A program made the translations under genes and the position numbers. From Salinimicrobium tongyeongense (GTDB lineage: Bacteria > Bacteroidota > Bacteroidia > Flavobacteriales > Flavobacteriaceae), in the NCBI RefSeq assembly GCF_026109735.1, contig NZ_CP069620.1:2108001-2172000 (forward strand): a stretch of DNA of 64,000 nucleotides, written 5' to 3'. Below, piece after piece: positions 1 to 64,000 of the stretch. Under the pieces are notes generated by a model that worked only from the letters and a program-made list of their open reading frames with translations, made no database searches and was not told the origin of the DNA. Every line of letters starts with the position of its first letter. Position 1 is the stretch's first letter.

Positions 1-157
1 CCATGTACACATACATGAGGGCGGTACGCGAAAAAAAGAAATCACTTTCCGCAGAGATGACCGTGATCTTTTTATCGGAAATTCTTCTTATGTGCCGTGC
101 AGCAGTGATCCCGGCAATGCCGTTTCCAATGATCACCACATGTTCGGGAGTAGACAT
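1..157 (-). CDS. FAD/NAD(P)-dependent oxidoreductase, N-terminal fragment (runs off window)
   Basis: The minus strand is open from an ATG at 157 to the window edge, giving about 52 residues. They begin MSTPEHVVIIGNGIAGITAA, a beta-strand followed by a GxGxxG dinucleotide-binding turn, as at the N-terminus of NADH dehydrogenase-like and nitrite-reductase-like flavoproteins that bind FAD. The start codon overlaps the stop codon of the preceding phosphorylase gene (TAATG), so translation is probably coupled and this is the next gene of the same operon. Substrate and full length cannot be judged from this fragment. FAD/NAD oxidoreductases are, as I recall, common companions of arsenosugar genes in Bacteroidota; a role there is inference. 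Confidence 0.75.
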   Translation of the reverse strand, partial: MSTPEHVVIIGNGIAGITAARHIRRISDKKITVISAESDFFFSRTALMYVYM

Positions 158-987
158 TATTCCGCAGGTTTTAGTTCTATCCGCTTGATGAGTTCTCTAA
201 AGAGCGTGATCATTTGCGGCTCGGCTTTTCCCGCAGTTTCTATAATATCCTGAATATTTACAGGTTTAAGATCGTCCGGATTCCCTTCATCTGTCAATAC
301 TGAAACTGCAGCAATTGGGATCTTCAAATGATTTGCCACGATCACCTCGGGCACTGTACTCATGCCAACAGCATCGGCCCCAATGGTGCGCAGGTAACGA
401 TATTCGGCCCGGGTTTCGAGCTGAGGCCCTACCACTGCAGCGTAAACGCCTTTGTGCAGTGGAAAGCCGTTTTCTTTGGCAATTTCCTGCATAATCCGGC
501 CGCTTTGCTGGTCGTAAGGCGCACTCATATCTGTAAAGCGGGTGCCCAGTTGCTCCACGCCTCTAAATGCCAGCGGGGAACCGCCCTGAAGGTTGATATG
601 GTCGTCGATAAGCATGATGTCCCCCTTTTTAAAATCGGGGTTAACAGAGCCGGCGGCGTTCGAGATGAGCAGCTTCTTTATGCCAAGCCGTTTCATCACC
701 CTTACCGGAAATGTCACGTCCCAAAGGGAGTAACCTTCGTAAATGTGGAAACGCCCCTGCATCACCACCACTTTTTTATCGTCGAGCTTTCCAAAAATGA
801 GCTTCCCTTTGTGGAATTCCACGGTTGCTGTTGGGAAGCCGGGAATGTGGTTGTAACTGACTTCTGAAATTATTTCCAGTTCATCAATTAACTTACCCAA
901 TCCTGTGCCCAGTATGATCCCTATTTCGGGTTTATCGAAGCCCCTGGCCTCAAGAAATTCTGTAGTGTGTTCTAAATCTTTGAGCAT
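157..987 (-). CDS. punA: Purine nucleoside phosphorylase (trimeric class), in arsenosugar-type operon
   Basis: The 276-residue protein has the length and motifs of trimeric purine nucleoside phosphorylase: phosphate loop GTGLG near residue 27, QGRFHIYEGY near 77, NAAG at 110-113, GPQLETRAE at 187-195 (base-binding Glu191) and MSTVPEVIVA near 209. It splits purine nucleosides with phosphate to free base and (deoxy)ribose 1-phosphate. The stretch from MSTVPE aligns without gaps to human PNP and puts Asp233 where the human enzyme has Asn243, a residue that steers base choice; Asp there is associated with adenosine use. The gene lies 10 bp after msrB and overlaps the following oxidoreductase by one base. 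It may act on the adenosine-type product of ArsS (inference), or simply in purine salvage. Confidence 0.92.
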   Translation of the reverse strand: MLKDLEHTTEFLEARGFDKPEIGIILGTGLGKLIDELEIISEVSYNHIPGFPTATVEFHKGKLIFGKLDDKKVVVMQGRFHIYEGYSLWDVTFPVRVMKRLGIKKLLISNAAGSVNPDFKKGDIMLIDDHINLQGGSPLAFRGVEQLGTRFTDMSAPYDQQSGRIMQEIAKENGFPLHKGVYAAVVGPQLETRAEYRYLRTIGADAVGMSTVPEVIVANHLKIPIAAVSVLTDEGNPDDLKPVNIQDIIETAGKAEPQMITLFRELIKRIELKPAE

Positions 988-997
988 TGATGTGTTA

Positions 998-1558
998 TTA
1001 AATATCCATTTGTTTAAAATCGAGCGCCAGTGAATTCAGGCAATGCCGTTCTTCTGTTGGCACTCCCTCGTAAGGAAAGATGTGCCCCAGGTGAGAGCCG
1101 CACTGGGCGCACACCACTTCTACCCGCTCCATTCCGTAGCGCCGGTCCACCTTTCGTTTCACGAGCTTTGGGTCTATGGGCGCATAGAAGCTGGGCCAGC
1201 CTGTGCCCGAATCAAATTTGGTGTTAGAGCTGTACAGCGGTAAACTGCAGCCGCCACAGTAGTAAATTCCTTCTTTCTTGTTGTTGTAATAAGCGTTGCG
1301 AAATGCCGGTTCTGTGCCTGCCTCCCGTAAAATGTGGTATTCTTCGGAAGAAAGCAGCTGTTTCCATTCGGCTTTAGATCGGGTGATATTTCCCACCTCA
1401 ATGGTATCGGCCTTAACCGAATCATACTTTTGGGTCTGCACAGGCACTTCTTCCACCTGCGTCATAAGGTTTGCTCCCTGTTCGGTTTTCTTTTTGTCGT
1501 TACACGCCAGGGTCAATGCCGCTGCAATTAAAAAACTTAAAATCTTCATCTTCTTCAT
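998..1558 (-). CDS. msrB: Peptide methionine-R-sulfoxide reductase MsrB, lipoprotein form
   Basis: This 186-residue protein reduces methionine-R-sulfoxide in proteins. The N-terminus is a lipoprotein signal (MKKMKILSFLIAAALTLAC, lipid-anchor Cys19), so it should act in the periplasm or on the outer membrane. The MsrB domain begins near residue 60. Zinc-binding pairs are C101/C104 (YYCGGC) and C150/C153 (VVCAQC), the GTGWPSF motif is at 118-124, and the catalytic cysteine is Cys173 in RHCLNSLAL. It is 10 bp from the gene on each side, inside the arsenosugar-type operon. Its presence there may reflect oxidative damage linked to arsenic chemistry, or plain co-transcription. Confidence 0.93.
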   Translation of the reverse strand: MKKMKILSFLIAAALTLACNDKKKTEQGANLMTQVEEVPVQTQKYDSVKADTIEVGNITRSKAEWKQLLSSEEYHILREAGTEPAFRNAYYNNKKEGIYYCGGCSLPLYSSNTKFDSGTGWPSFYAPIDPKLVKRKVDRRYGMERVEVVCAQCGSHLGHIFPYEGVPTEERHCLNSLALDFKQMDI

Positions 1559-1568
1559 AACATGGTTT

Positions 1569-2183
1569 TTAATTAATCAGTTCCATAAGCTGCGGGTGGC
1601 CGCGCATATCTTCAAAAGTATCAATATCGTTGCGCACCGGCAACAGCTTTAGCTTTTCCTGTTCCAGGTCGCCCAGGGTTTGTTCGAGTACACTGCTCGT
1701 GCTCCAGTTTTTATTTCTGAAGAGGCGCGGCGTGGGTGCGGTCATACCCAGCAGGAAATAGCCCCCATCTTGTGCCGGGCCCACAACATACTGGTGTTCA
1801 TGAAGTGCCAAAAATGCCATTTTCAGGTCTTCTTTTGTAAGCTCAAAAAGATCGCTTCCAATGATGACCACTTTTTTAAATCCGGCTTTAAATGCTTCGG
1901 AAAAAGCCTGCTCCATACGCTGCCCCAGGTCTTCCCCCTGCTGAAGTTTTTTTCTGAAAAGATCCTTTTCCCATATATCATCCTCCGGAAGTGCTTCAGA
2001 ATAATACACCCATTTTTCTGCCCCAAGATGCTTTGTAACCTCTACCGTATGCTTAAGGAGGTACTTGTACACCTTTAAGGCTGCCTGGTCTCCTATGCTT
2101 TGCGCCAAACGCTTTTTGACCTTGCCTTTTTCCGGGTTTCGTGTAAAAATGAGGAGCAATTCATCGGTTTTATTTTTTGTCAT
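1569..2183 (-). CDS. TIGR04282/DUF2064 family glycosyltransferase, arsenosugar-associated
   Basis: The 204-residue protein has a nucleotide-sugar transferase fold: an N-terminal LLIFTRNPEKGKVKKRL segment (phosphate/NDP-binding region), IIGSDLFEL near residue 108 and GPAQDGGYFLLG near 136. These are the marks of the DUF2064/TIGR04282 family, whose members often sit beside arsS and are proposed to build the glycosyl part of arsenosugars. The gene starts 4 bp after arsS and is followed 10 bp later by msrB, all on the minus strand. Codons at 1806-1828 coincide with a degenerate copy of the dispersed palindrome, yet the protein aligns there without an obvious insertion. Confidence 0.88.
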   Translation of the reverse strand: MTKNKTDELLLIFTRNPEKGKVKKRLAQSIGDQAALKVYKYLLKHTVEVTKHLGAEKWVYYSEALPEDDIWEKDLFRKKLQQGEDLGQRMEQAFSEAFKAGFKKVVIIGSDLFELTKEDLKMAFLALHEHQYVVGPAQDGGYFLLGMTAPTPRLFRNKNWSTSSVLEQTLGDLEQEKLKLLPVRNDIDTFEDMRGHPQLMELIN

Positions 2184-2187
2184 AATA

Positions 2188-3243
2188 TCAGGTTACGCTG
2201 CCCTGGCAACTGCTTCCTGCCCCTGCCGTGCAGCCATAACAGTGTTGGGAAATGCAAATCTCTCTTTCCTGAAGCATTTCAGGGTCAAAATCTTTTAAAT
2301 GCTGCACTTTGGAGTTGACCTTTAACCCCAGCATCTGGTTAAAATCACAGTCGTACAGCCAGCCGTCCCAGCTTACAGAAAGGGTGTTTTTGCACATCAC
2401 ATTTTCTACGGCAGCGGGATTATAAGCTTCAACCAGCGCAGTCATGTAATCTTCATAGTTTTCTGAAGCTATAAGGTACTCCAAAAACCGGCTTATTGGA
2501 AGGTTGGTAATGCAAAAAAGCTGATTGAAGTCTATGTCAAAATCGGCTTTTAAGGCCCTTTTAAAATCCCGCTCCAGCGCTTCCTGGCTGGCCGGCAAAA
2601 ATGCCCCTGCTGGATTGTAGACCAGGTCGAGTTTTAGTCCGCTGCCTTCTCTCCCGTACCCCACGGCATTCAACATTTTTAAAGCCTGAATGGATTTATC
2701 GAAAACTCCGCTGCCACGCTGCCGGTCGGTTTTTTCTTTTTTGTAGAACGGAAGCGACGAGACCACATGCACATTGTGCTTCTTAAAGAACTCCGGTAGA
2801 TCATGATACTTTTTATTGGCCACGATTATTGTGAGGTTCGAGCGAACTATAAAATCCTTTATTCCTGCTTTTGAAGCTTCCTCTACAAACCACCTGAAGT
2901 CTGGGTTCATCTCGGGTGCGCCGCCGGTAAGGTCTAAGGTATGTGCGCCCGATTCCCTAATCACGTTTAGGCAGAGCTGCATGGTCTCGCGGGTCATGAT
3001 CTCCTTGCGATCGGGGCCTGCATCTACGTGGCAGTGCGAACACACCTGGTTGCACATATACCCAAGGTTGAGTTGCAGGATCTCCAGCTTTTTGGGCTTA
3101 AGCGGATATGCGCCTTTCTCGCCCACTTTATCTCTGAAAAAAGGAAGTTCCCCTTCTCCAAAGATCCCGTTGCTAAGGTATTTTAGTTGTTCCTGGGGGT
3201 TGGAGAGGTTGCTTTTTCGGGATTTTAGAGATTTTGTGGGCAT
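2188..3243 (-). CDS. arsS: Arsenosugar biosynthesis radical SAM protein ArsS
   Basis: The 351-residue protein is a radical SAM enzyme with the cluster motif CNQVCSHC (Cys64, Cys68, Cys71) in an N-terminal barrel (LNLGYMCNQVCSHCHVDAG, then LDLTGGAPEMNP). The C-terminal Cys-rich domain (DUF3641) ends CYGCTAGAGSSC (Cys335, Cys338, Cys346), probably holding an auxiliary cluster. ArsS joins a 5'-deoxyadenosyl group from SAM to trivalent dimethylarsenic, making a dimethylarsinoyl nucleoside that leads to arsenosugars. The gene heads a tight run ArsS, DUF2064, MsrB, PNP, oxidoreductase. The methyltransferase ArsM, needed for the substrate, is not in this window and could lie beyond position 1. Confidence 0.95.
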   Translation of the reverse strand: MPTKSLKSRKSNLSNPQEQLKYLSNGIFGEGELPFFRDKVGEKGAYPLKPKKLEILQLNLGYMCNQVCSHCHVDAGPDRKEIMTRETMQLCLNVIRESGAHTLDLTGGAPEMNPDFRWFVEEASKAGIKDFIVRSNLTIIVANKKYHDLPEFFKKHNVHVVSSLPFYKKEKTDRQRGSGVFDKSIQALKMLNAVGYGREGSGLKLDLVYNPAGAFLPASQEALERDFKRALKADFDIDFNQLFCITNLPISRFLEYLIASENYEDYMTALVEAYNPAAVENVMCKNTLSVSWDGWLYDCDFNQMLGLKVNSKVQHLKDFDPEMLQEREICISQHCYGCTAGAGSSCQGSVT

Positions 3244-3272
3244 CTGTTAGTGGTGGTTATAGTGACTGCTGG

Positions 3273-3393
3273 GCCGTTGCGCGCAACGGCTTTACTTTGG
3301 ATGTTGGTCCTGTGGAGACCCTTGGTATCTCAGCTCGGAGCCGTTGCGTGCTTTGGAGCCGTTGCGTGCAACGGTTTTACGAGCTGAGATCCC
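3273..3393. repeat. Nested inverted repeats between arsS and the AhpD-like gene
   Basis: The 172-bp gap holds a perfect 18-bp palindrome at 3273-3290 (GCCGTTGCG and its complement), a near copy at 3358-3375 and a half copy around 3339-3350. It also holds a separate 14-bp inverted pair at 3324-3337 (GGTATCTCAGCTCG) and 3380-3393. The outer arms could fold around the GCCGTTGCG elements into a large hairpin. No open frame covers it. It could be a processing or attenuation structure between the first gene and arsS, or a mobile palindromic repeat; neither is established. Confidence 0.75.
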
Positions 3394-3415
3394 GCTTTAC
3401 AGCGGGGTGAGCGAC

Positions 3416-3751
3416 TCACATAGACAGCTTGTTGTACTTGTTCATCATCTGTACGCCGTGCACCAGGGTGGCACCGCCTTTTATGGCTGCGCCAACGTGG
3501 ATGGCTTCCATCATTTCTTCTTTTTCTATTCCGCGTTGTAGGCCGTCTTTGGTATATGCATCAATGCAGTATGGACATTGTACCACATGTGATACGGCAA
3601 GAGCGATAAGCGATTTTTCACGGGCGGTTAGGGCTCCTTCCTCGAACACACTGTTGTAATATTCGAAGAACTTACTTCCCAATTCCTCATCCCACTCCGA
3701 TATACTGCCGAACTTCTTCAGGTCGGCCGGGTCATAATATGTTTTTGACAT
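3416..3751 (-). CDS. Arsenosugar-associated carboxymuconolactone decarboxylase/AhpD-like protein
   Basis: The 111-residue protein is a single CMD/AhpD-fold domain. It has LTAREKSLIALAVSHVVQC followed by CPYCIDAYTK (Cys59 and Cys62 as a CxxC redox pair, His55 upstream) and a C-terminal GAAIKGGATLVHG helix. It matches the small peroxidase-like family found next to arsS genes. It probably uses the cysteine pair in thiol redox or peroxide chemistry, but its real substrate is unknown. It lies 172 bp upstream of arsS on the same strand and is separated from it by inverted repeats, so it may be the first gene of the operon or a separate unit. Confidence 0.88.
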   Translation of the reverse strand: MSKTYYDPADLKKFGSISEWDEELGSKFFEYYNSVFEEGALTAREKSLIALAVSHVVQCPYCIDAYTKDGLQRGIEKEEMMEAIHVGAAIKGGATLVHGVQMMNKYNKLSM

Positions 3752-3816
3752 GATCTCGTTTTTGAGCCCTAAGATAGGAAGTGTGGGGAAAAGAGCACTT
3801 AAACCTTCAGGAAATA

Positions 3817-3840
3817 AGGTGTCAAAAATGGCTTTTTTGA
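3817..3840. repeat. Dispersed palindrome copy (CAAAAATG type)
   Basis: Reads AGGTGTCAAAAATGG followed by CTTTTTTGA: a full left half-site and a slightly decayed right half. It sits in the 92-bp gap before the 62-residue protein gene and ends three bases before that gene's stop codon. Confidence 0.7.
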
Positions 3841-3843
3841 ACC

Positions 3844-4032
3844 CTAGGCAAAGACATCAGAGAAAAACAGCAGGCCCAGCACCACAATAGCAATGATCAC
3901 AATAATGGCGATCATTCCCAGGCTGCCGCCAGATTTCTCTTCGGTTGACTGATTGACATGGTACTTTTTGTCAGTTTTCTTATTCTCTACGGGCGTAGAT
4001 TTTTTATTCTCCTTGCGATCGTTAGTTTCCAT
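3844..4032 (-). CDS. Small single-pass membrane protein, unknown function
   Basis: The 62-residue product has a strongly charged N-terminal half (METNDRKENKKSTPVENKKT, many Lys and Glu) followed by a hydrophobic helix at about residues 38-58 (LGMIAIIVIIAIVVLGLLFF). The likely topology is a C-terminal tail anchor with the charged part in the cytoplasm. I do not recognise a family. It stands between two unrelated minus-strand genes with about 100 bp on each side, so it is probably monocistronic. The contrast between hydrophilic and hydrophobic halves makes a chance frame unlikely. Confidence 0.65.
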   Translation of the reverse strand: METNDRKENKKSTPVENKKTDKKYHVNQSTEEKSGGSLGMIAIIVIIAIVVLGLLFFSDVFA

Positions 4033-4133
4033 GATAAAAGCTTTAAAACTTTAAGGTACAAAATTGCCTTTAGAAACTTCTGCTTCTATATTTGTGCAGG
4101 GGCACAATTAAGAAAAGTTTAGAGGTTTAAGCT

Positions 4134-5027
4134 TTAGTAAAGCTTTTTCCAGTCAATTTGCTGAAGGATCTCTTCCAGCTCTTTTTTGGGAATATCCAGC
4201 GGCGTGGCGGGCAGTTTATCTCCTTCTCCCGGGCTAAGCGGGTACCCAAAAATGCGCATTAGCGGCCCGGCTTTTATTGCAGCTTTTTCAAGCCTGTCTA
4301 TGCTTAACTGCTTTACCCACTTTCGGCTTTTGCCTTTATGAAGATGTCGCGGATTATCTTCTTTCATGCTGGAAAAGCTCACTTCTGAAGCAACTGCCTT
4401 CTTTTCATTCTCTTCAAGCTGAAGGCCGAGATACTTCAGCAAAGAATCGTATTCCTTCGGAAAGGATTTCAGCAGGTTTTCGTAAAAAACAAAATGCAGA
4501 TCGAGCTCTTTTGAATGCAGCAGGTAATTTCCGTAGAACCAGACCCATTGCTCCAGGAGGCGTTCATATTCCGCAGAAAAAAAATCTTCCACCGACTCAT
4601 AAGGCGAAGGGTAATGCTTCTGCATGTAAGGCGTAAAGGCAAATTTAGCGGCCGAAAGCGCAGTATCCCGCGGATCTCTTACCATGCAGACTTTCCTGTC
4701 AAAAAGGGCAAAAACGGTGGCAGTTTTCTGGCACCAGGTAGAATGCGTCCAGGCCAGGCTGGCTTTTTGGGAATAGGCCTGCAGGTTGGGTACAGGCTCT
4801 TTGAGCAGGGAACTTACCCTAAAGAACACGCCTTTATCTTCAATGTCGAGCATATCGGTTCCTGCCTGGTCTTCAAAACTCAGCTTTTCCTGCTTTAACC
4901 TGGCATATTCGGGCCGGGATTTTATAAAATAGGAGATTTCTTCACCTGTCTTTTCAAGGCTTTTCTTTAAAATGGTATTTAGCCAAAAGCTACCCGATTT
5001 TGGGGCACTAACCTGTAGAATGTTCAT
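4134..5027 (-). CDS. Sulfotransferase-domain protein
   Basis: The 297-residue protein resembles cytosolic sulfotransferases that move sulfate from PAPS to a hydroxyl or amine acceptor. The N-terminal VSAPKSGSFWLNTIL matches the 5'-phosphosulfate loop (PKSGTxW type, Lys10 and Ser11). VCMVRDPRDTALS near residue 113 matches the 3'-phosphate-binding motif (RDPRD, with a downstream Ser), and a C-terminal KGKSRKWVKQL resembles the RKGxxGDW-like region. No PAPS synthesis genes or obvious acceptor pathway lie nearby, so the substrate (polysaccharide, lipid or small molecule) cannot be assigned. The gene stands alone. Confidence 0.85.
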   Translation of the reverse strand: MNILQVSAPKSGSFWLNTILKKSLEKTGEEISYFIKSRPEYARLKQEKLSFEDQAGTDMLDIEDKGVFFRVSSLLKEPVPNLQAYSQKASLAWTHSTWCQKTATVFALFDRKVCMVRDPRDTALSAAKFAFTPYMQKHYPSPYESVEDFFSAEYERLLEQWVWFYGNYLLHSKELDLHFVFYENLLKSFPKEYDSLLKYLGLQLEENEKKAVASEVSFSSMKEDNPRHLHKGKSRKWVKQLSIDRLEKAAIKAGPLMRIFGYPLSPGEGDKLPATPLDIPKKELEEILQQIDWKKLY

Positions 5028-5156
5028 TTTTCTGCTTTTTAGCCCAGAAGTTATAAAATTTAGAGGAAACCTTCCTGTCTTTCTTCTTAAGTTTACGGTT
5101 TCGAAACTATGCTGGCATGGTACTTGAACAAACCCCCGGCAAATAAAACTTTTATT

Positions 5157-5633
5157 ATGATTAAAGTAAACAAACTGGCAGGAGCATTAATGTTCTTTTT
5201 GATAATGGGCAGCACGGCGGCTTTTGCACAGGAGCAACAGGCGCCGGCACAGCAGGAACAATCGGCTGAAGTGAGCGATGCCGAATTGACCAAATTTGTA
5301 CAGGCGCTGCAGGGCGTACAACAGGTGGCGATGGAAGCACAACAAAAAATGATGCAGCTGGTGCAGGACGAAGGCATGGATTTCGCCCGTTTCAACGAGA
5401 TCCACCAGGCTTCGGTAAATCCTGAAGCTGAGGTAGAAGCTACTTCCGAAGAAAAGGAAACTCACAAAAAGATCATTGCCGAATTTGAATCTATGCAGGA
5501 GGGACTTCAGCAACAACTTGAGGAACATATCAAAAAACAGGGGCTTACCATGGAGAGATATGAGCAAATTGCCATGCAGGTTCAAACCGATATGCAACTT
5601 CAGCAGAGAATCCAACAGATGATACAGGGTTAA
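5157..5633 (+). CDS. DUF4168 domain exported protein
   Basis: I start the protein at 5157 (MIKVNKLAGALMFFLIMG), which gives a normal signal peptide ending TAAFAQ. An upstream in-frame ATG at 5109 would add 16 residues lacking signal-peptide character. The mature part is Gln/Glu-rich with two helical blocks: FVQALQGVQQVAMEAQQKM near residue 42, and a C-terminal MERYEQIAMQVQTDMQLQQRI. This paired arrangement is that of DUF4168 proteins, which are exported and of unknown function. The gene is followed by a clear terminator and appears monocistronic. Confidence 0.85.
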   Translation: MIKVNKLAGALMFFLIMGSTAAFAQEQQAPAQQEQSAEVSDAELTKFVQALQGVQQVAMEAQQKMMQLVQDEGMDFARFNEIHQASVNPEAEVEATSEEKETHKKIIAEFESMQEGLQQQLEEHIKKQGLTMERYEQIAMQVQTDMQLQQRIQQMIQG

Positions 5634-5654
5634 ACCTCCACAAAATATTCTTTT

Positions 5655-5683
5655 AAAAAGGCTGTTCTAAACGGCCTTTTTTT
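5655..5683 (+). terminator. Rho-independent terminator after the DUF4168 gene
   Basis: A 10-bp stem (AAAAAGGCTG pairing with CGGCCTTTTT, one T-G pair) with a short loop, followed by a T-run, 21 bp downstream of the stop codon. Confidence 0.85.
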
Positions 5684-5860
5684 GTGCCCAATATTAAGAG
5701 GTTTGTTAGCAGCATCCCAAAAAAGGCTGGTGAGCCTATAAAGTATCGTTAAAAAGTTTTGCTGAAAGTTCTCTTTCTTTAATTTTAAAACACACAAAAT
5801 CAGGCTGATGTGATTTCACTTCTGATTTTTCGATGCTTTTAAAAAGAAAAACTTACCAGT

Positions 5861-7012
5861 ATGCTAGCAATGAATTACCGCGGTCCTTTCAGGATTCGTG
5901 CAGACCGAGACCGCCCTTTCCCCGAAATTGAGCATCCCGAAGATGCTATTGTAAAAGTTACCAGAAGCTGTATTTGTGGCTCAGACCTTCACCTGTATCA
6001 CGGCCTGGTGCCCGATACCCGTGTGGGAACTACTTTTGGCCATGAATTTATAGGAGAAGTGGTAGATGTAGGCGCATCGGTCACTAAAGTGAAGGTGGGT
6101 GACCAGGTGATGGTGCCCTTTAACATTGCCTGTGGGAAATGTGCTTTTTGCAGGCAGGAGATGTATGGGATGTGCCATGAAGCCAATCCGCAGTCTACCG
6201 CTGCCGGGGGGATTTTCGGGTATTCGCACACCACCGGGGGTTACCACGGCGGGCAGGCAGAATATGTGCGGGTTCCTTATGCCAATGTTGGCCCCACGGT
6301 AATTCCAGACTGGATGCACCCCGATGATGCCGTGCTGCTTACCGATGTGGTACCCACAGGATATCAGGCTGCCGAAATGGGAGGAATTCAGGAAGGTGAT
6401 ACGGTGGTGGTTTTTGGTGCAGGCCCCATTGGGATCATGGCAGCAAAATCGGCCTGGCTATTTGGAGCAGGCAGGGTGATCGTGATAGATAAGCTCGATT
6501 ACCGGCTTGAATTTGTAAAGGAATTCGCACAATGCGAGGTGTATAACTTCACGGCACTTGAAGACCCTGTGGTGTTCATTAAAAAAATCACAGATTCCCT
6601 GGGAGCCGATGTTTGTATAGATGCCGTGGGTGCCGAAGCCGCAGGAGATACTATGAACACCATGCTGGGGCGAAAACTCCTCATGCAGGGAGGTTCAACA
6701 ACCGCATTGCACTGGGCAATTAATTCGGTCAAAAAAGGCGGAATTGTTTCTATAGTCGGTGTGTATGGGCCTATAGATGCGCTGGTGCCCATAGGGAATG
6801 TGGTGAACAAGGGCATTACCATCAGGGCGAGCCAGGCTTCGGTAAAAAGGCTGCTGCCAAAAATGATAGAGCACGTAAAATCGGGCGCAATAAAGCCGAA
6901 AGAAATGATCACGCACCGAATCCCGCTGGAAGAGGTGGCCGAGGGTTACCACATTTTCAGCAATAAGCTCGACAATTGTATAAAAACCGTGCTTATCCCG
7001 CCAACAGCATAA
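5861..7012 (+). CDS. Zinc-dependent alcohol dehydrogenase (MDR family, formaldehyde-dehydrogenase-like)
   Basis: The 383-residue protein has all the parts of a zinc medium-chain dehydrogenase. The catalytic zinc site is Cys39 (CICGSDLH) with GHE at 60-62, the structural zinc site is Cys91, Cys94, Cys97 and Cys105, and the NAD(P)-binding fold carries GAGPIG at 186-191. Length and the extended middle segment (LMQGGSTTALHWAINSVKKGG) resemble glutathione-independent formaldehyde/threonine-type dehydrogenases. It oxidises an alcohol or aldehyde with NAD(P); the true substrate is not determined. A second in-frame ATG lies three codons in. The following gene starts 29 bp later and is probably co-transcribed. 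Confidence 0.92.
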   Translation: MLAMNYRGPFRIRADRDRPFPEIEHPEDAIVKVTRSCICGSDLHLYHGLVPDTRVGTTFGHEFIGEVVDVGASVTKVKVGDQVMVPFNIACGKCAFCRQEMYGMCHEANPQSTAAGGIFGYSHTTGGYHGGQAEYVRVPYANVGPTVIPDWMHPDDAVLLTDVVPTGYQAAEMGGIQEGDTVVVFGAGPIGIMAAKSAWLFGAGRVIVIDKLDYRLEFVKEFAQCEVYNFTALEDPVVFIKKITDSLGADVCIDAVGAEAAGDTMNTMLGRKLLMQGGSTTALHWAINSVKKGGIVSIVGVYGPIDALVPIGNVVNKGITIRASQASVKRLLPKMIEHVKSGAIKPKEMITHRIPLEEVAEGYHIFSNKLDNCIKTVLIPPTA

Positions 7013-7041
7013 GCAGTATTTCAAATTTAAAAACAGAATCT

Positions 7042-7563
7042 ATGATCGGAGATCAAACCAAGCCCGAAGACTTTGAGAACGTTGGAGGGGGCGACCACAG
7101 CCATATAAAAGGATGGGGAATAGACCGGGATCCAAAAAACGATCCCACTTACCCCATGAAACATAGAACAGATGAAGAAATTGAAGGTTACACCTGGGAG
7201 CGGCCCGAGCAGCAGCCTGTGAACATCGAGGTGTTGCATTCGGTGGAACGGCCTAATATTCCGGCGGTTTTTGGAACCGCACAACCCCCACAGGGCCTGA
7301 GCGGCGCTTTGCGGCGGTTTGCTTTTAAGTACAGCGAATCGAGCTATGGGCGCTGGCTACCGCTGGTAATGGCCGACAGGCTTGGGGAAATTGAAGGCAT
7401 AGTTGATGACCTCAAAAAAGGCCATATCCCAAACCTTTTCGCCGAGCACGGCTTAAAATCTGAATGGAAGTACAACCGCAAGAAATTTGTGCTAAAATCG
7501 GCAGTTACCGCAGCTGCATTGGCTGGTGTCCTGCTGTTTCTCACGCGCGACAAAAAAGATTAA
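7042..7563 (+). CDS. Conserved hypothetical protein with C-terminal membrane helix
   Basis: The start at 7042 (MIGDQTKPEDF) avoids overlap with the dehydrogenase; an upstream ATG at 6976 lies inside that gene. The product is 173 residues: a hydrophilic, Pro- and Gly-rich N-terminal half (HIKGWGIDRDPKNDPTYPMK), a middle segment SSYGRWLPLVMADRLGEIE, and a C-terminal hydrophobic helix at about 152-167 (AVTAAALAGVLLFLT) with a charged tail. I do not recognise a domain. Close spacing behind the alcohol dehydrogenase suggests one transcript. It may be a membrane-tethered accessory or stress protein, but the sequence gives no mechanism. Confidence 0.75.
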   Translation: MIGDQTKPEDFENVGGGDHSHIKGWGIDRDPKNDPTYPMKHRTDEEIEGYTWERPEQQPVNIEVLHSVERPNIPAVFGTAQPPQGLSGALRRFAFKYSESSYGRWLPLVMADRLGEIEGIVDDLKKGHIPNLFAEHGLKSEWKYNRKKFVLKSAVTAAALAGVLLFLTRDKKD

Positions 7564-7593
7564 GCCGAAGTTTATATTCGGTTAAATGAAAAA

Positions 7594-7635
7594 CACAGGT
7601 GCCAAAAATGCCATTTTTGGCACCTGTGTTTTTTT
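7594..7635. terminator. Bidirectional terminator built from a perfect palindrome copy
   Basis: A 35-bp perfect palindrome at 7594-7628 (arm CACAGGTGCCAAAAATG, single central C) has A-rich sequence on its left and T7 on its right, between two convergent genes. It is the cleanest copy of the dispersed palindrome in the window and should stop transcription from both sides. Confidence 0.85.
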
Positions 7636-7645
7636 ATACAGCATA

Positions 7646-8941
7646 TTATTTCAGAAGAAAATTCTTCAGGTCTTCGTAATCCGAAATTTGCACAGCTTTT
7701 TTTTCCTGGTGTTTCAGGTTTTCAATTTCGGGCGGGAGCGGGATCTTTTTTTCGATCACAGCTTCAATAGTTTCCAGAAACTTTACGGGGTGGGCCGTTT
7801 CGAGGAAAATTCCGTAGTGATCTTTATGGGTTTTCAGAAATTCTTTAAGCCCTAAATAGCCTACAGCACCATGTGGATCGAGCAAGTATCCCGTATTTTC
7901 AAAAACCTCTTTTACAGCCTGTTTGGTCTGGGAATCGCTAACACTGTAAGAGGATAAATTCTTTTTAAGGTCTTCAAAATTATTGCTGAAGAGCTCCAGG
8001 ATCCTTATAAAATTGCTAGGATCGCCCACATCCATAGCGTTAGAGATGGTCTGCACACTGGCGGTAGGTTCATATTTTTGCGTTTGCAAAAACCGGGTGA
8101 CCACGTTGTTCTCATTGTTGGCAGCTACAAAATGGTCAATAGGCAGCCCCATTTCTTTGGCGAGGAGCCCGGCGCAAATATTTCCGAAGTTTCCACTGGG
8201 CACCGAAAAAGCCAGTTTCTGATCTTTGTGCTTAAGCTGCCGGTAGGCCAGGAAATAGTAGAACATTTGAGGCAGCCAGCGCGCCACATTGATCGAATTG
8301 GCCGAAGTGAGTTTTTTGTGCTGCCGAATTTCTGGATCCAGAAATGCCGTTTTTACCATGTTCTGGCAGGTGTCAAAAGGCCCGTCAACCTCGAGGGCCG
8401 TGATATTTTCCCCCAGCGTGGTGAGCTGTTTCTCCTGGATCTCACTTACTTTCCCCTTTGGGTAGAGAATGACCACTTCAATGCCTTTAACCTTCAGGAA
8501 CCCACGGGCCACGGCGCCGCCGGTATCGCCCGATGTTGCTACCAGCACGGTAAGGCCTGGAAGATTGCCTTTCTTTATGAAATAGCCCAGGCTGCCCGCC
8601 ATAAATCTGGCACCCACATCTTTAAAAGCCAGGGTAGGGCCGTGAAACAGTTCGAGTACACCCACCCGGTCTTCCACAGCTTTTACCGGAAAGTCAAAAT
8701 CAAGCGTGTTTTCTATAATTTTTGAGAGTTCGGCTGGGGGGATTTCATCTTCCACATAGGGACCAATCGCTTTTTGCGCAATTTGGGTAGGTGTAAGGGA
8801 AGAGATTTGTTCAAAAAACTGCTGCGGCAGCTTTTTTATTTCCTGCGGAAAGTAAAGCCCTTTTTTTGGCCCTAGACTATTAAGCACTGCGGTTTCGAAA
8901 TTTACTTTATGGTTTTTATCGTTTAAACTGAAGTACTTCAT
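7646..8941 (-). CDS. thrC: Threonine synthase
   Basis: The 431-residue PLP enzyme turns O-phosphohomoserine into threonine, the last step of the pathway. The PLP lysine is Lys107 in LAFKDVGARF, and the phosphate-binding ATSGDTGGAVA follows near residue 135. SVPSGNFGNICAG and the C-terminal DPHGAVGYLGL are typical of the family. The start overlaps thrB by 4 bp, so it is translated as the last gene of thrA-thrB-thrC. The palindromic terminator just beyond its stop codon ends the operon. Confidence 0.96.
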   Translation of the reverse strand: MKYFSLNDKNHKVNFETAVLNSLGPKKGLYFPQEIKKLPQQFFEQISSLTPTQIAQKAIGPYVEDEIPPAELSKIIENTLDFDFPVKAVEDRVGVLELFHGPTLAFKDVGARFMAGSLGYFIKKGNLPGLTVLVATSGDTGGAVARGFLKVKGIEVVILYPKGKVSEIQEKQLTTLGENITALEVDGPFDTCQNMVKTAFLDPEIRQHKKLTSANSINVARWLPQMFYYFLAYRQLKHKDQKLAFSVPSGNFGNICAGLLAKEMGLPIDHFVAANNENNVVTRFLQTQKYEPTASVQTISNAMDVGDPSNFIRILELFSNNFEDLKKNLSSYSVSDSQTKQAVKEVFENTGYLLDPHGAVGYLGLKEFLKTHKDHYGIFLETAHPVKFLETIEAVIEKKIPLPPEIENLKHQEKKAVQISDYEDLKNFLLK

Positions 8942-9861
8942 GATATAATTTTTACGCCTTCATTCCCTATTTTTGAGAGGTGAAGATCAAAGTCGATTTC
9001 CTTTTCCTGATAGTATTTCTGAATAGCTGCGCCGGTTTTTTTTGCTGCAGCCTCGCCTTTGCACAAAGCAAATACCGAAGGGCCAGAGCCCGAAATCCCA
9101 AATCCCAAAGCACCGCTTTCAAGGGCGATAGCCTTAAGGTCGTCAAAAAAGGGAATGAGAATGGAACGCACCGGTTCTACAATTTCATCTTTGAGGCTTC
9201 TGCCCAAAAGTTCGTAGTCATTTGAATACAGGGCACTTACAAATGCCCCCAGATTGTCCCATTGTTTTACCGCTTTTTGAAGGCTGATATTCTGCCTGAT
9301 AATAGAGCGCGAATCCATGGTCTTTACCTCTATTAACGGGTGCAGGATCACCATGCGCAAATCTTGCGGAGAGGGCAGGGGAATTACTTCCAGCGGCTCG
9401 TAACTTCTTATGAGGTTAAAGCCGCCCAAAAGTGCCGGTGCCACATTATCGGCATGGGCATTTCCGCTGGCAAGGCGTTCCCCTTCCATAGCAAAAGGGA
9501 TGAGTTCTTCGGGTGAAAAAGGTTCTTTAAGGAGTTTGTTGGCGGCAAAAACGGCTCCTGCCGAGCTGGCTGCACTGCTGCCAATGCCGCTTCCGGCTTT
9601 GATTTTTTTATAGATCCCTATATCAAAACCCTGTTGTGAACCCAGCTTCTTCAGCAGCGCACGAACGGCCACTCCTGCTACATTTTTATCTGCTTCCAAA
9701 GGAAGGTCCTGCCCGGTGATCATGGTAATTCTGATCTCGCCGCTGGAATTCTTCCGAAGCAGCATTTCATCGCCTATAGATTCCAGGCAGCAGCCCAAAA
9801 CGTCAAATCCGCAGGATAAATTTGCAACAGTTGCCGGAGCAAATACTTTGATTTCTTCCAT
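8938..9861 (-). CDS. thrB: Homoserine kinase
   Basis: The 307-residue GHMP-family kinase phosphorylates homoserine with ATP. The N-terminal FAPATVANLSCGFDVLGCCL is the family substrate/ATP region, KIKAGSGIGSSAASSAGAV at 87-103 is the glycine-serine phosphate loop, and GALGFGISGSGPSVFAL is the C-terminal motif. It starts 3 bp after the stop of thrA and overlaps thrC by 4 bp, which fixes its place in the operon. Confidence 0.96.
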   Translation of the reverse strand: MEEIKVFAPATVANLSCGFDVLGCCLESIGDEMLLRKNSSGEIRITMITGQDLPLEADKNVAGVAVRALLKKLGSQQGFDIGIYKKIKAGSGIGSSAASSAGAVFAANKLLKEPFSPEELIPFAMEGERLASGNAHADNVAPALLGGFNLIRSYEPLEVIPLPSPQDLRMVILHPLIEVKTMDSRSIIRQNISLQKAVKQWDNLGAFVSALYSNDYELLGRSLKDEIVEPVRSILIPFFDDLKAIALESGALGFGISGSGPSVFALCKGEAAAKKTGAAIQKYYQEKEIDFDLHLSKIGNEGVKIIS

Positions 9862-9864
9862 GGC

Positions 9865-12312
9865 CTATTTTTTTCCGATCCTTATTATGTCGGCAAAGAT
9901 CCCGGAGGCGGTAACATCGGCACCGGCACCTGCGCCTTTCACGATCAATGGCTGCTGGCTGTAGCGATCGGTAAAGAAAAGTACGATGTTGTCACTGCCG
10001 CTCAGATTATAGAACGGATGCTCTGGCCCCACTTGTTGCAGCCCCACACTGGCCTCGCCGTTTTCAAGCTGGGCCACATATTTTAACTGGGCATTGTTCT
10101 GGGCAGCATGGTCATAGATCTCTTTGAATTTAGATTCGTCTTTCTTCAGTATCTCAAAGAATTCTTCATTAGAACCGGCTTCAAGGCTCTCTTGAGAAAG
10201 AAAACTCTTGTTTTCTATATCTTCAAGTTCCATCTGGAGTCCGCTTTCGCGGGAAAGGATGAGTATTTTCCGGGCCACATCAACGCCACTCAGGTCAATA
10301 GTGGGATCGGGTTCGGTATAGCCTTCTTTCATGGCTTTTTCCACCACCTTGTAAAATGGTTCTGTGGCATCATAGTTATTGAAAACAAAATTGAGGCTAC
10401 CCGAAAGCACCGCCTGAATTTTAGTAATTCTATCCCCCGAAGCCACGAGGTTCTTAAGCGTGTCTATAATGGGCAGGCCGGCACCCACGTTGGTTTCGTA
10501 TAAAAAGGAAGCCCCGTATTCGCGTGATAGATCCTGCAGTCTTGAATAGCTTTTGAATTCCTGCGAACAGGCGATCTTGTTACAGGTCACTACCGAAATG
10601 GAGTGGGAGAGGTACTTCTCGTATAAAGAGGAGATCTCGGGGCTGGCTGTATTGTCAACAAAAATGCTGTTGCGAAGGTTGAGGGATTTTACCTGCTCAA
10701 AAAAGGCATTTTTGTCACCCTTTTCCCCGTTTTCAAGAAGTTCCTTCCAGTGGGTAAGATCGAGTCCGTTCTCGTCGAACACCATTTTCCGGGAGTTGGA
10801 GAGGCCAAGTACCCTCACTTTAAGCCGAAGCTTGTCCAGGAGGTAGGTTTCCTGATTTTTTAACTGGTTGAGCAGTTTGCTGCCCACGTTGCCCACCCCG
10901 GTAATGAAGAGGTTGAGCTCTTTGGAAGGCACTTCAAAGAATTGTTCGTGAAGCACATTCAATGCCTTGTTCACATCTTTTCTGGCAATCACGGCCGAAA
11001 TGTTGCGTTCTGAAGAGCCCTGCGCGATCGCCCTGATGTTAATATTGTTATTGCCCAGCGCACTGAACATCTTTCCGCTTAGCCCGTGATGGCTCTTCAT
11101 GCGGTCGCCTACCAGCGCAACAATGGCGATATCATCTTCAATTTCCATACTTTTAATTTTCCCCGACTGTATCTCTACCTCAAATGCTTCATTGAGCGCA
11201 TCTTTTGCAGCCTGGGCTTCATCCTCTTTTAGGGCAAGGCAAATGCTGTGTTCAGAAGAAGCCTGGGTGATTAAAACCACACTGATGTTCACGTGAAATA
11301 GCGCCTCAAAACAGCGTTTTGAAAACCCGGCTACGCCTACCATGCCGCTGCCTTCAATATTGATCAGTTTTACGGCATCAATATGGGTGATGCCGGTAAC
11401 CCATCTAAAGTTTTCTTTACTTCCTTTAGAAATAAGGGTTCCGGGTTCGTTGGGGTTAAAAGTGTTTTTGATATTGATCTTGATCTCATTTTTGAGAAGG
11501 GGCTGAAGGGTGGGCGGGTACAAAACCTTTGCGCCAAAATGCGAAAGCTCCATGGCCTCTTCATATGAGATGTTTTTTAATGCATATGCCTGTGGTACTA
11601 TACTTGGGTTTGCAGTGTACATTCCGTCTACATCGGTGTAAACTTTAAGCAGTTGCAAGTTGAGCGCGCCGGCAAAGATCGCTGCCGTAAAGTCAGATCC
11701 GCCCCGGCCCAGTGTGCTGGGAACGCCCTGTTCATTGCGGGCTACAAATCCGGGTGCAACAAAGAGTTTTGCCTTGTTCTGCTTAAAAAAATCCTGGATG
11801 TTTTTGTACGTCTTGTCGTAGTGTACCTGAATTTTCTCCTGGGTATTACGGCAAACAATGAGCTCACGGCTGTCTACAAACAGCACGTCTTCTCCCAGGC
11901 TTTTAAAATATTCAGCAATAATGAGCGAGGAGAGGATTTCTCCAAACCCCGAGATCACATGCCGGGTGCGGTCAGACAATTCGTTTAGCAGGTACACCCC
12001 TTCATACAGTGTTTCCAGGCGGTTGAATTCATTCTTTACCCGGGCCAGGATCCTGCTTTGATCCTTTACCTGTATCAATTCCTTGACTACATTAAGATGT
12101 CTTTTTTCATTTTTTTCAAGCAGGTCTTTATAAGAAGCGTCTTCATTTGCGGCGAGTTCGGCCATTTGCAGGAGCTCATTGGTGACGCCGCCAAAAGCTG
12201 AAAATACAGCAATGGTATTATCGGTATTTACGTGATCTTGAACAATTTTTGCAGCGAGCTTTATATTCTTCGAAGAGGCGACAGAAGAGCCCCCGAATTT
12301 CAGGATATTCAT
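9865..12312 (-). CDS. thrA: Bifunctional aspartokinase / homoserine dehydrogenase
   Basis: The 815-residue fusion carries the first and third steps of the aspartate pathway. Residues 1-300 are aspartokinase (FGGSSVASSKNI at 6-16, GRGGSDFTA at 202-210, TDVDGMYTANP near 226). Regulatory ACT domains follow to about 460 (GMVGVAGFSKRCFEAL, IVALVGDRMKSHHG). Homoserine dehydrogenase runs from about 465 (LFITGVGNVGSKLL Rossmann turn, NVGAGLPIIDTL, EPDPTIDLSGVDVARK). The ACT domains imply feedback control by threonine. The gene leads thrABC and is preceded by a Thr/Ile/Met-rich leader peptide. Confidence 0.96.
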   Translation of the reverse strand: MNILKFGGSSVASSKNIKLAAKIVQDHVNTDNTIAVFSAFGGVTNELLQMAELAANEDASYKDLLEKNEKRHLNVVKELIQVKDQSRILARVKNEFNRLETLYEGVYLLNELSDRTRHVISGFGEILSSLIIAEYFKSLGEDVLFVDSRELIVCRNTQEKIQVHYDKTYKNIQDFFKQNKAKLFVAPGFVARNEQGVPSTLGRGGSDFTAAIFAGALNLQLLKVYTDVDGMYTANPSIVPQAYALKNISYEEAMELSHFGAKVLYPPTLQPLLKNEIKINIKNTFNPNEPGTLISKGSKENFRWVTGITHIDAVKLINIEGSGMVGVAGFSKRCFEALFHVNISVVLITQASSEHSICLALKEDEAQAAKDALNEAFEVEIQSGKIKSMEIEDDIAIVALVGDRMKSHHGLSGKMFSALGNNNINIRAIAQGSSERNISAVIARKDVNKALNVLHEQFFEVPSKELNLFITGVGNVGSKLLNQLKNQETYLLDKLRLKVRVLGLSNSRKMVFDENGLDLTHWKELLENGEKGDKNAFFEQVKSLNLRNSIFVDNTASPEISSLYEKYLSHSISVVTCNKIACSQEFKSYSRLQDLSREYGASFLYETNVGAGLPIIDTLKNLVASGDRITKIQAVLSGSLNFVFNNYDATEPFYKVVEKAMKEGYTEPDPTIDLSGVDVARKILILSRESGLQMELEDIENKSFLSQESLEAGSNEEFFEILKKDESKFKEIYDHAAQNNAQLKYVAQLENGEASVGLQQVGPEHPFYNLSGSDNIVLFFTDRYSQQPLIVKGAGAGADVTASGIFADIIRIGKK

Positions 12313-12347
12313 ATGGTTAGATTTTAAAAACTATAAATGGTTTGATG

Positions 12348-12459
12348 TCTTGTTTAAAAAACAAGATGGTATGCGGACGGAAATTATATTAGCTCACTAC
12401 CCCCAAGGGGTAATCATAATCATCGTAGAAATAGTCATCATGGCAACAGTCCCTGTTGC
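12348..12459 (-). promoter_or_regulatory. Candidate thr operon leader/attenuator region
   Basis: On the minus strand, reading toward thrA, there is first a 7-bp hairpin (12459-12443, GCAACAG/CTGTTGC). The short leader frame (12441-12397) follows, with a TACCCC/GGGGTA hairpin over its last codons, and then an AT-rich 8-bp hairpin (12366-12348, TCTTGTTT with its complement) ends 35 bp before the thrA start. A classical GC-rich stem with a U-run is not evident, so the mechanism (attenuation or translational control) is open. Confidence 0.5.
12397..12441 (-). CDS. thrL: Putative threonine operon leader peptide
   Basis: A 14-residue frame, MMTISTMIMITPWG, ends 84 bp upstream of thrA on the same strand. 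Ten of its 14 residues are Met (4), Thr (3) or Ile (3), all end-products of the aspartate branch that thrABC feeds. This is the pattern of leader peptides whose translation senses charged tRNA. An in-frame ATG at 12498 would extend it to 33 residues, but the enrichment is confined to the last 14. The peptide is presumably not functional in itself; stalling on Thr, Ile or Met codons would alter RNA folding at the overlapping hairpin. Confidence 0.55.
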   Translation of the reverse strand: MMTISTMIMITPWG

Positions 12460-12499
12460 GGAAAGAAATAGATTATATGTGGACTGTTGATTGCTCATG

Positions 12500-12796
12500 T
12501 ACGGCTAACAGTTGGTGAATATATTCAATATTTTTAATTAAAGAAACTAATCCTAATAATTTTTGCTAAAAAACTGTATGTTTTTTAAAATACCGGGGGT
12601 TTTGGGTTTACGATAGATAACTTTTCTACTAAAGGGTGTTTTGGTGTGTAAGCAGTGCCAGCAAAGAGCAGAAGCCTGTTAATAAGACTATTAAAAAAAT
12701 ATTAATTAGGTTTTTTATTAGGGTATTTAGCATAGCATTAACGGCGATTGCAATTTCATCTGGGTACTTTGAAAAAAACCTAAAAAAAGAGCTATT
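12500..12796. other. Intergenic region between thr leader and the three-repeat lipoprotein gene
   Basis: AT-rich, with no credible frame on either strand. It should contain two divergent promoters. A TACTTTG at 12765-12771, 26 bp before the lipoprotein start, resembles the flavobacterial -7 box but is one base short of TAnnTTTG. No other structure was seen. Confidence 0.4.
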
Positions 12797-13993
12797 ATGA
12801 AATTAAAGAAATTTTATCTTCTAATGTTGCCAATAATTCTAAGTCTCGGATTAGTGGCGTGTAGTGATGATGACGATGGTGGGGTAGACCCAGAACTTCC
12901 ACCAACCGGAGCTATTGTTGTAGATGAGCAGGTAACTGTGCAGGATGGTACCTTAACCATCAATTCGGTAAATATTAGTGAAGACGGTTGGGTGGTAATT
13001 CACCGTGATGATGACGGAGCACCTGTAGTGCCTGAAATTATCTCTGTTCCCAAACAAATTGATGATGGGCCTACCACTAATGTGACTATTGAGTTAAAAG
13101 ACGGGGAACAGGTACAAAACGGAGAAACCCTTTGGGTAATGCTTCACGTAGATAACGGCCAGAGCGGCGTGTATGAATTTGATACCGTTGACGGCGTTGA
13201 TGCCCCTGTGACCGATTTACAGGGAGATATCGTAACCCTGCCATTTACTGCGACTGTAGAAGGTGATGATGTATTGCTTACTGCTGCCGATCAGGATCTT
13301 GTGAACGGAGTGGTTTATGTTGAATCTATTAGCCTTGAAGAAGACGGTTGGGTGGTGATCCACGAATCTAATGCCAACGGAGACGGGCCTCAGGTTCCTG
13401 AAATCATTTCTCAGGCTGTTTATCTTGAAGCCGGTGCCTATGCTAATGTAGGTGTGCCATTGAAAGAAGACGCCACAGTTGAAGCCGGAGATGTTCTATG
13501 GGTAATGCTCCATGAAGACACCGGGGAAGAGGGTGTTTATGAATTTGACGGGGAGAATGAACTTGACAGTCCTCTTACAAAAGATGGGGACATTGTTGTT
13601 ACTTCCATTACCATCAATGATGTCACTGAGGCTGCAATGAGCGGTATGCTTACGGTAAACGACCAGCCAATCGCCGATAATACCATTACTGTTGAAGCCA
13701 TTAATGTTGATATGGACGGATGGGTTGTAGTTCACGCTTCAAATGAAGCCGGAGACGGGCCCCAGGTTCCCGAGATCATTTCTGAACCTGTTTACCTTGA
13801 AGCCGGAGACAACACCGATGTTGTGGTTACTTTTGAAGAAGACGCCAATGTTGCTGCAGGAGATACCGTTTGGGTAATGCTGCATGACGATACGGGAGTT
13901 GAAGAAGTCTATGAATTCGACAACATGAACGGGCTTGATTTGCCTCTGTTTGATGATGACGGAATCATTGTCACTCCTATCACTCTAGAGTAG
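12797..13993 (+). CDS. Lipoprotein with three tandem DUF7282-like repeats
   Basis: The 398-residue protein begins with a lipoprotein signal (LSLGLVAC, lipid-anchor Cys22) and an acidic tether SDDDDGG. Three repeats of about 120 residues follow. Each has DGWVVIH-type (at 63, 183 and 307), VPEIIS, G-x-LWVMLH and VYEFD blocks. This fits DUF7282-like domains, known mainly from archaeal and bacterial surface proteins of unknown role. The protein is very acidic. Repeats 2 and 3 are closest to each other (both GDGPQVPEIIS), suggesting a later duplication. It is monocistronic, with a terminator after it. It is probably a surface-anchored beta-rich protein; no catalytic residues are evident. Confidence 0.8.
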   Translation: MKLKKFYLLMLPIILSLGLVACSDDDDGGVDPELPPTGAIVVDEQVTVQDGTLTINSVNISEDGWVVIHRDDDGAPVVPEIISVPKQIDDGPTTNVTIELKDGEQVQNGETLWVMLHVDNGQSGVYEFDTVDGVDAPVTDLQGDIVTLPFTATVEGDDVLLTAADQDLVNGVVYVESISLEEDGWVVIHESNANGDGPQVPEIISQAVYLEAGAYANVGVPLKEDATVEAGDVLWVMLHEDTGEEGVYEFDGENELDSPLTKDGDIVVTSITINDVTEAAMSGMLTVNDQPIADNTITVEAINVDMDGWVVVHASNEAGDGPQVPEIISEPVYLEAGDNTDVVVTFEEDANVAAGDTVWVMLHDDTGVEEVYEFDNMNGLDLPLFDDDGIIVTPITLE

Positions 13994-14012
13994 TAAATAA
14001 TTGCTGATAATG

Positions 14013-14043
14013 AAAGGCTGCCGGTTTTGGCGGCCTTTTTTTT
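14013..14043 (+). terminator. Rho-independent terminator after the three-repeat lipoprotein gene
   Basis: Stem AAAGGCTGCC/GGCGGCCTTT with a short GGTTTT loop and T8, 20 bp after the stop codon. Confidence 0.88.
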
Positions 14044-14150
14044 ATTCCCAAGGTTGAATTTAAACCGGGCAGCTCCATAATCCAATACAGGCTTGATGCC
14101 AGCTACTCTCTAATACTTAAGCTGAAAATCAATAATTCGTTCCTTGTGCT

Positions 14151-14171
14151 TCAAAAATGCCATTTTAGAAG
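14151..14171. repeat. Dispersed palindrome copy
   Basis: TTCAAAAATG, then C, then CATTTTAGAA, placed between two convergent genes (three-repeat lipoprotein and DUF808). Confidence 0.65.
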
Positions 14172-14188
14172 AGTTTTTTCTGAAGCAT

Positions 14189-15064
14189 TTAGCGGGCGAT
14201 TTTTTTCCAGATGCCGGTGGCTGCTTTTATAAGGAGCAACATGAGGATGCCAACAGCCAGGCCGGTTAGTAATTCCACCACAATTCCCGGCAGGTTTGGG
14301 AAAAGTTCGTGCAGAAAATGAATATTGTGAACAAAAATTCCTCCTGAAACCAGTAGCAGCGCAATTGTGCCGATTACCGACAGGCTTTTGATGACTTTAG
14401 GGAGGGCACTCACCAGAAACGCCCCAACCTTGTCTGAAATACTGTCTTCACGATCGTTTAGGTCGATAAGTTTCGCCCCAAATTCATCCATTCTTACAAT
14501 GAGGGCCACAATGCCATAAACGCCCACTGTGGCGACTAAAGCGATAACCGTGACCACGAGGACTTGGGTCACAAGGTTCTCAGCGGCCACACTGCCAAGG
14601 GCAATGATCACAATTTCTACAGAAAGTATAAAATCGGTTACGATGGCCGATTTTATTTTCTCTTTTTCCATGCTCAAAACCTCTTCTTCAGAAAGTTTTT
14701 CGAGTTTAGGAGCTTCGGTTTCATGTTCATGAGGAAAAAAATATTCATAGATCTTCTCTGCACCTTCGTATGCCAGGTACAATCCGCCAATAATCAGGAT
14801 CACGGTCACTGCAGCGGGCAGAAAAGCGCTCAGCAAGAAAGCGAGTGGCAGGATAATCAATTTGTTCAAAAAAGAACCTTTTGTGATGGCCCAAAGTACG
14901 GGCAGCTCACGGGAAGACATGAAGCCGGAAGCCTTTTCGGCATTTACCGCGAGATCGTCGCCCAGGATTCCGGCGGTTTTCTTTCCGGCAACTTTAGACA
15001 TCATGGCGACATCGTCCATTAAGGTGGCGATATCATCTAAAAGAGCAAAAATTCCTGAAGCCAT
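14189..15064 (-). CDS. DUF808 (YedI-type) inner membrane protein
   Basis: The 291-residue protein starts MASGIFALLDDIATLMDDVA, continues with SKVAGKKTAGILGDDLAVNA and EKIYEYFFPH, and has about six hydrophobic segments (around residues 72-100, 145-165, 168-190, 228-250 and 265-285). This is the signature of the DUF808/YedI family of integral membrane proteins, whose function is not established. The neighbours give no clue. The 3' end faces the lipoprotein gene, with a palindrome copy in between. Confidence 0.88.
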   Translation of the reverse strand: MASGIFALLDDIATLMDDVAMMSKVAGKKTAGILGDDLAVNAEKASGFMSSRELPVLWAITKGSFLNKLIILPLAFLLSAFLPAAVTVILIIGGLYLAYEGAEKIYEYFFPHEHETEAPKLEKLSEEEVLSMEKEKIKSAIVTDFILSVEIVIIALGSVAAENLVTQVLVVTVIALVATVGVYGIVALIVRMDEFGAKLIDLNDREDSISDKVGAFLVSALPKVIKSLSVIGTIALLLVSGGIFVHNIHFLHELFPNLPGIVVELLTGLAVGILMLLLIKAATGIWKKIAR

Positions 15065-15192
15065 AGTGGGGTGTGTTTTTGTAGGGCAAGATAAGGGGTT
15101 TTGGAATTACCCTATAAATAGATTGGTGGTAAAGAAAAGTTATTTTTTAGGTGGTAATTTCTTCGGAAGTAAAAAGAGAATAAAAAAAGACT

Positions 15193-15218
15193 GCTCAAAA
15201 ATGACATTTTTGAGAGGT
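15193..15218. repeat. Dispersed palindrome copy
   Basis: GCTCAAAAATG, A, CATTTTTGAG plus AGGT, a perfect core palindrome, about 130 bp upstream of the DUF808 gene. The 262-bp gap around it has no other feature seen except two CTTCSGAAG motifs (15161 and 15310). Confidence 0.75.
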
Positions 15219-15325
15219 AAGCCTAAAGCTGGCTTCAGCTTAAAAAAAGTATATTACTGAAAAAGCTCTCCTAATTTACATAAACCGAAGAGCCTGAAGA
15301 CATGGTATTCTTCCGAAGAAATAGG

Positions 15326-15577
15326 CTAAAAAATAGCCCGGCCCCGCCTGTGGCTAAATTTTTCAAGCAGCTCAAGTTCACTGTCTTCGTAGGTGACTTC
15401 AGAATGATGTTGCAGGGTATCTTTGGGGGGCGATGTGCTGGGTGCCACTTCCAGCCTCATTCCCACCGGGGGTTTGCCGCAGGGGCTTAGATCGTATTCT
15501 TCCCAATCTGAAAAAAACATAGTTACTGCGGAAATGCTGATGATGGTAAAAACAATAATTCGTTCTGTAGTTTTCAT
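15326..15577 (-). CDS. Small hypothetical protein with N-terminal membrane helix
   Basis: The 83-residue frame starts MKTTERIIVFTIISISAVTMFFS, a short basic n-region plus one hydrophobic helix. It is followed by a hydrophilic part with a Pro-rich stretch (SPCGKPPVGMRLEVAPSTSPPKD) and a charged C-terminus. It could be a membrane-anchored or secreted small protein. I do not recognise it, and competing frames exist on the other strand, so confidence is limited; the proper signal-like N-terminus favours it. It lies 51 bp after another minus-strand membrane gene. Confidence 0.5.
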   Translation of the reverse strand: MKTTERIIVFTIISISAVTMFFSDWEEYDLSPCGKPPVGMRLEVAPSTSPPKDTLQHHSEVTYEDSELELLEKFSHRRGRAIF

Positions 15578-15628
15578 AACTATTAGTAGGCTTTGGTGCT
15601 GGTTTGGCTGATGTTTTTTTTAATTTTA

Positions 15629-16129
15629 TTATAGATTAGAGGGGTTTTGTTTGCTCACCGGGCTGGCATTAATGCGGCTGAAGGAGGTGAGTAAGATCTT
15701 ATAGTAGGCTCCAAGTAACAGGAGATGTACGAGGAGGTTCAAAATATCGTTCCAGAAATCGGGGAGGATAAATCCTATTTTTGCAGCAAAAAGCATGGCT
15801 GTAGCAATGATTGCGGCAATAATGAAGAAAATGACAAGGGTTTTAAGGCTCGCTACTAGGGATAGTGAAATCAGACGTTTTAGGTAATCTCTGCCGTCGC
15901 CATTCTGGTTGATCTTAAAAGTCTTGCTTATTCCCCATGAAATGGCAGCAAGGGCAATGAGCAGTTTAGCATACAGCGACCACAGCGGAACACTGGGAGT
16001 ATTTACCGGGATGTTGTTCAAAAGGGCCCAAAGTAAAAGATGGGACAGCAGGTATTTGAACGCAGTTATATCTGAAAGCTCACCCTGGGCCAGGAGCTTT
16101 TCCAGCCTTTTAATCTTAAACCAAATCAT
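15629..16129 (-). CDS. Integral membrane protein, unknown function
   Basis: The 166-residue protein has an amphipathic N-terminus (MIWFKIKRLEKLLAQGELSD) and about four hydrophobic segments: 25-40, 48-65, 88-118 (SLVASLKTLVIFFIIAAIIATAMLF in two parts) and 127-148. I see no family motif or catalytic residues. The next minus-strand frame (83 residues) begins 51 bp downstream, so the two may form a small unit. The hydrophobic pattern and length make it a real gene more likely than not. Confidence 0.65.
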   Translation of the reverse strand: MIWFKIKRLEKLLAQGELSDITAFKYLLSHLLLWALLNNIPVNTPSVPLWSLYAKLLIALAAISWGISKTFKINQNGDGRDYLKRLISLSLVASLKTLVIFFIIAAIIATAMLFAAKIGFILPDFWNDILNLLVHLLLLGAYYKILLTSFSRINASPVSKQNPSNL

Positions 16130-16490
16130 AATTTTATTTATAAATCCAAGACATACAAAAACTCTTGTGCTGTAGGGAGATCATCGGCCTTGAACCGGCA
16201 GAAGTGACAGAGAGTTGTAGGTCTAACAGCTGCAGGGAGTGCTGTTTTAATAGGGTAAAAAAGGACAGGGATGCTTCAAAAAATAATTTCCGAAAAAACC
16301 TTGCCACAAAATTTGTGACAATATAAACAGAAATTTTAAAATTTCCTGAATAGAGCAAAATTTTAACTGCTGTTTAATAGCGGGTTGCGAATATTATGGC
16401 GCAGCCGGGGATAGAGCCAGGCTCGCTTCGCCTGCCTCACGGCAGGCAGGCTGTAAGGGCCGGGAGCCAGGAGTAAAATTTGGGAGGTTC
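16130..16490. other. 361-bp intergenic region with a dispersed GC-rich repeat
   Basis: No convincing gene; a 74-codon minus-strand frame here lacks any recognisable character. Positions 16425-16453 carry a repeat (starting GCTTCGCCTGCC, with hairpin CCTGCC-TCAC-GGCAGG) that recurs in opposite orientation at 40408-40435. Confidence 0.6.
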
Positions 16491-17531
16491 TTAGATTTTT
16501 TTCACCCCTACAATACTCACCAGAGAAAAAAGGTTTTCGGGTTTTTGTACTTCCAGCATCTGATATGCACCGGTTGAAGGTTTGTAGGAAAAAAGATATA
16601 ATTTTTTGTCTGAAGCCACCAGCGCTGCAAACTCTTTTGCCTCTTTGTTGTAAAAGGTCTTATGCGAAAAACTGAGGGCGGAGATCCGCTGAACTTTAGA
16701 TATTTCGGTTGTTGTACCATCCTGGATATTGAATGTTACCGGCCTCACTTCTGCCATAATATCAGAATTTGGTACCGGCGAAAATCCAAAGAGGCTGTTG
16801 GCACTGCCGTTGTTCCCCAGGTTGGTGATCCCTAAGTCACGGCCTTGCACCTCAAGGACTTCTACCTTGTTATTTACAGGGTCGATTTCCAGGAGGTGAG
16901 GCTGCCAGTTGCTGCCTTTAAGGCTTACGGCATATATCTTTTGACCTATCAGGCTGGTAGACATCACGTTTGAATAGCCCAGGGCATGTAAATCAACTTC
17001 GGAAGCAGTGGCCACCGCAAAACTTTCAGGGTTTATTTTTACCACTTTTATGGGTTTAAAACTGGTAGTAGATTCCAGGTCTTCCTGGGTTATGCCCAGC
17101 AGGTTCTCGTTTTCCTCATCCCAATCTAGAGACATCAATGCGGTATTCTCGCCAAATTCTTCGGGAAAATCGAGCACGGCAGAAACTGTTTTGCCCGATT
17201 GGCTGTCATAGCTGTATAGAGTGCCTGCAGGCGGGTCAAAACGATGTTCATAAATGAAGATCTTTGAACCGGCCGAAGTAACCGAATTAAAGATGGTATT
17301 AAACTCAATGCCGGGAATACGACCGGTCTGGGTTACCTTTCCGGTTTTGTTGCCAATGGTATATAAGGTGCCGTCATTCTTTAGCACGATATAATTATAG
17401 GTGTCTACAAGGGATTCTGCGGGGGGCTCGGGTAGGTTTTCTTTTTCTGCGGAACTTTCCTCTTCTGAACAGGAAATGAATAAAACCAGGAAGGCCGACA
17501 AAAGTAGTGACCTGAATATTTTTAAAGCCAT
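16491..17531 (-). CDS. Lipoprotein, probable beta-propeller, unknown function
   Basis: The 346-residue protein has a lipoprotein signal (LLLSAFLVLFISC, lipid-anchor Cys21) and an acidic, Pro-rich linker (EEESSAEKENLPEPPAES). The rest consists of repeated beta-strand units with phrases such as DGTLYTIGNKTGKVTQTG, GTLYSYDSQSGKTVSAV, HLLEIDPVNNKVEVLEV and KKLYLFSYKPSTGAY, about 45-55 residues apart. This is the look of a WD/YVTN-like beta-propeller on the cell surface. No enzyme motif is seen. It has no close operon partner; about 213 bp separate it from the ferric-reductase-like gene. Confidence 0.75.
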   Translation of the reverse strand: MALKIFRSLLLSAFLVLFISCSEEESSAEKENLPEPPAESLVDTYNYIVLKNDGTLYTIGNKTGKVTQTGRIPGIEFNTIFNSVTSAGSKIFIYEHRFDPPAGTLYSYDSQSGKTVSAVLDFPEEFGENTALMSLDWDEENENLLGITQEDLESTTSFKPIKVVKINPESFAVATASEVDLHALGYSNVMSTSLIGQKIYAVSLKGSNWQPHLLEIDPVNNKVEVLEVQGRDLGITNLGNNGSANSLFGFSPVPNSDIMAEVRPVTFNIQDGTTTEISKVQRISALSFSHKTFYNKEAKEFAALVASDKKLYLFSYKPSTGAYQMLEVQKPENLFSLVSIVGVKKI

Positions 17532-17608
17532 ATATCTGAATTAGCAGAAGTGAAAGTAAGTAATTTGTAGATATGCAGGGAAAATCTTCTGAAAAATTCT
17601 ACTAAGAA

Positions 17609-17636
17609 AGGTGTTAAAAAAGGCATTTTTGAATGG
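17609..17636. repeat. Dispersed palindrome copy
   Basis: AGGTGTTAAAAAAGGCATTTTTGAATGG, given here as positions only for its outer parts: a left half with two changes and an intact CATTTTTGA right half, in the gap downstream of the ferric-reductase-like gene's neighbour. Confidence 0.55.
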
Positions 17637-17744
17637 TTATTTCTGAATTGAAAAAACCTGAACCTAAAGTTTTTATGAGATCCTGGTGTTCGGCGACTTC
17701 AGAATATATTGCCTTGCTTTTTTTATCAAAGTTTATTCAGGCAG

Positions 17745-19085
17745 TTAGTCAAAATCGAATTCTTCAGTATGTATGCTTGCAGCAGGTACTTTAAGGCTTT
17801 TTAATTCTTTACAAATAGTTTTCCGCATTCGTTTGGGGCCGCAGATGAAAATATCGCTGTGCATAATTTCGGGATGATCTTTGGCATGAAAATAATCCCC
17901 GGTTTCCCGGGAGATCACTTTAAGATGAAAATGCGGCATTTTTTTCTCAAGGGCTTCAAAAGTAGAAAGCTGGTTGGCTGCTGCAAAATTTTTCACACAG
18001 TAGTATAAATTTACGTGTAAATTTTCATCGGGTTGCTTGAGCAGGTAATTGGCCCAGCTCAAAAAAGGTGCAATGCCCACGCCACCGGCCAGCCACAGCT
18101 GCTGTTTTCGGGCAGTATCAAGGCAAAACCTTCCGTAGGGGCCTTCAAGTAAAGCGGGGGTATTGGGTTTTAAAAGGGCATAGAGCCGGTGGGTGTAATC
18201 GCCCAAAGATTTTACCATAATCTTTAATTTTCCGTCACTGTGGCGATCACACAGGGTGAAAGGATGGCTTTCTGCCGTAAGATCTTCAGAAAGAAATGAG
18301 AAGAAATAGAACTGGCCGGGGCGGTAGAGGCTTTGGTGTTCTTTTTTTGGCTCAAGTTCAATTTCAATAATGCTGTCATTAAGATATTTGAGTTCGCTTA
18401 CCGAATACAGCGACTTTCTTTTTACCAGGTCAAATAAAACCGATTTATACAGCCAGGCGGCTATCCCGCCGGCCGAAAGCAGGCTGAGGTAAAGCCCTAA
18501 GAGCACATTTTCAGAAAAAAACAATCCCTGAAAAAAGATGTGCGCTACGCCTAAAATGAAGAAAAAGCCCATGAATTTATGCGAGAGCTTCCACCTGTGG
18601 TATGGGATCTTTATTAAGAGGGTGAAGATTATGAGTAGGGTCATTCCCCACAGGGCCCAGCTCCCCAGGTCTATTTCAAGGCGCCGGTGAAGCGGGAAGA
18701 GGTACCAGAGCGCTTTGGAAACATCCTGCGGAATCCATCTTAGTGCCAGCAGCACTGGATGGGCCAGAATTAGGAAAAAAGCAACTTTGCCCATGCGGCG
18801 GTGCATTTTATAGACCTTGTCGAGTCCGCCAAACCAGGTTTCGAGAAAATTAAAGCGGCAGGTGAGCATCAAGCTGAGGGCAAAAAGGGCAAAGCCGGTG
18901 AGCGAAAAAAGCTGGCTTGCATAAACGAGTATTGGAGTGGCATTATGTTTTACCGTAGTTGCGGGGTAGGAGAGCATCCAAAGCGGAATTGCCAGCAGGG
19001 CAACTCCCCAAAAAATGAATTTTCCCGGCCTATCTTTTTTCGCCCCTCCCCATCTGGGCCTGGCTATGAGTTGGTAGGATAACAT
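17745..19085 (-). CDS. Ferric-reductase-like transmembrane flavoprotein
   Basis: I take the start at 19085 (MLSYQLIARPRWGG); a frame-extended start at 19193 adds 36 residues of poor character. The 446-residue product has an N-terminal membrane domain of about six helices with haem-ligand-type histidines (MHRRMGK, ILAHPVLL, YHRWKLSHKFMG). This is followed by an FAD-binding domain (YRPGQFYFFSFL, HPFTLCDRH) and an NAD(P)-binding domain (GGVGIAPFLSW, IFICGPKRM). It should pass electrons from NAD(P)H through FAD and haem to iron or another acceptor. It is monocistronic. The manganese catalase lies divergently upstream. Confidence 0.9.
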   Translation of the reverse strand: MLSYQLIARPRWGGAKKDRPGKFIFWGVALLAIPLWMLSYPATTVKHNATPILVYASQLFSLTGFALFALSLMLTCRFNFLETWFGGLDKVYKMHRRMGKVAFFLILAHPVLLALRWIPQDVSKALWYLFPLHRRLEIDLGSWALWGMTLLIIFTLLIKIPYHRWKLSHKFMGFFFILGVAHIFFQGLFFSENVLLGLYLSLLSAGGIAAWLYKSVLFDLVKRKSLYSVSELKYLNDSIIEIELEPKKEHQSLYRPGQFYFFSFLSEDLTAESHPFTLCDRHSDGKLKIMVKSLGDYTHRLYALLKPNTPALLEGPYGRFCLDTARKQQLWLAGGVGIAPFLSWANYLLKQPDENLHVNLYYCVKNFAAANQLSTFEALEKKMPHFHLKVISRETGDYFHAKDHPEIMHSDIFICGPKRMRKTICKELKSLKVPAASIHTEEFDFD

Positions 19086-19562
19086 ATCTTTTTGTATTTG
19101 AAATTTCACATCAAGGCACAGCTGTAGTGAGCTGCTTTCAAGATATCCGGAGAAAGGGTGGGAGGGAATCTTAAAGATCTTCTGCTTCAGCAAACAGAAC
19201 AGCCTTATAAAATTACGATAAAATCAAATGCAATTCGCATTAAAGCTTTGTGAAAATATTTACTGAAAAACACTTCTTTAAAATATCATTTTTTAAGGCA
19301 AATTCAGAAAGAATACAGGCGGAAAATTGATCGGGTGCCGGAAAAAAGCAGCAGGAGTAGAGGTTGAGGGTAGTTTGCTAACCGAAATTTAAAAAAATAT
19401 CAGAATTGCTTCTTCATCCCTGATTTTCAGAGTCTCTAACAAAATATTATCGACCAGTTAACGCAGATTAGGTTTTGTTAGGTATACCTTGGGCTAAGAG
19501 TGAACAAGCTGTTTTACTCGTATTTATTAACCACATATTTATTAACCAAAAATCAATTATTT
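19086..19562. other. Divergent intergenic region upstream of manganese catalase
   Basis: It contains a perfect 10-bp palindrome AGGTATACCT (19480-19489) and a tandem pair of TATTTATTAACCA (about 19520-19550, 15-bp period) just before the catalase start. These are candidate regulator sites. No gene was seen besides an unlikely N-terminal extension on each side. Confidence 0.5.
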
Positions 19563-20432
19563 ATGTTTTATCATGATGGAAAGCTTCAGTATGAAGTAAA
19601 AGTAGACAAACCCGATCCGCAATTCGCAAAAATGCTTCAACAGGCTATTGGCGGAGTAGAAGGGGAAATGCGCGTATGCCTGCAATACCTTTTTCAGGCC
19701 TGGAATATGAGAGGCCCTGCAAAGTATAAGGATATGTTGCTGGACACCGGTACAGAAGAGATGGCGCATATTGAAATGCTTGCTACTGCTGTTGCCCTCA
19801 ACCTAGAAGGGGCGCCAAATGAGCTGAAGGATAAAGTAGCCGGAGACAGTCCATTTATGGAACAGGTCATGGGAGGCGCTAACCCAAGGCACATACTTTC
19901 TTCAGGTCTGGGAGCAATGGCTACCGATAGTTGTGGTGTGCCATTCAACGGTTCGTGGATAGTAGGATCGGGGAATATGGCGGCCGACATGTACGCCAAC
20001 GTCATGGCCGAATCAACCGGAAGAACCCTTGCAGCAAGGTTGTGGAAGTCAACTTCAGATAAAGGAATGAGAGACATGCTGTCTTTTCTCCTGGCCAGAG
20101 ACACCATGCACCAAAACCAGTGGCTCGCCGTACTAGAAGAAACCGGCGGACTTAAAGGGGCGCACCCAATACCAAACAGTTTTCCGCAGGACGAAGAGAA
20201 CCACGACTTCAATTATACCTTTATTTCAACCAAAATTGATGGTGAAAGTGAAGCAAAAGGTAGATGGAGTGAGGGGGAATCCCTTGACGGGAAAGGACAG
20301 TTTAAGTTTGAAAAAGCACGCCCTTACGGAAAGAAACCACACCTGGGCGCTGCCTCCCCTTCAGGTTTTGCTCAAAAAGAGCAAATGGAAGAAGGCTTTA
20401 CAGACAAGATTAAAGATGTCTTCAAAAAATAA
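19563..20432 (+). CDS. Manganese catalase
   Basis: The start is taken at 19563 (MFYHDGKLQYEV), which matches the conserved N-terminus of the family; a 19500 start would translate a repeat-containing leader. The 289-residue product breaks down hydrogen peroxide with a dinuclear manganese site. Predicted ligands are Glu35 (GVEGEMRV), Glu66 and His69 (TEEMAHIE), Glu150 (MAESTGR) and His183 (RDTMHQNQW). The C-terminal part (from about 205) is the usual charged, flexible tail. It is monocistronic with a strong terminator. Repeats immediately upstream may be regulatory. Confidence 0.94.
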   Translation: MFYHDGKLQYEVKVDKPDPQFAKMLQQAIGGVEGEMRVCLQYLFQAWNMRGPAKYKDMLLDTGTEEMAHIEMLATAVALNLEGAPNELKDKVAGDSPFMEQVMGGANPRHILSSGLGAMATDSCGVPFNGSWIVGSGNMAADMYANVMAESTGRTLAARLWKSTSDKGMRDMLSFLLARDTMHQNQWLAVLEETGGLKGAHPIPNSFPQDEENHDFNYTFISTKIDGESEAKGRWSEGESLDGKGQFKFEKARPYGKKPHLGAASPSGFAQKEQMEEGFTDKIKDVFKK

Positions 20433-20456
20433 TACCCCCGGCATCTTATACGGTTT

Positions 20457-20484
20457 AAAAGAGGACTTCGGTCCTCTTTTTTTT
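20457..20484 (+). terminator. Rho-independent terminator after Mn-catalase
   Basis: GAGGAC-TTCG-GTCCTC: a 6-bp GC stem extended by A-T pairs, with a stable TTCG tetraloop and T8. Confidence 0.93.
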
Positions 20485-21010
20485 GTGGATTTAAATAGGT
20501 ATGGGCTGTAAAGTTTATTCTGAATAATAAATATACCCGTGTAATCTCGTTAATGCTAAACCTGAAGTTGTAGACTTACAGGTAAGTCAGATAAATTCTT
20601 CGGATTAAAAAAGGGGGAAAGATAATCAGACAAAAGCCTGTAGGGAGTTGCTTCTGTCCTTAACTCGTTAACTAGTTCTTAAATATAACAAAAAATATTA
20701 TTGATTACCAAATTGACATAAATTTATGGCTAATGGTGTTAATATCTCGGTGAAATGCACAAGGATTTTATAAATCGGTGAGAAACACTGTATGTGCTGG
20801 TGACAAGCTGAATAGCTGTTAGTGAGAAACACGAGTCTGGGTCTCTCAAAAATATCATTTTTAAATAGATTTTATTTTACTGATAATCTTTAAGTTAGAC
20901 TATAGCTGGTATCTTTTATTTGTAATTGTTTTAAATAAGCTTTTATATCTAAATTCTGGTTCCTAGATTTGCGCTCTATTTATAATTAGTCCAAATAAAA
21001 TTTTTACTAA
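20485..21010. other. 526-bp upstream region of the TonB receptor gene
   Basis: No gene seen. It contains a 16-bp palindrome GACTTAC-AG-GTAAGTC (20573-20588), two direct copies of GTGAGAAACAC (20778-20788 and 20822-20832), and a copy of the dispersed palindrome (20841-20866). The last 130 bp are very AT-rich and should hold the promoter. No known riboswitch was recognised. Confidence 0.55.
20841..20866. repeat. Dispersed palindrome copy
   Basis: GTCTCTCAAAAAT then ATCATTTTTAAAT; the core is intact except for one change, and the right arm is decayed. Confidence 0.55.
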
Positions 21011-23467
21011 ATGTATCAGAAATACTACATCATTTTTCTGTTTATGCTCATGGCCACCTTCGGCTTTGGCCAGGCAACAGGAAACATTGAAGGAAATGTT
21101 ATTACCGGCAACGGCAACCCCATTGCCAACGCTAATGTGAATATTGTAGGCACAAGCCTGGGTTCAGAAACCAACAGGAACGGCGAATTTGTTATTAAAG
21201 GAGTTCCGCAGGGAAGTTATACACTGCGTATTTCTTATGTGGGGTATGGGAACAAAGATCTGGCATTTTCGGTTCAGGCCGGACAAACCACCTCGATCCC
21301 GGTTGTTATATTGAGAAATAACGAAGAGGATCTTGATGAAGTAGTGGTTACCGGAAACGCCAACATCAACAGCTTTGCCCGGGCAAAAAGCGAATATGTG
21401 GCGAAACTTCCTTTAAAGGATATTGAGAACCCGCAGGTGTACAATACCATCACGGGAGAATTGCTTGAGCAGCAGGTGGTCACTTCGTTTGATGATGCCC
21501 TGAAGAATGCCCCCGGGATCACAAAGCTTTGGGAGTCTACAGGTAGGGGAGGCGATGGTGCCGGATATTACTCAATAAGGGGTTTTGCCGTACAGCCTAC
21601 TTTGGTGAACGGCCTGCCTGGTTTGACCAATGCGAGCCCCGATCCAGCCAATATTGAGAGGATAGAGGTGATTAAAGGCCCTTCGGGAACCCTTTACGGA
21701 AGCAGCCTTATCTCTTATGGTGGATTAATTAATATAGTGACAAAAAAACCATACGATTACTTTGGCGGAAGTGTTTCGTACACTATGGGTAGCTTCGGAA
21801 TGAACCGGGTGACCGCCGATGTGAACATGCCGCTTGACGAAGATGGAGATGTGGCTTTGCGCGTAAACACGGCATACGAAAAACAAAACAGCTATCAGGA
21901 TCTGGGCTTCAGCGAATCTTTCTTTGTGGCCCCTGCCTTGAGCTATAAAGTGAATGATCGTTTGTCGTTCCTGGTAAATACCGAATTCTATACTTCTGAA
22001 ACCACCAATCCTGTGATGTTGTTCCTTGACAGGGGCGCGCCGGTGAGTGCTACAAGTATGGATGAGCTGGGCTATGATCCCAATCGTTCTTACACCAGCA
22101 ACGACCTTAGCCTAAAAAACCCGAATTACAGCCTGCAGGGGCAAATGGAATACAAAATATCTGACGACTGGACGTCTCAGACCGTTTTTTCCAGAAGCTC
22201 TTCCAAAGCTCAGGGTTACTACTCCTATTTGTATGAAACCACCCGTTTCTATATGGGCCGTACCGAGGTAGAAGGTTCGGTGACCAACCTGGATGAAGGT
22301 TTTGTTTTTACCCGCTACATGAATAACCAAAACTCTACTACGTTAACAAGCGATATTCAGCAAAACTTTATAGGCGATTTCAATCTAGGCGATTTGAGAA
22401 ACCGCGTTGTGGTAGGGCTTGATTACTTCAACAGGAAAACTATCGACAACAGTTCTGGTTATATTGCCAACGGAAATGTTTACATAGGAGATGCAAGCCT
22501 TCAAAATGTGAATGAGAGTGTGTTTGGAAGGTTTGACCCCGCCAACTATGTAAGGAATAATGACAGCGGGTTGCTTTCTGAAGCCTCTGTGAATGACCTG
22601 CTTTCAGGAGTGGCACTAAACAATTCTACAATTACTGAAGAAGTGTACAGCGCATATATTTCCAATGTGTTGAACATTACCCCAAAAATTTCTGCAATGG
22701 CCAGCCTGAGGATTGACCAGTTTGAGGGCGAAAATAACAGCCAGACCGCCCTTTCGCCAAAATTCGGACTTGTTTATCAGCCAGTTCTTGAGAGGGTTTC
22801 GGTTTTTGCGAACTATATGGATGGTTTCAGCAATGTAGATCCGCGAGAGCAGGGAAATCCTGCAGAGGGGGCTACCACTACCGTGAGTTTTGATCCTGAG
22901 AGGGCCAAGCAGCTGGAGGTGGGAACCAAATTAAACCTTGTTAAAGACCGCGTTTCGGCAAGCCTTAGCTACTATGATATTGAAGTTTCTAACATAGTGA
23001 CAGAAGCTGTTGACAGGCCGTTCTTCTACGTGCAGGACGGGAAGCAGTTCAGCCGTGGTTTTGAGGCCAGTATTACAGCCACTCCCGTTGACAGATTAAA
23101 TATTATTGCCGGGTACAGCTATAATGAAAGTGAATTGGAAGAAACCGGTTTACGTCCGGAAACTGCGGGTCCCAAGAATTTGGCAAACCTGTGGGCGAGC
23201 TATAGCTTTGCAGGGAAACTTGATGGCTTTGGCCTTGGTTTTGGAGGAAACTATGCAGATGAGAACATGATCTTCAACCGAAACCTCGGGACTTTTACCC
23301 TGTCTTCTTATACCGTTCTTAATGCAGCGGTTTTCTACAACGCAGAGAAGTTTTCGGTCAACCTGAAGCTGAACAACCTTAGCGATGAAGAATATTACAG
23401 CGGCTGGTCTACGATCAACCCGCAAACGCCAAGAAATTTTGCGGCGAGCTTTACCTATAAGTTCTAG
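21011..23467 (+). CDS. TonB-dependent receptor (siderophore-type)
   Basis: The 818-residue outer membrane receptor has a signal peptide (ending FGFGQ), a carboxypeptidase-regulatory-like domain at about 23-105 (GNIEGNVITGNGNPIANANVNI), and a TonB-box-like DEVVVTGN near 109. The plug follows (DALKNAPGITKLWESTGRGGDGAGYYSIRGF, IERIEVIKGPSGTLYG, GGLINIVTKKP), then a 22-strand-type barrel ending in aromatic Phe (ASFTYKF). Plug wording and barrel length resemble ferric-siderophore receptors; the ligand is not shown. It stands alone, 526 bp behind the catalase unit, and ends at a strong terminator. Confidence 0.93.
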   Translation: MYQKYYIIFLFMLMATFGFGQATGNIEGNVITGNGNPIANANVNIVGTSLGSETNRNGEFVIKGVPQGSYTLRISYVGYGNKDLAFSVQAGQTTSIPVVILRNNEEDLDEVVVTGNANINSFARAKSEYVAKLPLKDIENPQVYNTITGELLEQQVVTSFDDALKNAPGITKLWESTGRGGDGAGYYSIRGFAVQPTLVNGLPGLTNASPDPANIERIEVIKGPSGTLYGSSLISYGGLINIVTKKPYDYFGGSVSYTMGSFGMNRVTADVNMPLDEDGDVALRVNTAYEKQNSYQDLGFSESFFVAPALSYKVNDRLSFLVNTEFYTSETTNPVMLFLDRGAPVSATSMDELGYDPNRSYTSNDLSLKNPNYSLQGQMEYKISDDWTSQTVFSRSSSKAQGYYSYLYETTRFYMGRTEVEGSVTNLDEGFVFTRYMNNQNSTTLTSDIQQNFIGDFNLGDLRNRVVVGLDYFNRKTIDNSSGYIANGNVYIGDASLQNVNESVFGRFDPANYVRNNDSGLLSEASVNDLLSGVALNNSTITEEVYSAYISNVLNITPKISAMASLRIDQFEGENNSQTALSPKFGLVYQPVLERVSVFANYMDGFSNVDPREQGNPAEGATTTVSFDPERAKQLEVGTKLNLVKDRVSASLSYYDIEVSNIVTEAVDRPFFYVQDGKQFSRGFEASITATPVDRLNIIAGYSYNESELEETGLRPETAGPKNLANLWASYSFAGKLDGFGLGFGGNYADENMIFNRNLGTFTLSSYTVLNAAVFYNAEKFSVNLKLNNLSDEEYYSGWSTINPQTPRNFAASFTYKF

Positions 23468-23490
23468 TCGAAATCAATTAGAATGAGAAT

Positions 23491-23526
23491 AACCGCTTCG
23501 GAAGAAATTCCGGGGCGGTTTTTTTA
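23491..23526 (+). terminator. Rho-independent terminator after TonB receptor
   Basis: Long stem AACCGC..CGGAA with TTCCG..GCGGTT around a GAAA loop, followed by T7; it includes a CTTCGGAAG motif. Confidence 0.9.
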
Positions 23527-23546
23527 TGCTGAAGAAGTAGGTGCCG

Positions 23547-23572
23547 AGGTGTCAAAAATGGCATTTTTCTTT
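23547..23572. repeat. Dispersed palindrome copy
   Basis: AGGTGTCAAAAATG, G, CATTTTTCTTT: intact left half and core, with the outer right arm lost. Confidence 0.65.
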
Positions 23573-23619
23573 GCTGGTTTTCCTGAAGGTTTAGGTAATC
23601 CCCAACTTTTGATCATGAT

Positions 23620-23645
23620 CCCCCAAAAATGCATTTTCGAAAGGT
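23620..23645. repeat. Dispersed palindrome copy, degenerate
   Basis: CCCCAAAAATGCATTTTCGAAAGGTG: the core lacks the spacer base; it lies 48 bp from the previous copy. Confidence 0.5.
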
Positions 23646-23652
23646 GTATACA

Positions 23653-23684
23653 CTAAAAAAGCCCCCAAATTTTCATTTGAGGGC
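23653..23684 (-). terminator. Terminator for tRNA-Phe (minus strand)
   Basis: On the minus strand: AAGCCCTCAAAT, GAAA loop, ATTTGGGGGCTT and T-run; it starts 12 bp beyond the tRNA 3' end. Confidence 0.85.
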
Positions 23685-23695
23685 TTCTGCTTTGA

Positions 23696-23771
23696 TGGTG
23701 GTGCCTCCAGGAATCGAACCAGGGACACAAGGATTTTCAGTCCTTTGCTCTACCAACTGAGCTAAGGCACC
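23696..23771 (-). tRNA. tRNA-Phe (GAA)
   Basis: The minus strand folds into a cloverleaf. The acceptor stem is GGTGCCT/AGGCACC, the D-arm is GCTC-AGTTGGTA-GAGC, and the anticodon arm is AGGACTGAAAATCCT with anticodon GAA. The T-arm is CCTGG-TTCGATT-CCTGG, with discriminator A and an encoded CCA (23698-23696). A promoter with good -33 and -7 boxes lies just upstream and a terminator just downstream, so it is a single-gene transcript. Confidence 0.97.
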
Positions 23772-23807
23772 AGTGTTTAAAGCGGCTTACCTTGTAGTAA
23801 GCGGGTG

Positions 23808-23838
23808 CAAATATATATTCAAATTTAATATCTCCCAA
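23808..23838 (-). promoter_or_regulatory. Promoter for tRNA-Phe
   Basis: On the minus strand, TTG (23838-23836), a 20-bp spacer, and TATATTTG (23815-23808) match the Bacteroidota TTG / TAnnTTTG promoter exactly, about 37 bp before the tRNA. Confidence 0.8.
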
Positions 23839-23889
23839 GGGAAAATGAAAAAAAATGCTTTTGTACTTTAGCTTTTTCAAAGAACTGCC

Positions 23890-24621
23890 ATGAATCTTGT
23901 TGTTGATATAGGAAATACCATTGCTAAACTTGCTGTTTTTCAGCAGGATGAAATTATTAAGAAAACTTCGGCCGGGAAAAGCGACCTGAATAAAAAAATT
24001 TCTGAGTTCCTCAAACTTCATCCGCAAATCCGGAATTTGGTGGTTTCTAACGTGTCTTCAGTAAAATGGGAGCTTCCTGAAGGAGCTGAAAAATCGGTCA
24101 GAGTCCTGGAGCTTTCCGCAGAAACATTTTTGCCTTTTAAGAACAGCTATGGAACGCCTGCTACTTTGGGGAACGACCGCAAGGCTTTAATTGCTGCTGC
24201 CGTTAAGCAGTATGCAGGTGAAAACGTGCTCGTGATAGATGCCGGTACCTGCATTACCTACGACTTTAAAACCGCCAGAGAAGAATACCTGGGCGGTGCA
24301 ATATCTCCGGGCTTAAAAATGCGTTTTTTGGCACTAAATAATTTTACGTCAAATCTTCCGTTAGTAGAAGCAGGAGAAGGGCATGAATTGATTGGCGATT
24401 CCACCACATCCTCAATAAGTTCGGGCGTGGTGAACGGCACGCTTATGGAAATTGAGGGCATAATTGGCAAGTATAAAGAAAAATATGCCAATTTAATATG
24501 CATAATTACCGGTGGAGATGCAACTTTCTTGTCTGGAAACTTAAAAAATGGCATATTTGCGAACTCCAATTTCTTGTTGGAGGGTTTAAATTTTATTCTC
24601 GAATTTAATATCGATCAATGA
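23890..24621 (+). CDS. coaX: Type III pantothenate kinase
   Basis: The 243-residue kinase makes 4'-phosphopantothenate, the first step of coenzyme A synthesis. Motifs are N-terminal VVDIGNTIAKLAVF (ATP phosphate loop, Asp6), GTPATLGNDRKAL near residue 96 (the GxDR pantothenate motif), VIDAGTCITYDF near 116, and GGAISPGLKMR. It overlaps the next gene by 4 bp (ATGA) and leads a group of cell-envelope genes, an arrangement usual in Flavobacteria. Confidence 0.95.
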   Translation: MNLVVDIGNTIAKLAVFQQDEIIKKTSAGKSDLNKKISEFLKLHPQIRNLVVSNVSSVKWELPEGAEKSVRVLELSAETFLPFKNSYGTPATLGNDRKALIAAAVKQYAGENVLVIDAGTCITYDFKTAREEYLGGAISPGLKMRFLALNNFTSNLPLVEAGEGHELIGDSTTSSISSGVVNGTLMEIEGIIGKYKEKYANLICIITGGDATFLSGNLKNGIFANSNFLLEGLNFILEFNIDQ

Positions 24622-25865
24622 CAAAACGATTGTTAATAATCGTATTCATTTTATTTTCAGTGATTACGACCGCTCAGGAGCGAACTTCCTCACCTTATTC
24701 TTTTTACGGGCTGGGATTAAATACCTTCAAAGGTACCGTAGAAAACAGATCAATGGGTGGTCTTGGCATTTTTTCAGATAGTATACATGTTAACCTGCAA
24801 AACCCGGCCTCCCTGGGCAGGCTTAGATTGACAGCCTACACGGTTGGTTTAAGCGGCAGTTCGGTTGAAATGAAGAATGATGATGCTTCTGAAACTGCTA
24901 AATCCAGCTCCCTTGACTACCTGGCTGTGGGGATTCCCACCGGCAAATTGGGTTTTGCTTTTGGATTGGTGCCCTACTCATCTGTAGGTTATAATATTGA
25001 TGATATAGACCAGGAAGCCGGGATAGGTTACAGGTACACGGGTAAAGGCGGCCTTAACCGCGTTTTTCTTGCTGCGGGTTACGCGATCAACCCTAACCTC
25101 AGTATTGGGGTAGATGCCAGTTATAACTTCGGAAATATTCAGAATAAAAGCATATTGGTGCGCGAAGGAGTGCAGTATAGTTCCCGGGAGATAAACCGAA
25201 GCGATCTTAGTGGTTTTACTTATAAAATCGGGCTTGATTACGAGAGAATGCTCAATGAAAACCTGCAGTTAAAGTTTGGGGCGCACTATACGCCTGAAAC
25301 CACGCTTAAAACCGATAATCAAAGTGAACTTGCAACCATTTTGCTGGGAGTTGAAGGCCGGGAAGTTACGGTTGACAGGCAGGATATTTCTTCGCCCAAT
25401 ACAGATTTTGAACTCCCCTCAAGCCTTAGTATAGGAGCAGGGGTGGGCAGGCCTCAAAAATGGTTTTTAGGAGGGGAATTTACTACCACCGGTGCGGGAG
25501 ATTACAGCAACCGTGCCTTTGCCATAGAGGGGGCTTCATTTGAGCAGGCTTCAGGCTACAGGCTGGGAGGCTATTTCATTCCAAACTACAACTCCCTTAC
25601 CAGCTACTTTAGCCGAATTGTTTACCGCGGAGGGCTGCGCATGGAAGAGACCGGGCTGCACCTCAATGGAGAATCGATTGATGAGTTTGGCATAGCTTTT
25701 GGGTTAGGACTACCAGCAGGAAGGATGTTGACCAACATTAATCTGGGATTTGAGTATGGACAGCGCGGTACAACAAGCAACGGATTGATCCAGGAAAACT
25801 TTTTTAATGCCATGATAAGCCTCTCGTTAAGTGACAGGTGGTTTATCAAAAGAAGATTCGAATAA
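24618..25865 (+). CDS. Outer membrane beta-barrel protein, unknown function
   Basis: The 415-residue protein has a signal peptide (MTKRLLIIVFILFSVITTAQ) and starts its mature part with SSPYSFYGLGLNTFKGTVENRSMGGLG. That opening, with HVNLQNPASLG, is seen in FadL/PorV-like barrel proteins. Alternating strands continue to an aromatic-rich C-terminus (FNAMISLSLSDRWFIKRRFE). Start codon overlap with coaX implies coupled translation, and the TPR gene follows after 34 bp. Lipid or hydrophobic transport is possible, but nothing specific is shown. Confidence 0.8.
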   Translation: MTKRLLIIVFILFSVITTAQERTSSPYSFYGLGLNTFKGTVENRSMGGLGIFSDSIHVNLQNPASLGRLRLTAYTVGLSGSSVEMKNDDASETAKSSSLDYLAVGIPTGKLGFAFGLVPYSSVGYNIDDIDQEAGIGYRYTGKGGLNRVFLAAGYAINPNLSIGVDASYNFGNIQNKSILVREGVQYSSREINRSDLSGFTYKIGLDYERMLNENLQLKFGAHYTPETTLKTDNQSELATILLGVEGREVTVDRQDISSPNTDFELPSSLSIGAGVGRPQKWFLGGEFTTTGAGDYSNRAFAIEGASFEQASGYRLGGYFIPNYNSLTSYFSRIVYRGGLRMEETGLHLNGESIDEFGIAFGLGLPAGRMLTNINLGFEYGQRGTTSNGLIQENFFNAMISLSLSDRWFIKRRFE

Positions 25866-25899
25866 TCACAAACTATTAATCAGGAATAAAACTTATACT

Positions 25900-27270
25900 A
25901 TGAAAACCAAGGTAATATTATTTCTTTCGGGGGTTGTTCTGGGGACAGGAGCCTTGCAGGCACAGGCCAATCAGGAGTGTGCCACGACAGCAGCCCTGGC
26001 TTACAGCGATGCAAAGGCAAAAAACTATGATGCAGCCTGGACCAGAATTCAAACCTTAAGAGAGGAATGTCCTTCTTATCACATTGCAACCTATCAGTAC
26101 GGAGAAAGAATATTAAAAGATCGCCTTGATAATGCACCCGAAGCTGAAAAGGAAGCTGTAGCACAGGAGCTTATTAAATTATATAAAGAACGTTTACAGC
26201 ATTTCCCTGCAAAGACCGACGCCGGAGATGTTAATGCAGATATTGCACAGTTGATGTTTGACGTGAAGCTGGGTTCAACCGAAGAGCAGTTCGAGGCCTT
26301 TGATAAAGCTTTTAAGCAGGATCCAAACAGCCTTAACGCAAAATCTCTTTATACCTACTTCTACCTGCTGGTGGAGTTACAGGATGCCGGTAAGAAAGAT
26401 CTTCAGGAAGTTTTTGACAAGTACGATGTTGTAATTGCAAAACTTGAAGAACAGGAAAACGAAACTGCCGAGTCTTTAGCCCAGCTTATCGAAAAACAGG
26501 AAGCCGGAGAAGAGCTTTCTTCAAAAGATAAATCAAGGCTAAATGCATATGAGAAAAACCTTGTGGCTTATAATGCCGTAAAAGGAAGTATAAATGCTAA
26601 GTTAGGTCAGCGTGCAGATTGTGATAACCTTATCCCGCTTTACAGCAAAGACTTTGAAGCCAAAAAAGGAGATACTGAATGGTTGAAGCGGGTGAACAGC
26701 AGGTTGTCTGCAAAAGATTGTACTGAAGATCCGCTTTTTGTAAAAGTGTCTGAAGCTTTACACAAATTGGAGCCATCTGCAAGTTCGGCTTACTCCCTTG
26801 GTCAGCTAGCCGAAGCAAATGGAAACCAGTCTAAAGCTCTTGAATACTACAACCAGGCAGCCGAGCTTCAGAAAGATCCAAGCGCCAGGGCGAGTATATA
26901 TTACAAGATTGCAAACCAGTACAAAGAGAAAGGTCAGTTTGGTCAGGCCAGGAACATGTACCGTAAGGCTATCAGCTCAAAACCATCTTTTGGTAGAGCT
27001 TACCTTCAAATCTCTAACATGATTGCTCAAAGTGCAAACAACTGTGGAAACACCGCTTTTGAAAAAAGAGCTGTATACTGGAAAGCTGCAGAATATGCCG
27101 AGAGAGCTGCAAGGGTTGACCCGTCAATTAGCAGCACTGCCAACGAAACAGCTTCTGCTTATAGAGGAAGGGCCCCACAGCGTAGTGATATCTTCCAGAA
27201 CGATATGCAGGGTAAGACCATCAACATTGGATGCTGGATAGGGGAAAGCGTAAGAGTACCTAATTTGTAA
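25900..27270 (+). CDS. Exported tetratricopeptide-repeat protein
   Basis: The start is at 25900 (MKTKVILFLSGVVLGTGALQAQA), giving a proper signal peptide; an earlier in-frame ATG would overlap the barrel gene. The 456-residue product has TPR-type helical pairs, clearest at the C-terminus (AYSLGQLAEANGNQSKALEY, ARASIYYKIANQYKEKGQFG, FGRAYLQISNMIAQ). Four or so cysteines lie in paired positions, suggesting periplasmic disulfides. TPRs mediate protein contacts; its place between an outer membrane barrel and lptC suggests envelope biogenesis (inference). Confidence 0.82.
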   Translation: MKTKVILFLSGVVLGTGALQAQANQECATTAALAYSDAKAKNYDAAWTRIQTLREECPSYHIATYQYGERILKDRLDNAPEAEKEAVAQELIKLYKERLQHFPAKTDAGDVNADIAQLMFDVKLGSTEEQFEAFDKAFKQDPNSLNAKSLYTYFYLLVELQDAGKKDLQEVFDKYDVVIAKLEEQENETAESLAQLIEKQEAGEELSSKDKSRLNAYEKNLVAYNAVKGSINAKLGQRADCDNLIPLYSKDFEAKKGDTEWLKRVNSRLSAKDCTEDPLFVKVSEALHKLEPSASSAYSLGQLAEANGNQSKALEYYNQAAELQKDPSARASIYYKIANQYKEKGQFGQARNMYRKAISSKPSFGRAYLQISNMIAQSANNCGNTAFEKRAVYWKAAEYAERAARVDPSISSTANETASAYRGRAPQRSDIFQNDMQGKTINIGCWIGESVRVPNL

Positions 27271-27271
27271 T

Positions 27272-27838
27272 ATGAAATTTACATACAGGATATTTTTTAG
27301 AGGCATTGTCACAACCCTGGTTGTGACAATGCTTTTTTCTTGTGAAGGCAATTTGAAAGGCGTTAGGCAAATGGAGATCCCCGAAGACGCCCCTCAATCT
27401 ATTGGCGTGGGGATTAATATGAAATATGTAGATTCCGGAAAAGTGGTGGCTACCTTAAGAAGTGAAACCATGAGGGATTTTTCAAACAAGGAGTTCCCCT
27501 ACAGGGAATTTCCCGACGGGGTTATAGTCGAATTTTTTGATGACCAGCGACAAAAGAATACCGTCACTGCCAATTACGGGATAGTTTACAATGAGACCGG
27601 GCTCATAGACCTGCAGGGCGATGTGGTGGTGGTTACCAGTGACAGCACAAAACTCACTGCCGATCAGCTCTACTGGGACCAGGCAAGGAACTGGGTCTTT
27701 ACAGATCATCCCAACACCATCCGGTTTAAAAATGGAGCCATCAATGAAGGTCAGGGTTTTGATAGCAACCAGGAATTCACTAATTTCCGTTCAAGATCTA
27801 ATGTTGGGGTGCAAATTTTAGAAGAAGATAAACAATGA
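27272..27838 (+). CDS. lptC: LPS export protein LptC
   Basis: The 188-residue protein has a lipoprotein-like N-terminus (VVTMLFSC) and a beta-rich OstA-like domain. Typical phrases are GVIVEFFDDQRQKNTVTANYG, GLIDLQGDVVVVTSDSTKLTADQLYWDQ and FTDHPNTIRFKNG. LptC links the inner-membrane LptBFG machine to the periplasmic LptA bridge that carries lipopolysaccharide. The canonical LptC keeps a membrane helix; here a Cys follows the hydrophobic segment. It starts 1 bp after the TPR gene and overlaps the next by 4 bp. Confidence 0.88.
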   Translation: MKFTYRIFFRGIVTTLVVTMLFSCEGNLKGVRQMEIPEDAPQSIGVGINMKYVDSGKVVATLRSETMRDFSNKEFPYREFPDGVIVEFFDDQRQKNTVTANYGIVYNETGLIDLQGDVVVVTSDSTKLTADQLYWDQARNWVFTDHPNTIRFKNGAINEGQGFDSNQEFTNFRSRSNVGVQILEEDKQ

Positions 27839-28023
27839 TGAAATTTTCGAAATTTTTTGAATTTGCCTACCTGGCAGCTGCCGTGTTCTTTCTCTACGAG
27901 GCAATTGTAATATGGAACGACCAGCGCAACCAAGCCTACCTCTTCCTGTTTTTTGTGGTGGTGGCAATTTTTATGTTCTTCTTTAGAAGGCACTTCAGGC
28001 ATAAGTACGGTAAAAGGGAATAG
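27835..28023 (+). CDS. Small two-helix membrane protein, unknown function
   Basis: The 62-residue product has two hydrophobic helices (about 8-25, EFAYLAAAVFFLYEAIVIW, and 33-50, AYLFLFFVVVAIFMFFF) separated by NDQRNQ, and a basic tail RRHFRHKYGKRE. ATGA overlap with lptC and 5-bp spacing to the CorC-like gene show a tight operon. No family name is known to me, but the gene order is common in Flavobacteria. It could assist the LPS export machine or simply be a membrane stabiliser; there is no direct evidence. Confidence 0.75.
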   Translation: MMKFSKFFEFAYLAAAVFFLYEAIVIWNDQRNQAYLFLFFVVVAIFMFFFRRHFRHKYGKRE

Positions 28024-28028
28024 GTACT

Positions 28029-29315
28029 ATGGCCTACGAGATCATTATTATTTTATGCTCCCTGCTGCTTTCGGCGTTCTTTTCGGGCATGGAGATCGCT
28101 TATGTGTCTGCAAACAAGATACATGTGGAGATCGAAAAGAAGCAGAATGATTTCCTGGCTAAGATTCTCACCCGCCTTACCCGTAAACCTTCAAAATTTA
28201 TCGCCACCATGCTGGTGGGTAATAATATTGCCCTGGTCATTTATGGTTTTTTTATGGGCGATCTCTTGATGAGCTGGCTGGCACCCGAAAATTTCAGCAA
28301 TGAAATTGTAGTTTATCTGCTTACAGATCTCAGCCTCCTTACTCAAACCATTATTTCCACACTTATAATTCTGCTTACTGCGGAATTTTTACCCAAGGTT
28401 TTCTTTCAGATCTATGCCAATTTTTTCCTGAAGTTCTTTGCGGTACCTGCTTATTTGTTCTACCTGCTGTTCAGTTTTATTTCTTCTTTCGTGATTTGGG
28501 TTTCAGATCTTGTTTTAAAAAGGTTCTTTAAGACCCAGGGGGATGAAGTGCAACTGGCTTTTACCAAAGTAGAGCTCGGGAACTATATTTCTGAACAAAT
28601 GGACAAAATAGAACACGACCAGGAGGTAGATTCCGAAATTCAGATCTTTCAGAATGCTCTCGAGTTTTCCGAAGTAAAGTCGAGGGAAGTGATGATTCCG
28701 CGTACCGAGATTGTGGCGGTAGACATCACTACCGATCCGCGGGAACTGGTGGAGACCTTCACGGCAACCGGCTTGTCAAAGATCCTGGTGTACAAGGAAA
28801 ATATAGACGATATCATTGGCTACATCCACTCTTTTGAGCTCTTTAAAAAGCCGCCTACCATTAAATCTATATTGCTGCCCGTGGTCTTTGTGCCCGAAAC
28901 CATGCTGGTAAAAGACGTTTTGAATATCCTTATCAAAAAAAGGAAAAGTATTGCTGTAGTAATTGATGAATATGGCGGTACCAGCGGGATGATGACAGTA
29001 GAGGATATCGTGGAAGAGCTGTTTGGGGAGATAGAAGATGAACATGATCCCGTGATCCTTATAGAAGAAAAGCTTGAGGAAGATAAATACCTTTTTGCGG
29101 CCCGCCTGGAAGTAGATTATCTCAATGAAAATTACAAGCTCGATATCCCCATTGGCGAGAACTATGAAACCCTGGGCGGCTATATTTTAGATCACACCGA
29201 AGAAATTCCTCCTAAAGACGGGGTGGTTGAAATTGACAATTTTACTTTTCATATCAGGGAAGTGTCCAATACCAGGATTGAGCTTGTAGAGGTGATTGTG
29301 AATTCAAACGATTAA
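28029..29315 (+). CDS. Hemolysin/CorC family protein (CNNM, CBS pair, transporter-associated domain)
   Basis: The 428-residue protein starts with a CNNM/DUF21 membrane domain (residues 1-190, about four helices; SAFFSGMEIAYVSANK). It is followed by two CBS domains (VMIPRTEIVAVDI and IAVVIDEYGGTSGMMTVEDIVEELFGEIEDEHD) and a C-terminal CorC/HlyC transporter-associated domain (ETLGGYILDH). Such proteins are linked to magnesium or cobalt ion export. It resembles the gliding-associated GldE relatives, but I cannot separate the two by eye. It belongs to the lptC operon. Confidence 0.9.
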   Translation: MAYEIIIILCSLLLSAFFSGMEIAYVSANKIHVEIEKKQNDFLAKILTRLTRKPSKFIATMLVGNNIALVIYGFFMGDLLMSWLAPENFSNEIVVYLLTDLSLLTQTIISTLIILLTAEFLPKVFFQIYANFFLKFFAVPAYLFYLLFSFISSFVIWVSDLVLKRFFKTQGDEVQLAFTKVELGNYISEQMDKIEHDQEVDSEIQIFQNALEFSEVKSREVMIPRTEIVAVDITTDPRELVETFTATGLSKILVYKENIDDIIGYIHSFELFKKPPTIKSILLPVVFVPETMLVKDVLNILIKKRKSIAVVIDEYGGTSGMMTVEDIVEELFGEIEDEHDPVILIEEKLEEDKYLFAARLEVDYLNENYKLDIPIGENYETLGGYILDHTEEIPPKDGVVEIDNFTFHIREVSNTRIELVEVIVNSND

Positions 29316-29412
29316 TTTTAAGTTTTTCCTCACATTTTGAAGATTTATAGTTTTTTAGTAAAGCTAAAAACGTTATTTTCGCCCCCTATATTTTAGAATT
29401 AATAATAAGATA

Positions 29413-31533
29413 ATGGCAGTATTAAATTCAATAAGGCAACGTTCGGTCTTCCTTATCGTGATCATTGCTTTGGCACTTTTCTCATTCGTGTTAGCCGATG
29501 TTATTCGCAACGGAGGAATGAGTTCTCAAAAATCCCAGAATACTATAGCTACGATTAATGGTGAGGATATTGAAAGGGAGCAGTTTGCCCGTCAGGTAGA
29601 ATCCTTTCAGCGTAACATGGGGCAAAATGCAACTACCTCTCAGGCTGTAAATCAGGTTTGGGAAATGAATGTGCGTAGAACCCTTATGCAGGAGCAGTTT
29701 GAAGAGCTTGGTATTCGGGTGGAAGAAGCCCAGGTTAAGGAGATGATGAGAAGGGAACTTGCAAACAACCCTAATTTTACCAATGAAGCCGGTGTTTTTG
29801 ATGAAGCTAAATTGAGAGAATATGTAGCTACGCTTAAATCTACTTCACCTCAGGCATACCAGCAATGGTTGGATTTTGAAACCAGTCTTGCTGAAACTGC
29901 CAGGGAGCAGATCTACCTTAACCTGGTAAGGGCCGGGGTAGGAGCCACGCTTCTTGAAGGTGAGCAGGCTTACAGGTTTGCCAGTGATAACGTAGATATG
30001 GAATTTGTTTACGTACCCTACACTACTGTTGAAGATTCACAGGTAGAGATCTCTAAAGACGAGATCAGGGATTACGTGAAAGCGCATCCGGGGCAGTTCA
30101 AGACTGAACCTACCCGCGACATCCAGTATGTGCTTTACGAAGAAACTGCTTCTGTTGAAGATGAGGCCGAAGTAAAATCTGAACTGCTTGGTCTTTTAAA
30201 CGACAAGGTAGAATTCAATTCAGCTACCAATACCAGTGATACGGTTGAAGGTTTTGCAACTACAAGAAACTGGGAGGAATTAGTAAATGAAAGATCTGAT
30301 GAGAAATTTCAGGACAGGTTTGTATTTAAAGATCAGTTACCTGCAGAGCATGCAGATTCTCTTTTCAACCTAAACGAAGGAGAAGTTTACGGGCCGTTTA
30401 AATACAATGGTTCTTACAGGCTTGCCAGAGTGGTAGAAACTGCTCAAATGGCCGATTCTGCAAAGGCAAGGCATATTCTTGTAGCATGGCAGGGTTCTCC
30501 GGTAGGAGGGCAGGTGACCAGGAGCAAAGAACAGGCACAGCAATTGGCCGATAGCCTTGCTAACGTGGTCAAAAACAACAACGATAAATTTGCGGAACTG
30601 GCTTCAGAATTCTCTGCCGATACTTCCAATAAAGAAGATGCGGGGCAACTTGGCTGGTTTGGGCCGGGAGCGATGGTTCCTGCTTTCAATGACTACGTTT
30701 TCAATAACAACGAAGGTTCAGTTGGAGTAGTAGAAACTCAGTTTGGGTACCACGTGATCCATATTCAGGAGTTGACCGATAAGGAAAAGGCGGTAAAGCT
30801 TGCTACTGTTTCAAGAGCGATCCAGCCTTCAGAAAAAACTTCCAACGAGCTTTTTGCTGAAGTGACAAAATTTGAGCTTGCGGCAAAAGATGGCAACTTC
30901 AGCGACCTTGCAAAAGAAAGCGGAAAAGAAGTTAGGCCGGTAAAAGAAATTAAGCAACTTGAAGAGAATATTCCCGGGATTGGTGCACAGCGAAGAATTG
31001 TGCAGTGGGCCTTTGAAGAGGAAGTTGAAGTTGGGGATATAAGAAGGTTTGAAGTTCCTTCAGGTTATGTGGTGGCACAGGTGACTGCGGCAAACAAAGG
31101 CGGCCTTAAATCGGCTGAAGCTGCGTCTGCAACCGTGATTCCAATCCTTCAGAAGCAAAAGAAAGCTGAGATCATTAAATCTGACATCAGCGGAAGTGAT
31201 CTTCAGGCTATCGCGCAAAATCAGGGCGTACAGGTGAATACCGCAAATGCGGTTAACCGAAACAGTCCAACGCTTCCGGGTGTTGGCAGTGAGCCAAAAA
31301 TTGTGGGTGCTGCTTTTGGACTTGAAAGCGGTGAAACCAGCAGTCCTTTAGCGGGTGAAAAAGGTGTGTTTGTAGTGAAAGTGCTCCAAAAGAACGATGC
31401 CCCTCAAATGGAATCTTACCGTCCTTATGCGGCAAGAGAAGCCTCTGCGCGCCGTATCTCTGTGAATTCCGAAATTTACCAGGCTCTTAAAGAATCTGCC
31501 GAAATTGAAGATAACCGCGCGAGATTCTATTAA
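29413..31533 (+). CDS. ppiD: PpiD/SurA-like peptidyl-prolyl isomerase, membrane-anchored chaperone
   Basis: The 706-residue protein has one N-terminal membrane anchor (RSVFLIVIIALALFSFVLADVI), then a SurA_N-like helical chaperone region (ATINGEDIEREQFARQVESFQ). A parvulin domain at about 345-450 (ARHILVAWQGS, GQLGWFGPGAMVPAFNDYVFN, VVETQFGYHVIHI) follows, with a second, degenerate isomerase-like region after it. It helps outer membrane proteins fold in the periplasm. It begins 97 bp after the CorC-like gene and ends at a strong terminator. Confidence 0.92.
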   Translation: MAVLNSIRQRSVFLIVIIALALFSFVLADVIRNGGMSSQKSQNTIATINGEDIEREQFARQVESFQRNMGQNATTSQAVNQVWEMNVRRTLMQEQFEELGIRVEEAQVKEMMRRELANNPNFTNEAGVFDEAKLREYVATLKSTSPQAYQQWLDFETSLAETAREQIYLNLVRAGVGATLLEGEQAYRFASDNVDMEFVYVPYTTVEDSQVEISKDEIRDYVKAHPGQFKTEPTRDIQYVLYEETASVEDEAEVKSELLGLLNDKVEFNSATNTSDTVEGFATTRNWEELVNERSDEKFQDRFVFKDQLPAEHADSLFNLNEGEVYGPFKYNGSYRLARVVETAQMADSAKARHILVAWQGSPVGGQVTRSKEQAQQLADSLANVVKNNNDKFAELASEFSADTSNKEDAGQLGWFGPGAMVPAFNDYVFNNNEGSVGVVETQFGYHVIHIQELTDKEKAVKLATVSRAIQPSEKTSNELFAEVTKFELAAKDGNFSDLAKESGKEVRPVKEIKQLEENIPGIGAQRRIVQWAFEEEVEVGDIRRFEVPSGYVVAQVTAANKGGLKSAEAASATVIPILQKQKKAEIIKSDISGSDLQAIAQNQGVQVNTANAVNRNSPTLPGVGSEPKIVGAAFGLESGETSSPLAGEKGVFVVKVLQKNDAPQMESYRPYAAREASARRISVNSEIYQALKESAEIEDNRARFY

Positions 31534-31555
31534 GAAACTGTAGTTTACAATAAAG

Positions 31556-31588
31556 AAAAAGCCTTTCTGTTTTAGAAAGGCTTTTTTT
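31556..31588 (+). terminator. Rho-independent terminator after ppiD
   Basis: Stem AAAAAGCCTTTCT/AGAAAGGCTTTTT with a short GTTTT-type loop and T7. Confidence 0.92.
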
Positions 31589-31650
31589 GTTTGATGCTGC
31601 CGATTAATTTCTTCGGAAGAAAACTTCTTCCAGGGAGATAGTAAGGCTTG

Positions 31651-32568
31651 TTATAAGATCATTTCAGAATAAGGAAGAATGCTGCTGTAGCCTTTACTCC
31701 TGAAGTATTCCATATCTTTTGCTGTTCCCGTGGCCAGAACAAAATCCCCGCCCCATCCCCCAAGGCTTTTCACGGCCCCCGGGTAATCGGGAAACAGCCG
31801 GCTTTTCACTTTTTGAAGCCCCACCAGCTGTGAAATGACGTTTTCGTGCACTTCCAGGAGCATTTTAAATTCCAGGAGATCTGTGGCGTTGATAAGGCTA
31901 TGGCTAAGTGCCGAAATTTTTTTAATGGCGGTGCCTAAAGTTGTTTTATCCTGCTGCCTGTAATGGGCTATGGCTTCGCGGCTGTTCTGTTTTTGATTAA
32001 GGTGCACAAAAAAGAGCTGCTCTTTAAAGGGAGGATCAAAAGAAGTCTTTAAAATGCTATTTTCGGAAGGCTGTTTCTCGAAAGTCACAGGCGTTTGGTG
32101 GATCGCCACGGCTATGTCGTACCCGCTGCCCCCAAAAGTGTGCTGCAGGAGCTGGTAAGCATCAATTTTGAGCCATTTGGCAAGGTTCGCGATAAGGGTG
32201 GAAGAAGTTCCGAGGCCCCAATCCCTTGGAAAGTCCAATTTTGTGCTTATTTCAAAGCCGCCTTCAGCAAATACCTGCGGAGCCATTTTCCGGGCAAAAA
32301 AAAGTGTCTGAAATAGCATTTTTGACACCTCATTTTTGTTGTGTTTCTCTGGCACTTCCGAAGCAATCAGGTCTGAAATTTCAAAGCTGTCCTCAAACCA
32401 GGTGTTTTGTTTGTGATCAAGGCTTTTCCAGTTGATTACAGGCGCTCCTATTTTTGTCACTTCCAGGCCCTGCCCGAATTTTGTGGGCAGGGCAAAGGCT
32501 GTGGCCCCGTTGAGCACAACATATTCCCCGCTTATCAATAATTTTCCGTGGCTGTGGAAGGTCTCCAT
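31651..32568 (-). CDS. GYDIA-family GHMP kinase (mevalonate pathway)
   Basis: The 305-residue GHMP kinase has the name motif GSGYDIAVA near residue 147, an N-terminal SHGKLLISGEYVVLNGATAFALP, and a phosphate loop DWGLGTSSTLIANLAKW. The C-terminal GGWGGDFVLATG replaces the usual GGGGG-type motif. Members sit next to HMG-CoA reductase in Flavobacteria and probably phosphorylate mevalonate or a derivative. It overlaps the reductase gene by 1 bp. Codons at 32304-32329 contain a strong copy of the dispersed palindrome. Confidence 0.9.
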   Translation of the reverse strand: METFHSHGKLLISGEYVVLNGATAFALPTKFGQGLEVTKIGAPVINWKSLDHKQNTWFEDSFEISDLIASEVPEKHNKNEVSKMLFQTLFFARKMAPQVFAEGGFEISTKLDFPRDWGLGTSSTLIANLAKWLKIDAYQLLQHTFGGSGYDIAVAIHQTPVTFEKQPSENSILKTSFDPPFKEQLFFVHLNQKQNSREAIAHYRQQDKTTLGTAIKKISALSHSLINATDLLEFKMLLEVHENVISQLVGLQKVKSRLFPDYPGAVKSLGGWGGDFVLATGTAKDMEYFRSKGYSSILPYSEMIL

Positions 32569-33881
32569 TAGCTTCTCAGTTTTTCAATTTGCTGCTCTAC
32601 CGCACTGTGTGAAACATTGTGGTCCTTAAAATAGGCTGTGAGCACTTCTTTTTCTTGTGCCGTGGCCTGTAGCTGGTTGAGAATGTTCATAAGGTGCATT
32701 TTCATGTGCCCCTGCTGAATGCCGGTGGTGATTAGGGATTTTACTGCGGCAAAGTTCTGTGCCAGCCCGGTTACTGCCACTATTTTCATAAGTTCTTCGG
32801 CTGATGGTTTTTGTAAGATCTCAAGAGCGATCTTAGAAAGCGGGTGCAGTGCCGTGAGGCCGCCCACCGTGCCCAGGGCCAGCGGAATTTCCAGCCAGAA
32901 CCTGAACTGCCCGTCCTGCACCTGGGCGTGGGAAAGACTGCTGTATTTTCCCTCTTTTGAAGCATAGGCGTGGATGCCGGCTTCTACTGCCCTAAAGTCG
33001 TTTCCTGTTGCCAGTACTACTGCGTCAATCCCGTTCATGATTCCCTTGTTGTGGGTCACCGCACGGTAAGGTTCGGCTTCGGCAATTTTAAGTGCCCGCA
33101 CAAATTTTGAGGCGAAATCTTCCCCGCTCATCCCGTGGTCGGCAAGTTCGGTTAGGGGGCAGGAAACCTCGGCCCTCACAATACAATCGGGAACATAGTT
33201 GGAAAGTATGCTCATCACGATCTCAACCTGCTTTTCGGCAGCATCAAAAGCTTCGTGCGTTTCAGCTTCTGCTTTAAAAGTTTCAGCAAAACGCTCAAGG
33301 CACGAATTGATGAAATTTGCACCCATAGAGTCTTTGGTCTCAAAAGTGCAGTGCAGCTGGTAGTAACCGGCCAGCAGGCGGGTTTTGTTGCGCAATTCCA
33401 TATTCATTACTCCGCCGCCGCGCTTCTCCATGTTTTTGGTGAGTGGGGCGACCGCTGCAAACAATTTCGGCTTTATTTTACTGAAGAAATCTTCCAGTTT
33501 TTTCGCATCCCCGGTGTACATGAAATGCACCTGGCCAATCTTTTGGGTTCCCAGAACTTCGGCTTTAAATCCGCCGCGCTTGCTCCAGAATTTAGCTGCC
33601 TTGCTCGCAGCGGCAATCACCGAGCTTTCTTCTATGGCCATGGGGATGGCATAAAGCCTGTCATTGATAAGAAAATTGGGGGCGAGCCCAAAAGGCAGGT
33701 AGTAATTTGAAAGGGTGTTTTCTGTAAACTCCTCGTGGAGTTGTTGCAGGCTGGAGTCCGGGTTCCAGTACTGGGTTAAAATCTCTCTGGCATCCTTGTT
33801 ATTGGCCAGGTATGTCTGGCTAAGCCATTCAATTTTTTCCTCTTTTGACAGTTTGGAAAAGCCCGAAATAAGTGTGATCAT
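32568..33881 (-). CDS. Hydroxymethylglutaryl-CoA reductase, class II (degradative type by homology)
   Basis: I start at 33881 (MITLISGFSKLSKEE), because a -7 box TATCTTTG lies at 33908-33901; a start at 33911 would fall upstream of it. The 437-residue product has the class II motifs ENTLSNYYLPFGLAPNF, PMAIEESSVIAAASKAAKFW, NKGIMNGIDAVVLATGNDFRAVE and LGTVGG. It interconverts HMG-CoA and mevalonate. Although this class is called degradative, in Flavobacteria it works in isoprenoid synthesis, as the partner kinase indicates. Confidence 0.95.
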   Translation of the reverse strand: MITLISGFSKLSKEEKIEWLSQTYLANNKDAREILTQYWNPDSSLQQLHEEFTENTLSNYYLPFGLAPNFLINDRLYAIPMAIEESSVIAAASKAAKFWSKRGGFKAEVLGTQKIGQVHFMYTGDAKKLEDFFSKIKPKLFAAVAPLTKNMEKRGGGVMNMELRNKTRLLAGYYQLHCTFETKDSMGANFINSCLERFAETFKAEAETHEAFDAAEKQVEIVMSILSNYVPDCIVRAEVSCPLTELADHGMSGEDFASKFVRALKIAEAEPYRAVTHNKGIMNGIDAVVLATGNDFRAVEAGIHAYASKEGKYSSLSHAQVQDGQFRFWLEIPLALGTVGGLTALHPLSKIALEILQKPSAEELMKIVAVTGLAQNFAAVKSLITTGIQQGHMKMHLMNILNQLQATAQEKEVLTAYFKDHNVSHSAVEQQIEKLRS

Positions 33882-33900
33882 TATGTGAAATTTGAGGCTA

Positions 33901-33908
33901 CAAAGATA
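33901..33908 (-). promoter_or_regulatory. -7 box for the HMG-CoA reductase operon
   Basis: TATCTTTG on the minus strand, 20 bp before the chosen start, matches TAnnTTTG. No clear -33 TTG was seen at normal spacing. Confidence 0.55.
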
Positions 33909-34090
33909 CAATTACTGCAGGAAACGCAGCAGCATGTAAAAATTCTGAAGCAAAGTGTAAATAAATTGGGTGATCACGGATGATAAGTAAGGTTTGAATA
34001 TTAACATCTCCTTATGATTTAACAGCCTAAAGCCTGTTTTTTAGCCGAATTTTTACTAAACTTGGCAAGCAAATTTTTTAAACGCAAAAA

Positions 34091-36292
34091 ATGAAGTTGA
34101 CCTACGGGTTTTTAGCCCTTTTTCTTTCGGCTACAACGGTACTCACTGCGCAGAAAAAAGCAATTACACTTGAAGACATTTGGGGAGGAACATTCCGGCA
34201 GGAACGAATGGAATCCCTGCAGTCCCTTAACAACGGGGACGAGTATGTGGTGCTTAATTTTGATCGTAGTGCAGGCACATCAGCCATAGATGCTTACTCT
34301 TACAAGACCGGTGAAAAGACAAGAACTATTCTTAACAGTAAAGATCTTGAGGACATCCAATATTTTTCACAATATGAATTTAGTGAAAATGAATCAAAGC
34401 TGGTGCTGGGCACAGAGATAGAATCTATCTACAGGCATTCTACCCGCGGGATCTTTTATGTTTATGACCTGCAGACCAAAGAGCTGAAAAAGATTTCCGA
34501 AGAAAAAATTAAAGAGCCCACCCTGTCTCCACAAGGCGAAAAAGTGGCCTATGTTTTCAAAAATGACATTTTTGTAAAAGAACTTTCTTCGGGCGAAGTC
34601 ACTCAGGTGACCAAAGATGGCGAAATGAACAGGATCATCAATGGGGTGGCCGATTGGGTTTATGAAGAGGAATTTTCGTTTGTGCGCGCTTTCCAATGGA
34701 ACAAATCTGGTGAGAAAATAGCCTTTTTGAAGTTTGATGAAACTGAAGTGCCCGAGTTTTCTATGGATGTTTACGGGCAGGATCTTTATCAAACCCAAAC
34801 TGTTTTTAAGTACCCGAAAGCGGGTGAAAAGAACTCAGAAGTAAGTCTGCATATTTACGATCTTCAGAAAAATACAACTTCAGATGTCAACCTGGGCGAT
34901 TACGAAGATTTTTATATTCCGCGTATAAAGTGGACCAATGATGCTAATATTCTGAGCGCACAGGTTTTGAACCGCCACCAGAATGTGCTTGACCTCATCT
35001 TTGTTAATGCTGAAGCAAATAAAGCTGAAGTAGTGCTTACCGAAACCGACGAAGCCTACGTAGATGTGACCGATAATTTGACATTTTTGGAAGATAACAG
35101 CTTTATCTGGACAAGTGAAAAAGACGGCTGGAACCACATTTACCTCTACGACAAGAACGGTAAACTGAAAAACCAGGTGACCCGCGGGAACTGGGAAGTG
35201 ACCAATTACTACGGCCTTGACCCCAAAACAAAAACTATTTTTTATCAGAGCACCGAGAACGGAAGCATTAATCGCGATGTGTTTTCGGTAAAGACCAATG
35301 GCAGAAGTAAAAAACAACTTACAGATAAGGTAGGGCAAAACAGTGCCGACTTTAGTGCCGATTACACTTACTTTATCAATACCTACAACAGCGCCACCAC
35401 GCCTTACGAATTCACTCTACACCTTGCAAAGAACGGAAAACTGGTTAGGGAGATCCTTAACAATGAAGAACTGCTGGAGGAAATGGCCCAGTACCAGATC
35501 GTCCCCAAGGAGTTCTCGACCCTTGCGGTAAATGGTGTTGATCTCAACATGTGGATGATCAAACCTGCCAGTTTTGACCCTGAGAAAAAATATCCGCTTT
35601 TTGTAGCCCAGTATTCGGGTCCCGGGTCTCAGGAAGTTGGGAACCGCTTTAACAGTACCAATGATTACTGGTATCAAATGCTTGCCGGGAAAGGGTATAT
35701 AGTGGTGGGGATTGATCCTCGCGGTACCGGATTTAAAGGAGCAGCCTTTAAAAAGGTCACTCAAAAAGAACTAGGTAAGTACGAGGTTGAAGATATTATT
35801 GAAGCCGCAAGAATTCTGGGAGCGAGAGATTACATAGACGAAGAAAATATGGGGATCTGGGGCTGGAGCTATGGAGGCTTTATGTCATCTAATGCCATTC
35901 TTAAAGGCAATGATGTTTATAAAATGGCGATTGCCGTTGCGCCGGTGACCAGCTGGAGGTTTTATGACAGCATATATACAGAGCGGTACATGACCACCCC
36001 GCAGGAGAACACTTCGGGTTATGATGAGAATTCACCCATCAACCATGTGGAGAAACTAAAAGGAGACTACCTGCTTATTCACGGTACCGGAGATGACAAT
36101 GTGCATGTTCAGAATAGCATGAGAATGATTGAAGCCCTTGTACAGGCCAATAAGCAATTTGACTGGGCAATTTACCCAGACAAAAATCACGGGATCTATG
36201 GGGGCAATACACGTTTACATTTGTACACGCTCATGACAAATTTTATTGAAGAAAATTTAAAAGTTAATCCTAATATCAAATCATCCCTATAA
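34091..36292 (+). CDS. Dipeptidyl peptidase IV (S9B family), exported
   Basis: The 733-residue exported serine peptidase removes X-Pro or X-Ala dipeptides. A signal peptide (ending TTVLTAQ) precedes the beta-propeller (to about 480), which includes the DPP IV double-Glu region (VYEEEFSFVRAF). The alpha/beta hydrolase domain follows with GWSYGG (Ser593), GTGDDNVHV (Asp668/669) and DKNHGIYGG (His700) as catalytic triad. Its stop codon overlaps the start of the first POT transporter (TAATG), joining peptide cleavage to peptide uptake. Confidence 0.95.
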   Translation: MKLTYGFLALFLSATTVLTAQKKAITLEDIWGGTFRQERMESLQSLNNGDEYVVLNFDRSAGTSAIDAYSYKTGEKTRTILNSKDLEDIQYFSQYEFSENESKLVLGTEIESIYRHSTRGIFYVYDLQTKELKKISEEKIKEPTLSPQGEKVAYVFKNDIFVKELSSGEVTQVTKDGEMNRIINGVADWVYEEEFSFVRAFQWNKSGEKIAFLKFDETEVPEFSMDVYGQDLYQTQTVFKYPKAGEKNSEVSLHIYDLQKNTTSDVNLGDYEDFYIPRIKWTNDANILSAQVLNRHQNVLDLIFVNAEANKAEVVLTETDEAYVDVTDNLTFLEDNSFIWTSEKDGWNHIYLYDKNGKLKNQVTRGNWEVTNYYGLDPKTKTIFYQSTENGSINRDVFSVKTNGRSKKQLTDKVGQNSADFSADYTYFINTYNSATTPYEFTLHLAKNGKLVREILNNEELLEEMAQYQIVPKEFSTLAVNGVDLNMWMIKPASFDPEKKYPLFVAQYSGPGSQEVGNRFNSTNDYWYQMLAGKGYIVVGIDPRGTGFKGAAFKKVTQKELGKYEVEDIIEAARILGARDYIDEENMGIWGWSYGGFMSSNAILKGNDVYKMAIAVAPVTSWRFYDSIYTERYMTTPQENTSGYDENSPINHVEKLKGDYLLIHGTGDDNVHVQNSMRMIEALVQANKQFDWAIYPDKNHGIYGGNTRLHLYTLMTNFIEENLKVNPNIKSSL

Positions 36293-37887
36293 TGGCACAG
36301 GCAACAACAGCACCGCAAAGACGAGAATTATTTGGTCACCCGGTAGGTCTTTATATATTATTTTTCACTGAAATGTGGGAGCGCTTTTCCTACTACGGAA
36401 TGCGCGCCATTTTGGTACTTTACCTTGTTAGTGCCACCCAGGGCGGAAATGCCGGATTGGGCTGGACCAACGCAGAGGCCTTAGCTCTTTACGGCTGGTA
36501 TACCATGCTGGTCTACGTGGCTTCTATTCCCGGGGGTATTATAGCTGATAAGCTGCTGGGTCAAAAAAAGACGGTTTTGTGGGGTGGAATAATTTTAGTG
36601 GCAGGTCACGGAATTTTGGCAGTTGAAGAAATGTGGGCTTTTTACACCGGGCTCGGTTTGATCATTGCCGGGGTGGGAATGCTAAAACCCAATATCTCTA
36701 CCATGGTGGGAGGCCTCTACAAAGAAGGAGACATACGCCGTGATAAAGGATTTACCATTTTCTATATTGGGATCAATCTTGGGGCATTTCTTTCAAGTTT
36801 AATTGTAGGTTATGTGGGAGAAAATATTGGATGGCACTGGGGCTTTGGGCTTGCCGGAATAGCCATGGCATTAGGGCTCCTCGTTTACCTGTGGGGTCAA
36901 AAATACCTTGTAGAAGTAGGTAACCTGCTCTCAAAAGCCGAAAGGGATTCGGGTGCTTCCTTTGGCGGGATGTTCAAAGATCTTTTTAAATCTCCGCTAC
37001 AGTTAACCATCACTGCAGCATTGCTTATAGGGTCTATTTATTATCTTCTTGCTGTAGATGTAGCTTACGGCTTCCTTTTCATATTCCTTACTTTGGTTAC
37101 TGCCATGATGCTCATGGTTTATAAAGATCTTACTACCCAGGTGATGAAAGACAGGTATGTAGTCATGCTGCTTTCTTTTATCCTGGTAATTGTGTTCTGG
37201 GGGGCTTTTGAGCAGGCAGGTGGACTCATGAATATCTATGCCCTTGAAAAAACCGACAGGTTTTTACCCTTTAGCCTGCCATTGATAGGCAACGAAGTTC
37301 CTGCTTCCTGGTTTCAGTCTCTGAACGCCCTGTTTATTATCATTTTTGGGGTTGTAGTTGCCAATTTCTGGGCAAAAAGAAAACTCAAAAGCAAAGAAGC
37401 TTCTTCAATTTTTAAGATGGCTATAGGGGTTATCATCATGGGACTCGGATTTGTTTTCATGGTCTTTGCCTCAATGGAATTTCAGAATAATGGAGCTTCG
37501 GCGATGTACTGGCTGGTACTTGCTTATCTCTTCCATACCATTGGGGAACTTAGTTCTTCCCCCGTTGCACTGTCATTCATCACCAAACTTGCTCCTGTAA
37601 AATATGCGTCTTTAATGATGGGGGTTTACTTTGCGGCAACAGGTCTTGGAAATAAGGTTGCGGGAATTGTGGGAGAATTCTCTTCTGAAGCTGGAGACGG
37701 AACCATCTTTATGGGTATTACCATCTTCACTGTGGCTTTTGCTATTCTTGTACTTTTAATGCTTAAGCCTCTTAAACGCCTTACTCACGGGGTTGAAGAT
37801 GAAGAGAGGGAGTTACCACAACAGGAGAATTTTGAACTTGGAGATGAAGATGTTGTAGATAGAGAAGAAACTAAAAGAAGAAAATAA
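36292..37887 (+). CDS. POT-family peptide:proton symporter
   Basis: The 531-residue membrane protein begins with FGHPVGLYILFFTEMWERFSYYGMR and contains the ExxER-type proton motif (ERFSYYG) of POT/PTR transporters. About 12-14 helices follow, including GLYKEGDIRRDKGFTIFYIGINLGAF, the second family signature. It imports di- or tripeptides driven by protons. TAATG couples it to dipeptidyl peptidase IV before it and to a second POT gene after it. The C-terminal tail is acidic. Confidence 0.94.
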   Translation: MAQATTAPQRRELFGHPVGLYILFFTEMWERFSYYGMRAILVLYLVSATQGGNAGLGWTNAEALALYGWYTMLVYVASIPGGIIADKLLGQKKTVLWGGIILVAGHGILAVEEMWAFYTGLGLIIAGVGMLKPNISTMVGGLYKEGDIRRDKGFTIFYIGINLGAFLSSLIVGYVGENIGWHWGFGLAGIAMALGLLVYLWGQKYLVEVGNLLSKAERDSGASFGGMFKDLFKSPLQLTITAALLIGSIYYLLAVDVAYGFLFIFLTLVTAMMLMVYKDLTTQVMKDRYVVMLLSFILVIVFWGAFEQAGGLMNIYALEKTDRFLPFSLPLIGNEVPASWFQSLNALFIIIFGVVVANFWAKRKLKSKEASSIFKMAIGVIIMGLGFVFMVFASMEFQNNGASAMYWLVLAYLFHTIGELSSSPVALSFITKLAPVKYASLMMGVYFAATGLGNKVAGIVGEFSSEAGDGTIFMGITIFTVAFAILVLLMLKPLKRLTHGVEDEERELPQQENFELGDEDVVDREETKRRK

Positions 37888-39674
37888 TGGCAGCAACAGT
37901 TCCTGCGGCAGAGAACGATTTCTTTAAGTCAAAAGTTTTAGGCCATCCCGCCGGCCTTTTTGTTCTTTTCTTTACTGAAATGTGGGAGCGCTTCTCGTTC
38001 TACGGGATGCGGGTGCTCCTCATCAACTTCCTCACCATGGCAATTGTGGGGGTAGATAATCCCGGTTGGGGCTGGAGCGCAGAGAACGCAGGTGCCCTTT
38101 TTGGGACCTATGCAGGTTTACTTTACCTTACCCCTATAGCGGGTGGTATCATTGCCGATAAGATCACCGGCTACCGCTGGGCAGTGGTGATTGGTGCTGC
38201 AATTATGACCCTGGGCCACGCCTCTATGGCTCTCGAAACAGAATTTTCCCTCTATTTTGGCCTTGCTTTGCTGGTTATAGGAACAGGTTTCTTTAAGCCC
38301 AATATTACCTCGATTATTTCTGAAATGTACGACGGCAAACCCGACAAGAAAGATGGGGCTTACACCATTTTCTACATGGGCGTAAATGCCGGGGCTTTCT
38401 TCGGAATGATGTTGTGCGGCTACCTGGCCGAAAGGGTAGGATGGAGCTGGGGCTTTGGCCTCGCGGGAATTTTCATGTTCCTGGGAACCCTTCAGTTCTG
38501 GCTGGCAAAACCTCTTTTTGGAAACATAGGTGGAGTGCCCGATAAAGCCAAATTAGCTGAAGAAAAAGCAAAAGAGGAAGCTTCGGGGGTTAAAGATCAT
38601 TCTCACAATCCATTTACATTGTTTGATAAGATCCTTGTGGTGGCTACTTCAGTTATTGGTTTGTTGTATTTGATCAACGATCCGGTGTCCAGGATAGCCA
38701 ACCTAAACCTTCTGCCTGCAGTAATGCCTTTCGATTTTCAGGGGGAGCCTTTTTCGGGGCCACTGGCCTTAGCCTTAATTGGCCTGGTACTATTTCTTGT
38801 ACTGGTCATCTCGCGTATCTCCAGGTATGCTAAAGTGGTGCGCGACAGGTTAATAGCGGTAATTATTTTCGCTTTTTTCACGGTGTTCTTCTGGATGTCT
38901 TTTGAACAGGGCGCCACCTCCCTAATTATCTTTGCGCGTGATTCTGTAGACAGGGTACTGGTAGGTGCGGGTGCCACGGTCTTCAATGTTTTCAACACCC
39001 TGCTTACGGTGGTGCCGCTCATGATTATCACCTGGGTTTTGTATTTGTTGTGGAAACAGACTTATAAAAGAGTACTGGGTTCTAACATCGTTCTGGTTAT
39101 TTGCTTCGGAACAATCTGGGCAATCGTAATTTGGATGCTTGTAAGGGAATTCCAGGGAGATGCTACAGAAATCACTGTTTCCTGGTTCAGTATACTCAAC
39201 TCTTTCTTTATTATTGTCTTTGCTTCTTTCTTCTCAAAATGGTGGGAGAGCAAGTACAATCCTTCTGCTGCCTGGAAGTACAGTTTCGGTTTGATACTTC
39301 TGGGAATAGGATTCGGCCTGCTGGCATTTGGTTCAAGCGGGATAGCCGAAGGAGCTAAAGTGAGCATGATATGGCTTATCCTCGCATACCTTTTCCATAC
39401 GCTGGGCGAACTCTGTCTTTCCCCGCTCGGGCTCTCTTATGTGAGTAAGCTTGTGCCGGCAAGGATGATTGCCTTTATGTTCGGGATGTGGTACCTGGCA
39501 ATTGCGATTGGGAACAAACTGGCCGGTTCTTTTGGAGGAATGGTAGACGAGATCACCCAACAATACAGCCTTTCTACCTTCTTCCTGATTTTTACAGTAG
39601 TGCCTATTGGTGCCGGAGTTTTAGTGGCGCTGCTAAACCCACTTCTAAAGAAATTGATGCACGGGGTGAAATAA
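37887..39674 (+). CDS. Second POT-family peptide:proton symporter
   Basis: The 595-residue protein is a paralogue of the preceding gene (LGHPAGLFVLFFTEMWERFSFYGMR; MYDGKPDKKDGAYTIFYMGVNAGAF). It is about 60 residues longer, chiefly through a hydrophilic segment around residues 220-245 (LAEEKAKEEASGVKDHSHNP) in the middle loop and larger helical loops. Direct TAATG coupling to the first transporter suggests fixed co-expression with dipeptidyl peptidase IV. The two probably differ in peptide preference (inference). Confidence 0.94.
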   Translation: MAATVPAAENDFFKSKVLGHPAGLFVLFFTEMWERFSFYGMRVLLINFLTMAIVGVDNPGWGWSAENAGALFGTYAGLLYLTPIAGGIIADKITGYRWAVVIGAAIMTLGHASMALETEFSLYFGLALLVIGTGFFKPNITSIISEMYDGKPDKKDGAYTIFYMGVNAGAFFGMMLCGYLAERVGWSWGFGLAGIFMFLGTLQFWLAKPLFGNIGGVPDKAKLAEEKAKEEASGVKDHSHNPFTLFDKILVVATSVIGLLYLINDPVSRIANLNLLPAVMPFDFQGEPFSGPLALALIGLVLFLVLVISRISRYAKVVRDRLIAVIIFAFFTVFFWMSFEQGATSLIIFARDSVDRVLVGAGATVFNVFNTLLTVVPLMIITWVLYLLWKQTYKRVLGSNIVLVICFGTIWAIVIWMLVREFQGDATEITVSWFSILNSFFIIVFASFFSKWWESKYNPSAAWKYSFGLILLGIGFGLLAFGSSGIAEGAKVSMIWLILAYLFHTLGELCLSPLGLSYVSKLVPARMIAFMFGMWYLAIAIGNKLAGSFGGMVDEITQQYSLSTFFLIFTVVPIGAGVLVALLNPLLKKLMHGVK

Positions 39675-39680
39675 ATTCCT

Positions 39681-39703
39681 CCCTAAAATGCTATTTTTAC
39701 GCC
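39681..39703. repeat. Dispersed palindrome copy, degenerate
   Basis: CCCTAAAATGCTATTTTTACGCC lies between the POT stop codon and the terminator; only the core is preserved. Confidence 0.4.
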
Positions 39704-39727
39704 CTCATTCCTGAGGGCGTAGTTTTT
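39699..39727 (+). terminator. Rho-independent terminator after the peptide-uptake operon
   Basis: ACGCCCTCA-TTCC-TGAGGGCGT, a 9-bp stem, then a short T-run. Confidence 0.9.
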
Positions 39728-39770
39728 ATGAAAATTCGGAACGACTATTGCTAACAGACAAAGAAAAAGT

Positions 39771-40322
39771 ATGAAGAAAATTATTCTTAGCCTTAGTGTC
39801 TTCCTTTTTACGGCCTCTGCCATGCTGGGGCAGGAGATCAAGTGGATGAGCATGAACGAAGCCCTTGAAGCTCAAAAGAAAGCGCCAAAAAAGATCTTTA
39901 TGGATGCCTATACCACCTGGTGTGGCCCGTGCAAGATGCTCGATAAGAATACTTTTTCCAATAAAGACGTCATTAATTACATCAACCGGCATTATTATCC
40001 CGTAAAATTTAATGCTGAAGGTACCGAGGAAATCCATTACCTGGGCATGTCTTTTAAAAACCCCAATTACGACCCCAATCGCAAAGGCCGTAACAGTCAG
40101 CATGAATTTGCCAGCGCAATGAAGATCACCGGCTACCCCAGTCTGGTATTTTTTGACGAAGAGGCCAACCTCATAGGGCCAATTCCCGGCTACCGCACTC
40201 CGCACCAGCTGGAGTTGTTCTTAAAGATGTTTGTAGGTGAAGATTACAAGAAAATTACCAGCCCCGAAGCTTTCCAGGACTATTCCGCGGCTTTTGAAAA
40301 TGAATTCAGCGTTTCAAATTAA
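39771..40322 (+). CDS. Exported thioredoxin-fold protein
   Basis: The 183-residue protein has a signal peptide (ending SAMLGQ) and a thioredoxin domain with the active site WCGPCK (TTWCGPCKML near residue 45) and a cis-Pro loop (TGYPSLVFFD). It should work in periplasmic thiol reduction or disulfide exchange. Compared with standard thioredoxin it carries an insertion between helix 2 and the cis-Pro strand (MSFKNPNYDPNRKGRNSQHE). It is monocistronic between two terminators. Confidence 0.9.
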   Translation: MKKIILSLSVFLFTASAMLGQEIKWMSMNEALEAQKKAPKKIFMDAYTTWCGPCKMLDKNTFSNKDVINYINRHYYPVKFNAEGTEEIHYLGMSFKNPNYDPNRKGRNSQHEFASAMKITGYPSLVFFDEEANLIGPIPGYRTPHQLELFLKMFVGEDYKKITSPEAFQDYSAAFENEFSVSN

Positions 40323-40407
40323 TTTTTTTTGAATCGAATTCAGGAATAATCCAGCCTGTTTTTAAGGTATGGAAGGGCTGTTTCTGAATATATATTCCTG
40401 GTTCTTG

Positions 40408-40435
40408 CAGCCTACCTGCCGTTAGGTAAGCGAAG
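40408..40435 (-). repeat. Second copy of GC-rich dispersed repeat
   Basis: Its reverse complement matches 16426-16453 in 24 of 28 positions by eye (start CTTCGC, end AGGCTG) and keeps the internal inverted repeat through paired changes. Confidence 0.6.
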
Positions 40436-40484
40436 GGTACTTGTTTCTCTTCCCGGCCAACACTGTATTTGAATATAGAATTTC

Positions 40485-40515
40485 GCCTCGCAGTTTAGAA
40501 TTGTGAGGCTTTTTT
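40485..40515 (+). terminator. Rho-independent terminator after thioredoxin-fold gene
   Basis: GCCTCGCA/TGTGAGGC stem with T6; the T-run runs into the stop codon of the convergent comEC gene. Confidence 0.75.
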
Positions 40516-42448
40516 ATTCAAGGATATAAGCCCCGTCTTCACCGGTGTAAAAGAAAGGAATGTGCTTTGCTTTGGCAGTTTTTTTCCACTTTTTAATGAC
40601 TGAAGGATAATTGCTGCCGTCGGCGATGATGGCTGCAGGTTTGAGATTCATTAAAAGACGTTCCAGGTTAATCCCGGGAGCACCTGTAAGCAGCAGGTGG
40701 GTGTTAAAAGGCGTTTGCTTCGGAAGAAAACCGCTGCTGTCAATGAGCATCAAAAAATGCCCTTTTTGAAGATATATGTTTTTAAGCGGCGCTTCCCTTA
40801 TCTGCTGAAGGTCTTCTCCTACCATGAAATTTTGTAGCAATTTCAGGTCTTTTGCAGGAGATTTCAGGTTATGGTACAGCATCAGCTGGTCATTATGTTG
40901 TGTTGCTACCAGGCTGCTTCGGGATTTGTGAAATACGATAAGCCGGTTCTCCTGTCTCACTTCCGAAGAAATATAAACCGATTGCAGGATGATTGCTGAA
41001 ATAAGAACGGCTAGAAGCCTTTTATAGCCGAAGCTTTTCCATAGCAGGAATGCGGTGAAGAGAAAGAGGTACCAGCTTAAGACTTCAGCTAAACTGAAGC
41101 CAATGTCTTTGAAGAGGAATTGTTCGTGCCCGGCAATCCAGTCTACCGTTTTAATTAGGATTTTGATGATGATTCCGTAGGTTTCAGCAATAAATGAGGG
41201 CAACATATCTACAAGAGCTAGAAAGATCACCAGTACGCCCATTATAAGGATGACGCCCAGAAAGGGAAGGATGAGCAGGTTTGTGAGAAAGAAGAGCCCC
41301 GGAAACTGGTGGAAATAGTACAGGCTTAGCGGCAGCACCCCAAGTTGGGCCGCCAGAGTAACGCTTAACAAATCCCAAAAGTATTTTAGAATGCGGTTGG
41401 CAGGCGTGTAAAGCCTGTTGAGCAAGGGCTGAAAAAGCACAATAGAAAGCACCGCGAGGTAGCTCAGTTGAAACCCCACTTCAAAGATCCATCCCGGTTT
41501 AACCAGCAGGAGCAGGAGCAGCGAAAGGAAAATGGAATTTAGCGTGCCGGTACGCCTTTTAATTTCCAGGCCCACGGCAAGAAAGCTGAACATGGTCACC
41601 GCCCGCACCACCGAAGGCGAAAGCCCCGCCAGTACCGCAAAGCCCCAGAGGCATAAAATGACCAGGAAAGTCTTTAAAAATTTGCCATTTTTGAGACCGG
41701 TAAGAGGTTTGAAAAGCCAGTGTAACATCAACATAATGATCCCCACGTGCAGGCCCGATACCGCGAGGATGTGAATGGCACCTGCAGCTGCAAAATTATT
41801 GTAGGTTTGCGCTGAAATATCCTGTTTTTGACCCAGCAGCAGCGCCTGTACCAAAGAAAGTTCGTCCTGTTCAAAATGATGTTTTTTAAGGGCAGCACTT
41901 ATTTTACGGCGCCAATTTGCCGCACTTGTTTTTAGCCCGGATTCTTTTTTCTGTAATTTTTTAAAAGTACCCTGGCGAAGGTTTGCCTGTCGCCAGACCC
42001 CTTTTCTGTTCATAAAGTCGGCATAATTGAACTGGTGCAGGTTGAGAGGTGGGGGAACGGGCGTTAAATCGGCAGAAATGAGCAGCTGCTCACCTTCCAA
42101 AAATGGCTTTTTTAGGCTGTCTTTCGGAAGTAGTACAAGCAGCTTTCCATGCGCAGATTTTCCGTTGACTGCGTTCACTTCAGCAATATATTTATCGCTG
42201 AAGGCGTCGGGTTTTAAGGTTTCGAGAATACTTAGCTTCAGAAAGTGGGCTTTTTCCGAAGAAATCTTGTGAATGTAGTGCTGTGGCTGGTTTTGTGGGA
42301 GGTGCAGGCTTGCTGAAAAGATTCCGAAGAGGAAAAAGAGGAGGGCGGTGCTGCTTCCGAAGAAAAGATCGGGGAAAAGCAGTTTTCGGGCTCTAAAATA
42401 GGCCAGGAGAAATAATAAGATTCCCGGCAGCAGTGCCAGAAATGCCAT
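40514..42448 (-). CDS. comEC: ComEC/Rec2 family DNA-uptake channel, N-terminus disrupted
   Basis: The 644-residue frame holds the ComEC competence domain (LSLVQALLLGQKQDIS, GAIHILAVSGLHVGIIM, LCLWGFAVLAGLSPSVVRAVTMF) and many membrane helices. It ends in a short C-terminal domain instead of a full metallo-beta-lactamase domain. The channel passes single-stranded DNA into the cell. The ATG at 42448 falls inside a copy of the dispersed palindrome. Upstream, in the same frame, a helix typical of the ComEC N-terminus is cut off by TAA at 42463-42461. Either translation restarts here or the gene is losing function. It follows the surE-lpxB-C40 peptidase group. Confidence 0.85.
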   Translation of the reverse strand: MAFLALLPGILLFLLAYFRARKLLFPDLFFGSSTALLFFLFGIFSASLHLPQNQPQHYIHKISSEKAHFLKLSILETLKPDAFSDKYIAEVNAVNGKSAHGKLLVLLPKDSLKKPFLEGEQLLISADLTPVPPPLNLHQFNYADFMNRKGVWRQANLRQGTFKKLQKKESGLKTSAANWRRKISAALKKHHFEQDELSLVQALLLGQKQDISAQTYNNFAAAGAIHILAVSGLHVGIIMLMLHWLFKPLTGLKNGKFLKTFLVILCLWGFAVLAGLSPSVVRAVTMFSFLAVGLEIKRRTGTLNSIFLSLLLLLLVKPGWIFEVGFQLSYLAVLSIVLFQPLLNRLYTPANRILKYFWDLLSVTLAAQLGVLPLSLYYFHQFPGLFFLTNLLILPFLGVILIMGVLVIFLALVDMLPSFIAETYGIIIKILIKTVDWIAGHEQFLFKDIGFSLAEVLSWYLFLFTAFLLWKSFGYKRLLAVLISAIILQSVYISSEVRQENRLIVFHKSRSSLVATQHNDQLMLYHNLKSPAKDLKLLQNFMVGEDLQQIREAPLKNIYLQKGHFLMLIDSSGFLPKQTPFNTHLLLTGAPGINLERLLMNLKPAAIIADGSNYPSVIKKWKKTAKAKHIPFFYTGEDGAYILE

Positions 42449-42460
42449 TTTGAGAGGTAG
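42434..42460. repeat. Dispersed palindrome copy at comEC start
   Basis: GTGCCAGAAATG, C, CATTTTGAGAGGTA; it overlaps the first codons of the surviving comEC frame. The GAGAGGT tail is shared with the copies at 15193 and 47814. Confidence 0.6.
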
Positions 42461-42529
42461 TTACAGGAAAAAACCGCTGCATATTCCCAGCAGCAGCAAA
42501 ATGCTAAGTCTGATAATGGCGGTGTTCAA
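42461..42529 (-). pseudogene. comEC: Detached N-terminal helix of comEC
   Basis: In the comEC reading frame, a possible TTG start at 42529 is followed by 21 residues beginning NTAIIRLS and ending SGFFL, which look like the first membrane helix of ComEC. A TAA (42463-42461) then stops the frame four codons before the ATG of the remaining gene. The stop lies at the edge of a palindrome copy (42434-42460), so insertion of that element may have caused the break. Confidence 0.55.
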
Positions 42530-42566
42530 ATTATTATGTGTGAGGTGGTTAGCCTAAGATAATAAT

Positions 42567-43118
42567 TTAAAGGATGCGGCGAGCCATCACAAAATGCTCT
42601 TTCCAGTAATTTTCATTGAGTGCCGAAATAATGACGCCGCGCGAGGAGCTGGAGTGAATGAAGAAAATATTGTCCTGGTCAAGTTCTACTACCAGGCCCA
42701 CGTGGTTGATGGCTTTTTTGCGCCTGTCGGTCTTAAAAAACAGGAGGTCGCCCAGCTTTACATGGCGGAGTTCGAGCTCATCACCCAGGAGCGCCATATC
42801 ACGTGAAGAACGCGGCAGTTCAATGTTATTTTCGAGGAAACAGGTATAGACAAGACCCGAGCAATCCATACCCTGAGGCGTGGTGCCGCCGTATTTGTAT
42901 TTTGTGCCAAGAAACTGCAGGGCGTAATCGATGATGCTAAAAGTCTCTTCTTCGGCCTCTTCCATCACTTCTTCAGAAGTGTCATAAAAATCGGGAATCT
43001 GGGCATAATCAATCTTTTGCTCTTCAATTGTGGCTTTATTCCCCAGTGCAGATTTGCGTGCCCCGCAAGAAGTGAGGGTAAGGATAAGGGCCAGCAGGGT
43101 GAACCTCAAAAGCTTCAT
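42567..43118 (-). CDS. C40 (NlpC/P60) family cell-wall peptidase, lipoprotein
   Basis: The 183-residue protein has a lipoprotein signal (LILTLTSC, lipid-anchor Cys18) and an NlpC/P60 domain. The catalytic Cys lies in PQGMDCSGLVYTCF near residue 86, His in INHVGLVVE near 138, and a second polar residue in FIHSSSSRG. It should cut cell-wall peptide stems. Start overlaps the end of lpxB by 4 bp. The order surE, small protein, lpxB, C40 peptidase, comEC is usual in Flavobacteria. Confidence 0.92.
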   Translation of the reverse strand: MKLLRFTLLALILTLTSCGARKSALGNKATIEEQKIDYAQIPDFYDTSEEVMEEAEEETFSIIDYALQFLGTKYKYGGTTPQGMDCSGLVYTCFLENNIELPRSSRDMALLGDELELRHVKLGDLLFFKTDRRKKAINHVGLVVELDQDNIFFIHSSSSRGVIISALNENYWKEHFVMARRIL

Positions 43119-44233
43119 TGGGCAGAAATCTTTTGGTAAATTAATTCGGCAGTTTTTTCACTGGCGCCTTTACCGCCAAGCTTTTGTTCCAGTTCGTGGT
43201 AATCGGAAAAGATCTTTTTCCGGTTCTCTTTATCGAGAATTTTGGTGAGTTCTGTTTTTAGATTTTCGCGGTTGAACTCGTTTTGAATAAGTTCTTTTAC
43301 CACCTCGCGATCCATAATGAGGTTCACCAGTGAGATATAATCGAGTTTGATGATGCGTTTGGCGATCTGGTAGGAGATAAAATTGCCTTTGTAGCAAACT
43401 ACTTCGGGCACTTTGAGCAAAGCGGTTTCAAGAGTGGCAGTGCCCGAGGTTACCAGCGCAGCCGTAGATATTTCCAGCACATCGTAGGTGCGGTTCATCA
43501 CAAGGTGCACGTTTTTCTTCTTGATATAGGGCCGGTAAAAACTCTCTTCCTGGCTGGGCGCGCCTGCGATAACAAACTGGTACTCTTTAAAGTCATTGGT
43601 TACACTAAGCATGACCTCCAGCATTTTGGAGATTTCCTGTTTCCTGCTTCCGGGAAGGAGGGCGATTATTGGGCGGGCATCGAGTTTGTGCTCAGCTTTG
43701 ATCTTTTCAGCCTGCACGGGAGGTCTTCCGGCTATCGCATCTATGAGCGGGTGGCCCACAAAATTGACTTTAAAGTTGTGCTTCTTTTCGTAAAAATCTT
43801 TCTCGAAAGGCAGGATCACGTACATCTCGTCAATATCACGCTGAATGTCTTTGATCCTGTTTTCTTTCCATGCCCAGATTTGAGGAGAAATGTAGAAGTG
43901 GGTTTTGTAGCCTTCCTTGCGGGCCCATTTCGCGATGCGCAGGTTAAACCCGGGATAGTCCACAAAAATGATAACATGAGGCTCCCATTTTTTAATGTCG
44001 TCCTTACAAAATGAAATATTGCGAAGAATGGTGCGCAGGTTCATGAGCACTTCAGCAAACCCCATAAATGCGAGGTCGCGGTAGTGCTTCACCGGTGTAC
44101 CGCCTTCCTGTTGCATGAGATCTCCGCCCCAAAACCTGAACTCGGCCTGGGGATCGGTCTTTTTGAGGCCTTTCATGAGATTTGCCGCATGTAGGTCTCC
44201 CGAAGCTTCTCCTGCAATAATGTAATATTTCAT
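43115..44233 (-). CDS. lpxB: Lipid-A-disaccharide synthase
   Basis: The 372-residue glycosyltransferase joins UDP-diacylglucosamine and lipid X into the lipid A disaccharide. Motifs are YYIIAGEASGDLHAANLMKGL, DYPGFNLRIAKWARKEG, YISPQIWAWKENRI, LPGSRKQEISKML and TSGTATLETALLKVPEVVCYK, all family landmarks at expected spacing. It is translated with the C40 peptidase gene (4-bp overlap) and lies 1 bp after the small membrane gene. Confidence 0.96.
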   Translation of the reverse strand: MKYYIIAGEASGDLHAANLMKGLKKTDPQAEFRFWGGDLMQQEGGTPVKHYRDLAFMGFAEVLMNLRTILRNISFCKDDIKKWEPHVIIFVDYPGFNLRIAKWARKEGYKTHFYISPQIWAWKENRIKDIQRDIDEMYVILPFEKDFYEKKHNFKVNFVGHPLIDAIAGRPPVQAEKIKAEHKLDARPIIALLPGSRKQEISKMLEVMLSVTNDFKEYQFVIAGAPSQEESFYRPYIKKKNVHLVMNRTYDVLEISTAALVTSGTATLETALLKVPEVVCYKGNFISYQIAKRIIKLDYISLVNLIMDREVVKELIQNEFNRENLKTELTKILDKENRKKIFSDYHELEQKLGGKGASEKTAELIYQKISAQ

Positions 44234-44234
44234 A

Positions 44235-44516
44235 TCAACTAAGCTTTATTACTGCAATAACAAGTGCGGCGAGAATTGAAGCCATCAAAACACCTCTTGC
44301 CCTGTACGTGGCTTCCCTTTTTATAAAATAAAAGAAAGGCAGGAAATTCAAAATGGCGCCCGCTGTAATGAGTGTGCCAATAAAGCCGCCGCGCATAGAT
44401 TCCTGAAGGGTTTCCCAAATGGGCAGATCAGAAAAAATGAGGATGTAAATGAGCATTCCAACCAGATTGGCTGCAATACCTGTTACAAAACCCAGTAAGA
44501 TCTCTTTCCTAATCAT
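44235..44516 (-). CDS. Small three-helix membrane protein
   Basis: The 93-residue protein has hydrophobic segments at about 8-27 (LLGFVTGIAANLVGMLIYIL), 44-66 (GFIGTLITAGAILNFLPFFYFI) and 76-91 (GVLMASILAALVIAVI). It overlaps surE by 8 bp and ends 1 bp before lpxB, so it is clearly part of the operon. I do not know a function. Its steady position between surE and lpxB in flavobacterial genomes (from memory) suggests a housekeeping envelope role. Confidence 0.8.
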   Translation of the reverse strand: MIRKEILLGFVTGIAANLVGMLIYILIFSDLPIWETLQESMRGGFIGTLITAGAILNFLPFFYFIKREATYRARGVLMASILAALVIAVIKLS

Positions 44517-45291
44517 TCAGTTCCCAGGAATTTAGATCGCTCAGAAATTGATGTGCCGTAAGGTCAAACTGAACCGGTACCACCGAAACATACCCCTGGG
44601 AAAGGGCATATTCATCGCTGTCTTCGCCTTCGTCTTCGTTCACAAATTTTCCCGTTAGCCAATAATAATCGCGCCCCTGCGGATTTGTTCTCTTATCGAA
44701 TTCTTCTTCCCAGCGCGCCTTTGCCTGCCTGCACACTTTAATCCCTTTAATTTCTGATTCGCTTAGCTTTGGAAGGTTCACATTTAAAACCACTCCTTTT
44801 GGAAGCCCGTGTTTAAGCACCTGCCTGGTAATGCGTTTTACAAACTTCTTACAGGGTTCAAAATCGGCATTAAGCGAGTAATCGAGTAAAGAGAACCCAA
44901 TGGCCGGTATGCCTTCAATGCCGGCTTCTACCGCGGCACTCATGGTACCCGAATAGATCACATTGATAGAAGAATTTGAGCCGTGGTTAATACCGCTCAC
45001 ACAAAGATCGGGTTTGCGGTGAAGGATCTCCTGGGTGGCGATCTTCACGCAATCGGCCGGTGTGCCCGAGCAGCTGTATTCTTTATGCTTGTAGGTTTCC
45101 TTGACCGTAATTTGATCACAAAAAAGAGTGTCGCTAATGGTGATGGCGTGGCCCATGCCACTTTGAGGGCTATCGGGTGCAACCACAATCACGTCTCCCA
45201 ATTGCTTCATGACCTCTATAAGGGCTCTAATTCCGGGAGCCGTAATTCCGTCGTCATTGGTTACTAAAATGAGCGGTTTTTCCTGAGACAT
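44509..45291 (-). CDS. surE: 5'/3'-nucleotidase SurE
   Basis: The 260-residue metal-dependent phosphatase has the classic N-terminal LVTNDDGITAPGI (Asp-Asp metal site), VVAPDSPQSGMGHAIT, SGTPADCVK, DLCVSGINHGSNSS and YSGTMSAAVEAGIEGIPAIGFS. It dephosphorylates nucleoside 5'- or 3'-monophosphates and helps in stationary survival. It is the first gene of the minus-strand group ending with comEC, and diverges from the processing protease gene. Confidence 0.96.
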   Translation of the reverse strand: MSQEKPLILVTNDDGITAPGIRALIEVMKQLGDVIVVAPDSPQSGMGHAITISDTLFCDQITVKETYKHKEYSCSGTPADCVKIATQEILHRKPDLCVSGINHGSNSSINVIYSGTMSAAVEAGIEGIPAIGFSLLDYSLNADFEPCKKFVKRITRQVLKHGLPKGVVLNVNLPKLSESEIKGIKVCRQAKARWEEEFDKRTNPQGRDYYWLTGKFVNEDEGEDSDEYALSQGYVSVVPVQFDLTAHQFLSDLNSWELND

Positions 45292-45436
45292 TATGAAAAA
45301 TTTATGGCTGCTAAATTAAATTAATTTCTTGAGGAAAGGCTTATATTCGTAAATTAACAAAAAAGAAGAAAACTGTGGAAGTTGGCATAGTTTTTACTGT
45401 AGTACAGGTATACTAATGATGAAAATAAAAACCATA

Positions 45437-47569
45437 ATGAAAAGGAACTATAAGCTACTCGTGCTGGTCTTGCTGTTTGCCGCGGCTTCTTGCAGCTTTA
45501 CTACCAAGACATTCAATGACCCCAATAAAGATAAGACCCTGATTGAACTAATTTCTTATGTTCTAAAAAACGGGCATTATGATGCCAAAGAGGTAGACGA
45601 TTCCTTTTCTTCGGAAGTTTATAAAGATTACCTAGAGGCCCTGGACCCTCTAAAAAGGTACTTTTATGCAAGTGATATAGAGGAATTCAAACAATATGAA
45701 AACCTTATTGACGACCAGATAAAGAACAGCGAGATCAGCTTTTTTGATCTTACCCATACCCGACTTTTAGAGCGAATGGCTGAAGCTGAAGAAATCTACA
45801 AGGAAGTTCTCGAACAACCTTTTGATTTTGACCAACAGGAAGTATTGGATACCGATTACAGCAAGCGCGATTACGTTAGCTCAAAGAAAGAGATGAAGGA
45901 GAGGTGGAGAAAACAGCTTAAGTTTTCGGCTATTTCCAACTTCTACGACAAGAAAAAAGAGCAGGAAAGAGAACTTGAGAACAATGCCGACTACGTAGCC
46001 AAATCTGATGGCGAGCTTGAAAAAGAGGCGCGTGAATTGACCAAAAACTCGCTCGATGAGTACTTTGACTTCAGTGATGACCTTGAAAGAAAAGATTGGT
46101 TTTCAGTATACGTTAACGCCATTGTGGAAGAATTTGACCCGCACACTTTTTACTTTGCCCCGCAAGACAAAGATCGTTTTGATATGGCCATGAGCGGTAA
46201 GCTGGAAGGTATTGGAGCCCGTTTGCAAAAGAAGAACGATAATGTAAAGATTGTTGAAGTGATCTCTGGCGGACCGGCCTGGAGAGGAGAAGACGTAGAA
46301 GTGGGTGACGAGATCATTAAAGTGAAGCAGGAAGATGAGAAAGAGCCTGTGAGCGTGGTGGGAATGCGGCTTGACGATGCCGTAAACCTTATTAAAGGGC
46401 CAAAAGGATCAAAAGTAACCCTAACCCTTAAAAAGGTTGATGGTACTATCCAGGAAGTAGACATTATTAGAGATGTGGTAGAGATCGAAGAGACCTATGC
46501 CAAGGCTGCGAAAGTAGAAAAGGATGGGCGCTTGTATGGAGTGATCAACCTGCCCAAGTTCTATTTTGATATGGAAGATTATTCTGAAAGAAATGCAGCT
46601 TCCGACGTTAAACAGGAAATTGTAAGACTTAAGAAAGAAGGCATGGATGGGCTGGTGCTTGACCTGAGAAACAACGGTGGCGGATCTCTTAAGACAGTAG
46701 TGGATATAGCCGGATTGTTTATCAAAGAAGGCCCCATTGTACAGGTGAAATCTAAACTTGAAGGGCAACAGGTTCTTGAAGATACAGATTCCTCAATTTT
46801 ATGGGACGGTCCTTTAGTGATCCTTGTGAATGAACTTTCTGCCTCGGCTTCCGAAATTCTTGCAGCTGCAATGCAGGATTATAAGAGAGCGGTAATCATT
46901 GGAAGTAAACAAACCTACGGAAAGGGAACCGTACAAAACGTACTTGACCTTAACCGATGGATCAAAAATAATGACCTTGGTGACCTTGGAGCTCTAAAGA
47001 TCACCACTCAAAAGTTCTACAGGGTGAATGGTGGTTCTACCCAGCTTGAAGGTGTGAAAAGTGACGTTGTGGTGCCCGATAGGTATTCTTTTATTGACAT
47101 AGGTGAGAAAGATCAAAAGAATCCGTTGCCATGGGATCAGATCGAGGCAGCGTCTTTTGAAGAGTGGAACGGGTATATCGATTTTGAGGAAACCCTTTCA
47201 AACAGTCAGAAGAGAATGGCCGAAAATGAACATATTGACTTGATAAGGGAGAATGCCGAGTGGATCAGGGATCAGCGTAACAGCACAACATTCTCGCTTA
47301 ACTATGCTGAATACAGCAGGGAAATGGAGCTGAACGAAGAGCAGGCTAAAAAATTTGATAAAATTTCTGAATATGAGTCAGATCTTAGCTTTGAATCCCT
47401 GCCTTATGAAAAGCAGATGTTTGAAGTAGATACCGTACTGGCCGAAAAAAGGGAAAGATGGCACGAGAGCCTGAAGAGTGATATCTATATGGAAGAAGCG
47501 GTGCATGTACTTGAAGATATGAAGATGAACAACATCAAGAAATCTGGTCTTGCCGATATTAAGAAATAA
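45437..47569 (+). CDS. prc: C-terminal processing protease (S41, Tsp/Prc type)
   Basis: I start at 45437 (MKRNYKLLVLVLLFAAASC), a lipoprotein signal; an upstream ATG at 45416 would add seven residues. The 710-residue protein has a helical N-terminal region, a PDZ domain at about 235-330 (GIGARLQKKNDNVKIVEVISGGPAWRGEDVEVGDEIIKV), and an S41 core with GLVLDLRNNGGGSLKTVV, the Ser in NELSASASEILAAAMQDY and Lys in QTYGKGTVQ. A C-terminal Tsp domain follows. It trims or degrades periplasmic proteins. It is monocistronic. Confidence 0.94.
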   Translation: MKRNYKLLVLVLLFAAASCSFTTKTFNDPNKDKTLIELISYVLKNGHYDAKEVDDSFSSEVYKDYLEALDPLKRYFYASDIEEFKQYENLIDDQIKNSEISFFDLTHTRLLERMAEAEEIYKEVLEQPFDFDQQEVLDTDYSKRDYVSSKKEMKERWRKQLKFSAISNFYDKKKEQERELENNADYVAKSDGELEKEARELTKNSLDEYFDFSDDLERKDWFSVYVNAIVEEFDPHTFYFAPQDKDRFDMAMSGKLEGIGARLQKKNDNVKIVEVISGGPAWRGEDVEVGDEIIKVKQEDEKEPVSVVGMRLDDAVNLIKGPKGSKVTLTLKKVDGTIQEVDIIRDVVEIEETYAKAAKVEKDGRLYGVINLPKFYFDMEDYSERNAASDVKQEIVRLKKEGMDGLVLDLRNNGGGSLKTVVDIAGLFIKEGPIVQVKSKLEGQQVLEDTDSSILWDGPLVILVNELSASASEILAAAMQDYKRAVIIGSKQTYGKGTVQNVLDLNRWIKNNDLGDLGALKITTQKFYRVNGGSTQLEGVKSDVVVPDRYSFIDIGEKDQKNPLPWDQIEAASFEEWNGYIDFEETLSNSQKRMAENEHIDLIRENAEWIRDQRNSTTFSLNYAEYSREMELNEEQAKKFDKISEYESDLSFESLPYEKQMFEVDTVLAEKRERWHESLKSDIYMEEAVHVLEDMKMNNIKKSGLADIKK

Positions 47570-47590
47570 ACGCAGGCATACAGGTTATTC

Positions 47591-47620
47591 AAAAAGGGCT
47601 TTTTAAAGGCCCTTTTTTTA
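47591..47620 (+). terminator. Rho-independent terminator after prc
   Basis: AAAAAGGGC/GGCCCTTTTT-type stem with T7, 21 bp after the stop codon. Confidence 0.88.
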
Positions 47621-47905
47621 TGGCTTCTTTTTCAGGGCTCACCCGTGCAATAAAAAAAGACGCTCCCGGTATAAGAAGCCGGTAAAATGCCTTAAAGAGG
47701 TCACTTCAGGTGGTTTACAGCAGTTTCGGGAGCTCAGTTGTGAAAAAAGAGCCTGATCCTGATTCAGCCAAAAAACAATTTTCCCGGACTTGAACTCTTC
47801 AGAATAATTCAGTAGTAAAATGCCTTTTTTGAGAGGTGCAGGTCAGGTCCTTATCAGGGCTGTGCGTTTAAACTATCGCCTTGCGACTCCCAACTATCAG
47901 TTAAA
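47621..47905. other. Convergent intergenic region between prc and rodA
   Basis: No gene seen. It carries an inverted GCTCCCG/CGGGAGC pair (around 47664 and 47727) and one copy of the dispersed palindrome (47814-47839). Confidence 0.5.
47814..47839. repeat. Dispersed palindrome copy
   Basis: AGTAAAATG, C, CTTTTTTGAGAGGTGC; placed between convergent genes like the copies at 7594 and 14151. Confidence 0.55.
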
Positions 47906-49156
47906 TTACCAAAAAGACATCCGGTCAGAATCCAGTTTGAGGAAGATGAAGAGCAGGATGGTGAAACCCCATAATCCCGATCCCCCGTAGCTAAAGAATG
48001 GCAGCGGGATCCCCACAGTGGGAAAAACGCCAATCACCATTCCTATATTGACAAAGAAGTGCATAAAAAGGATCCCGGCCACACTGTAGCCATACACCCG
48101 GTTGAACTGGGATTTCTGCCTTTCGGCCAGGTGGATAATGCGCAGGATCAAAAAGATGAATAACAGGATTACCACAGAGCTTCCTACAAATCCCCATTCT
48201 TCGCCAACAGTACTAAAAATGTAGTCGGTATGCTGTTCAGGCACAAAATTTCCTTTGGTTTGTGTGCCTTCGGTCCATCCTTTTCCAAACCAGCTACCAC
48301 TGCCAATGGCAATTTCACTTTGGTTGGTGTTATAGCCTATTCCGCGGTTGTCAACCTCTTTGCCAAGAACGATGTTGAAGCGGTCTCGGTGGCGTTGTTC
48401 AAAAATATTTTCAAAGATATAATCTACAGAAAAAGACAGGGCAACAGCTACAGCCAAAAGGCTTATGGAAGTTAATGCTCCTGCAATTCTCTTTTTCTTT
48501 AAAAAGAACAGCAAAAGCACGAGCACTGCTGCTCCAGCCGAGACCCATACGGGGCCAAATAAGAGCGTGGTAACAAAAACAACCACCCCAAGAACCACTA
48601 CAATTAAATACCCTCCAGAAAGCCCTTCCCTGTACAGCGGAAAGAAAAATGCAGCGTATACCATGGCGCTTCCGGCATCGGGCTGCAGCAGAATGATAAA
48701 AGCCGGCAGGGCAATAATGATAAAGGCTTTAAATTGATGGGTAAGGCTGGTAATATTGGTTTGAATATCACTGATGAATTTTGACAGCGCCAGGGCCGTA
48801 CCTACTTTGGCAAACTCGGCAGGCTGTATGGAGAAACTTCCGAAGGTATACCAGGAAGTTGCGCCATTAATCGTTGTTCCGAAGAGAAAGAGTCCGCTAA
48901 TAGACAGCAGAGAGATCATGTAAATCACACTCGAAAAACGCTCGTAGAACTTGGCTTCTAAAGAAAGGAGAATTACGATTAGCAGGACGCTAAGAAGTAT
49001 CCACAGCATCTGTTTTCCGTAGATCTGGCTAAGGTCAAAAAAAGAGCTGGCCGTATCATCGAGAGATGCCGAGTAGATGTTAACCCAGCCTATGGTTACC
49101 AATAAAAAATAAACAAGTATAGAAAGCCAGTCAAACTGGGAAATAGTTTTGGGCAT
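47906..49156 (-). CDS. rodA: Rod-shape peptidoglycan glycosyltransferase RodA
   Basis: The 416-residue SEDS protein polymerises lipid II together with PBP2. It has about ten helices and the family motifs INGATSWYTFGSFSIQPAEFAKVG, LLQPDAGSAMVY and the C-terminal TVGIPLPFFSYGGSGLW. It lies 2 bp after the PBP2 gene, ending the group mreB-mreC-mreD-mrdA-rodA. Extra helices and hydrophobic stretches in the middle (VVVLGVVVFVTTLLFGPVW) fit the longer forms found in Bacteroidota. Confidence 0.95.
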   Translation of the reverse strand: MPKTISQFDWLSILVYFLLVTIGWVNIYSASLDDTASSFFDLSQIYGKQMLWILLSVLLIVILLSLEAKFYERFSSVIYMISLLSISGLFLFGTTINGATSWYTFGSFSIQPAEFAKVGTALALSKFISDIQTNITSLTHQFKAFIIIALPAFIILLQPDAGSAMVYAAFFFPLYREGLSGGYLIVVVLGVVVFVTTLLFGPVWVSAGAAVLVLLLFFLKKKRIAGALTSISLLAVAVALSFSVDYIFENIFEQRHRDRFNIVLGKEVDNRGIGYNTNQSEIAIGSGSWFGKGWTEGTQTKGNFVPEQHTDYIFSTVGEEWGFVGSSVVILLFIFLILRIIHLAERQKSQFNRVYGYSVAGILFMHFFVNIGMVIGVFPTVGIPLPFFSYGGSGLWGFTILLFIFLKLDSDRMSFW

Positions 49157-49158
49157 AA

Positions 49159-51027
49159 TTACTGGTTAATTCTAAATGGTTCCCCGCTTAAAGGTTTTTC
49201 ATATTCTTCTTCAAGGCTGTGGGTAAGTATCCATTCTTCCATGTCTTTACGGGTAATCTCACCCTTGATATATTTTTCGATCATTAAGCCGGCGATACGC
49301 CCTGCATAACGCCCTCCCCAATATCCGTTTTCCACGAACACGGCCAAAGCTATCTTGGGGTTATCTACAGGGGCAAAGGCAACAAAGATAGAATGGTCTG
49401 TAAGCTGTACCCTTTTTCCGTCTATCCTGGTGAAGTTTTCGGCTGTTCCTGTTTTTCCGGCGATCTCTATGCCGGGAATCTGAAGTGAAGCTGCCGTCCC
49501 CGATTTGTACACCTGGTGCATTCCTTCTACCACAGGCTCAAAATGTCGCGGATCTATAGTGGTGACTTTCTTCTGGGTGAACTCCTTTTCTTTAATGGGA
49601 TTTCCTTCAATTTCTTTTAGAACATGAGGGGTGTAGAACCATCCGCGATTGGCAATGGCGGCGGTCATATTTGCCAGTTGAATGGGGGTCATAAGAACTT
49701 CCCCCTGGCCTATGGCATTAGAAAGGGTTGCGGTAGAAAACCACTTATAGGTGGGATAATCGTAAATCCTGTTGTAGTATTCTGAAGTAGGGATCTTGCC
49801 CGGCCTTCCGGTAGAAAGGTCGGAACCCAGATAATCCCCCAGCCCGAAACTCTTAAGGTGGTTTGCCCAAACATCTACGCCTTCCTGCGGGGTAGGGTAT
49901 TTTTCAACGATCCTTCGGTAAACATTTGCAAAATACGCGTTACAGGACTGAGCAATCCCCGGGATCATATTCAGCGGGCTCGCATGGGCATGGCAACCCA
50001 TTTTTCGGCCTCTTCCGTAGAAATACCCTCCATGGCATGAGAAACTTTCCTGGGTAGTTACAACGCCTTCCTGTAATGCGATTAAGGCGTTAATGGTCTT
50101 GAAAGGGGACCCGGGGGGATACTCGGCTAACAGGCCTCTGTCAAACAAGGGCTTCGAAATGGAATCTAGCCAGAGCTTTGTAAAATTCTCAGACCTCTTA
50201 CGCCCCACCAGGTTGGCCGGGTCGTAATTTGGAGCTGTTACCAGGGCCAGGATCTCGCCGGTAGCAGGTTCGATAGCCACAATACCGCCTCTTTTGTTCT
50301 CCATGAGAAGCTCCCCGTATTTTTGTAATTCGGCGTCAATGGTAATGGTAATGTCTTTTCCCTTTTTTGGAAGGGTGTCGTAAATGCCTTCCTTGTAAGG
50401 GCCTATGTCCCGGTTAAAACGGTCTTTCTGAATATATTTTACTCCTTTAACCCCGCGTAAGAGTTCTTCGTAGTAACCTTCAACGCCCTGCCGGCCAATA
50501 AGGTCTCCCGAGAGGTAGTAAGGGTTCTCGTTTACAATGCGCTGGTTTACTTCAGCTATATATCCAAGCACATTGGCGCCATGTTCGGTATAATAATCCC
50601 TTAATGACCGCTTCTGAATATAAAAGCCTTCATACTTCCGCATTTTTTCAGCGAGATAAGCGTATTCACTTTTTGTGAGCTGCGGAATCACCACCGAAGG
50701 CAGGCGGGGAGAATAGATCTTAGCCTTATCAAGCCTTTCAACAAGTTGTTCTGTGGTAATACTTAAAATATTGCACAGCTCGGTAGTATCAAAAGGTTTC
50801 AGGTTACGTGGAATCACCATCACATCGTAAGACGGCTGATTGGATACCAGCAGTTCCCCATTGCGGTCGAAAATAAATCCGCGCTGCGGATAATCATAGA
50901 CGACTTTGATGGCGTTGTTCTCTGAAAGCCCTACAAAAGAGTCGTCCATTACCTGCAGGTAAAAAAGCCTGGCCAGGAAAATGATTCCGGAAGTAATGAC
51001 TATTATGTAGAGTAAAACTTTTCTCAT
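49159..51027 (-). CDS. mrdA: Penicillin-binding protein 2
   Basis: The 622-residue transpeptidase crosslinks side-wall peptidoglycan in the elongasome. It has one N-terminal anchor (VLLYIIVITSGIIFLARLFY), a dimerisation domain (YPQRGFIFDRNGELLVSN; GRQGVEGYYEELLRG), and the transpeptidase domain with EYPPGSPFKTINAL (SxxK serine in GSPFK), SCNAYFANV (SxN-type) and GKTGTAENF (KTGT). It overlaps mreD by 4 bp and is followed by rodA, its partner. Confidence 0.96.
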   Translation of the reverse strand: MRKVLLYIIVITSGIIFLARLFYLQVMDDSFVGLSENNAIKVVYDYPQRGFIFDRNGELLVSNQPSYDVMVIPRNLKPFDTTELCNILSITTEQLVERLDKAKIYSPRLPSVVIPQLTKSEYAYLAEKMRKYEGFYIQKRSLRDYYTEHGANVLGYIAEVNQRIVNENPYYLSGDLIGRQGVEGYYEELLRGVKGVKYIQKDRFNRDIGPYKEGIYDTLPKKGKDITITIDAELQKYGELLMENKRGGIVAIEPATGEILALVTAPNYDPANLVGRKRSENFTKLWLDSISKPLFDRGLLAEYPPGSPFKTINALIALQEGVVTTQESFSCHGGYFYGRGRKMGCHAHASPLNMIPGIAQSCNAYFANVYRRIVEKYPTPQEGVDVWANHLKSFGLGDYLGSDLSTGRPGKIPTSEYYNRIYDYPTYKWFSTATLSNAIGQGEVLMTPIQLANMTAAIANRGWFYTPHVLKEIEGNPIKEKEFTQKKVTTIDPRHFEPVVEGMHQVYKSGTAASLQIPGIEIAGKTGTAENFTRIDGKRVQLTDHSIFVAFAPVDNPKIALAVFVENGYWGGRYAGRIAGLMIEKYIKGEITRKDMEEWILTHSLEEEYEKPLSGEPFRINQ

Positions 51028-51530
51028 CTTGATTTTTTACTGAATAAAGCGAGCGTTAGGAAAACCAGGATTACGGTAAACGCTGCCGAAAAGACTGTTT
51101 TCTTAAGTAGCAACAATAAGTGTGCAAAATTGAAAAATTCCAATAAAAACAATACAAAATGATGCACGAGCACAATGATGAGTACATAACTTATTCTTGA
51201 GCCGGGCTGGGTGCTGGAGAATTTGATGGTTTGATAATCATAGCTCACCCCAAAGGAGAAGCGAAGAATAGCAGGGCGAATGTAGGCAGCAACCACACAG
51301 GCTGCAGCATTTATGCCGCCGCTGTCTTCAAAAATATCTACACCCCAACCTAAAAGGAAACTCAAAAAGATGAAAAGGGTTTGATTGCCATTGAACGGGT
51401 ACAACAGGATGAACAGTACGTACAGGTAGGGGTTTATATAACCCAGAAAATTGATATTGTTCAACAACAGCACCTGGAGCAATAACAGCACTATAAAACG
51501 CAGGGCATTGTTGAAAATGACACTATTCAT
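51024..51530 (-). CDS. mreD: Rod-shape-determining membrane protein MreD
   Basis: The 168-residue protein has about five hydrophobic helices and the MreD-type phrases FLGYINPYLYVLFILLYPFN and LGWGVDIFEDSGGINAAACV. It is part of the membrane scaffold linking MreB filaments with PBP2 and RodA. Overlaps of 8 bp with mreC and 4 bp with mrdA show coupled translation. Sequence is always variable in this family; the call rests on gene position and topology as well. Confidence 0.9.
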   Translation of the reverse strand: MNSVIFNNALRFIVLLLLQVLLLNNINFLGYINPYLYVLFILLYPFNGNQTLFIFLSFLLGWGVDIFEDSGGINAAACVVAAYIRPAILRFSFGVSYDYQTIKFSSTQPGSRISYVLIIVLVHHFVLFLLEFFNFAHLLLLLKKTVFSAAFTVILVFLTLALFSKKSR

Positions 51531-52350
51531 CTTTAGAAAGATTTTGCAGTTCTCTTATTTCAGCCTGGCTGGTGTTCTCAATGATATAAACATAACCAAT
51601 ATTGGTCATGTCATTAAACAATTCTATATCAATGTTGTAATAGCTTTCGCTTTGATCCAGCGAAAAGTTCTTAATGGCACCAATGGGCAGGCCTTTGGGG
51701 AAAATTAGCGACCGTCCTCCGGTAATTATGGTGTCCCCTTCGGCTATGGGTGCTACAGAGGGCACATCTATGAGCTGAACAACATTGGGGTCATCGCCAT
51801 TCCACACCAGGGTCCCAAAATGGTTCGACTGTTTTAGCTGTGCGTTGATGCGTGAATTTGAATTAAGTATGGAGATCACTGTGGAATAGTTTGGGGAAAC
51901 ATTCTCCACTATTCCCACAATCCCTTTGCTGGTCACCACTCCCATATCCCTTTCAATTCCGTTGCGGCTTCCGCTTTTTATGGTGAGGTAGTTGTCTACC
52001 TTGGCGTAGTTGTTATTGATCACTTCTGAAGCCCTGAAGATATAATCGGCATCAAAGCTGCTGGTATCGCGGTAGGTGCTAATTTCCAGAGAATCTTCAA
52101 AGGTGGCCAGGCGGGTGCGCAGGCGCTCATTTTCTTCAAGCAGCCGCAGGTTGTACTCTTCCAGGTAAAAGTAGCTGTTGATGTTACTGGTCCAGCTATA
52201 GATCCCTCCGCTCAAAAAGTTGGCAGAACTAATGAATTTACTTTTCTGGTAGGAGTGGGACTGTATGGTTAAAAACAGGGAAAAGGTGAGCAGCAATAAG
52301 AATAAAATATTGTTCTTATTGCGAATAAGAAAATTAATTATTTGCTGCAT
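51523..52350 (-). CDS. mreC: Rod-shape-determining protein MreC
   Basis: The 275-residue protein has an N-terminal membrane anchor (NNILFLLLLTFSLFLTIQS), a coiled-coil (about 60-95, YLEEYNLRLLEENERLRTRL) and a beta-rich periplasmic domain with GSRNGIERDMGVVTSKGIVGIV, VISILNSNSRINAQLK and GDTIITGGRSLIFPKGLPIG. It assembles in the periplasm and contacts PBP2. It lies 9 bp after mreB and overlaps mreD. Confidence 0.95.
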   Translation of the reverse strand: MQQIINFLIRNKNNILFLLLLTFSLFLTIQSHSYQKSKFISSANFLSGGIYSWTSNINSYFYLEEYNLRLLEENERLRTRLATFEDSLEISTYRDTSSFDADYIFRASEVINNNYAKVDNYLTIKSGSRNGIERDMGVVTSKGIVGIVENVSPNYSTVISILNSNSRINAQLKQSNHFGTLVWNGDDPNVVQLIDVPSVAPIAEGDTIITGGRSLIFPKGLPIGAIKNFSLDQSESYYNIDIELFNDMTNIGYVYIIENTSQAEIRELQNLSKDE

Positions 52351-52359
52351 AAGCTACTC

Positions 52360-53388
52360 CTACTTTATCAGGATCCCCTTGTATCGATGAAGGGTCTTCA
52401 GGCAAATACCCGTTCCGCGAACAACTGCCCGTAAAGGATCTTCGGCGATATACACCGGAAGATCGGTCTTTTGCGATAATCTCTTGTCCAGCCCGCGCAG
52501 CATAGATCCCCCACCGGCAAGATAGATCCCGGTATTGTAGATGTCGGCTGCGAGTTCGGGAGGAGTCTGGGAGAGCGTCTCCATCACGGCATCCTCAATT
52601 CTCAAAATCGACTTGTCCAGGGCTTTGGCGATCTCTCTATATGAGATGTTCACCTGCTTTGGTTTTCCGGTTAAAAGATCCCTTCCCTGTACGTTCATTT
52701 CATCTGGCGGTACCTCAAGATCTTCGGTGGCGGCACCAATCTGAATTTTTATTTTTTCCGCAGTACGCTCACCTACATAAAGGTTGTGCTGCGTGCGCAT
52801 GTAATACACTATATCATTGGTGAACACGTCTCCGGCTATCTTGACCGATTTGTCGCACACAATTCCTCCAAGGGCGATCACGGCAATTTCAGTGGTTCCA
52901 CCTCCTATGTCCACAATCATATTTCCCTTTGGCTGCATGATGTCAACCCCAATTCCTATAGCTGCGGCCATAGGTTCGTGTATCAGGTACACCTCTTTCC
53001 CGTTTACCCTTTCTGCACTCTCTTTTACCGCCCGCATCTCCACTTCAGTAATGCCCGATGGGATACAAATCACCATTCTTAGAGCAGGAGTGAACATTTT
53101 CTTCTTTAAGGCCGGGATCTCTTTGATGAACATGGTGAGCATCTTTTCAGAGGCATCAAAATCGGCAATTACCCCGTCCTTGAGGGGGCGAATAGTTTTA
53201 ATATTCTCATGCGTTTTCCCCTGCATCATCGCAGCTTCTTTTCCTACGGCTATGATCTTTCCGGTAGTGCGGTGACGGGCCACGATAGAAGGACTGTCAA
53301 CCACAACCTTATCATTATGAATAATAAGTGTGTTCGCAGTTCCTAAATCTATAGCAATTTCTTCAGTGAGAAAATCGAAAAATCCCAT
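52360..53388 (-). CDS. mreB: Rod-shape-determining actin-like protein MreB
   Basis: The 342-residue actin homologue forms filaments under the inner membrane that steer side-wall synthesis. ATP-binding motifs are IAIDLGTANTLI, EPMAAAIGIG, NMIVDIGGGTTEIAVI and IYLAGGGSMLRGLD. It is the first gene of the mre-mrd group and follows purH by 39 bp, so the purH promoter may serve all six genes. Confidence 0.97.
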   Translation of the reverse strand: MGFFDFLTEEIAIDLGTANTLIIHNDKVVVDSPSIVARHRTTGKIIAVGKEAAMMQGKTHENIKTIRPLKDGVIADFDASEKMLTMFIKEIPALKKKMFTPALRMVICIPSGITEVEMRAVKESAERVNGKEVYLIHEPMAAAIGIGVDIMQPKGNMIVDIGGGTTEIAVIALGGIVCDKSVKIAGDVFTNDIVYYMRTQHNLYVGERTAEKIKIQIGAATEDLEVPPDEMNVQGRDLLTGKPKQVNISYREIAKALDKSILRIEDAVMETLSQTPPELAADIYNTGIYLAGGGSMLRGLDKRLSQKTDLPVYIAEDPLRAVVRGTGICLKTLHRYKGILIK

Positions 53389-53427
53389 GTTAAGTCAATT
53401 AGTTGAGGTTCGGTAAATGTAATAAAA

Positions 53428-54954
53428 TTAATGTTTAAAATGCCTCGTGCCGGTCATTACCATAGCGAGATTATTCTCGTTGCAGTAATCTATACTTAGC
53501 TGATCCTTAATTGATCCGCCGGGTTGAATAACGGCAGTGATCCCTGCTTTATCTGCAATCTCCACGCAATCGGGGAACGGGAAAAAAGCATCGCTGGCCA
53601 TTACTGCGCCTTGCAGGTCAAATTCAAAAGAATTAGCTTTTTCAATGCTCTGTCTCAACGCATCAACCCTCGATGTTTGCCCGGTGCCGCTAGCCAGTAA
53701 CTGGTTATTCTTTACCAGAACGATAGTATTTGATTTGGTGTGCTTGCAAATTTTGGAGGCAAACAACAGGTCATTTAACTCCTGCTGTGAAGGTTTATTG
53801 TTGGTAACGTACGTTAAATCTTCTGCGGAATCTGTTTTTGAATCCTTATCCTGAACCAAAATTCCGTTCAGGCAGGTGCGTACCTGCTTCTGCGGAAGTT
53901 CGGTTTCTTTCTGAACAAGTAGTACCCTGTTCTTCTTTCCTTTTAATATTTCCAAAGCTTCTTCGGAATAACCAGGGGCAATCACCACTTCACAAAACAG
54001 CTCATGTATCTCTTCGGCAGTAGCCTTGTCTATTTCTGTGTTGGCAATAAGAATTCCTCCAAAAGCCGAAACAGGGTCTCCCGCCAAAGCATCTTTGTAA
54101 GCATCGAGCAGGGTTTCCCGCTGCGCCAGTCCGCAGGCATTATTGTGCTTTAAAATGGCAAAAGTGGGGGCTTCATTTTGAAATTCATTCATCAAATTTA
54201 CAGCCGCATCTACATCCAGTAAATTGTTGTACGATAACTCCTTGCCGTGCAGCTTGTCAAACATGGCCGAAAATTCTCCGTAAAAATGCCCTTTTTGATG
54301 GGGATTCTCCCCGTATCTTAATTCGAGTCCGCCGTTGAAGCTCTCTTTATAAGTCTGCTCTTCGTTATTCAGATAATTGAAGATGGCAGTGTCGTAATGA
54401 GAAGACACGTTAAATGCCTTTGCGGCAAATCTTTTGCGGTCATTCAGGCTTGTCTGGCCTTTTCCTTCAGAAATAATTCCTAAAAATTCGGAATAACTGT
54501 CTACTGAAGGTACACAAATCACATCTTTATAATTCTTGGCAGCTGCCCTTATTAAAGAAATGCCGCCAATATCAATTTTTTCAATGATCTCTTCTTCCGA
54601 AGCATTTGAAGCCACCGTTTTTTCAAACGGGTAGAGGTCTACAATCACAATGTCTATCTGTGGGATTTCATACTGCTCCAGTTCGGCTTTATCCTGTTCG
54701 TTTTCACTGCGGTTAAGAATACCTCCAAAAACTTTTGGGTGCAGCGTTTTTACACGCCCGCCAAGAATGGAAGGATAGGAAGTAATATCCTCTACCGGCA
54801 CTACATTTACTCCCAGTTCTTTAATAAATTTTTCGGTTCCTCCTGTAGAGTAGATGGTGACACCCAGCTCGTTAAGCTTTTTTACAACAGGTTCAAGTCC
54901 TTCTTTGCTGAAGACAGAAATAAGTGCAGATTTGGCCGATTTTAGGTCGCTCAT
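53428..54954 (-). CDS. purH: Bifunctional AICAR transformylase / IMP cyclohydrolase
   Basis: The 508-residue enzyme carries out the last two steps of IMP synthesis. Residues 1-130 form the cyclohydrolase domain (SALISVFSKEGLEPVVKKL, GRVKTLHPKVFGGIL, DIGGISLIRAAAKNYKDV). The rest is the transformylase (LRYGENPHQKGHFYG, HNNACGLA, DAFFPFPDCVEIADKAGITAVIQPGGS). Codons at 54279-54304 match the dispersed palindrome core, although the protein there is conserved. It is divergent from the ABC permease. Confidence 0.97.
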   Translation of the reverse strand: MSDLKSAKSALISVFSKEGLEPVVKKLNELGVTIYSTGGTEKFIKELGVNVVPVEDITSYPSILGGRVKTLHPKVFGGILNRSENEQDKAELEQYEIPQIDIVIVDLYPFEKTVASNASEEEIIEKIDIGGISLIRAAAKNYKDVICVPSVDSYSEFLGIISEGKGQTSLNDRKRFAAKAFNVSSHYDTAIFNYLNNEEQTYKESFNGGLELRYGENPHQKGHFYGEFSAMFDKLHGKELSYNNLLDVDAAVNLMNEFQNEAPTFAILKHNNACGLAQRETLLDAYKDALAGDPVSAFGGILIANTEIDKATAEEIHELFCEVVIAPGYSEEALEILKGKKNRVLLVQKETELPQKQVRTCLNGILVQDKDSKTDSAEDLTYVTNNKPSQQELNDLLFASKICKHTKSNTIVLVKNNQLLASGTGQTSRVDALRQSIEKANSFEFDLQGAVMASDAFFPFPDCVEIADKAGITAVIQPGGSIKDQLSIDYCNENNLAMVMTGTRHFKH

Positions 54955-54976
54955 TGTGTTGGTTTTGTTGAGGTTG

Positions 54977-54984
54977 CAAAAGTA
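54977..54984 (-). promoter_or_regulatory. -7 box for purH
   Basis: TACTTTTG on the minus strand, 22 bp before the purH start, is an exact TAnnTTTG. The -33 element is not clear at standard spacing. Confidence 0.6.
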
Positions 54985-55101
54985 ATTATTTCAATATAAA
55001 ATAAAGAGGCTGCCGCGCTTATTTAAATAATTATTTTGTAACGAATTTTTAAAGCCGGCGTCTTATGTGTTGCAGGTTTCTAATTATACAGAAAAAGTAC
55101 C

Positions 55102-56355
55102 ATGTTAATATATCTAAGGGTTCTTAAAGAGAGTTTTTTTTTCGCCATTAACGCTCTTAAAAACAACAAGCTGCGAACCATGTTATCCCTTTTGGGGGTC
55201 ACCATAGGGATCTTCTCCATCATAGCGGTACTTGCGGCGGTAGATTCCCTGGAGAAAGAGATTAAGGGCAGTCTTAGCGCGTTAGATAACCGCACCATGA
55301 TCCTTACCCGCTTTTCTTTTGGCCCTACCGAAGTGCCACAGTGGAAAAGGGAACAGTTCCCCGATGTGAGTTACGAAGAATACGAATATTTGAGCCGCAG
55401 TGTACCCGATGTTTCGGCTATGTCTTACGTGCTTAACGTTCCTTCCGAGAACATTAAGTACAGCGACAAAACTGCCTCCGATGTGGGGATAGCGGCTGTC
55501 TCTGCCGAATATTACGACATTGAAGCCCTGCAAATTGAAGAAGGCCGGTTTTTTAACATGGCCGAATCTGTAAGCGGAACTCCCGTAATTGTACTGGGGC
55601 ATGATGTGTATGAAAATCTCTTCGGAAGCCGCAATGCCCTTGGCGAACAGGTGAGGCTTTACGGAAGAAAATTTACGGTGATTGGTGTGCTCGAAAAACA
55701 GGGGGCAAGCCTTTTTGGGGGCAGCCATGATACCAACGTTTTTGTGCCGGTGAACGTGGTGAGAAGGATCTACGGCGGAAGTAACCGCGGGACCTTTCCG
55801 CAAATCGTCATAAAACCCGATCCCGAGGCCGACACCAATGAAATCATTGCCTACATTTCTCAACAACTCCGCAATTTTAGAGGCTTGAGGCGAGACGATA
55901 TCAACAACTTCTTCGTGAACCAACTCGAAGGCTTTACCGATCTCATAGATAATATGACCGGGCAACTCAATTTCTTCGGACTCATCATCAGCGGATTTTC
56001 ACTTCTGGTGGGAGGCTTTGGAATTGCAAACATCATGTTTGTGAGTGTCAAAGAACGCACCAACCTCATCGGGATTCAGAAGTCATTGGGGGCCAAAAAC
56101 AAATTCATCCTCTTCCAGTTCCTGTTTGAAGCCGTGATCCTGGCAGTAATTGGTGGGCTTATCGGGCTGTTCCTGGTCTGGCTCGCATCTCTCGTAGTTT
56201 CGCAATTTACCGGCAGCTTTGAATTCATCCTTTCTACCTGGAATATGTTTATAGGTACGGCGGTATCGGCAGTTATTGGGCTTATTTCGGGGATCGTTCC
56301 TGCAATTTCAGCCTCAAAACTTGATCCGGTAGAAGCCATTAGAACGGGAATGTAA
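55102..56355 (+). CDS. MacB/FtsX-type ABC transporter permease
   Basis: The 417-residue protein has the MacB-like plan: one N-terminal helix (NKLRTMLSLLGVTIGIFSIIAVLAAV), a large periplasmic domain (about 45-285) and three C-terminal helices (GLIISGFSLLVGGFGIANIMFVSVKERT...GAKNKFILFQFLFEAVILAVIGGLIG, then SAVIGLISGIVPAISASKLDPVEAIR). Such proteins pass mechanical force from a cytoplasmic ATPase to extrude substrates or lipoproteins. No ATPase gene is next to it. It is monocistronic between purH and the serine hydrolase. Confidence 0.93.
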   Translation: MLIYLRVLKESFFFAINALKNNKLRTMLSLLGVTIGIFSIIAVLAAVDSLEKEIKGSLSALDNRTMILTRFSFGPTEVPQWKREQFPDVSYEEYEYLSRSVPDVSAMSYVLNVPSENIKYSDKTASDVGIAAVSAEYYDIEALQIEEGRFFNMAESVSGTPVIVLGHDVYENLFGSRNALGEQVRLYGRKFTVIGVLEKQGASLFGGSHDTNVFVPVNVVRRIYGGSNRGTFPQIVIKPDPEADTNEIIAYISQQLRNFRGLRRDDINNFFVNQLEGFTDLIDNMTGQLNFFGLIISGFSLLVGGFGIANIMFVSVKERTNLIGIQKSLGAKNKFILFQFLFEAVILAVIGGLIGLFLVWLASLVVSQFTGSFEFILSTWNMFIGTAVSAVIGLISGIVPAISASKLDPVEAIRTGM

Positions 56356-56367
56356 CTCCAAGCTTAC

Positions 56368-56400
56368 TTGTATAACATAATACTATTTTATATATATTTG
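56368..56400 (+). promoter_or_regulatory. Promoter for serine hydrolase gene
   Basis: TTG (56368-56370), a 22-bp spacer, and TATATTTG (56393-56400): an exact Bacteroidota-type promoter 27-33 bp before the two candidate start codons. Confidence 0.75.
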
Positions 56401-56432
56401 GTTTGGCAATCAATACTTTAAAAACCATGTAC

Positions 56433-57749
56433 ATGAAAAAAATATTTACAGTACTGGCTTTAACCTGTTCCCTCTATGCAGTAGCCCAGGACTTTGAAAG
56501 GCAAAAAATGGACAGCCTCTTTAAGCTTGTCGAAAAGTACAATAAAGGGATGGGCAGCTTTGCAATTCACAAACAAGGAGAACCTGTCTACACGAACACC
56601 ATTGGCTACAGCGATATATCAAAAGGAACTAAAGCCAACGCCCATACAAAATACCGCATTGGATCAATTTCAAAGACTTTTACAGCAGCTATGATCCTGC
56701 AACTGGTTGAAGAAGGAAAACTCTCACTGGATACCCGGCTCTCAAAGTTTTATCCTGAAATTCCTAATGCCGAAAGTATCAGTATAGAAGACCTTTTGCG
56801 GCACCAAAGCGGGCTTTTCAATTTTACCAGTGAAGATGCTTACCTCGATTATATGGAAGAGCCAAAGTCAAAAAAGGAGCTTCTCGCAATATTTAAAGCC
56901 CAGGAGCCGGTTTTTGAGCCCGGTGAGAAAAACGATTATTCCAATACAAATTACGTGTTGCTTTCCTTTATACTTGAAGATGTAGACGGAAAGAATTACG
57001 CCCAAATCCTGAAAAATCGAATTACCCAACCGCTCAATCTCGAAAACACCTACTACGGAAGAAAAATCGATTCCGGTAATGCTGAAGCTTATTCTTATCA
57101 GAAAAAGAAGGACTGGCAACCCGCTACAGAAACCCATTTGAGCATTCCGTTGGGAGCGGGCGGCATAGTGTCTACGCCTTCAGACCTCAATACATTCTTT
57201 ACTGCGCTCTTCGAAGGAAAAGTTTTAAAACCCGAAACTTTTGAAAAGATGAAAAGCCTCAAAAATGGCTTCGGAATGGGGCTTTTCAGCTATCCGTTCA
57301 ACGACAAAAAGCTTTACGGGCACACCGGCGGCATAGACGGGTTCAACTCCATGAGTACATATTACCCTCAAGAAGAACTTGCCGTGACTTATATTTCTAA
57401 TGGCACCGACCTGTCTCCAAACGATATTCTTATTGGTGCGCTTAGTATTTATTGGGGTTTGGATTATACTTTACCTTCTTTTGAGCCAGGCATTGAAGTT
57501 TCCCGGGAAAAACTTGAAGAGTATGTGGGAACCTATGGAAGTGAAACCTTTCCGCTGGAAGTAAAAATCTTTATTGAAGATGAAACGCTTATGGGGCAGG
57601 CTACCGGCCAGCCTTCTTTTCCTCTTGAAGCCTACGACGAAAATAAATTCCAGTTCACCCGCGCCGCACTTAAACTGGAGTTCAACCCTGAAGCCGGTAA
57701 ACTGACCTTATTCCAGGGGGGCGGCGCTTATGAATTAACCCGGAAGTAA
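56433..57749 (+). CDS. Exported serine hydrolase, beta-lactamase (class C-like) family
   Basis: The start is at 56433 (MKKIFTVLALTCSLYAVAQ, a clean signal peptide); ATG at 56427 is also possible. A TTG at 56403 would sit almost at the transcription start. The 438-residue product has SISK (SxxK) in YRIGSISKTFTAAMIL, the Tyr motif DYSNTNY, and HTGG in LYGHTGGIDGF, all as in class C beta-lactamases and DD-peptidases. A C-terminal beta-rich domain follows. Real substrates could be peptides or esters. An IS element lies 34 bp downstream. Confidence 0.92.
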   Translation: MKKIFTVLALTCSLYAVAQDFERQKMDSLFKLVEKYNKGMGSFAIHKQGEPVYTNTIGYSDISKGTKANAHTKYRIGSISKTFTAAMILQLVEEGKLSLDTRLSKFYPEIPNAESISIEDLLRHQSGLFNFTSEDAYLDYMEEPKSKKELLAIFKAQEPVFEPGEKNDYSNTNYVLLSFILEDVDGKNYAQILKNRITQPLNLENTYYGRKIDSGNAEAYSYQKKKDWQPATETHLSIPLGAGGIVSTPSDLNTFFTALFEGKVLKPETFEKMKSLKNGFGMGLFSYPFNDKKLYGHTGGIDGFNSMSTYYPQEELAVTYISNGTDLSPNDILIGALSIYWGLDYTLPSFEPGIEVSREKLEEYVGTYGSETFPLEVKIFIEDETLMGQATGQPSFPLEAYDENKFQFTRAALKLEFNPEAGKLTLFQGGGAYELTRK

Positions 57750-57770
57750 AAAAGGAAACCATACAACAAG

Positions 57771-57783
57771 GGGTGCCAAAAAT
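57771..57783. repeat. Left part of palindrome interrupted by IS element
   Basis: GGGTGCCAAAAAT is the left half-site of the dispersed palindrome. The remainder, CCAAAAATG-T-CATTTTTGG with ACCCC-type end, is at 59214-59236 after the IS; CCAAAAAT is duplicated. Confidence 0.8.
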
Positions 57784-57787
57784 AGAG

Positions 57788-57826
57788 TGCCCCCAAAAAG
57801 TTAGACACTTATTGGGGGCATTTTTT
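57788..57826 (+). terminator. Terminator-like hairpin at IS left end
   Basis: TGCCCCCAA (57788-57796) pairs with TTGGGGGCA (57812-57820), followed by T6 and then directly by the orfA start codon at 57827. It can stop transcripts entering from the serine hydrolase gene, or block orfA translation from such transcripts. Confidence 0.65.
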
Positions 57827-58365
57827 ATGGATAAAAGAGTAAAGTATGACTATAAATTTAAAAGGACTATAGTCTTAGAAGTTATCAAGAAGGGATTATC
57901 GTGTTATTCAGTAGGTAACAAGCATGGTCTACAGGTAACAAGCATGGTCTACGTAAGTCATTAGTGCAAAAATGGGTTAGGTTTTATAAGGCTCACGGTG
58001 CTAAAGGATTACGACCTATTAGAAATAAATATTCAGAAAAATTTAAGGCGAGAGTAGTTCTGGAGATGAAAGAGAAATCTCTATCTTACCAAGAAACTTG
58101 TGTGCTCTTCAAGATTCCAACCGAGGAAACCTTTAAGCGATGGTTGAAGATTTATGAAGAGAAAGGGCCAGAAGGTTTATCAATAGAAAAACGAGGAAAA
58201 CCTAAATCTATGCCTAGAAAGCCTAAAAAACCTATGACCCGAGAGGAGCAACTTTTGGATGAGTTAGCTGATCTTAAAGCAGAAAATGCTTATCTAAAAA
58301 AGCTTCATGCCTTAGTTCAATCAGAAAAAGAGAAAGAAGAAAAACGCAAATCATCCAGGAATTAA
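57827..58365 (+). pseudogene. IS150-type transposase OrfA, frameshifted
   Basis: Reading from 57827 (MDKRVKYDYKFKRTIVLEVIKK) the frame holds the first helix-turn-helix, then runs into a tandem 20-bp duplication (57913-57932 and 57933-57952, unit beginning AGGTAACAAGC) and stops at 57964. After the duplication the right frame continues to 58365 (KWVRFYKAHGAKGL, second helix-turn-helix, and a C-terminal leucine-zipper DELADLKAENAYLKKL). Removing one copy of the unit restores a 172-residue OrfA. OrfA binds the IS ends and forms the frameshift fusion with OrfB, so transposition should be impaired. Confidence 0.9.
57913..57952. repeat. 20-bp perfect tandem duplication in orfA
   Basis: Two exact head-to-tail copies of a 20-bp unit; 20 is not a multiple of three, so the frame shifts. 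Replication slippage is the likely cause; identity of the copies suggests a recent event. Confidence 0.95.
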
Positions 58366-59183
58366 GGCAAGAGCATGCGCTAGAAAAACTACTAAAGCAT
58401 GCCGGGATGGCACGTAGTACCTTTTACTATCACTTAAAGGCCAGTAAACAGGATAAGTATGAGGTTCTTCGTAAAGAAATCAGATCTATATATGATCTAC
58501 ACAAGGGACGCTATGGGTACAGGAGAATCCAGTTAACTCTGAAGAACAAAGGCTATGTAGTGAATCACAAGACTGTGTTTAAGCTCATGCAGGAGCTAGG
58601 GATCAGCAGTTTGATAAGGGTCAAGAAATATACTTCCTACAGAGGAAACCAAGGGAAAATAGCGGCTAACTTGTTAAAGCAAAATTTTAAAGCCGATAGA
58701 CCTAACCTAAAATGGGCAACTGATGTTACAGAGTTCAAAGTCAAAGACAAAAAGCTTTATTTATCACCTATTATAGATCTCTTCAATGGAGAAGTCCTAA
58801 GCTTTACCATCTCTGAGAGACCTAATTTTAAACAGGTAATGGATATGATTAATAAGTGTAGCAAACAGGAAAAACAGGGGCTTATTCTTCATTCTGACCA
58901 AGGATGGCAGTATCAAATGAAGCAATATCAAAAGACCCTACAGAAAAAGAACATCACCCAAAGCATGTCGAGAAAAGGAAACTGTTTAGACAATGCCGTG
59001 GCAGAAAACTTCTTTGGAACTCTAAAATCTGAGCTGTATTACCTAAATCAATATAACACTGTAGATCAACTAAAGCAGGATATAAAAGATTATATAAAAT
59101 ACTACAATTATGACAGAATAAGACTAAACCTAAATGGAATGAGCCCGATACAATATCGAGCTCACGTAGAAAATTTAATCTAA
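58344..59183 (+). CDS. IS150-type transposase OrfB (DDE catalytic subunit)
   Basis: The in-frame ATG is at 58407, but homology to IS150 OrfB begins earlier (TQIIQELRQEHALEKLLKHAG), in the -1 frame relative to OrfA and overlapping its end. This indicates production by -1 frameshifting near an A-rich site (58336-58346). The DDE residues are Asp in WATDVTEF, Asp in LHSDQGWQYQ and Glu in CLDNAVAENFFGTLKSE. The frame is complete through the typical YNYDRIRLNLNGMSPIQYR. It is intact although OrfA is broken. Confidence 0.93.
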   Translation, partial: TQIIQELRQEHALEKLLKHAGMARSTFYYHLKASKQDKYEVLRKEIRSIYDLHKGRYGYRRIQLTLKNKGYVVNHKTVFKLMQELGISSLIRVKKYTSYRGNQGKIAANLLKQNFKADRPNLKWATDVTEFKVKDKKLYLSPIIDLFNGEVLSFTISERPNFKQVMDMINKCSKQEKQGLILHSDQGWQYQMKQYQKTLQKKNITQSMSRKGNCLDNAVAENFFGTLKSELYYLNQYNTVDQLKQDIKDYIKYYNYDRIRLNLNGMSPIQYRAHVENLI

Positions 59184-59294
59184 TTATAAACCGTCCAACT
59201 TTTGGGGGCTAGTCCAAAAATGTCATTTTTGGCACCCCTTGTTTTTGAAATAATTTAAAGCTCTCCTCTGCTTAAGGTGGGGCCGGGGAGAGGA

Positions 59295-59750
59295 TTAGAT
59301 GATCTCCGCTACTTTTTCATTCACAAATTCAAGGAAACGTTCATCTTCTTCAGTAAAAGGATCGGGAACGTTTGAATCTATATCAATTTGGCCAATGTTT
59401 TCTCCATTTTTAAATAATGGCACTACAATTTCAGCTTTTACGTGAATACTGCAGGCAATATAATTGTCCTGTGCAGAAACATCGGGCACTACAAAGTTCT
59501 TGTTAGATACGGCAACCTGTCCGCAGATGCCTTTTCCGAAGGGAATAATGGTATGATCTGTAGGTTCTCCGGCAAAAGGGCCTAATTTTAATTCATTTTT
59601 GTCCCCGTTCTTGAAATAGAATCCTACCCAGGTGTAATAATCTACTTCAGCTTTTAAATGTTCGCACACTTTAGAGAGCCGCTCTTCAACCTGAACTTTA
59701 TCATTCGCAAGGATTTCAGTAACCTCCTGTTTTAATCTTTCTAATGCCAT
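59295..59750 (-). CDS. msrC: Free methionine-R-sulfoxide reductase (GAF domain)
   Basis: The 151-residue protein is a single GAF domain with WVGFYF, GPFAGEPTDHTIIPFGKGICGQVA and DNYIACSIHVKAEIVVPLF, then GQIDIDSNVPDPF. The cysteines in GICG and IAC match catalytic positions of free methionine-R-sulfoxide reductase (YtsP/fRMsr), though not every GAF protein of this shape has been tested. It would reduce free Met-R-sulfoxide in the cytoplasm. It is divergent from xrtF, with paired promoter boxes between them. Confidence 0.88.
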   Translation of the reverse strand: MALERLKQEVTEILANDKVQVEERLSKVCEHLKAEVDYYTWVGFYFKNGDKNELKLGPFAGEPTDHTIIPFGKGICGQVAVSNKNFVVPDVSAQDNYIACSIHVKAEIVVPLFKNGENIGQIDIDSNVPDPFTEEDERFLEFVNEKVAEII

Positions 59751-59765
59751 TGTTTACTTTTTAAG

Positions 59766-59817
59766 CAAAAGTATTTAAAAAAACAGCTTTTTAAATAGGT
59801 ATAAATAAATACTTTTG
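59766..59817. promoter_or_regulatory. Divergent promoter pair in inverted repeat
   Basis: CAAAAGTATTTA (59766-59777) and TAAATACTTTTG (59806-59817) are perfect 12-bp inverted arms. Each contains TACTTTTG pointing outward, 16-21 bp before msrC (minus) and xrtF (plus). One regulator, or only the promoter sequence itself, could explain the symmetry. -33 elements are weak. Confidence 0.65.
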
Positions 59818-59837
59818 ATGAAACCATTGGCTAAATT

Positions 59838-60395
59838 TTGCGACAACTCCTTCAAAGATACGCGCCGGTAATTCGGTTCATTTTTACCTTTTTAGGCGTA
59901 TACCTGCTGTTGGCTTTGCTGTACAACCTGTACCTCCATAACTTTTATTCCCCTGCCTATTACCCCGATTTTCTTACACACCTTGTAGCCTTGCAAAGTG
60001 AGGCTGTGGTGTCGGCTTTTGGATATATCACGCAGGTGGTGCCGGGTTATCCCGAGGCAAACATGCACCTTTTTGTGAACGGCAAATTTGTGGCCCGAAT
60101 TATAGAAGGCTGTAATGCGGCAAGTATAATCATTCTTTTTGTCTCCTTTATGGTCGCCTTTTCGGGTAAATGGAAAAGCACGTTTTTCTTTAGCCTTGGG
60201 GGCGCCGTAATGATTTATGTAACAAATGTGCTTAGAATTGCTCTAATGGCTATAGGTATTTATGAATATCCGGGCTATGCCCATTTTTTGCACTCCATAG
60301 CTTTTCCGCTGGTGATTTACGGGGTGGTTTTCCTGCTCTGGGTGCTTTGGATCATTATTTACACTAAAGAAATTAAGCATGAAAGGAGTCACTAA
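59838..60395 (+). CDS. xrtF: Exosortase F (XrtF)
   Basis: The 185-residue membrane protein has about five helices and the exosortase/archaeosortase catalytic residues: Cys in IIEGCNAASIIILF, Arg in NVLRIALM and His in FLHSIAFP. Exosortases cut a C-terminal sorting signal from envelope proteins and join the product to the surface or release it. The start is TTG at 59838: an in-frame TAA lies at 59832, and the nearby ATG at 59818 is in another frame and soon stops. It overlaps the next gene by 17 bp. Confidence 0.92.
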   Translation: MRQLLQRYAPVIRFIFTFLGVYLLLALLYNLYLHNFYSPAYYPDFLTHLVALQSEAVVSAFGYITQVVPGYPEANMHLFVNGKFVARIIEGCNAASIIILFVSFMVAFSGKWKSTFFFSLGGAVMIYVTNVLRIALMAIGIYEYPGYAHFLHSIAFPLVIYGVVFLLWVLWIIIYTKEIKHERSH

Positions 60396-60816
60396 AATTA
60401 TAATCATCCTGGGGCTTGTAGGGGTACTGGCCATGATAAGGCTCTACGAGTACCGTTTCTTTTACGACCCTTTTATGTACTTTTTTGAAAAAGCCTACCA
60501 GAGTGGTGATACTATAGATTACAGTTTCCAGATGTTCTTCAATGTTTTTCTCAGGTTTTTTCTGAATACGCTTGTTTCACTTTTAATTTTGTGGGTAGCC
60601 TTCAGGAGTTGGGGGATCATAAAGTTTTCAGCACTTATTTATGCGGCATTTCTGGTGGTGCTTTTTCCCATTTTTGTATACCTCATGCACCATGTTGAGC
60701 CGGGGCAGTATCTCGCTGCCTTTTACGTGCGGCGTTTTTTGGCGCACCCGCTGTTGATCCTCATCTTGTTGCCCGCTTTTTATTACAATAGGTTGAGCAG
60801 GAACCTCAAAGACTGA
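60379..60816 (+). CDS. Exosortase F system-associated membrane protein
   Basis: The 145-residue protein has about four helices and starts MKGVTKIIIILGLVGVLAMIRLYEYRFFYDPFMYFF. The conserved segment RFLNTLVSLLILWVAFRSW is followed by a helical C-terminal half ending AFYYNRLSRNL. It matches the small membrane protein that accompanies xrtF in Flavobacteria. It overlaps xrtF and probably forms a complex with it; its own activity is unknown. No target protein with a sorting signal was noticed in this window. Confidence 0.88.
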   Translation: MKGVTKIIIILGLVGVLAMIRLYEYRFFYDPFMYFFEKAYQSGDTIDYSFQMFFNVFLRFFLNTLVSLLILWVAFRSWGIIKFSALIYAAFLVVLFPIFVYLMHHVEPGQYLAAFYVRRFLAHPLLILILLPAFYYNRLSRNLKD

Positions 60817-60844
60817 GGAAATATTTTCATAATTAAATTTTTAC

Positions 60845-60852
60845 TAAATTTG
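60845..60852 (+). promoter_or_regulatory. -7 box for HYC_CC_PP gene
   Basis: TAAATTTG is an exact TAnnTTTG, ending 7 bp before the ATG at 60860. Transcription should start within about three bases of the start codon, so the mRNA may be nearly leaderless, or the second Met (60896) may be used. Confidence 0.5.
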
Positions 60853-60859
60853 CCTCTTT

Positions 60860-61258
60860 ATGAAGCAGTTTTTTCAAAATATAACTTCTTTCACAATGGC
60901 ATTTTTAGTGCTGTTCTCTACCGTTTCTTTTACGGTGGACAAGCATTTTTGTGGAGAAATTCTGGTTGACCAGGCTGTTTTTTCTGAAGCAAAGTCCTGC
61001 GGAATGCACGGCGATATGCCTGCTTCTTCTGAAGATGACTGCTGCGATGAAGAGAAGGTAATTGTTGAAGGACAGAAGGAGCTAAAAATTTCTTTTGATG
61101 ATCTTGACCTGGAACAACAGGTGTTTCTTGCCTCCTTCAGCTGGTCTTATCTCAATCTTTTTGAAGGAGAAGCTCAGGCCGAAACTCCTTTTTTCCACTA
61201 CAAACCTCCCCTGCTCGTCTACGATATACACCTGCTTGACGAGACTTTTCTTATTTGA
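60860..61258 (+). CDS. HYC_CC_PP family protein
   Basis: The 132-residue exported protein has a signal peptide (MAFLVLFSTVSFTVD region), the HFCGE motif near residue 29, a paired cysteine DDCCDEE near 59 and the C-terminal YKPPLL. These are the H-Y/F-C, CC and PP marks that name the family. Its members are found next to heavy-metal RND efflux genes, as here (78 bp upstream of a CusA-like gene). Cys and His could bind metal (inference). A second in-frame Met at 60896 gives a shorter signal peptide. Confidence 0.88.
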   Translation: MKQFFQNITSFTMAFLVLFSTVSFTVDKHFCGEILVDQAVFSEAKSCGMHGDMPASSEDDCCDEEKVIVEGQKELKISFDDLDLEQQVFLASFSWSYLNLFEGEAQAETPFFHYKPPLLVYDIHLLDETFLI

Positions 61259-61336
61259 TATTTAAATTGATTTTTTGAACCCTGCAGGCCGGGGTTGCTG
61301 TGTTTGTTCACATTTAGATCAATTTAATATCAAAGC

Positions 61337-64000
61337 ATGCTTAATAGAATAATTCATTATTTTTTATATAACAGGTTGGTAACTATGCTGTTGCTGATCT
61401 TTATGATTGGCTGGGGTGTGGTCACTTCTCCTTTCGACTGGGATTTTGACCTTCTGCCACGTGACCCTGTGCCGGTAGATGCCATCCCCGACCTGGGAGA
61501 GAATCAGCAGATTGTCTTTACCGAATGGCCGGGACGTTCGCCTCAGGATATCGAAGACCAGATCACCTATCCTCTCACAACTGCTTTACTCGGAATTCCG
61601 GGAGTGGAATCCATTAGAAGTACGTCCATGTTCGGGTTTTCCAGCATCAACATCATTTTTGATGAAGATGTGGAATTCTACTGGTCGCGCACCCGCATTC
61701 TCGAAAAGATCAATTCCCTGTCTCCGGGACTTTTACCCGAAGATGCCCAGCCTACACTTGGTCCCGATGCTACGGCCCTTGGCCAGGTGTTCTGGTATAC
61801 GCTTGAAGGAAGGGATTCTGCAGGCAATGTTACCGGCGGCTGGAACCTGCATGAGATCCGTTCGGTGCAGGATTACTACGTGAAGCTCGGGTTAAGCGGA
61901 GTAGATGGAGTTTCTGAAGTTGCTTCTGTAGGCGGATTTGTAAGGGAATACCAGGTAGATGTAGATCCCGATGCTTTAAAAGCCTTTAATGTGGGCATCG
62001 ACGACGTGATGATGGCAGTGAAGAACTCCAACCGCGATATTGGTGCCAAGACCATTGAGGTGAACAAGGTAGAATACCTGGTTCGAGGTCTGGGGTATAT
62101 CGAATCTTTGGAAGATATAGAAAATACCGTGGTGGCAGTCAATGAAAACAAACCTATCCTTATCTCTGATATTGGCGTGGTCACCCTTGGGCCTGCTGAA
62201 AGACGCGGAATCCTCGACAAAGCCGGGGCCGAGGTCGCCGGCGGAGTGGTGGTGGCGCGTTACGGCTCAAACCCTTTGGCGGTGATCAACAATGTCAAGG
62301 ATAAAATAGAGGAGATTGCCCCCGGAATGCCTACAAAGGTATTACAGGATGGAACGGTGAGTAAACTGACCATAGTTCCTTTCTATGATCGCACCCAGTT
62401 GATACAGGAAACTTTGGGAACCCTCGAAAATGCCCTTTCTGACGAGATCCTTATCAGTATCATTGTCGTGATCATTTTGGTGCTCAACTTACGTGCGTCA
62501 ATTCTTATTTCCAGTCTGCTGCCCATTGCGGTGCTTATGACCTTTATCGCCATGCGTTACTTTGGGGTAGATGCCAATGTGGTGGCGCTTTCAGGAATTG
62601 CGATCGCTATTGGCGTGATGGTCGATGTGGGGATTGTCTTTGTTGAAAATACCCTGCGGCACCTTGAATTTCCGGAGAACCGCGATGCGCGTGGTGCCAA
62701 ATTGCTGCAGGTGATCAAAACTGCAACCGTAGAAGTTGGCCCCGCAGTTACCACCGCCCTGGCTACTACAGTGGTAAGCTTCCTTCCGGTTTTCTTTATG
62801 GAACACGCCGAAGGAAAACTCTTTATTCCATTGGCTTTCACCAAAACTTTTGCACTGGTGGCAGCTTTCCTGCTGGGCATCCTGGTGCTGCCAATGCTTT
62901 CCTATTATTTCTTTTCTTTCAGACTGCAAAAAGAAAGGGTGAACCGTATATGGAACTACAGCCTTGTTGCCGGCGGAATCATTCTCGCCCTTTTATTCTC
63001 AATGTGGCTGCCGCTGGCCTTGGCCGGGATTGGAATTTTGAGGTTGCTCGAACCTAAAAGCCGTGGTTTACTGGGAAGGTATTCCCGCGAAATTTCGCTG
63101 TTCATCATCCTGGCAGTAACTATCTTCTTCCTCACTACGCACTGGATGCCGCTGGGGCTTAGAAATTCCATTATTGAAAATTACCTGTTCGTGATCGTCC
63201 TTTTGGTGATCACCCTGGCAGTTTTACTTTCGGTGGTAAGGTTTTACGAGCCAATCTTAAAATGGTGCCTTCAGAATAAGAAGACCTTTTTAATGCTGCC
63301 TGTAATCACCATTCTAATCGGGATTTTGATCTGGCAGGGCTTTCCCAAAATCTTCGGATTTATTGGTGACGGCGCAGAAAAAGTTGGCTGGGAAATTAGG
63401 GAAACTGCGGCCTGGGAAGGTGCTTCCGAAGCTTTTCCCGGAGTGGGCAAAGAATTCATGCCTACGTTAAATGAGGGTAGTTTCCTGTTAATGCCCACCG
63501 CTATGCCACACCTGGGTATTGAAGGCAGTAAAGAAGTGCTTCAAAAACTGGATATGGCCGTCACTAATATTCCTGAAGTTGAAGTTGCGGTAGGGAAACT
63601 GGGAAGGGCCGAAACTGCAATAGACCCGGCGCCTATTTCCATGTACGAAAATGTGATCAACTACAAACCTGAATATATACTGAATGAAGAAGGTGATTTG
63701 CAAAGGTTTAGGGTAGACGACAATGGTAATTTTGTGCTGCGGACGGGAGAAGCTTTGTCGAACAGCGAAGCAGTGCTGGGCAATATCACCGCCAAAGACC
63801 TTATTCCCGATGAAGATGGAGAATACTTCAGGAACTGGAGGGAACACATTAACAGCCCCGATGATATCTGGAACGAGATCGTAAACGCGACCAGGCTACC
63901 CGGAATTACATCGGCTCCAAAACTGCAGCCCATCGAAACCCGGCTGGTAATGCTGCAAACCGGCATGCGCGCTCCCATGGGGATCAAAGTCTACGGGCCT
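61337..64000 (+). CDS. Heavy-metal efflux RND pump, CusA/CzcA type (runs off window)
   Basis: The frame is open from ATG 61337 to the window end, giving 888 residues of a protein usually longer than 1,000. It starts MLNRIIHYFLYNRLVTMLLL, followed by the CusA-type porter region (PVDAIPDLGENQQIVFTEWPGRSPQDIEDQITYPLT, MFGFSSINIIFDEDVEFYWSR). Helix 4 carries GIAIAIGVMVDVGIVFVEN with the proton-relay Asp. Compared with CusA it has additional hydrophobic segments around residues 535-620. It pumps metal cations out through the envelope. Partner genes (CusB, CusC) may follow beyond the window. Confidence 0.93.
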   Translation, partial: MLNRIIHYFLYNRLVTMLLLIFMIGWGVVTSPFDWDFDLLPRDPVPVDAIPDLGENQQIVFTEWPGRSPQDIEDQITYPLTTALLGIPGVESIRSTSMFGFSSINIIFDEDVEFYWSRTRILEKINSLSPGLLPEDAQPTLGPDATALGQVFWYTLEGRDSAGNVTGGWNLHEIRSVQDYYVKLGLSGVDGVSEVASVGGFVREYQVDVDPDALKAFNVGIDDVMMAVKNSNRDIGAKTIEVNKVEYLVRGLGYIESLEDIENTVVAVNENKPILISDIGVVTLGPAERRGILDKAGAEVAGGVVVARYGSNPLAVINNVKDKIEEIAPGMPTKVLQDGTVSKLTIVPFYDRTQLIQETLGTLENALSDEILISIIVVIILVLNLRASILISSLLPIAVLMTFIAMRYFGVDANVVALSGIAIAIGVMVDVGIVFVENTLRHLEFPENRDARGAKLLQVIKTATVEVGPAVTTALATTVVSFLPVFFMEHAEGKLFIPLAFTKTFALVAAFLLGILVLPMLSYYFFSFRLQKERVNRIWNYSLVAGGIILALLFSMWLPLALAGIGILRLLEPKSRGLLGRYSREISLFIILAVTIFFLTTHWMPLGLRNSIIENYLFVIVLLVITLAVLLSVVRFYEPILKWCLQNKKTFLMLPVITILIGILIWQGFPKIFGFIGDGAEKVGWEIRETAAWEGASEAFPGVGKEFMPTLNEGSFLLMPTAMPHLGIEGSKEVLQKLDMAVTNIPEVEVAVGKLGRAETAIDPAPISMYENVINYKPEYILNEEGDLQRFRVDDNGNFVLRTGEALSNSEAVLGNITAKDLIPDEDGEYFRNWREHINSPDDIWNEIVNATRLPGITSAPKLQPIETRLVMLQTGMRAPMGIKVYGP

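Follow-up and report, generated by a model that had tools for sequence, protein, structure and literature searches.

A dispersed 17-bp palindrome of Salinimicrobium that may act as a genus-specific DNA-uptake sequence

Across the window, the 64,000-nucleotide stretch of the Salinimicrobium tongyeongense chromosome analysed here, a short palindrome recurs both inside genes and in the spacers between them, including spacers between convergent genes and one edge of an insertion sequence (Table 1). The conserved unit is not GGTGTCAAAAATG but the palindrome CAAAAATG-N-CATTTTTG, 17 bp long and flanked by outer arms that vary; the GGTGTC placed before the core in the half-site of the initial annotation proved to be just one of several arm sequences. 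Twenty of the 22 positions listed there lie within a few bases of a match to CAAAAATGNCATTTTTG at up to three mismatches. The copy at 23620 has four mismatches, and at the reported IS-split site (57771/59214) we recovered the exact core on the right (59215–59231) and a partial copy beside the IS at 57771, with eight mismatches. Matches at up to three mismatches that were absent from the earlier list lie at 8339, 24543, 35560 and 62425, and the window as a whole holds 24 such core matches, compared with two for the reversed pattern. The palindrome noted at 7594 is indeed perfect but larger than the 35 bp first given, with two 22-nt arms (7589–7610 and 7612–7633) around a single nucleotide; its calculated folding energy is -30.8 kcal/mol (z -7.4) on one strand and -29.7 kcal/mol (z -6.4) on the other. 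A search of the window against Rfam at gathering thresholds returned tRNA only.

Table 1. Copies of the palindrome core in the window, with their context.
Feature	Position	Context
Core, 2 mismatches	1809–1825	Inside gene 1569–2183 (- strand)
Core, 1 mismatch, intergenic	3823–3839	Exact core in two relative loci (L055, L137); gapped alignment in a third (L074)
Perfect 22+1+22 palindrome, exact core 7603–7619	7589–7633	Between convergent genes
Core, 1 mismatch	10698–10714	In bifunctional aspartate kinase/homoserine dehydrogenase gene (9865–12312, - strand)
Core, 1 mismatch	14152–14168	Between convergent genes
Exact core, intergenic	15196–15212	
Core, 2 mismatches, intergenic	17615–17631	
Core, 2 mismatches, intergenic	20847–20863	
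Core, 1 mismatch, intergenic	23553–23569	
Core, 2 mismatches, coding	24543–24559	Absent from the earlier list
Exact core, read as KNDIF	34558–34574	In gene weakly similar to dipeptidyl-peptidases (34091–36292, + strand)
Core, 2 mismatches	40752–40768	In comEC-like gene (40514–42448, - strand)
Core, 2 mismatches	42098–42114	In comEC-like gene (40514–42448, - strand)
Cores, 3 mismatches	41677 and 42437	In comEC-like gene (40514–42448, - strand)
Core, 2 mismatches	54281–54297	In purH (53428–54954, - strand)
Exact core	59215–59231	Right edge of IS3-family insertion; partial remnant on left (57770–57783)

The enrichment of this palindrome was confirmed as real and genome-wide. Over the whole genome (3.51 Mb), CAAAAATGNCATTTTTG has 140 exact matches against none for a reversed-pattern control, and 683 against 8 at up to two mismatches. 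For finer counts we used a 464-kb sample, consisting of the window and 20 evenly spaced 20-kb stretches (L001–L020) and covering 13% of the genome. Here matches at up to 0, 1, 2 and 3 mismatches numbered 21, 41, 76 and 133, compared with 0, 1, 3 and 12 for the reversed pattern and 0, 0, 0–3 and 13–18 in three order-4 Markov simulations. At up to two mismatches, 32 of the copies are coding and 44 intergenic, while scrambled palindromes of the same letters (n=60) averaged 0.35 coding and 0.1 intergenic matches, with maxima of 3 and 1. Counts no higher than in shuffled sequence would have refuted the initial annotation; the motif stands far above both simulations and scrambled palindromes.

Exact half-sites CAAAAATG and then CATTTTTG are separated by one base in 21 cases, and by each other spacing between 0 and 29 in at most one. 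Isolated half-sites, whose partner has at least four mismatches, number 116, against about 70 expected for all half-sites under the Markov model; this excess is modest beside that of the palindrome, which is the main unit. An apparent strand bias of GGTGTCAAAAATG was judged a probable artefact of the matches listed, the totals on the two strands being 138 and 148. The motif is AT-rich, and the density of its exact copies, 140 per 3.51 Mb, is low. The first 100 exact sites are spaced randomly rather than evenly (CV 1.06).

With genes called by our own script, the 76 copies at up to two mismatches divided into 32 coding, 21 convergent, 20 tandem and 3 divergent. The coding copies are spread over all three reading frames (21/6/5) and over genes of either strand. 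Between convergent genes lie 12 of the 21 exact copies, in spacers that account for 3.3% of the sample. Complementarity of the arms at ±9 to ±16 exceeds permutation expectation, and convergent copies mostly sit within longer hairpins whose arms are complementary but variable; coding copies show no arm complementarity past the first pair. Mean folding energy is -16.2 kcal/mol for convergent copies and -8.6 for coding ones, the latter close to random 49-mers (-7.1, sd 4.0), with the motif scored on its better strand. The stable hairpin and T-tract expected of an intrinsic terminator at a gene end fit many convergent copies but not the coding ones, and the copies between convergent genes look like bidirectional terminators. 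One could therefore imagine that the palindrome is primarily a terminator family, its conserved tip selected for transcription termination, as the convergent-spacer preference, the complementary arms and the hairpin of the 7603 copy, strong on both strands, would suggest. We consider this improbable, since 32 of the 76 copies lie in genes with neither arms nor more than near-random folding, and since termination, as is well established, works without a constant AT-rich tip. The widespread terminator of the initial annotation fits many intergenic copies, mainly convergent ones, but leaves the arm-less copies in genes unexplained.

How the copies arose can be read from alignments to the corresponding loci of relatives. 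For coding copies, 12 sites gave 35 pairs when each locus is counted separately (some loci share a genome), and none of these pairs has a gap in the motif; among intergenic pairs, one of 12 was gapped there. Coding copies thus align without indels and arose by substitution, in place of homologous bases. The copy at 34558 has 0–1 mismatches in three relatives and 4–7 in six others, again without indels. It is present in its own genome and in G151, G152 and G155, a set that the tree does not contradict, and the residues K-N-D-I-F encoded here correspond to E-N-N-I-Y in G149, G150 and G153 in an alignment judged by eye. At 43092, a two-mismatch copy is found in the sisters G150 and G153 only, among eight species aligned.

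REP elements are short, hairpin-forming, extragenic palindromes that occur in many copies and flank RAYT genes. The initial annotation had also suggested a REP-like mobile element. A palindrome of this or of MITE type, mobilised by RAYT transposases, would match the motif in copy number, size and hairpin formation, and nine of the 12 Salinimicrobium genomes have RAYT/Y1-like matches (four over the cut-off, S. tongyeongense itself below it), while the two motif-poor genomes have none. This absence is a correlation that an uptake role leaves unexplained, but RAYT-like genes are also missing in the motif-rich G154 (75% complete). Only one of the 20 fetched RAYT loci, which are not all of the matches, had a copy at up to two mismatches within 300 bp; the Salinimicrobium copies do not flank RAYT genes, they also lie in coding sequence, and there they show no insertion in the 35 aligned pairs. 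Such mobility is largely refuted, and we regard it as highly improbable. An integron origin was rejected as well: in contigs of G007 the core occurs within the repeats of cassette-like arrays, but no integron integrase scored over the cut-off in the 12 genomes. The array-repeat pattern of G007 was absent from the window and L001–L020.

The 12 Salinimicrobium genomes compared, S. tongyeongense among them, represent 12 species. At up to two mismatches, ten of them have 112–698 copies; the remaining two have 43 and, in a genome that is 74% complete, 2. Copy number climbs along a one-gene tree, from 2 in G156 through 43 in G149 and 112 in G007 to 316–410 and then 683–698. In other Flavobacteriaceae (296 sampled genomes, 235 other genera) we counted 0–31 copies, with controls at 0–26; within this sample the motif is restricted to the genus Salinimicrobium. 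In a 15.5-kb conserved region, several motif-rich relatives had just 0–1 mapped copies. Gapped-palindrome and k-mer scans found no comparable dispersed palindrome in 100 kb each of four other Flavobacteriaceae genomes, nor in 240 kb of G149 and 57 kb of G156. Dialect signals in G143 and G263 turned out to be a one-stretch cluster and a tandem repeat, respectively, and the word CTTC[CG]GAAG, though enriched, was discounted as mostly coding and mostly in one frame.

Along the chromosome, copies increase with the GC content of the stretches (Spearman 0.54, P 0.0075): stretches below 0.41 hold 8 copies in 140 kb and those above it 68 in 324 kb (P 8e-5, the cut having been chosen after seeing the table). 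The motif is thus scarce in AT-rich DNA despite being AT-rich itself. No copies at up to two mismatches were present in stretches L002, L003 and L004. In L004, 11.5 kb match G149 at 100% and G151 at 99% identity, and such near-identity across species indicates recent transfer; checked over 15.5 of 20 kb, L003 and L004 are largely accessory or recently shared. In this small test, with L003 and L004 checked and GC as a proxy, the motif is commoner in the core genome and absent from recently acquired DNA.

The sites for Noc, SlmA and MatP are palindromes for homodimers, lie inside and outside genes, and number in the tens with a regional bias. The main rival to an uptake role is that our palindrome, too, is bound inside the cell by a homodimer that organises the chromosome or acts in nucleoid occlusion, with hundreds of sites instead. 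Its two-fold symmetry and fixed 1-bp centre would suit a homodimer, its sites are both genic and intergenic, and its exact copies are unevenly distributed, 23 in the first Mb and 51 in the second. However, copies occur on both sides of the origin and terminus, and across the 21 stretches, window included, there is no clear bias related to either, both having been placed from GC skew only. The sampled stretches without copies (0.225–0.595 Mb) are AT-rich and still have exact copies between them. In addition, 683 sites far exceed the numbers known for Noc, SlmA and MatP, and stepwise growth with amino-acid differences at copies would come more easily from drive than from selection at each site. 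We therefore think a nucleoid protein unlikely; if it were correct, this palindrome would organise the chromosome at an unusually high density of sites.

The best-known uptake sequences come from two families of proteobacteria, and in Neisseria they are read by the pilus protein ComP; to our knowledge, those known to date are not palindromic. As described in PMC1852404 and PMC2397512, the DUS of Neisseriaceae and USS of Pasteurellaceae resemble our motif in being short, lineage-specific and repeated hundreds of times both within and between genes, in their scarcity in recently acquired DNA, and in the enrichment of terminator-like hairpins between convergent genes. The paper on Neisseria among these also holds that many DUS are brought in by recombination and not by point mutation. 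DUS and USS differ in being asymmetric words of 9–12 nt, while the Salinimicrobium motif is a 17-bp palindrome, is more degenerate with fewer exact copies, and belongs to Bacteroidota. Being a palindrome and not an asymmetric, single-orientation word, it cannot be filed as an ordinary DUS. Asymmetry is a property of the known DUS/USS examples, not part of their definition.

HIP1 of cyanobacteria (GCGATCGC), an 8-bp, GC-rich iterated palindrome tied to methyltransferases, whose place other palindromes take in certain lineages (PMC4390886), is likewise strongly over-represented and lineage-specific. Our motif differs from it in being 17 bp long, AT-rich and partly terminator-associated. By analogy, a repair- or methylation-linked mutational bias could write our palindrome with no role in uptake. 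We find this quite improbable: 17 bp are long for a methyltransferase site, and mutational bias alone would not be expected to favour convergent spacers.

Among the three readings offered by the initial annotation, an uptake or chromosome-organising motif appears best supported. We judge the chances about even that CAAAAATGNCATTTTTG serves in DNA recognition as a self-accumulating motif specific to the genus, most likely working like a DNA-uptake sequence. The low density of exact copies, their random spacing and unequal numbers in the first and second Mb, and the 0–1 copies mapped in the 15.5-kb conserved region of several motif-rich relatives count against this. More tentatively, and with somewhat less than even confidence, we propose a palindromic Bacteroidota uptake sequence recognised by a dimeric receptor that is not related to Neisseria pilins. 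In that case the present-day species of the genus would still display, step by step, its build-up from about 0 to about 700 copies, some of which changed protein sequence. Under the uptake reading, palindrome-bearing DNA would be preferred by a homodimeric receptor of the competence pathway, alleles with the palindrome would be imported and recombined more often, and copies born by substitution would be driven up wherever a gene or spacer tolerates them. Behind a gene, selection may build complementary arms, so that the copy doubles as a terminator. Apart from being palindromic and belonging to Bacteroidota, the motif resembles DUS and USS most closely. As a self-recognition motif it would give a handle for finding the receptor, and because the 12 related genomes span 2–698 copies, the genus would allow the origin and spread of such a motif to be followed, and also show how far it can push protein sequence.

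Within the collection of papers covered, literature searches found no established uptake sequence in Bacteroidota, no report of transformation in Salinimicrobium, no paper containing the core sequence as letters in any of six forms and nothing judged relevant on palindromes in Salinimicrobium; for Flavobacteriaceae and uptake sequences they found only PMC7965970. There, Riemerella columbina, placed by the authors in the same family, is reported to prefer its own DNA, with the uptake motif described as unresolved (PMC7965970). The flavobacterium Riemerella transforms, and the authors of PMC8459023 report detecting no pilus homologues and hypothesise a novel uptake machinery. Candidate competence genes occur in Salinimicrobium, but DprA and ComEC are weak evidence because both are widespread and common in non-competent bacteria. 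DprA has a match in 11 of the 12 genomes, 10 of them over the cut-off, and the comEC-like gene in the window scores below the full-length model cut-off and above that for the N-terminal domain.

The genome is a single contig of 3.51 Mb, of which the window covers bases 2108001-2172000. In a gapped-palindrome scan of 464 kb (the window and 20 evenly spaced 20-kb stretches), one motif stood far ahead of every other signal; its conserved unit is CAAAAATG-N-CATTTTTG, and the full core was found at a gap of 1 only. Genome-wide there are 140 exact copies and 683 with up to two mismatches, compared with 0 and 8 for a control with the motif letters in reversed pattern. The 464 kb hold 21, 41, 76 and 133 matches at up to 0, 1, 2 and 3 mismatches, and three Markov simulations gave 0, 0, 0-3 and 13-18. 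Isolated half-sites are in modest excess over Markov expectation: 116 of 220 exact half-sites face a partner with at least four mismatches, and about 70 are expected for all half-sites together. A separate word, CTTC[CG]GAAG, occurs 92 times in the 464 kb (Markov expectation about 10), with 69 in genes and 50 in one frame, an excess perhaps due to codon context.

The 12 genus genomes carry 683 (own), 698, 410, 382, 361, 357, 325 (genome 75% complete), 323, 316, 112, 43 and 2 (74% complete) copies with up to two mismatches, and the reversed control gives 2-11. Across the 296 other genomes of a 299-genome family draw (three were from the genus), matches number 0-31 and controls 0-26. Exact copies in a 149-genome draw number 140 in our genome, 6 in G007 (a genus mate) and 1 in each of four others, with none in the remainder. 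A 20-bp form of the motif matches at least 120 stretches of named genomes; among the 80 matches listed, 68 are from Salinimicrobium and 12 are single strays in other groups. Maximum likelihood applied to a single protease, with four of the 16 rows taken from other genera, gives a gene tree rather than a species tree, and it includes the incomplete G156 and G154. In it G156 is the outermost member of the genus, followed by G149 (90/89), G007 (95/96) and the other nine (100/99); our genome and G151 are sisters, and two forks among the nine are not settled. Copies in tree order are 2, 43, 112, 316-410 and 683-698.

To ask how copies arise, we compared loci with relatives. A 15.5-kb region with eight copies in our genome (up to three mismatches) was matched in all 12 genus genomes, in some piecewise only; at up to two mismatches, copies mapped there in relatives number four each in G150 and G151, three in G153, one each in G152, G155 and G158, and none in the remaining genus genomes. 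Coding copies align gap-free: over the 12 coding sites for which a relative's locus could be aligned, and 35 pairs (counted by locus, some sharing one genome), none is gapped within the motif, and relatives' mismatches to the core range from 0 to 12. Coding copies were therefore written by substitution, not insertion. At intergenic sites, one of 12 pairs (nine sites) is gapped. One gene core has 0-1 mismatches in our genome, G151, G152 and G155; six others have 4-7. This site reads K-N-D-I-F in ours versus E-N-N-I-Y in G150, G153 and G149 (by eye); another copy, among eight aligned species, occurs in the sisters G150 and G153 only. Successive point mutations and recombinational import of a diverged allele would both fit substitution, and the alignments cannot separate them; a Neisseria study argues that many DUS came by such import (PMC2397512). 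That a HIP1-like mutational process writes the palindrome seems to us improbable.

Gene calls (397 genes, 86% coding) came from a codon-usage script of our own, which leaves gene borders approximate. Convergent spacers make up 3.3% of the 464 kb and hold 12 exact copies, with 5 in tandem spacers, 2 in divergent ones and 2 in genes. One-mismatch copies are 9 coding, 8 tandem and 3 convergent, and two-mismatch copies 21 coding, 7 tandem, 6 convergent and 1 divergent. Arm positions 9-16 from the centre are complementary in 57-80% of the 30 intergenic copies that have no more than one mismatch, against 28-55% with permuted partners (z 2.9-4.3). Among the 32 coding copies, the first arm pair alone stands out (z 2.1). 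Since arm sequences vary from copy to copy, it is pairing that is kept, not sequence. Mean folding energy is -16.2 kcal/mol for convergent copies (n=21), -7.5 to -10.6 for the remaining intergenic classes (n=23) and -8.6 for coding copies (n=32), each the better of two strands; random 49-mers, folded on one strand, average -7.1 (sd 4.0, n=400). A generic terminator scan of window 1-20000 showed no enrichment over shuffles (24 versus 25.3). A terminator-only reading fails, as it leaves the coding copies unaccounted for.

Stretches below 41% GC, a cut picked after the table was seen, hold 8 copies in 140 kb and those above it 68 in 324 kb (P 8e-5); across stretches, GC and copy number correlate (Spearman 0.54, P 0.0075). 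Scarcity in AT-rich stretches is the opposite of what composition predicts. Stretches L002, L003 and L004 have no copy at up to two mismatches; of these, L003 and L004 were compared with the genus across 15.5 of 20 kb each. G149 shares an 11.5-kb part of L004 at 100% identity and G151 at 99%, although in the 15.5-kb conserved region these two genomes match the window at 72-74% and 86%; this part of L004 is therefore a recently transferred element. L003 matches relatives piecewise only. Elsewhere among the sampled stretches, copies occur to either side of the skew-inferred origin and terminus. Spacing among the first 100 exact copies is random (CV 1.06); exact copies number 51 in the second Mb as against 23 in the first.

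Lineage specificity, rising number, gene copies accompanied by amino-acid differences, scarcity in newcomers and hairpins in convergent spacers together make up the profile that uptake sequences show. In the table of one Neisseria meningitidis study, 94 of 231 USS hairpins lie tail-to-tail and 3 are intragenic (PMC1852404; our sum). On the uptake reading, a receptor would recognise the palindrome, DNA carrying it would be imported preferentially, this bias would drive copy number up, and hairpin copies may also terminate transcription. The palindromic form suggests a dimeric reader and departs from the uptake sequences known to us. Its symmetry is best accounted for by the main rival, a site for a nucleoid-binding homodimer, and counts against uptake, as do low density, random spacing, uneven density along the chromosome and a literature search that found no report of transformation in Salinimicrobium. 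The genome has a DprA match, and a comEC-like gene in the window itself holds two 2-mismatch and two 3-mismatch copies; neither gene proves competence. Riemerella, which the authors of a study on it assign to this family, is competent; it requires four proteins of unknown function, and no pilus homologues were detected in it (PMC8459023). R. columbina favours its own DNA, the candidate words being A-rich k-mers that the study's authors leave open (PMC7965970).

RAYT/Y1 transposase-like matches occur in 9 of the 12 genus genomes (4 above cut-off), and none was found in the two motif-poor genomes or the incomplete G154; this absence from motif-poor genomes counts against the uptake reading, which leaves it unaccounted for. 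The initial annotation raised a REP-like mobile element; REP/RAYT mobility fails on copy placement and the absence of insertions.

No integron integrase scored above cut-off in the 12 genus genomes. Repeats of about 120 bp, attC-like in our reading of their boxes (outer near ACAACG..CGTTGT; inner GGTTAAC..GCGG / CCGC..GTTAACC), lie between small ORFs, in arrays or singly, and bear the same 17-bp palindrome. Their pattern gives 27 matches at 15 loci in Salinimicrobium, Flavobacterium sp. ASW18X and a Leeuwenhoekiella MAG.

Locations of individual features (L numbers denote sampled or matched loci)
Feature	Locus	Position	Detail
Terminator-scan site	window	7609-7622	within strongest palindrome
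Gene core with residue differences	window	34558	
Copy in two sister species	window	43092	
IS3-family insertion at palindrome copy	window	57770-59231	CCAAAAAT flanks both sides
Inverted-repeat sequence similar to that at the IS3-family site	L133		adjoins a palindrome copy
Transferred element	L004	4012-15500	
CRISPR-like array	L019	2220-5503	44 copies of GTTGTGAATTGCTTTC, spacing 75-77 bp
Local repeat, three intergenic palindrome copies	L023	11645, 12001, 12359	~356 bp apart, similar flanks
attC-like repeats	L021 (G007 contig C15)	1-15124	
attC-like repeats	L022 (G007 contig C8)	1-10187	
attC-like repeats	L034, L038, L058, L059, L061, L068, L069, L077, L085, L087, L090, L093, L101
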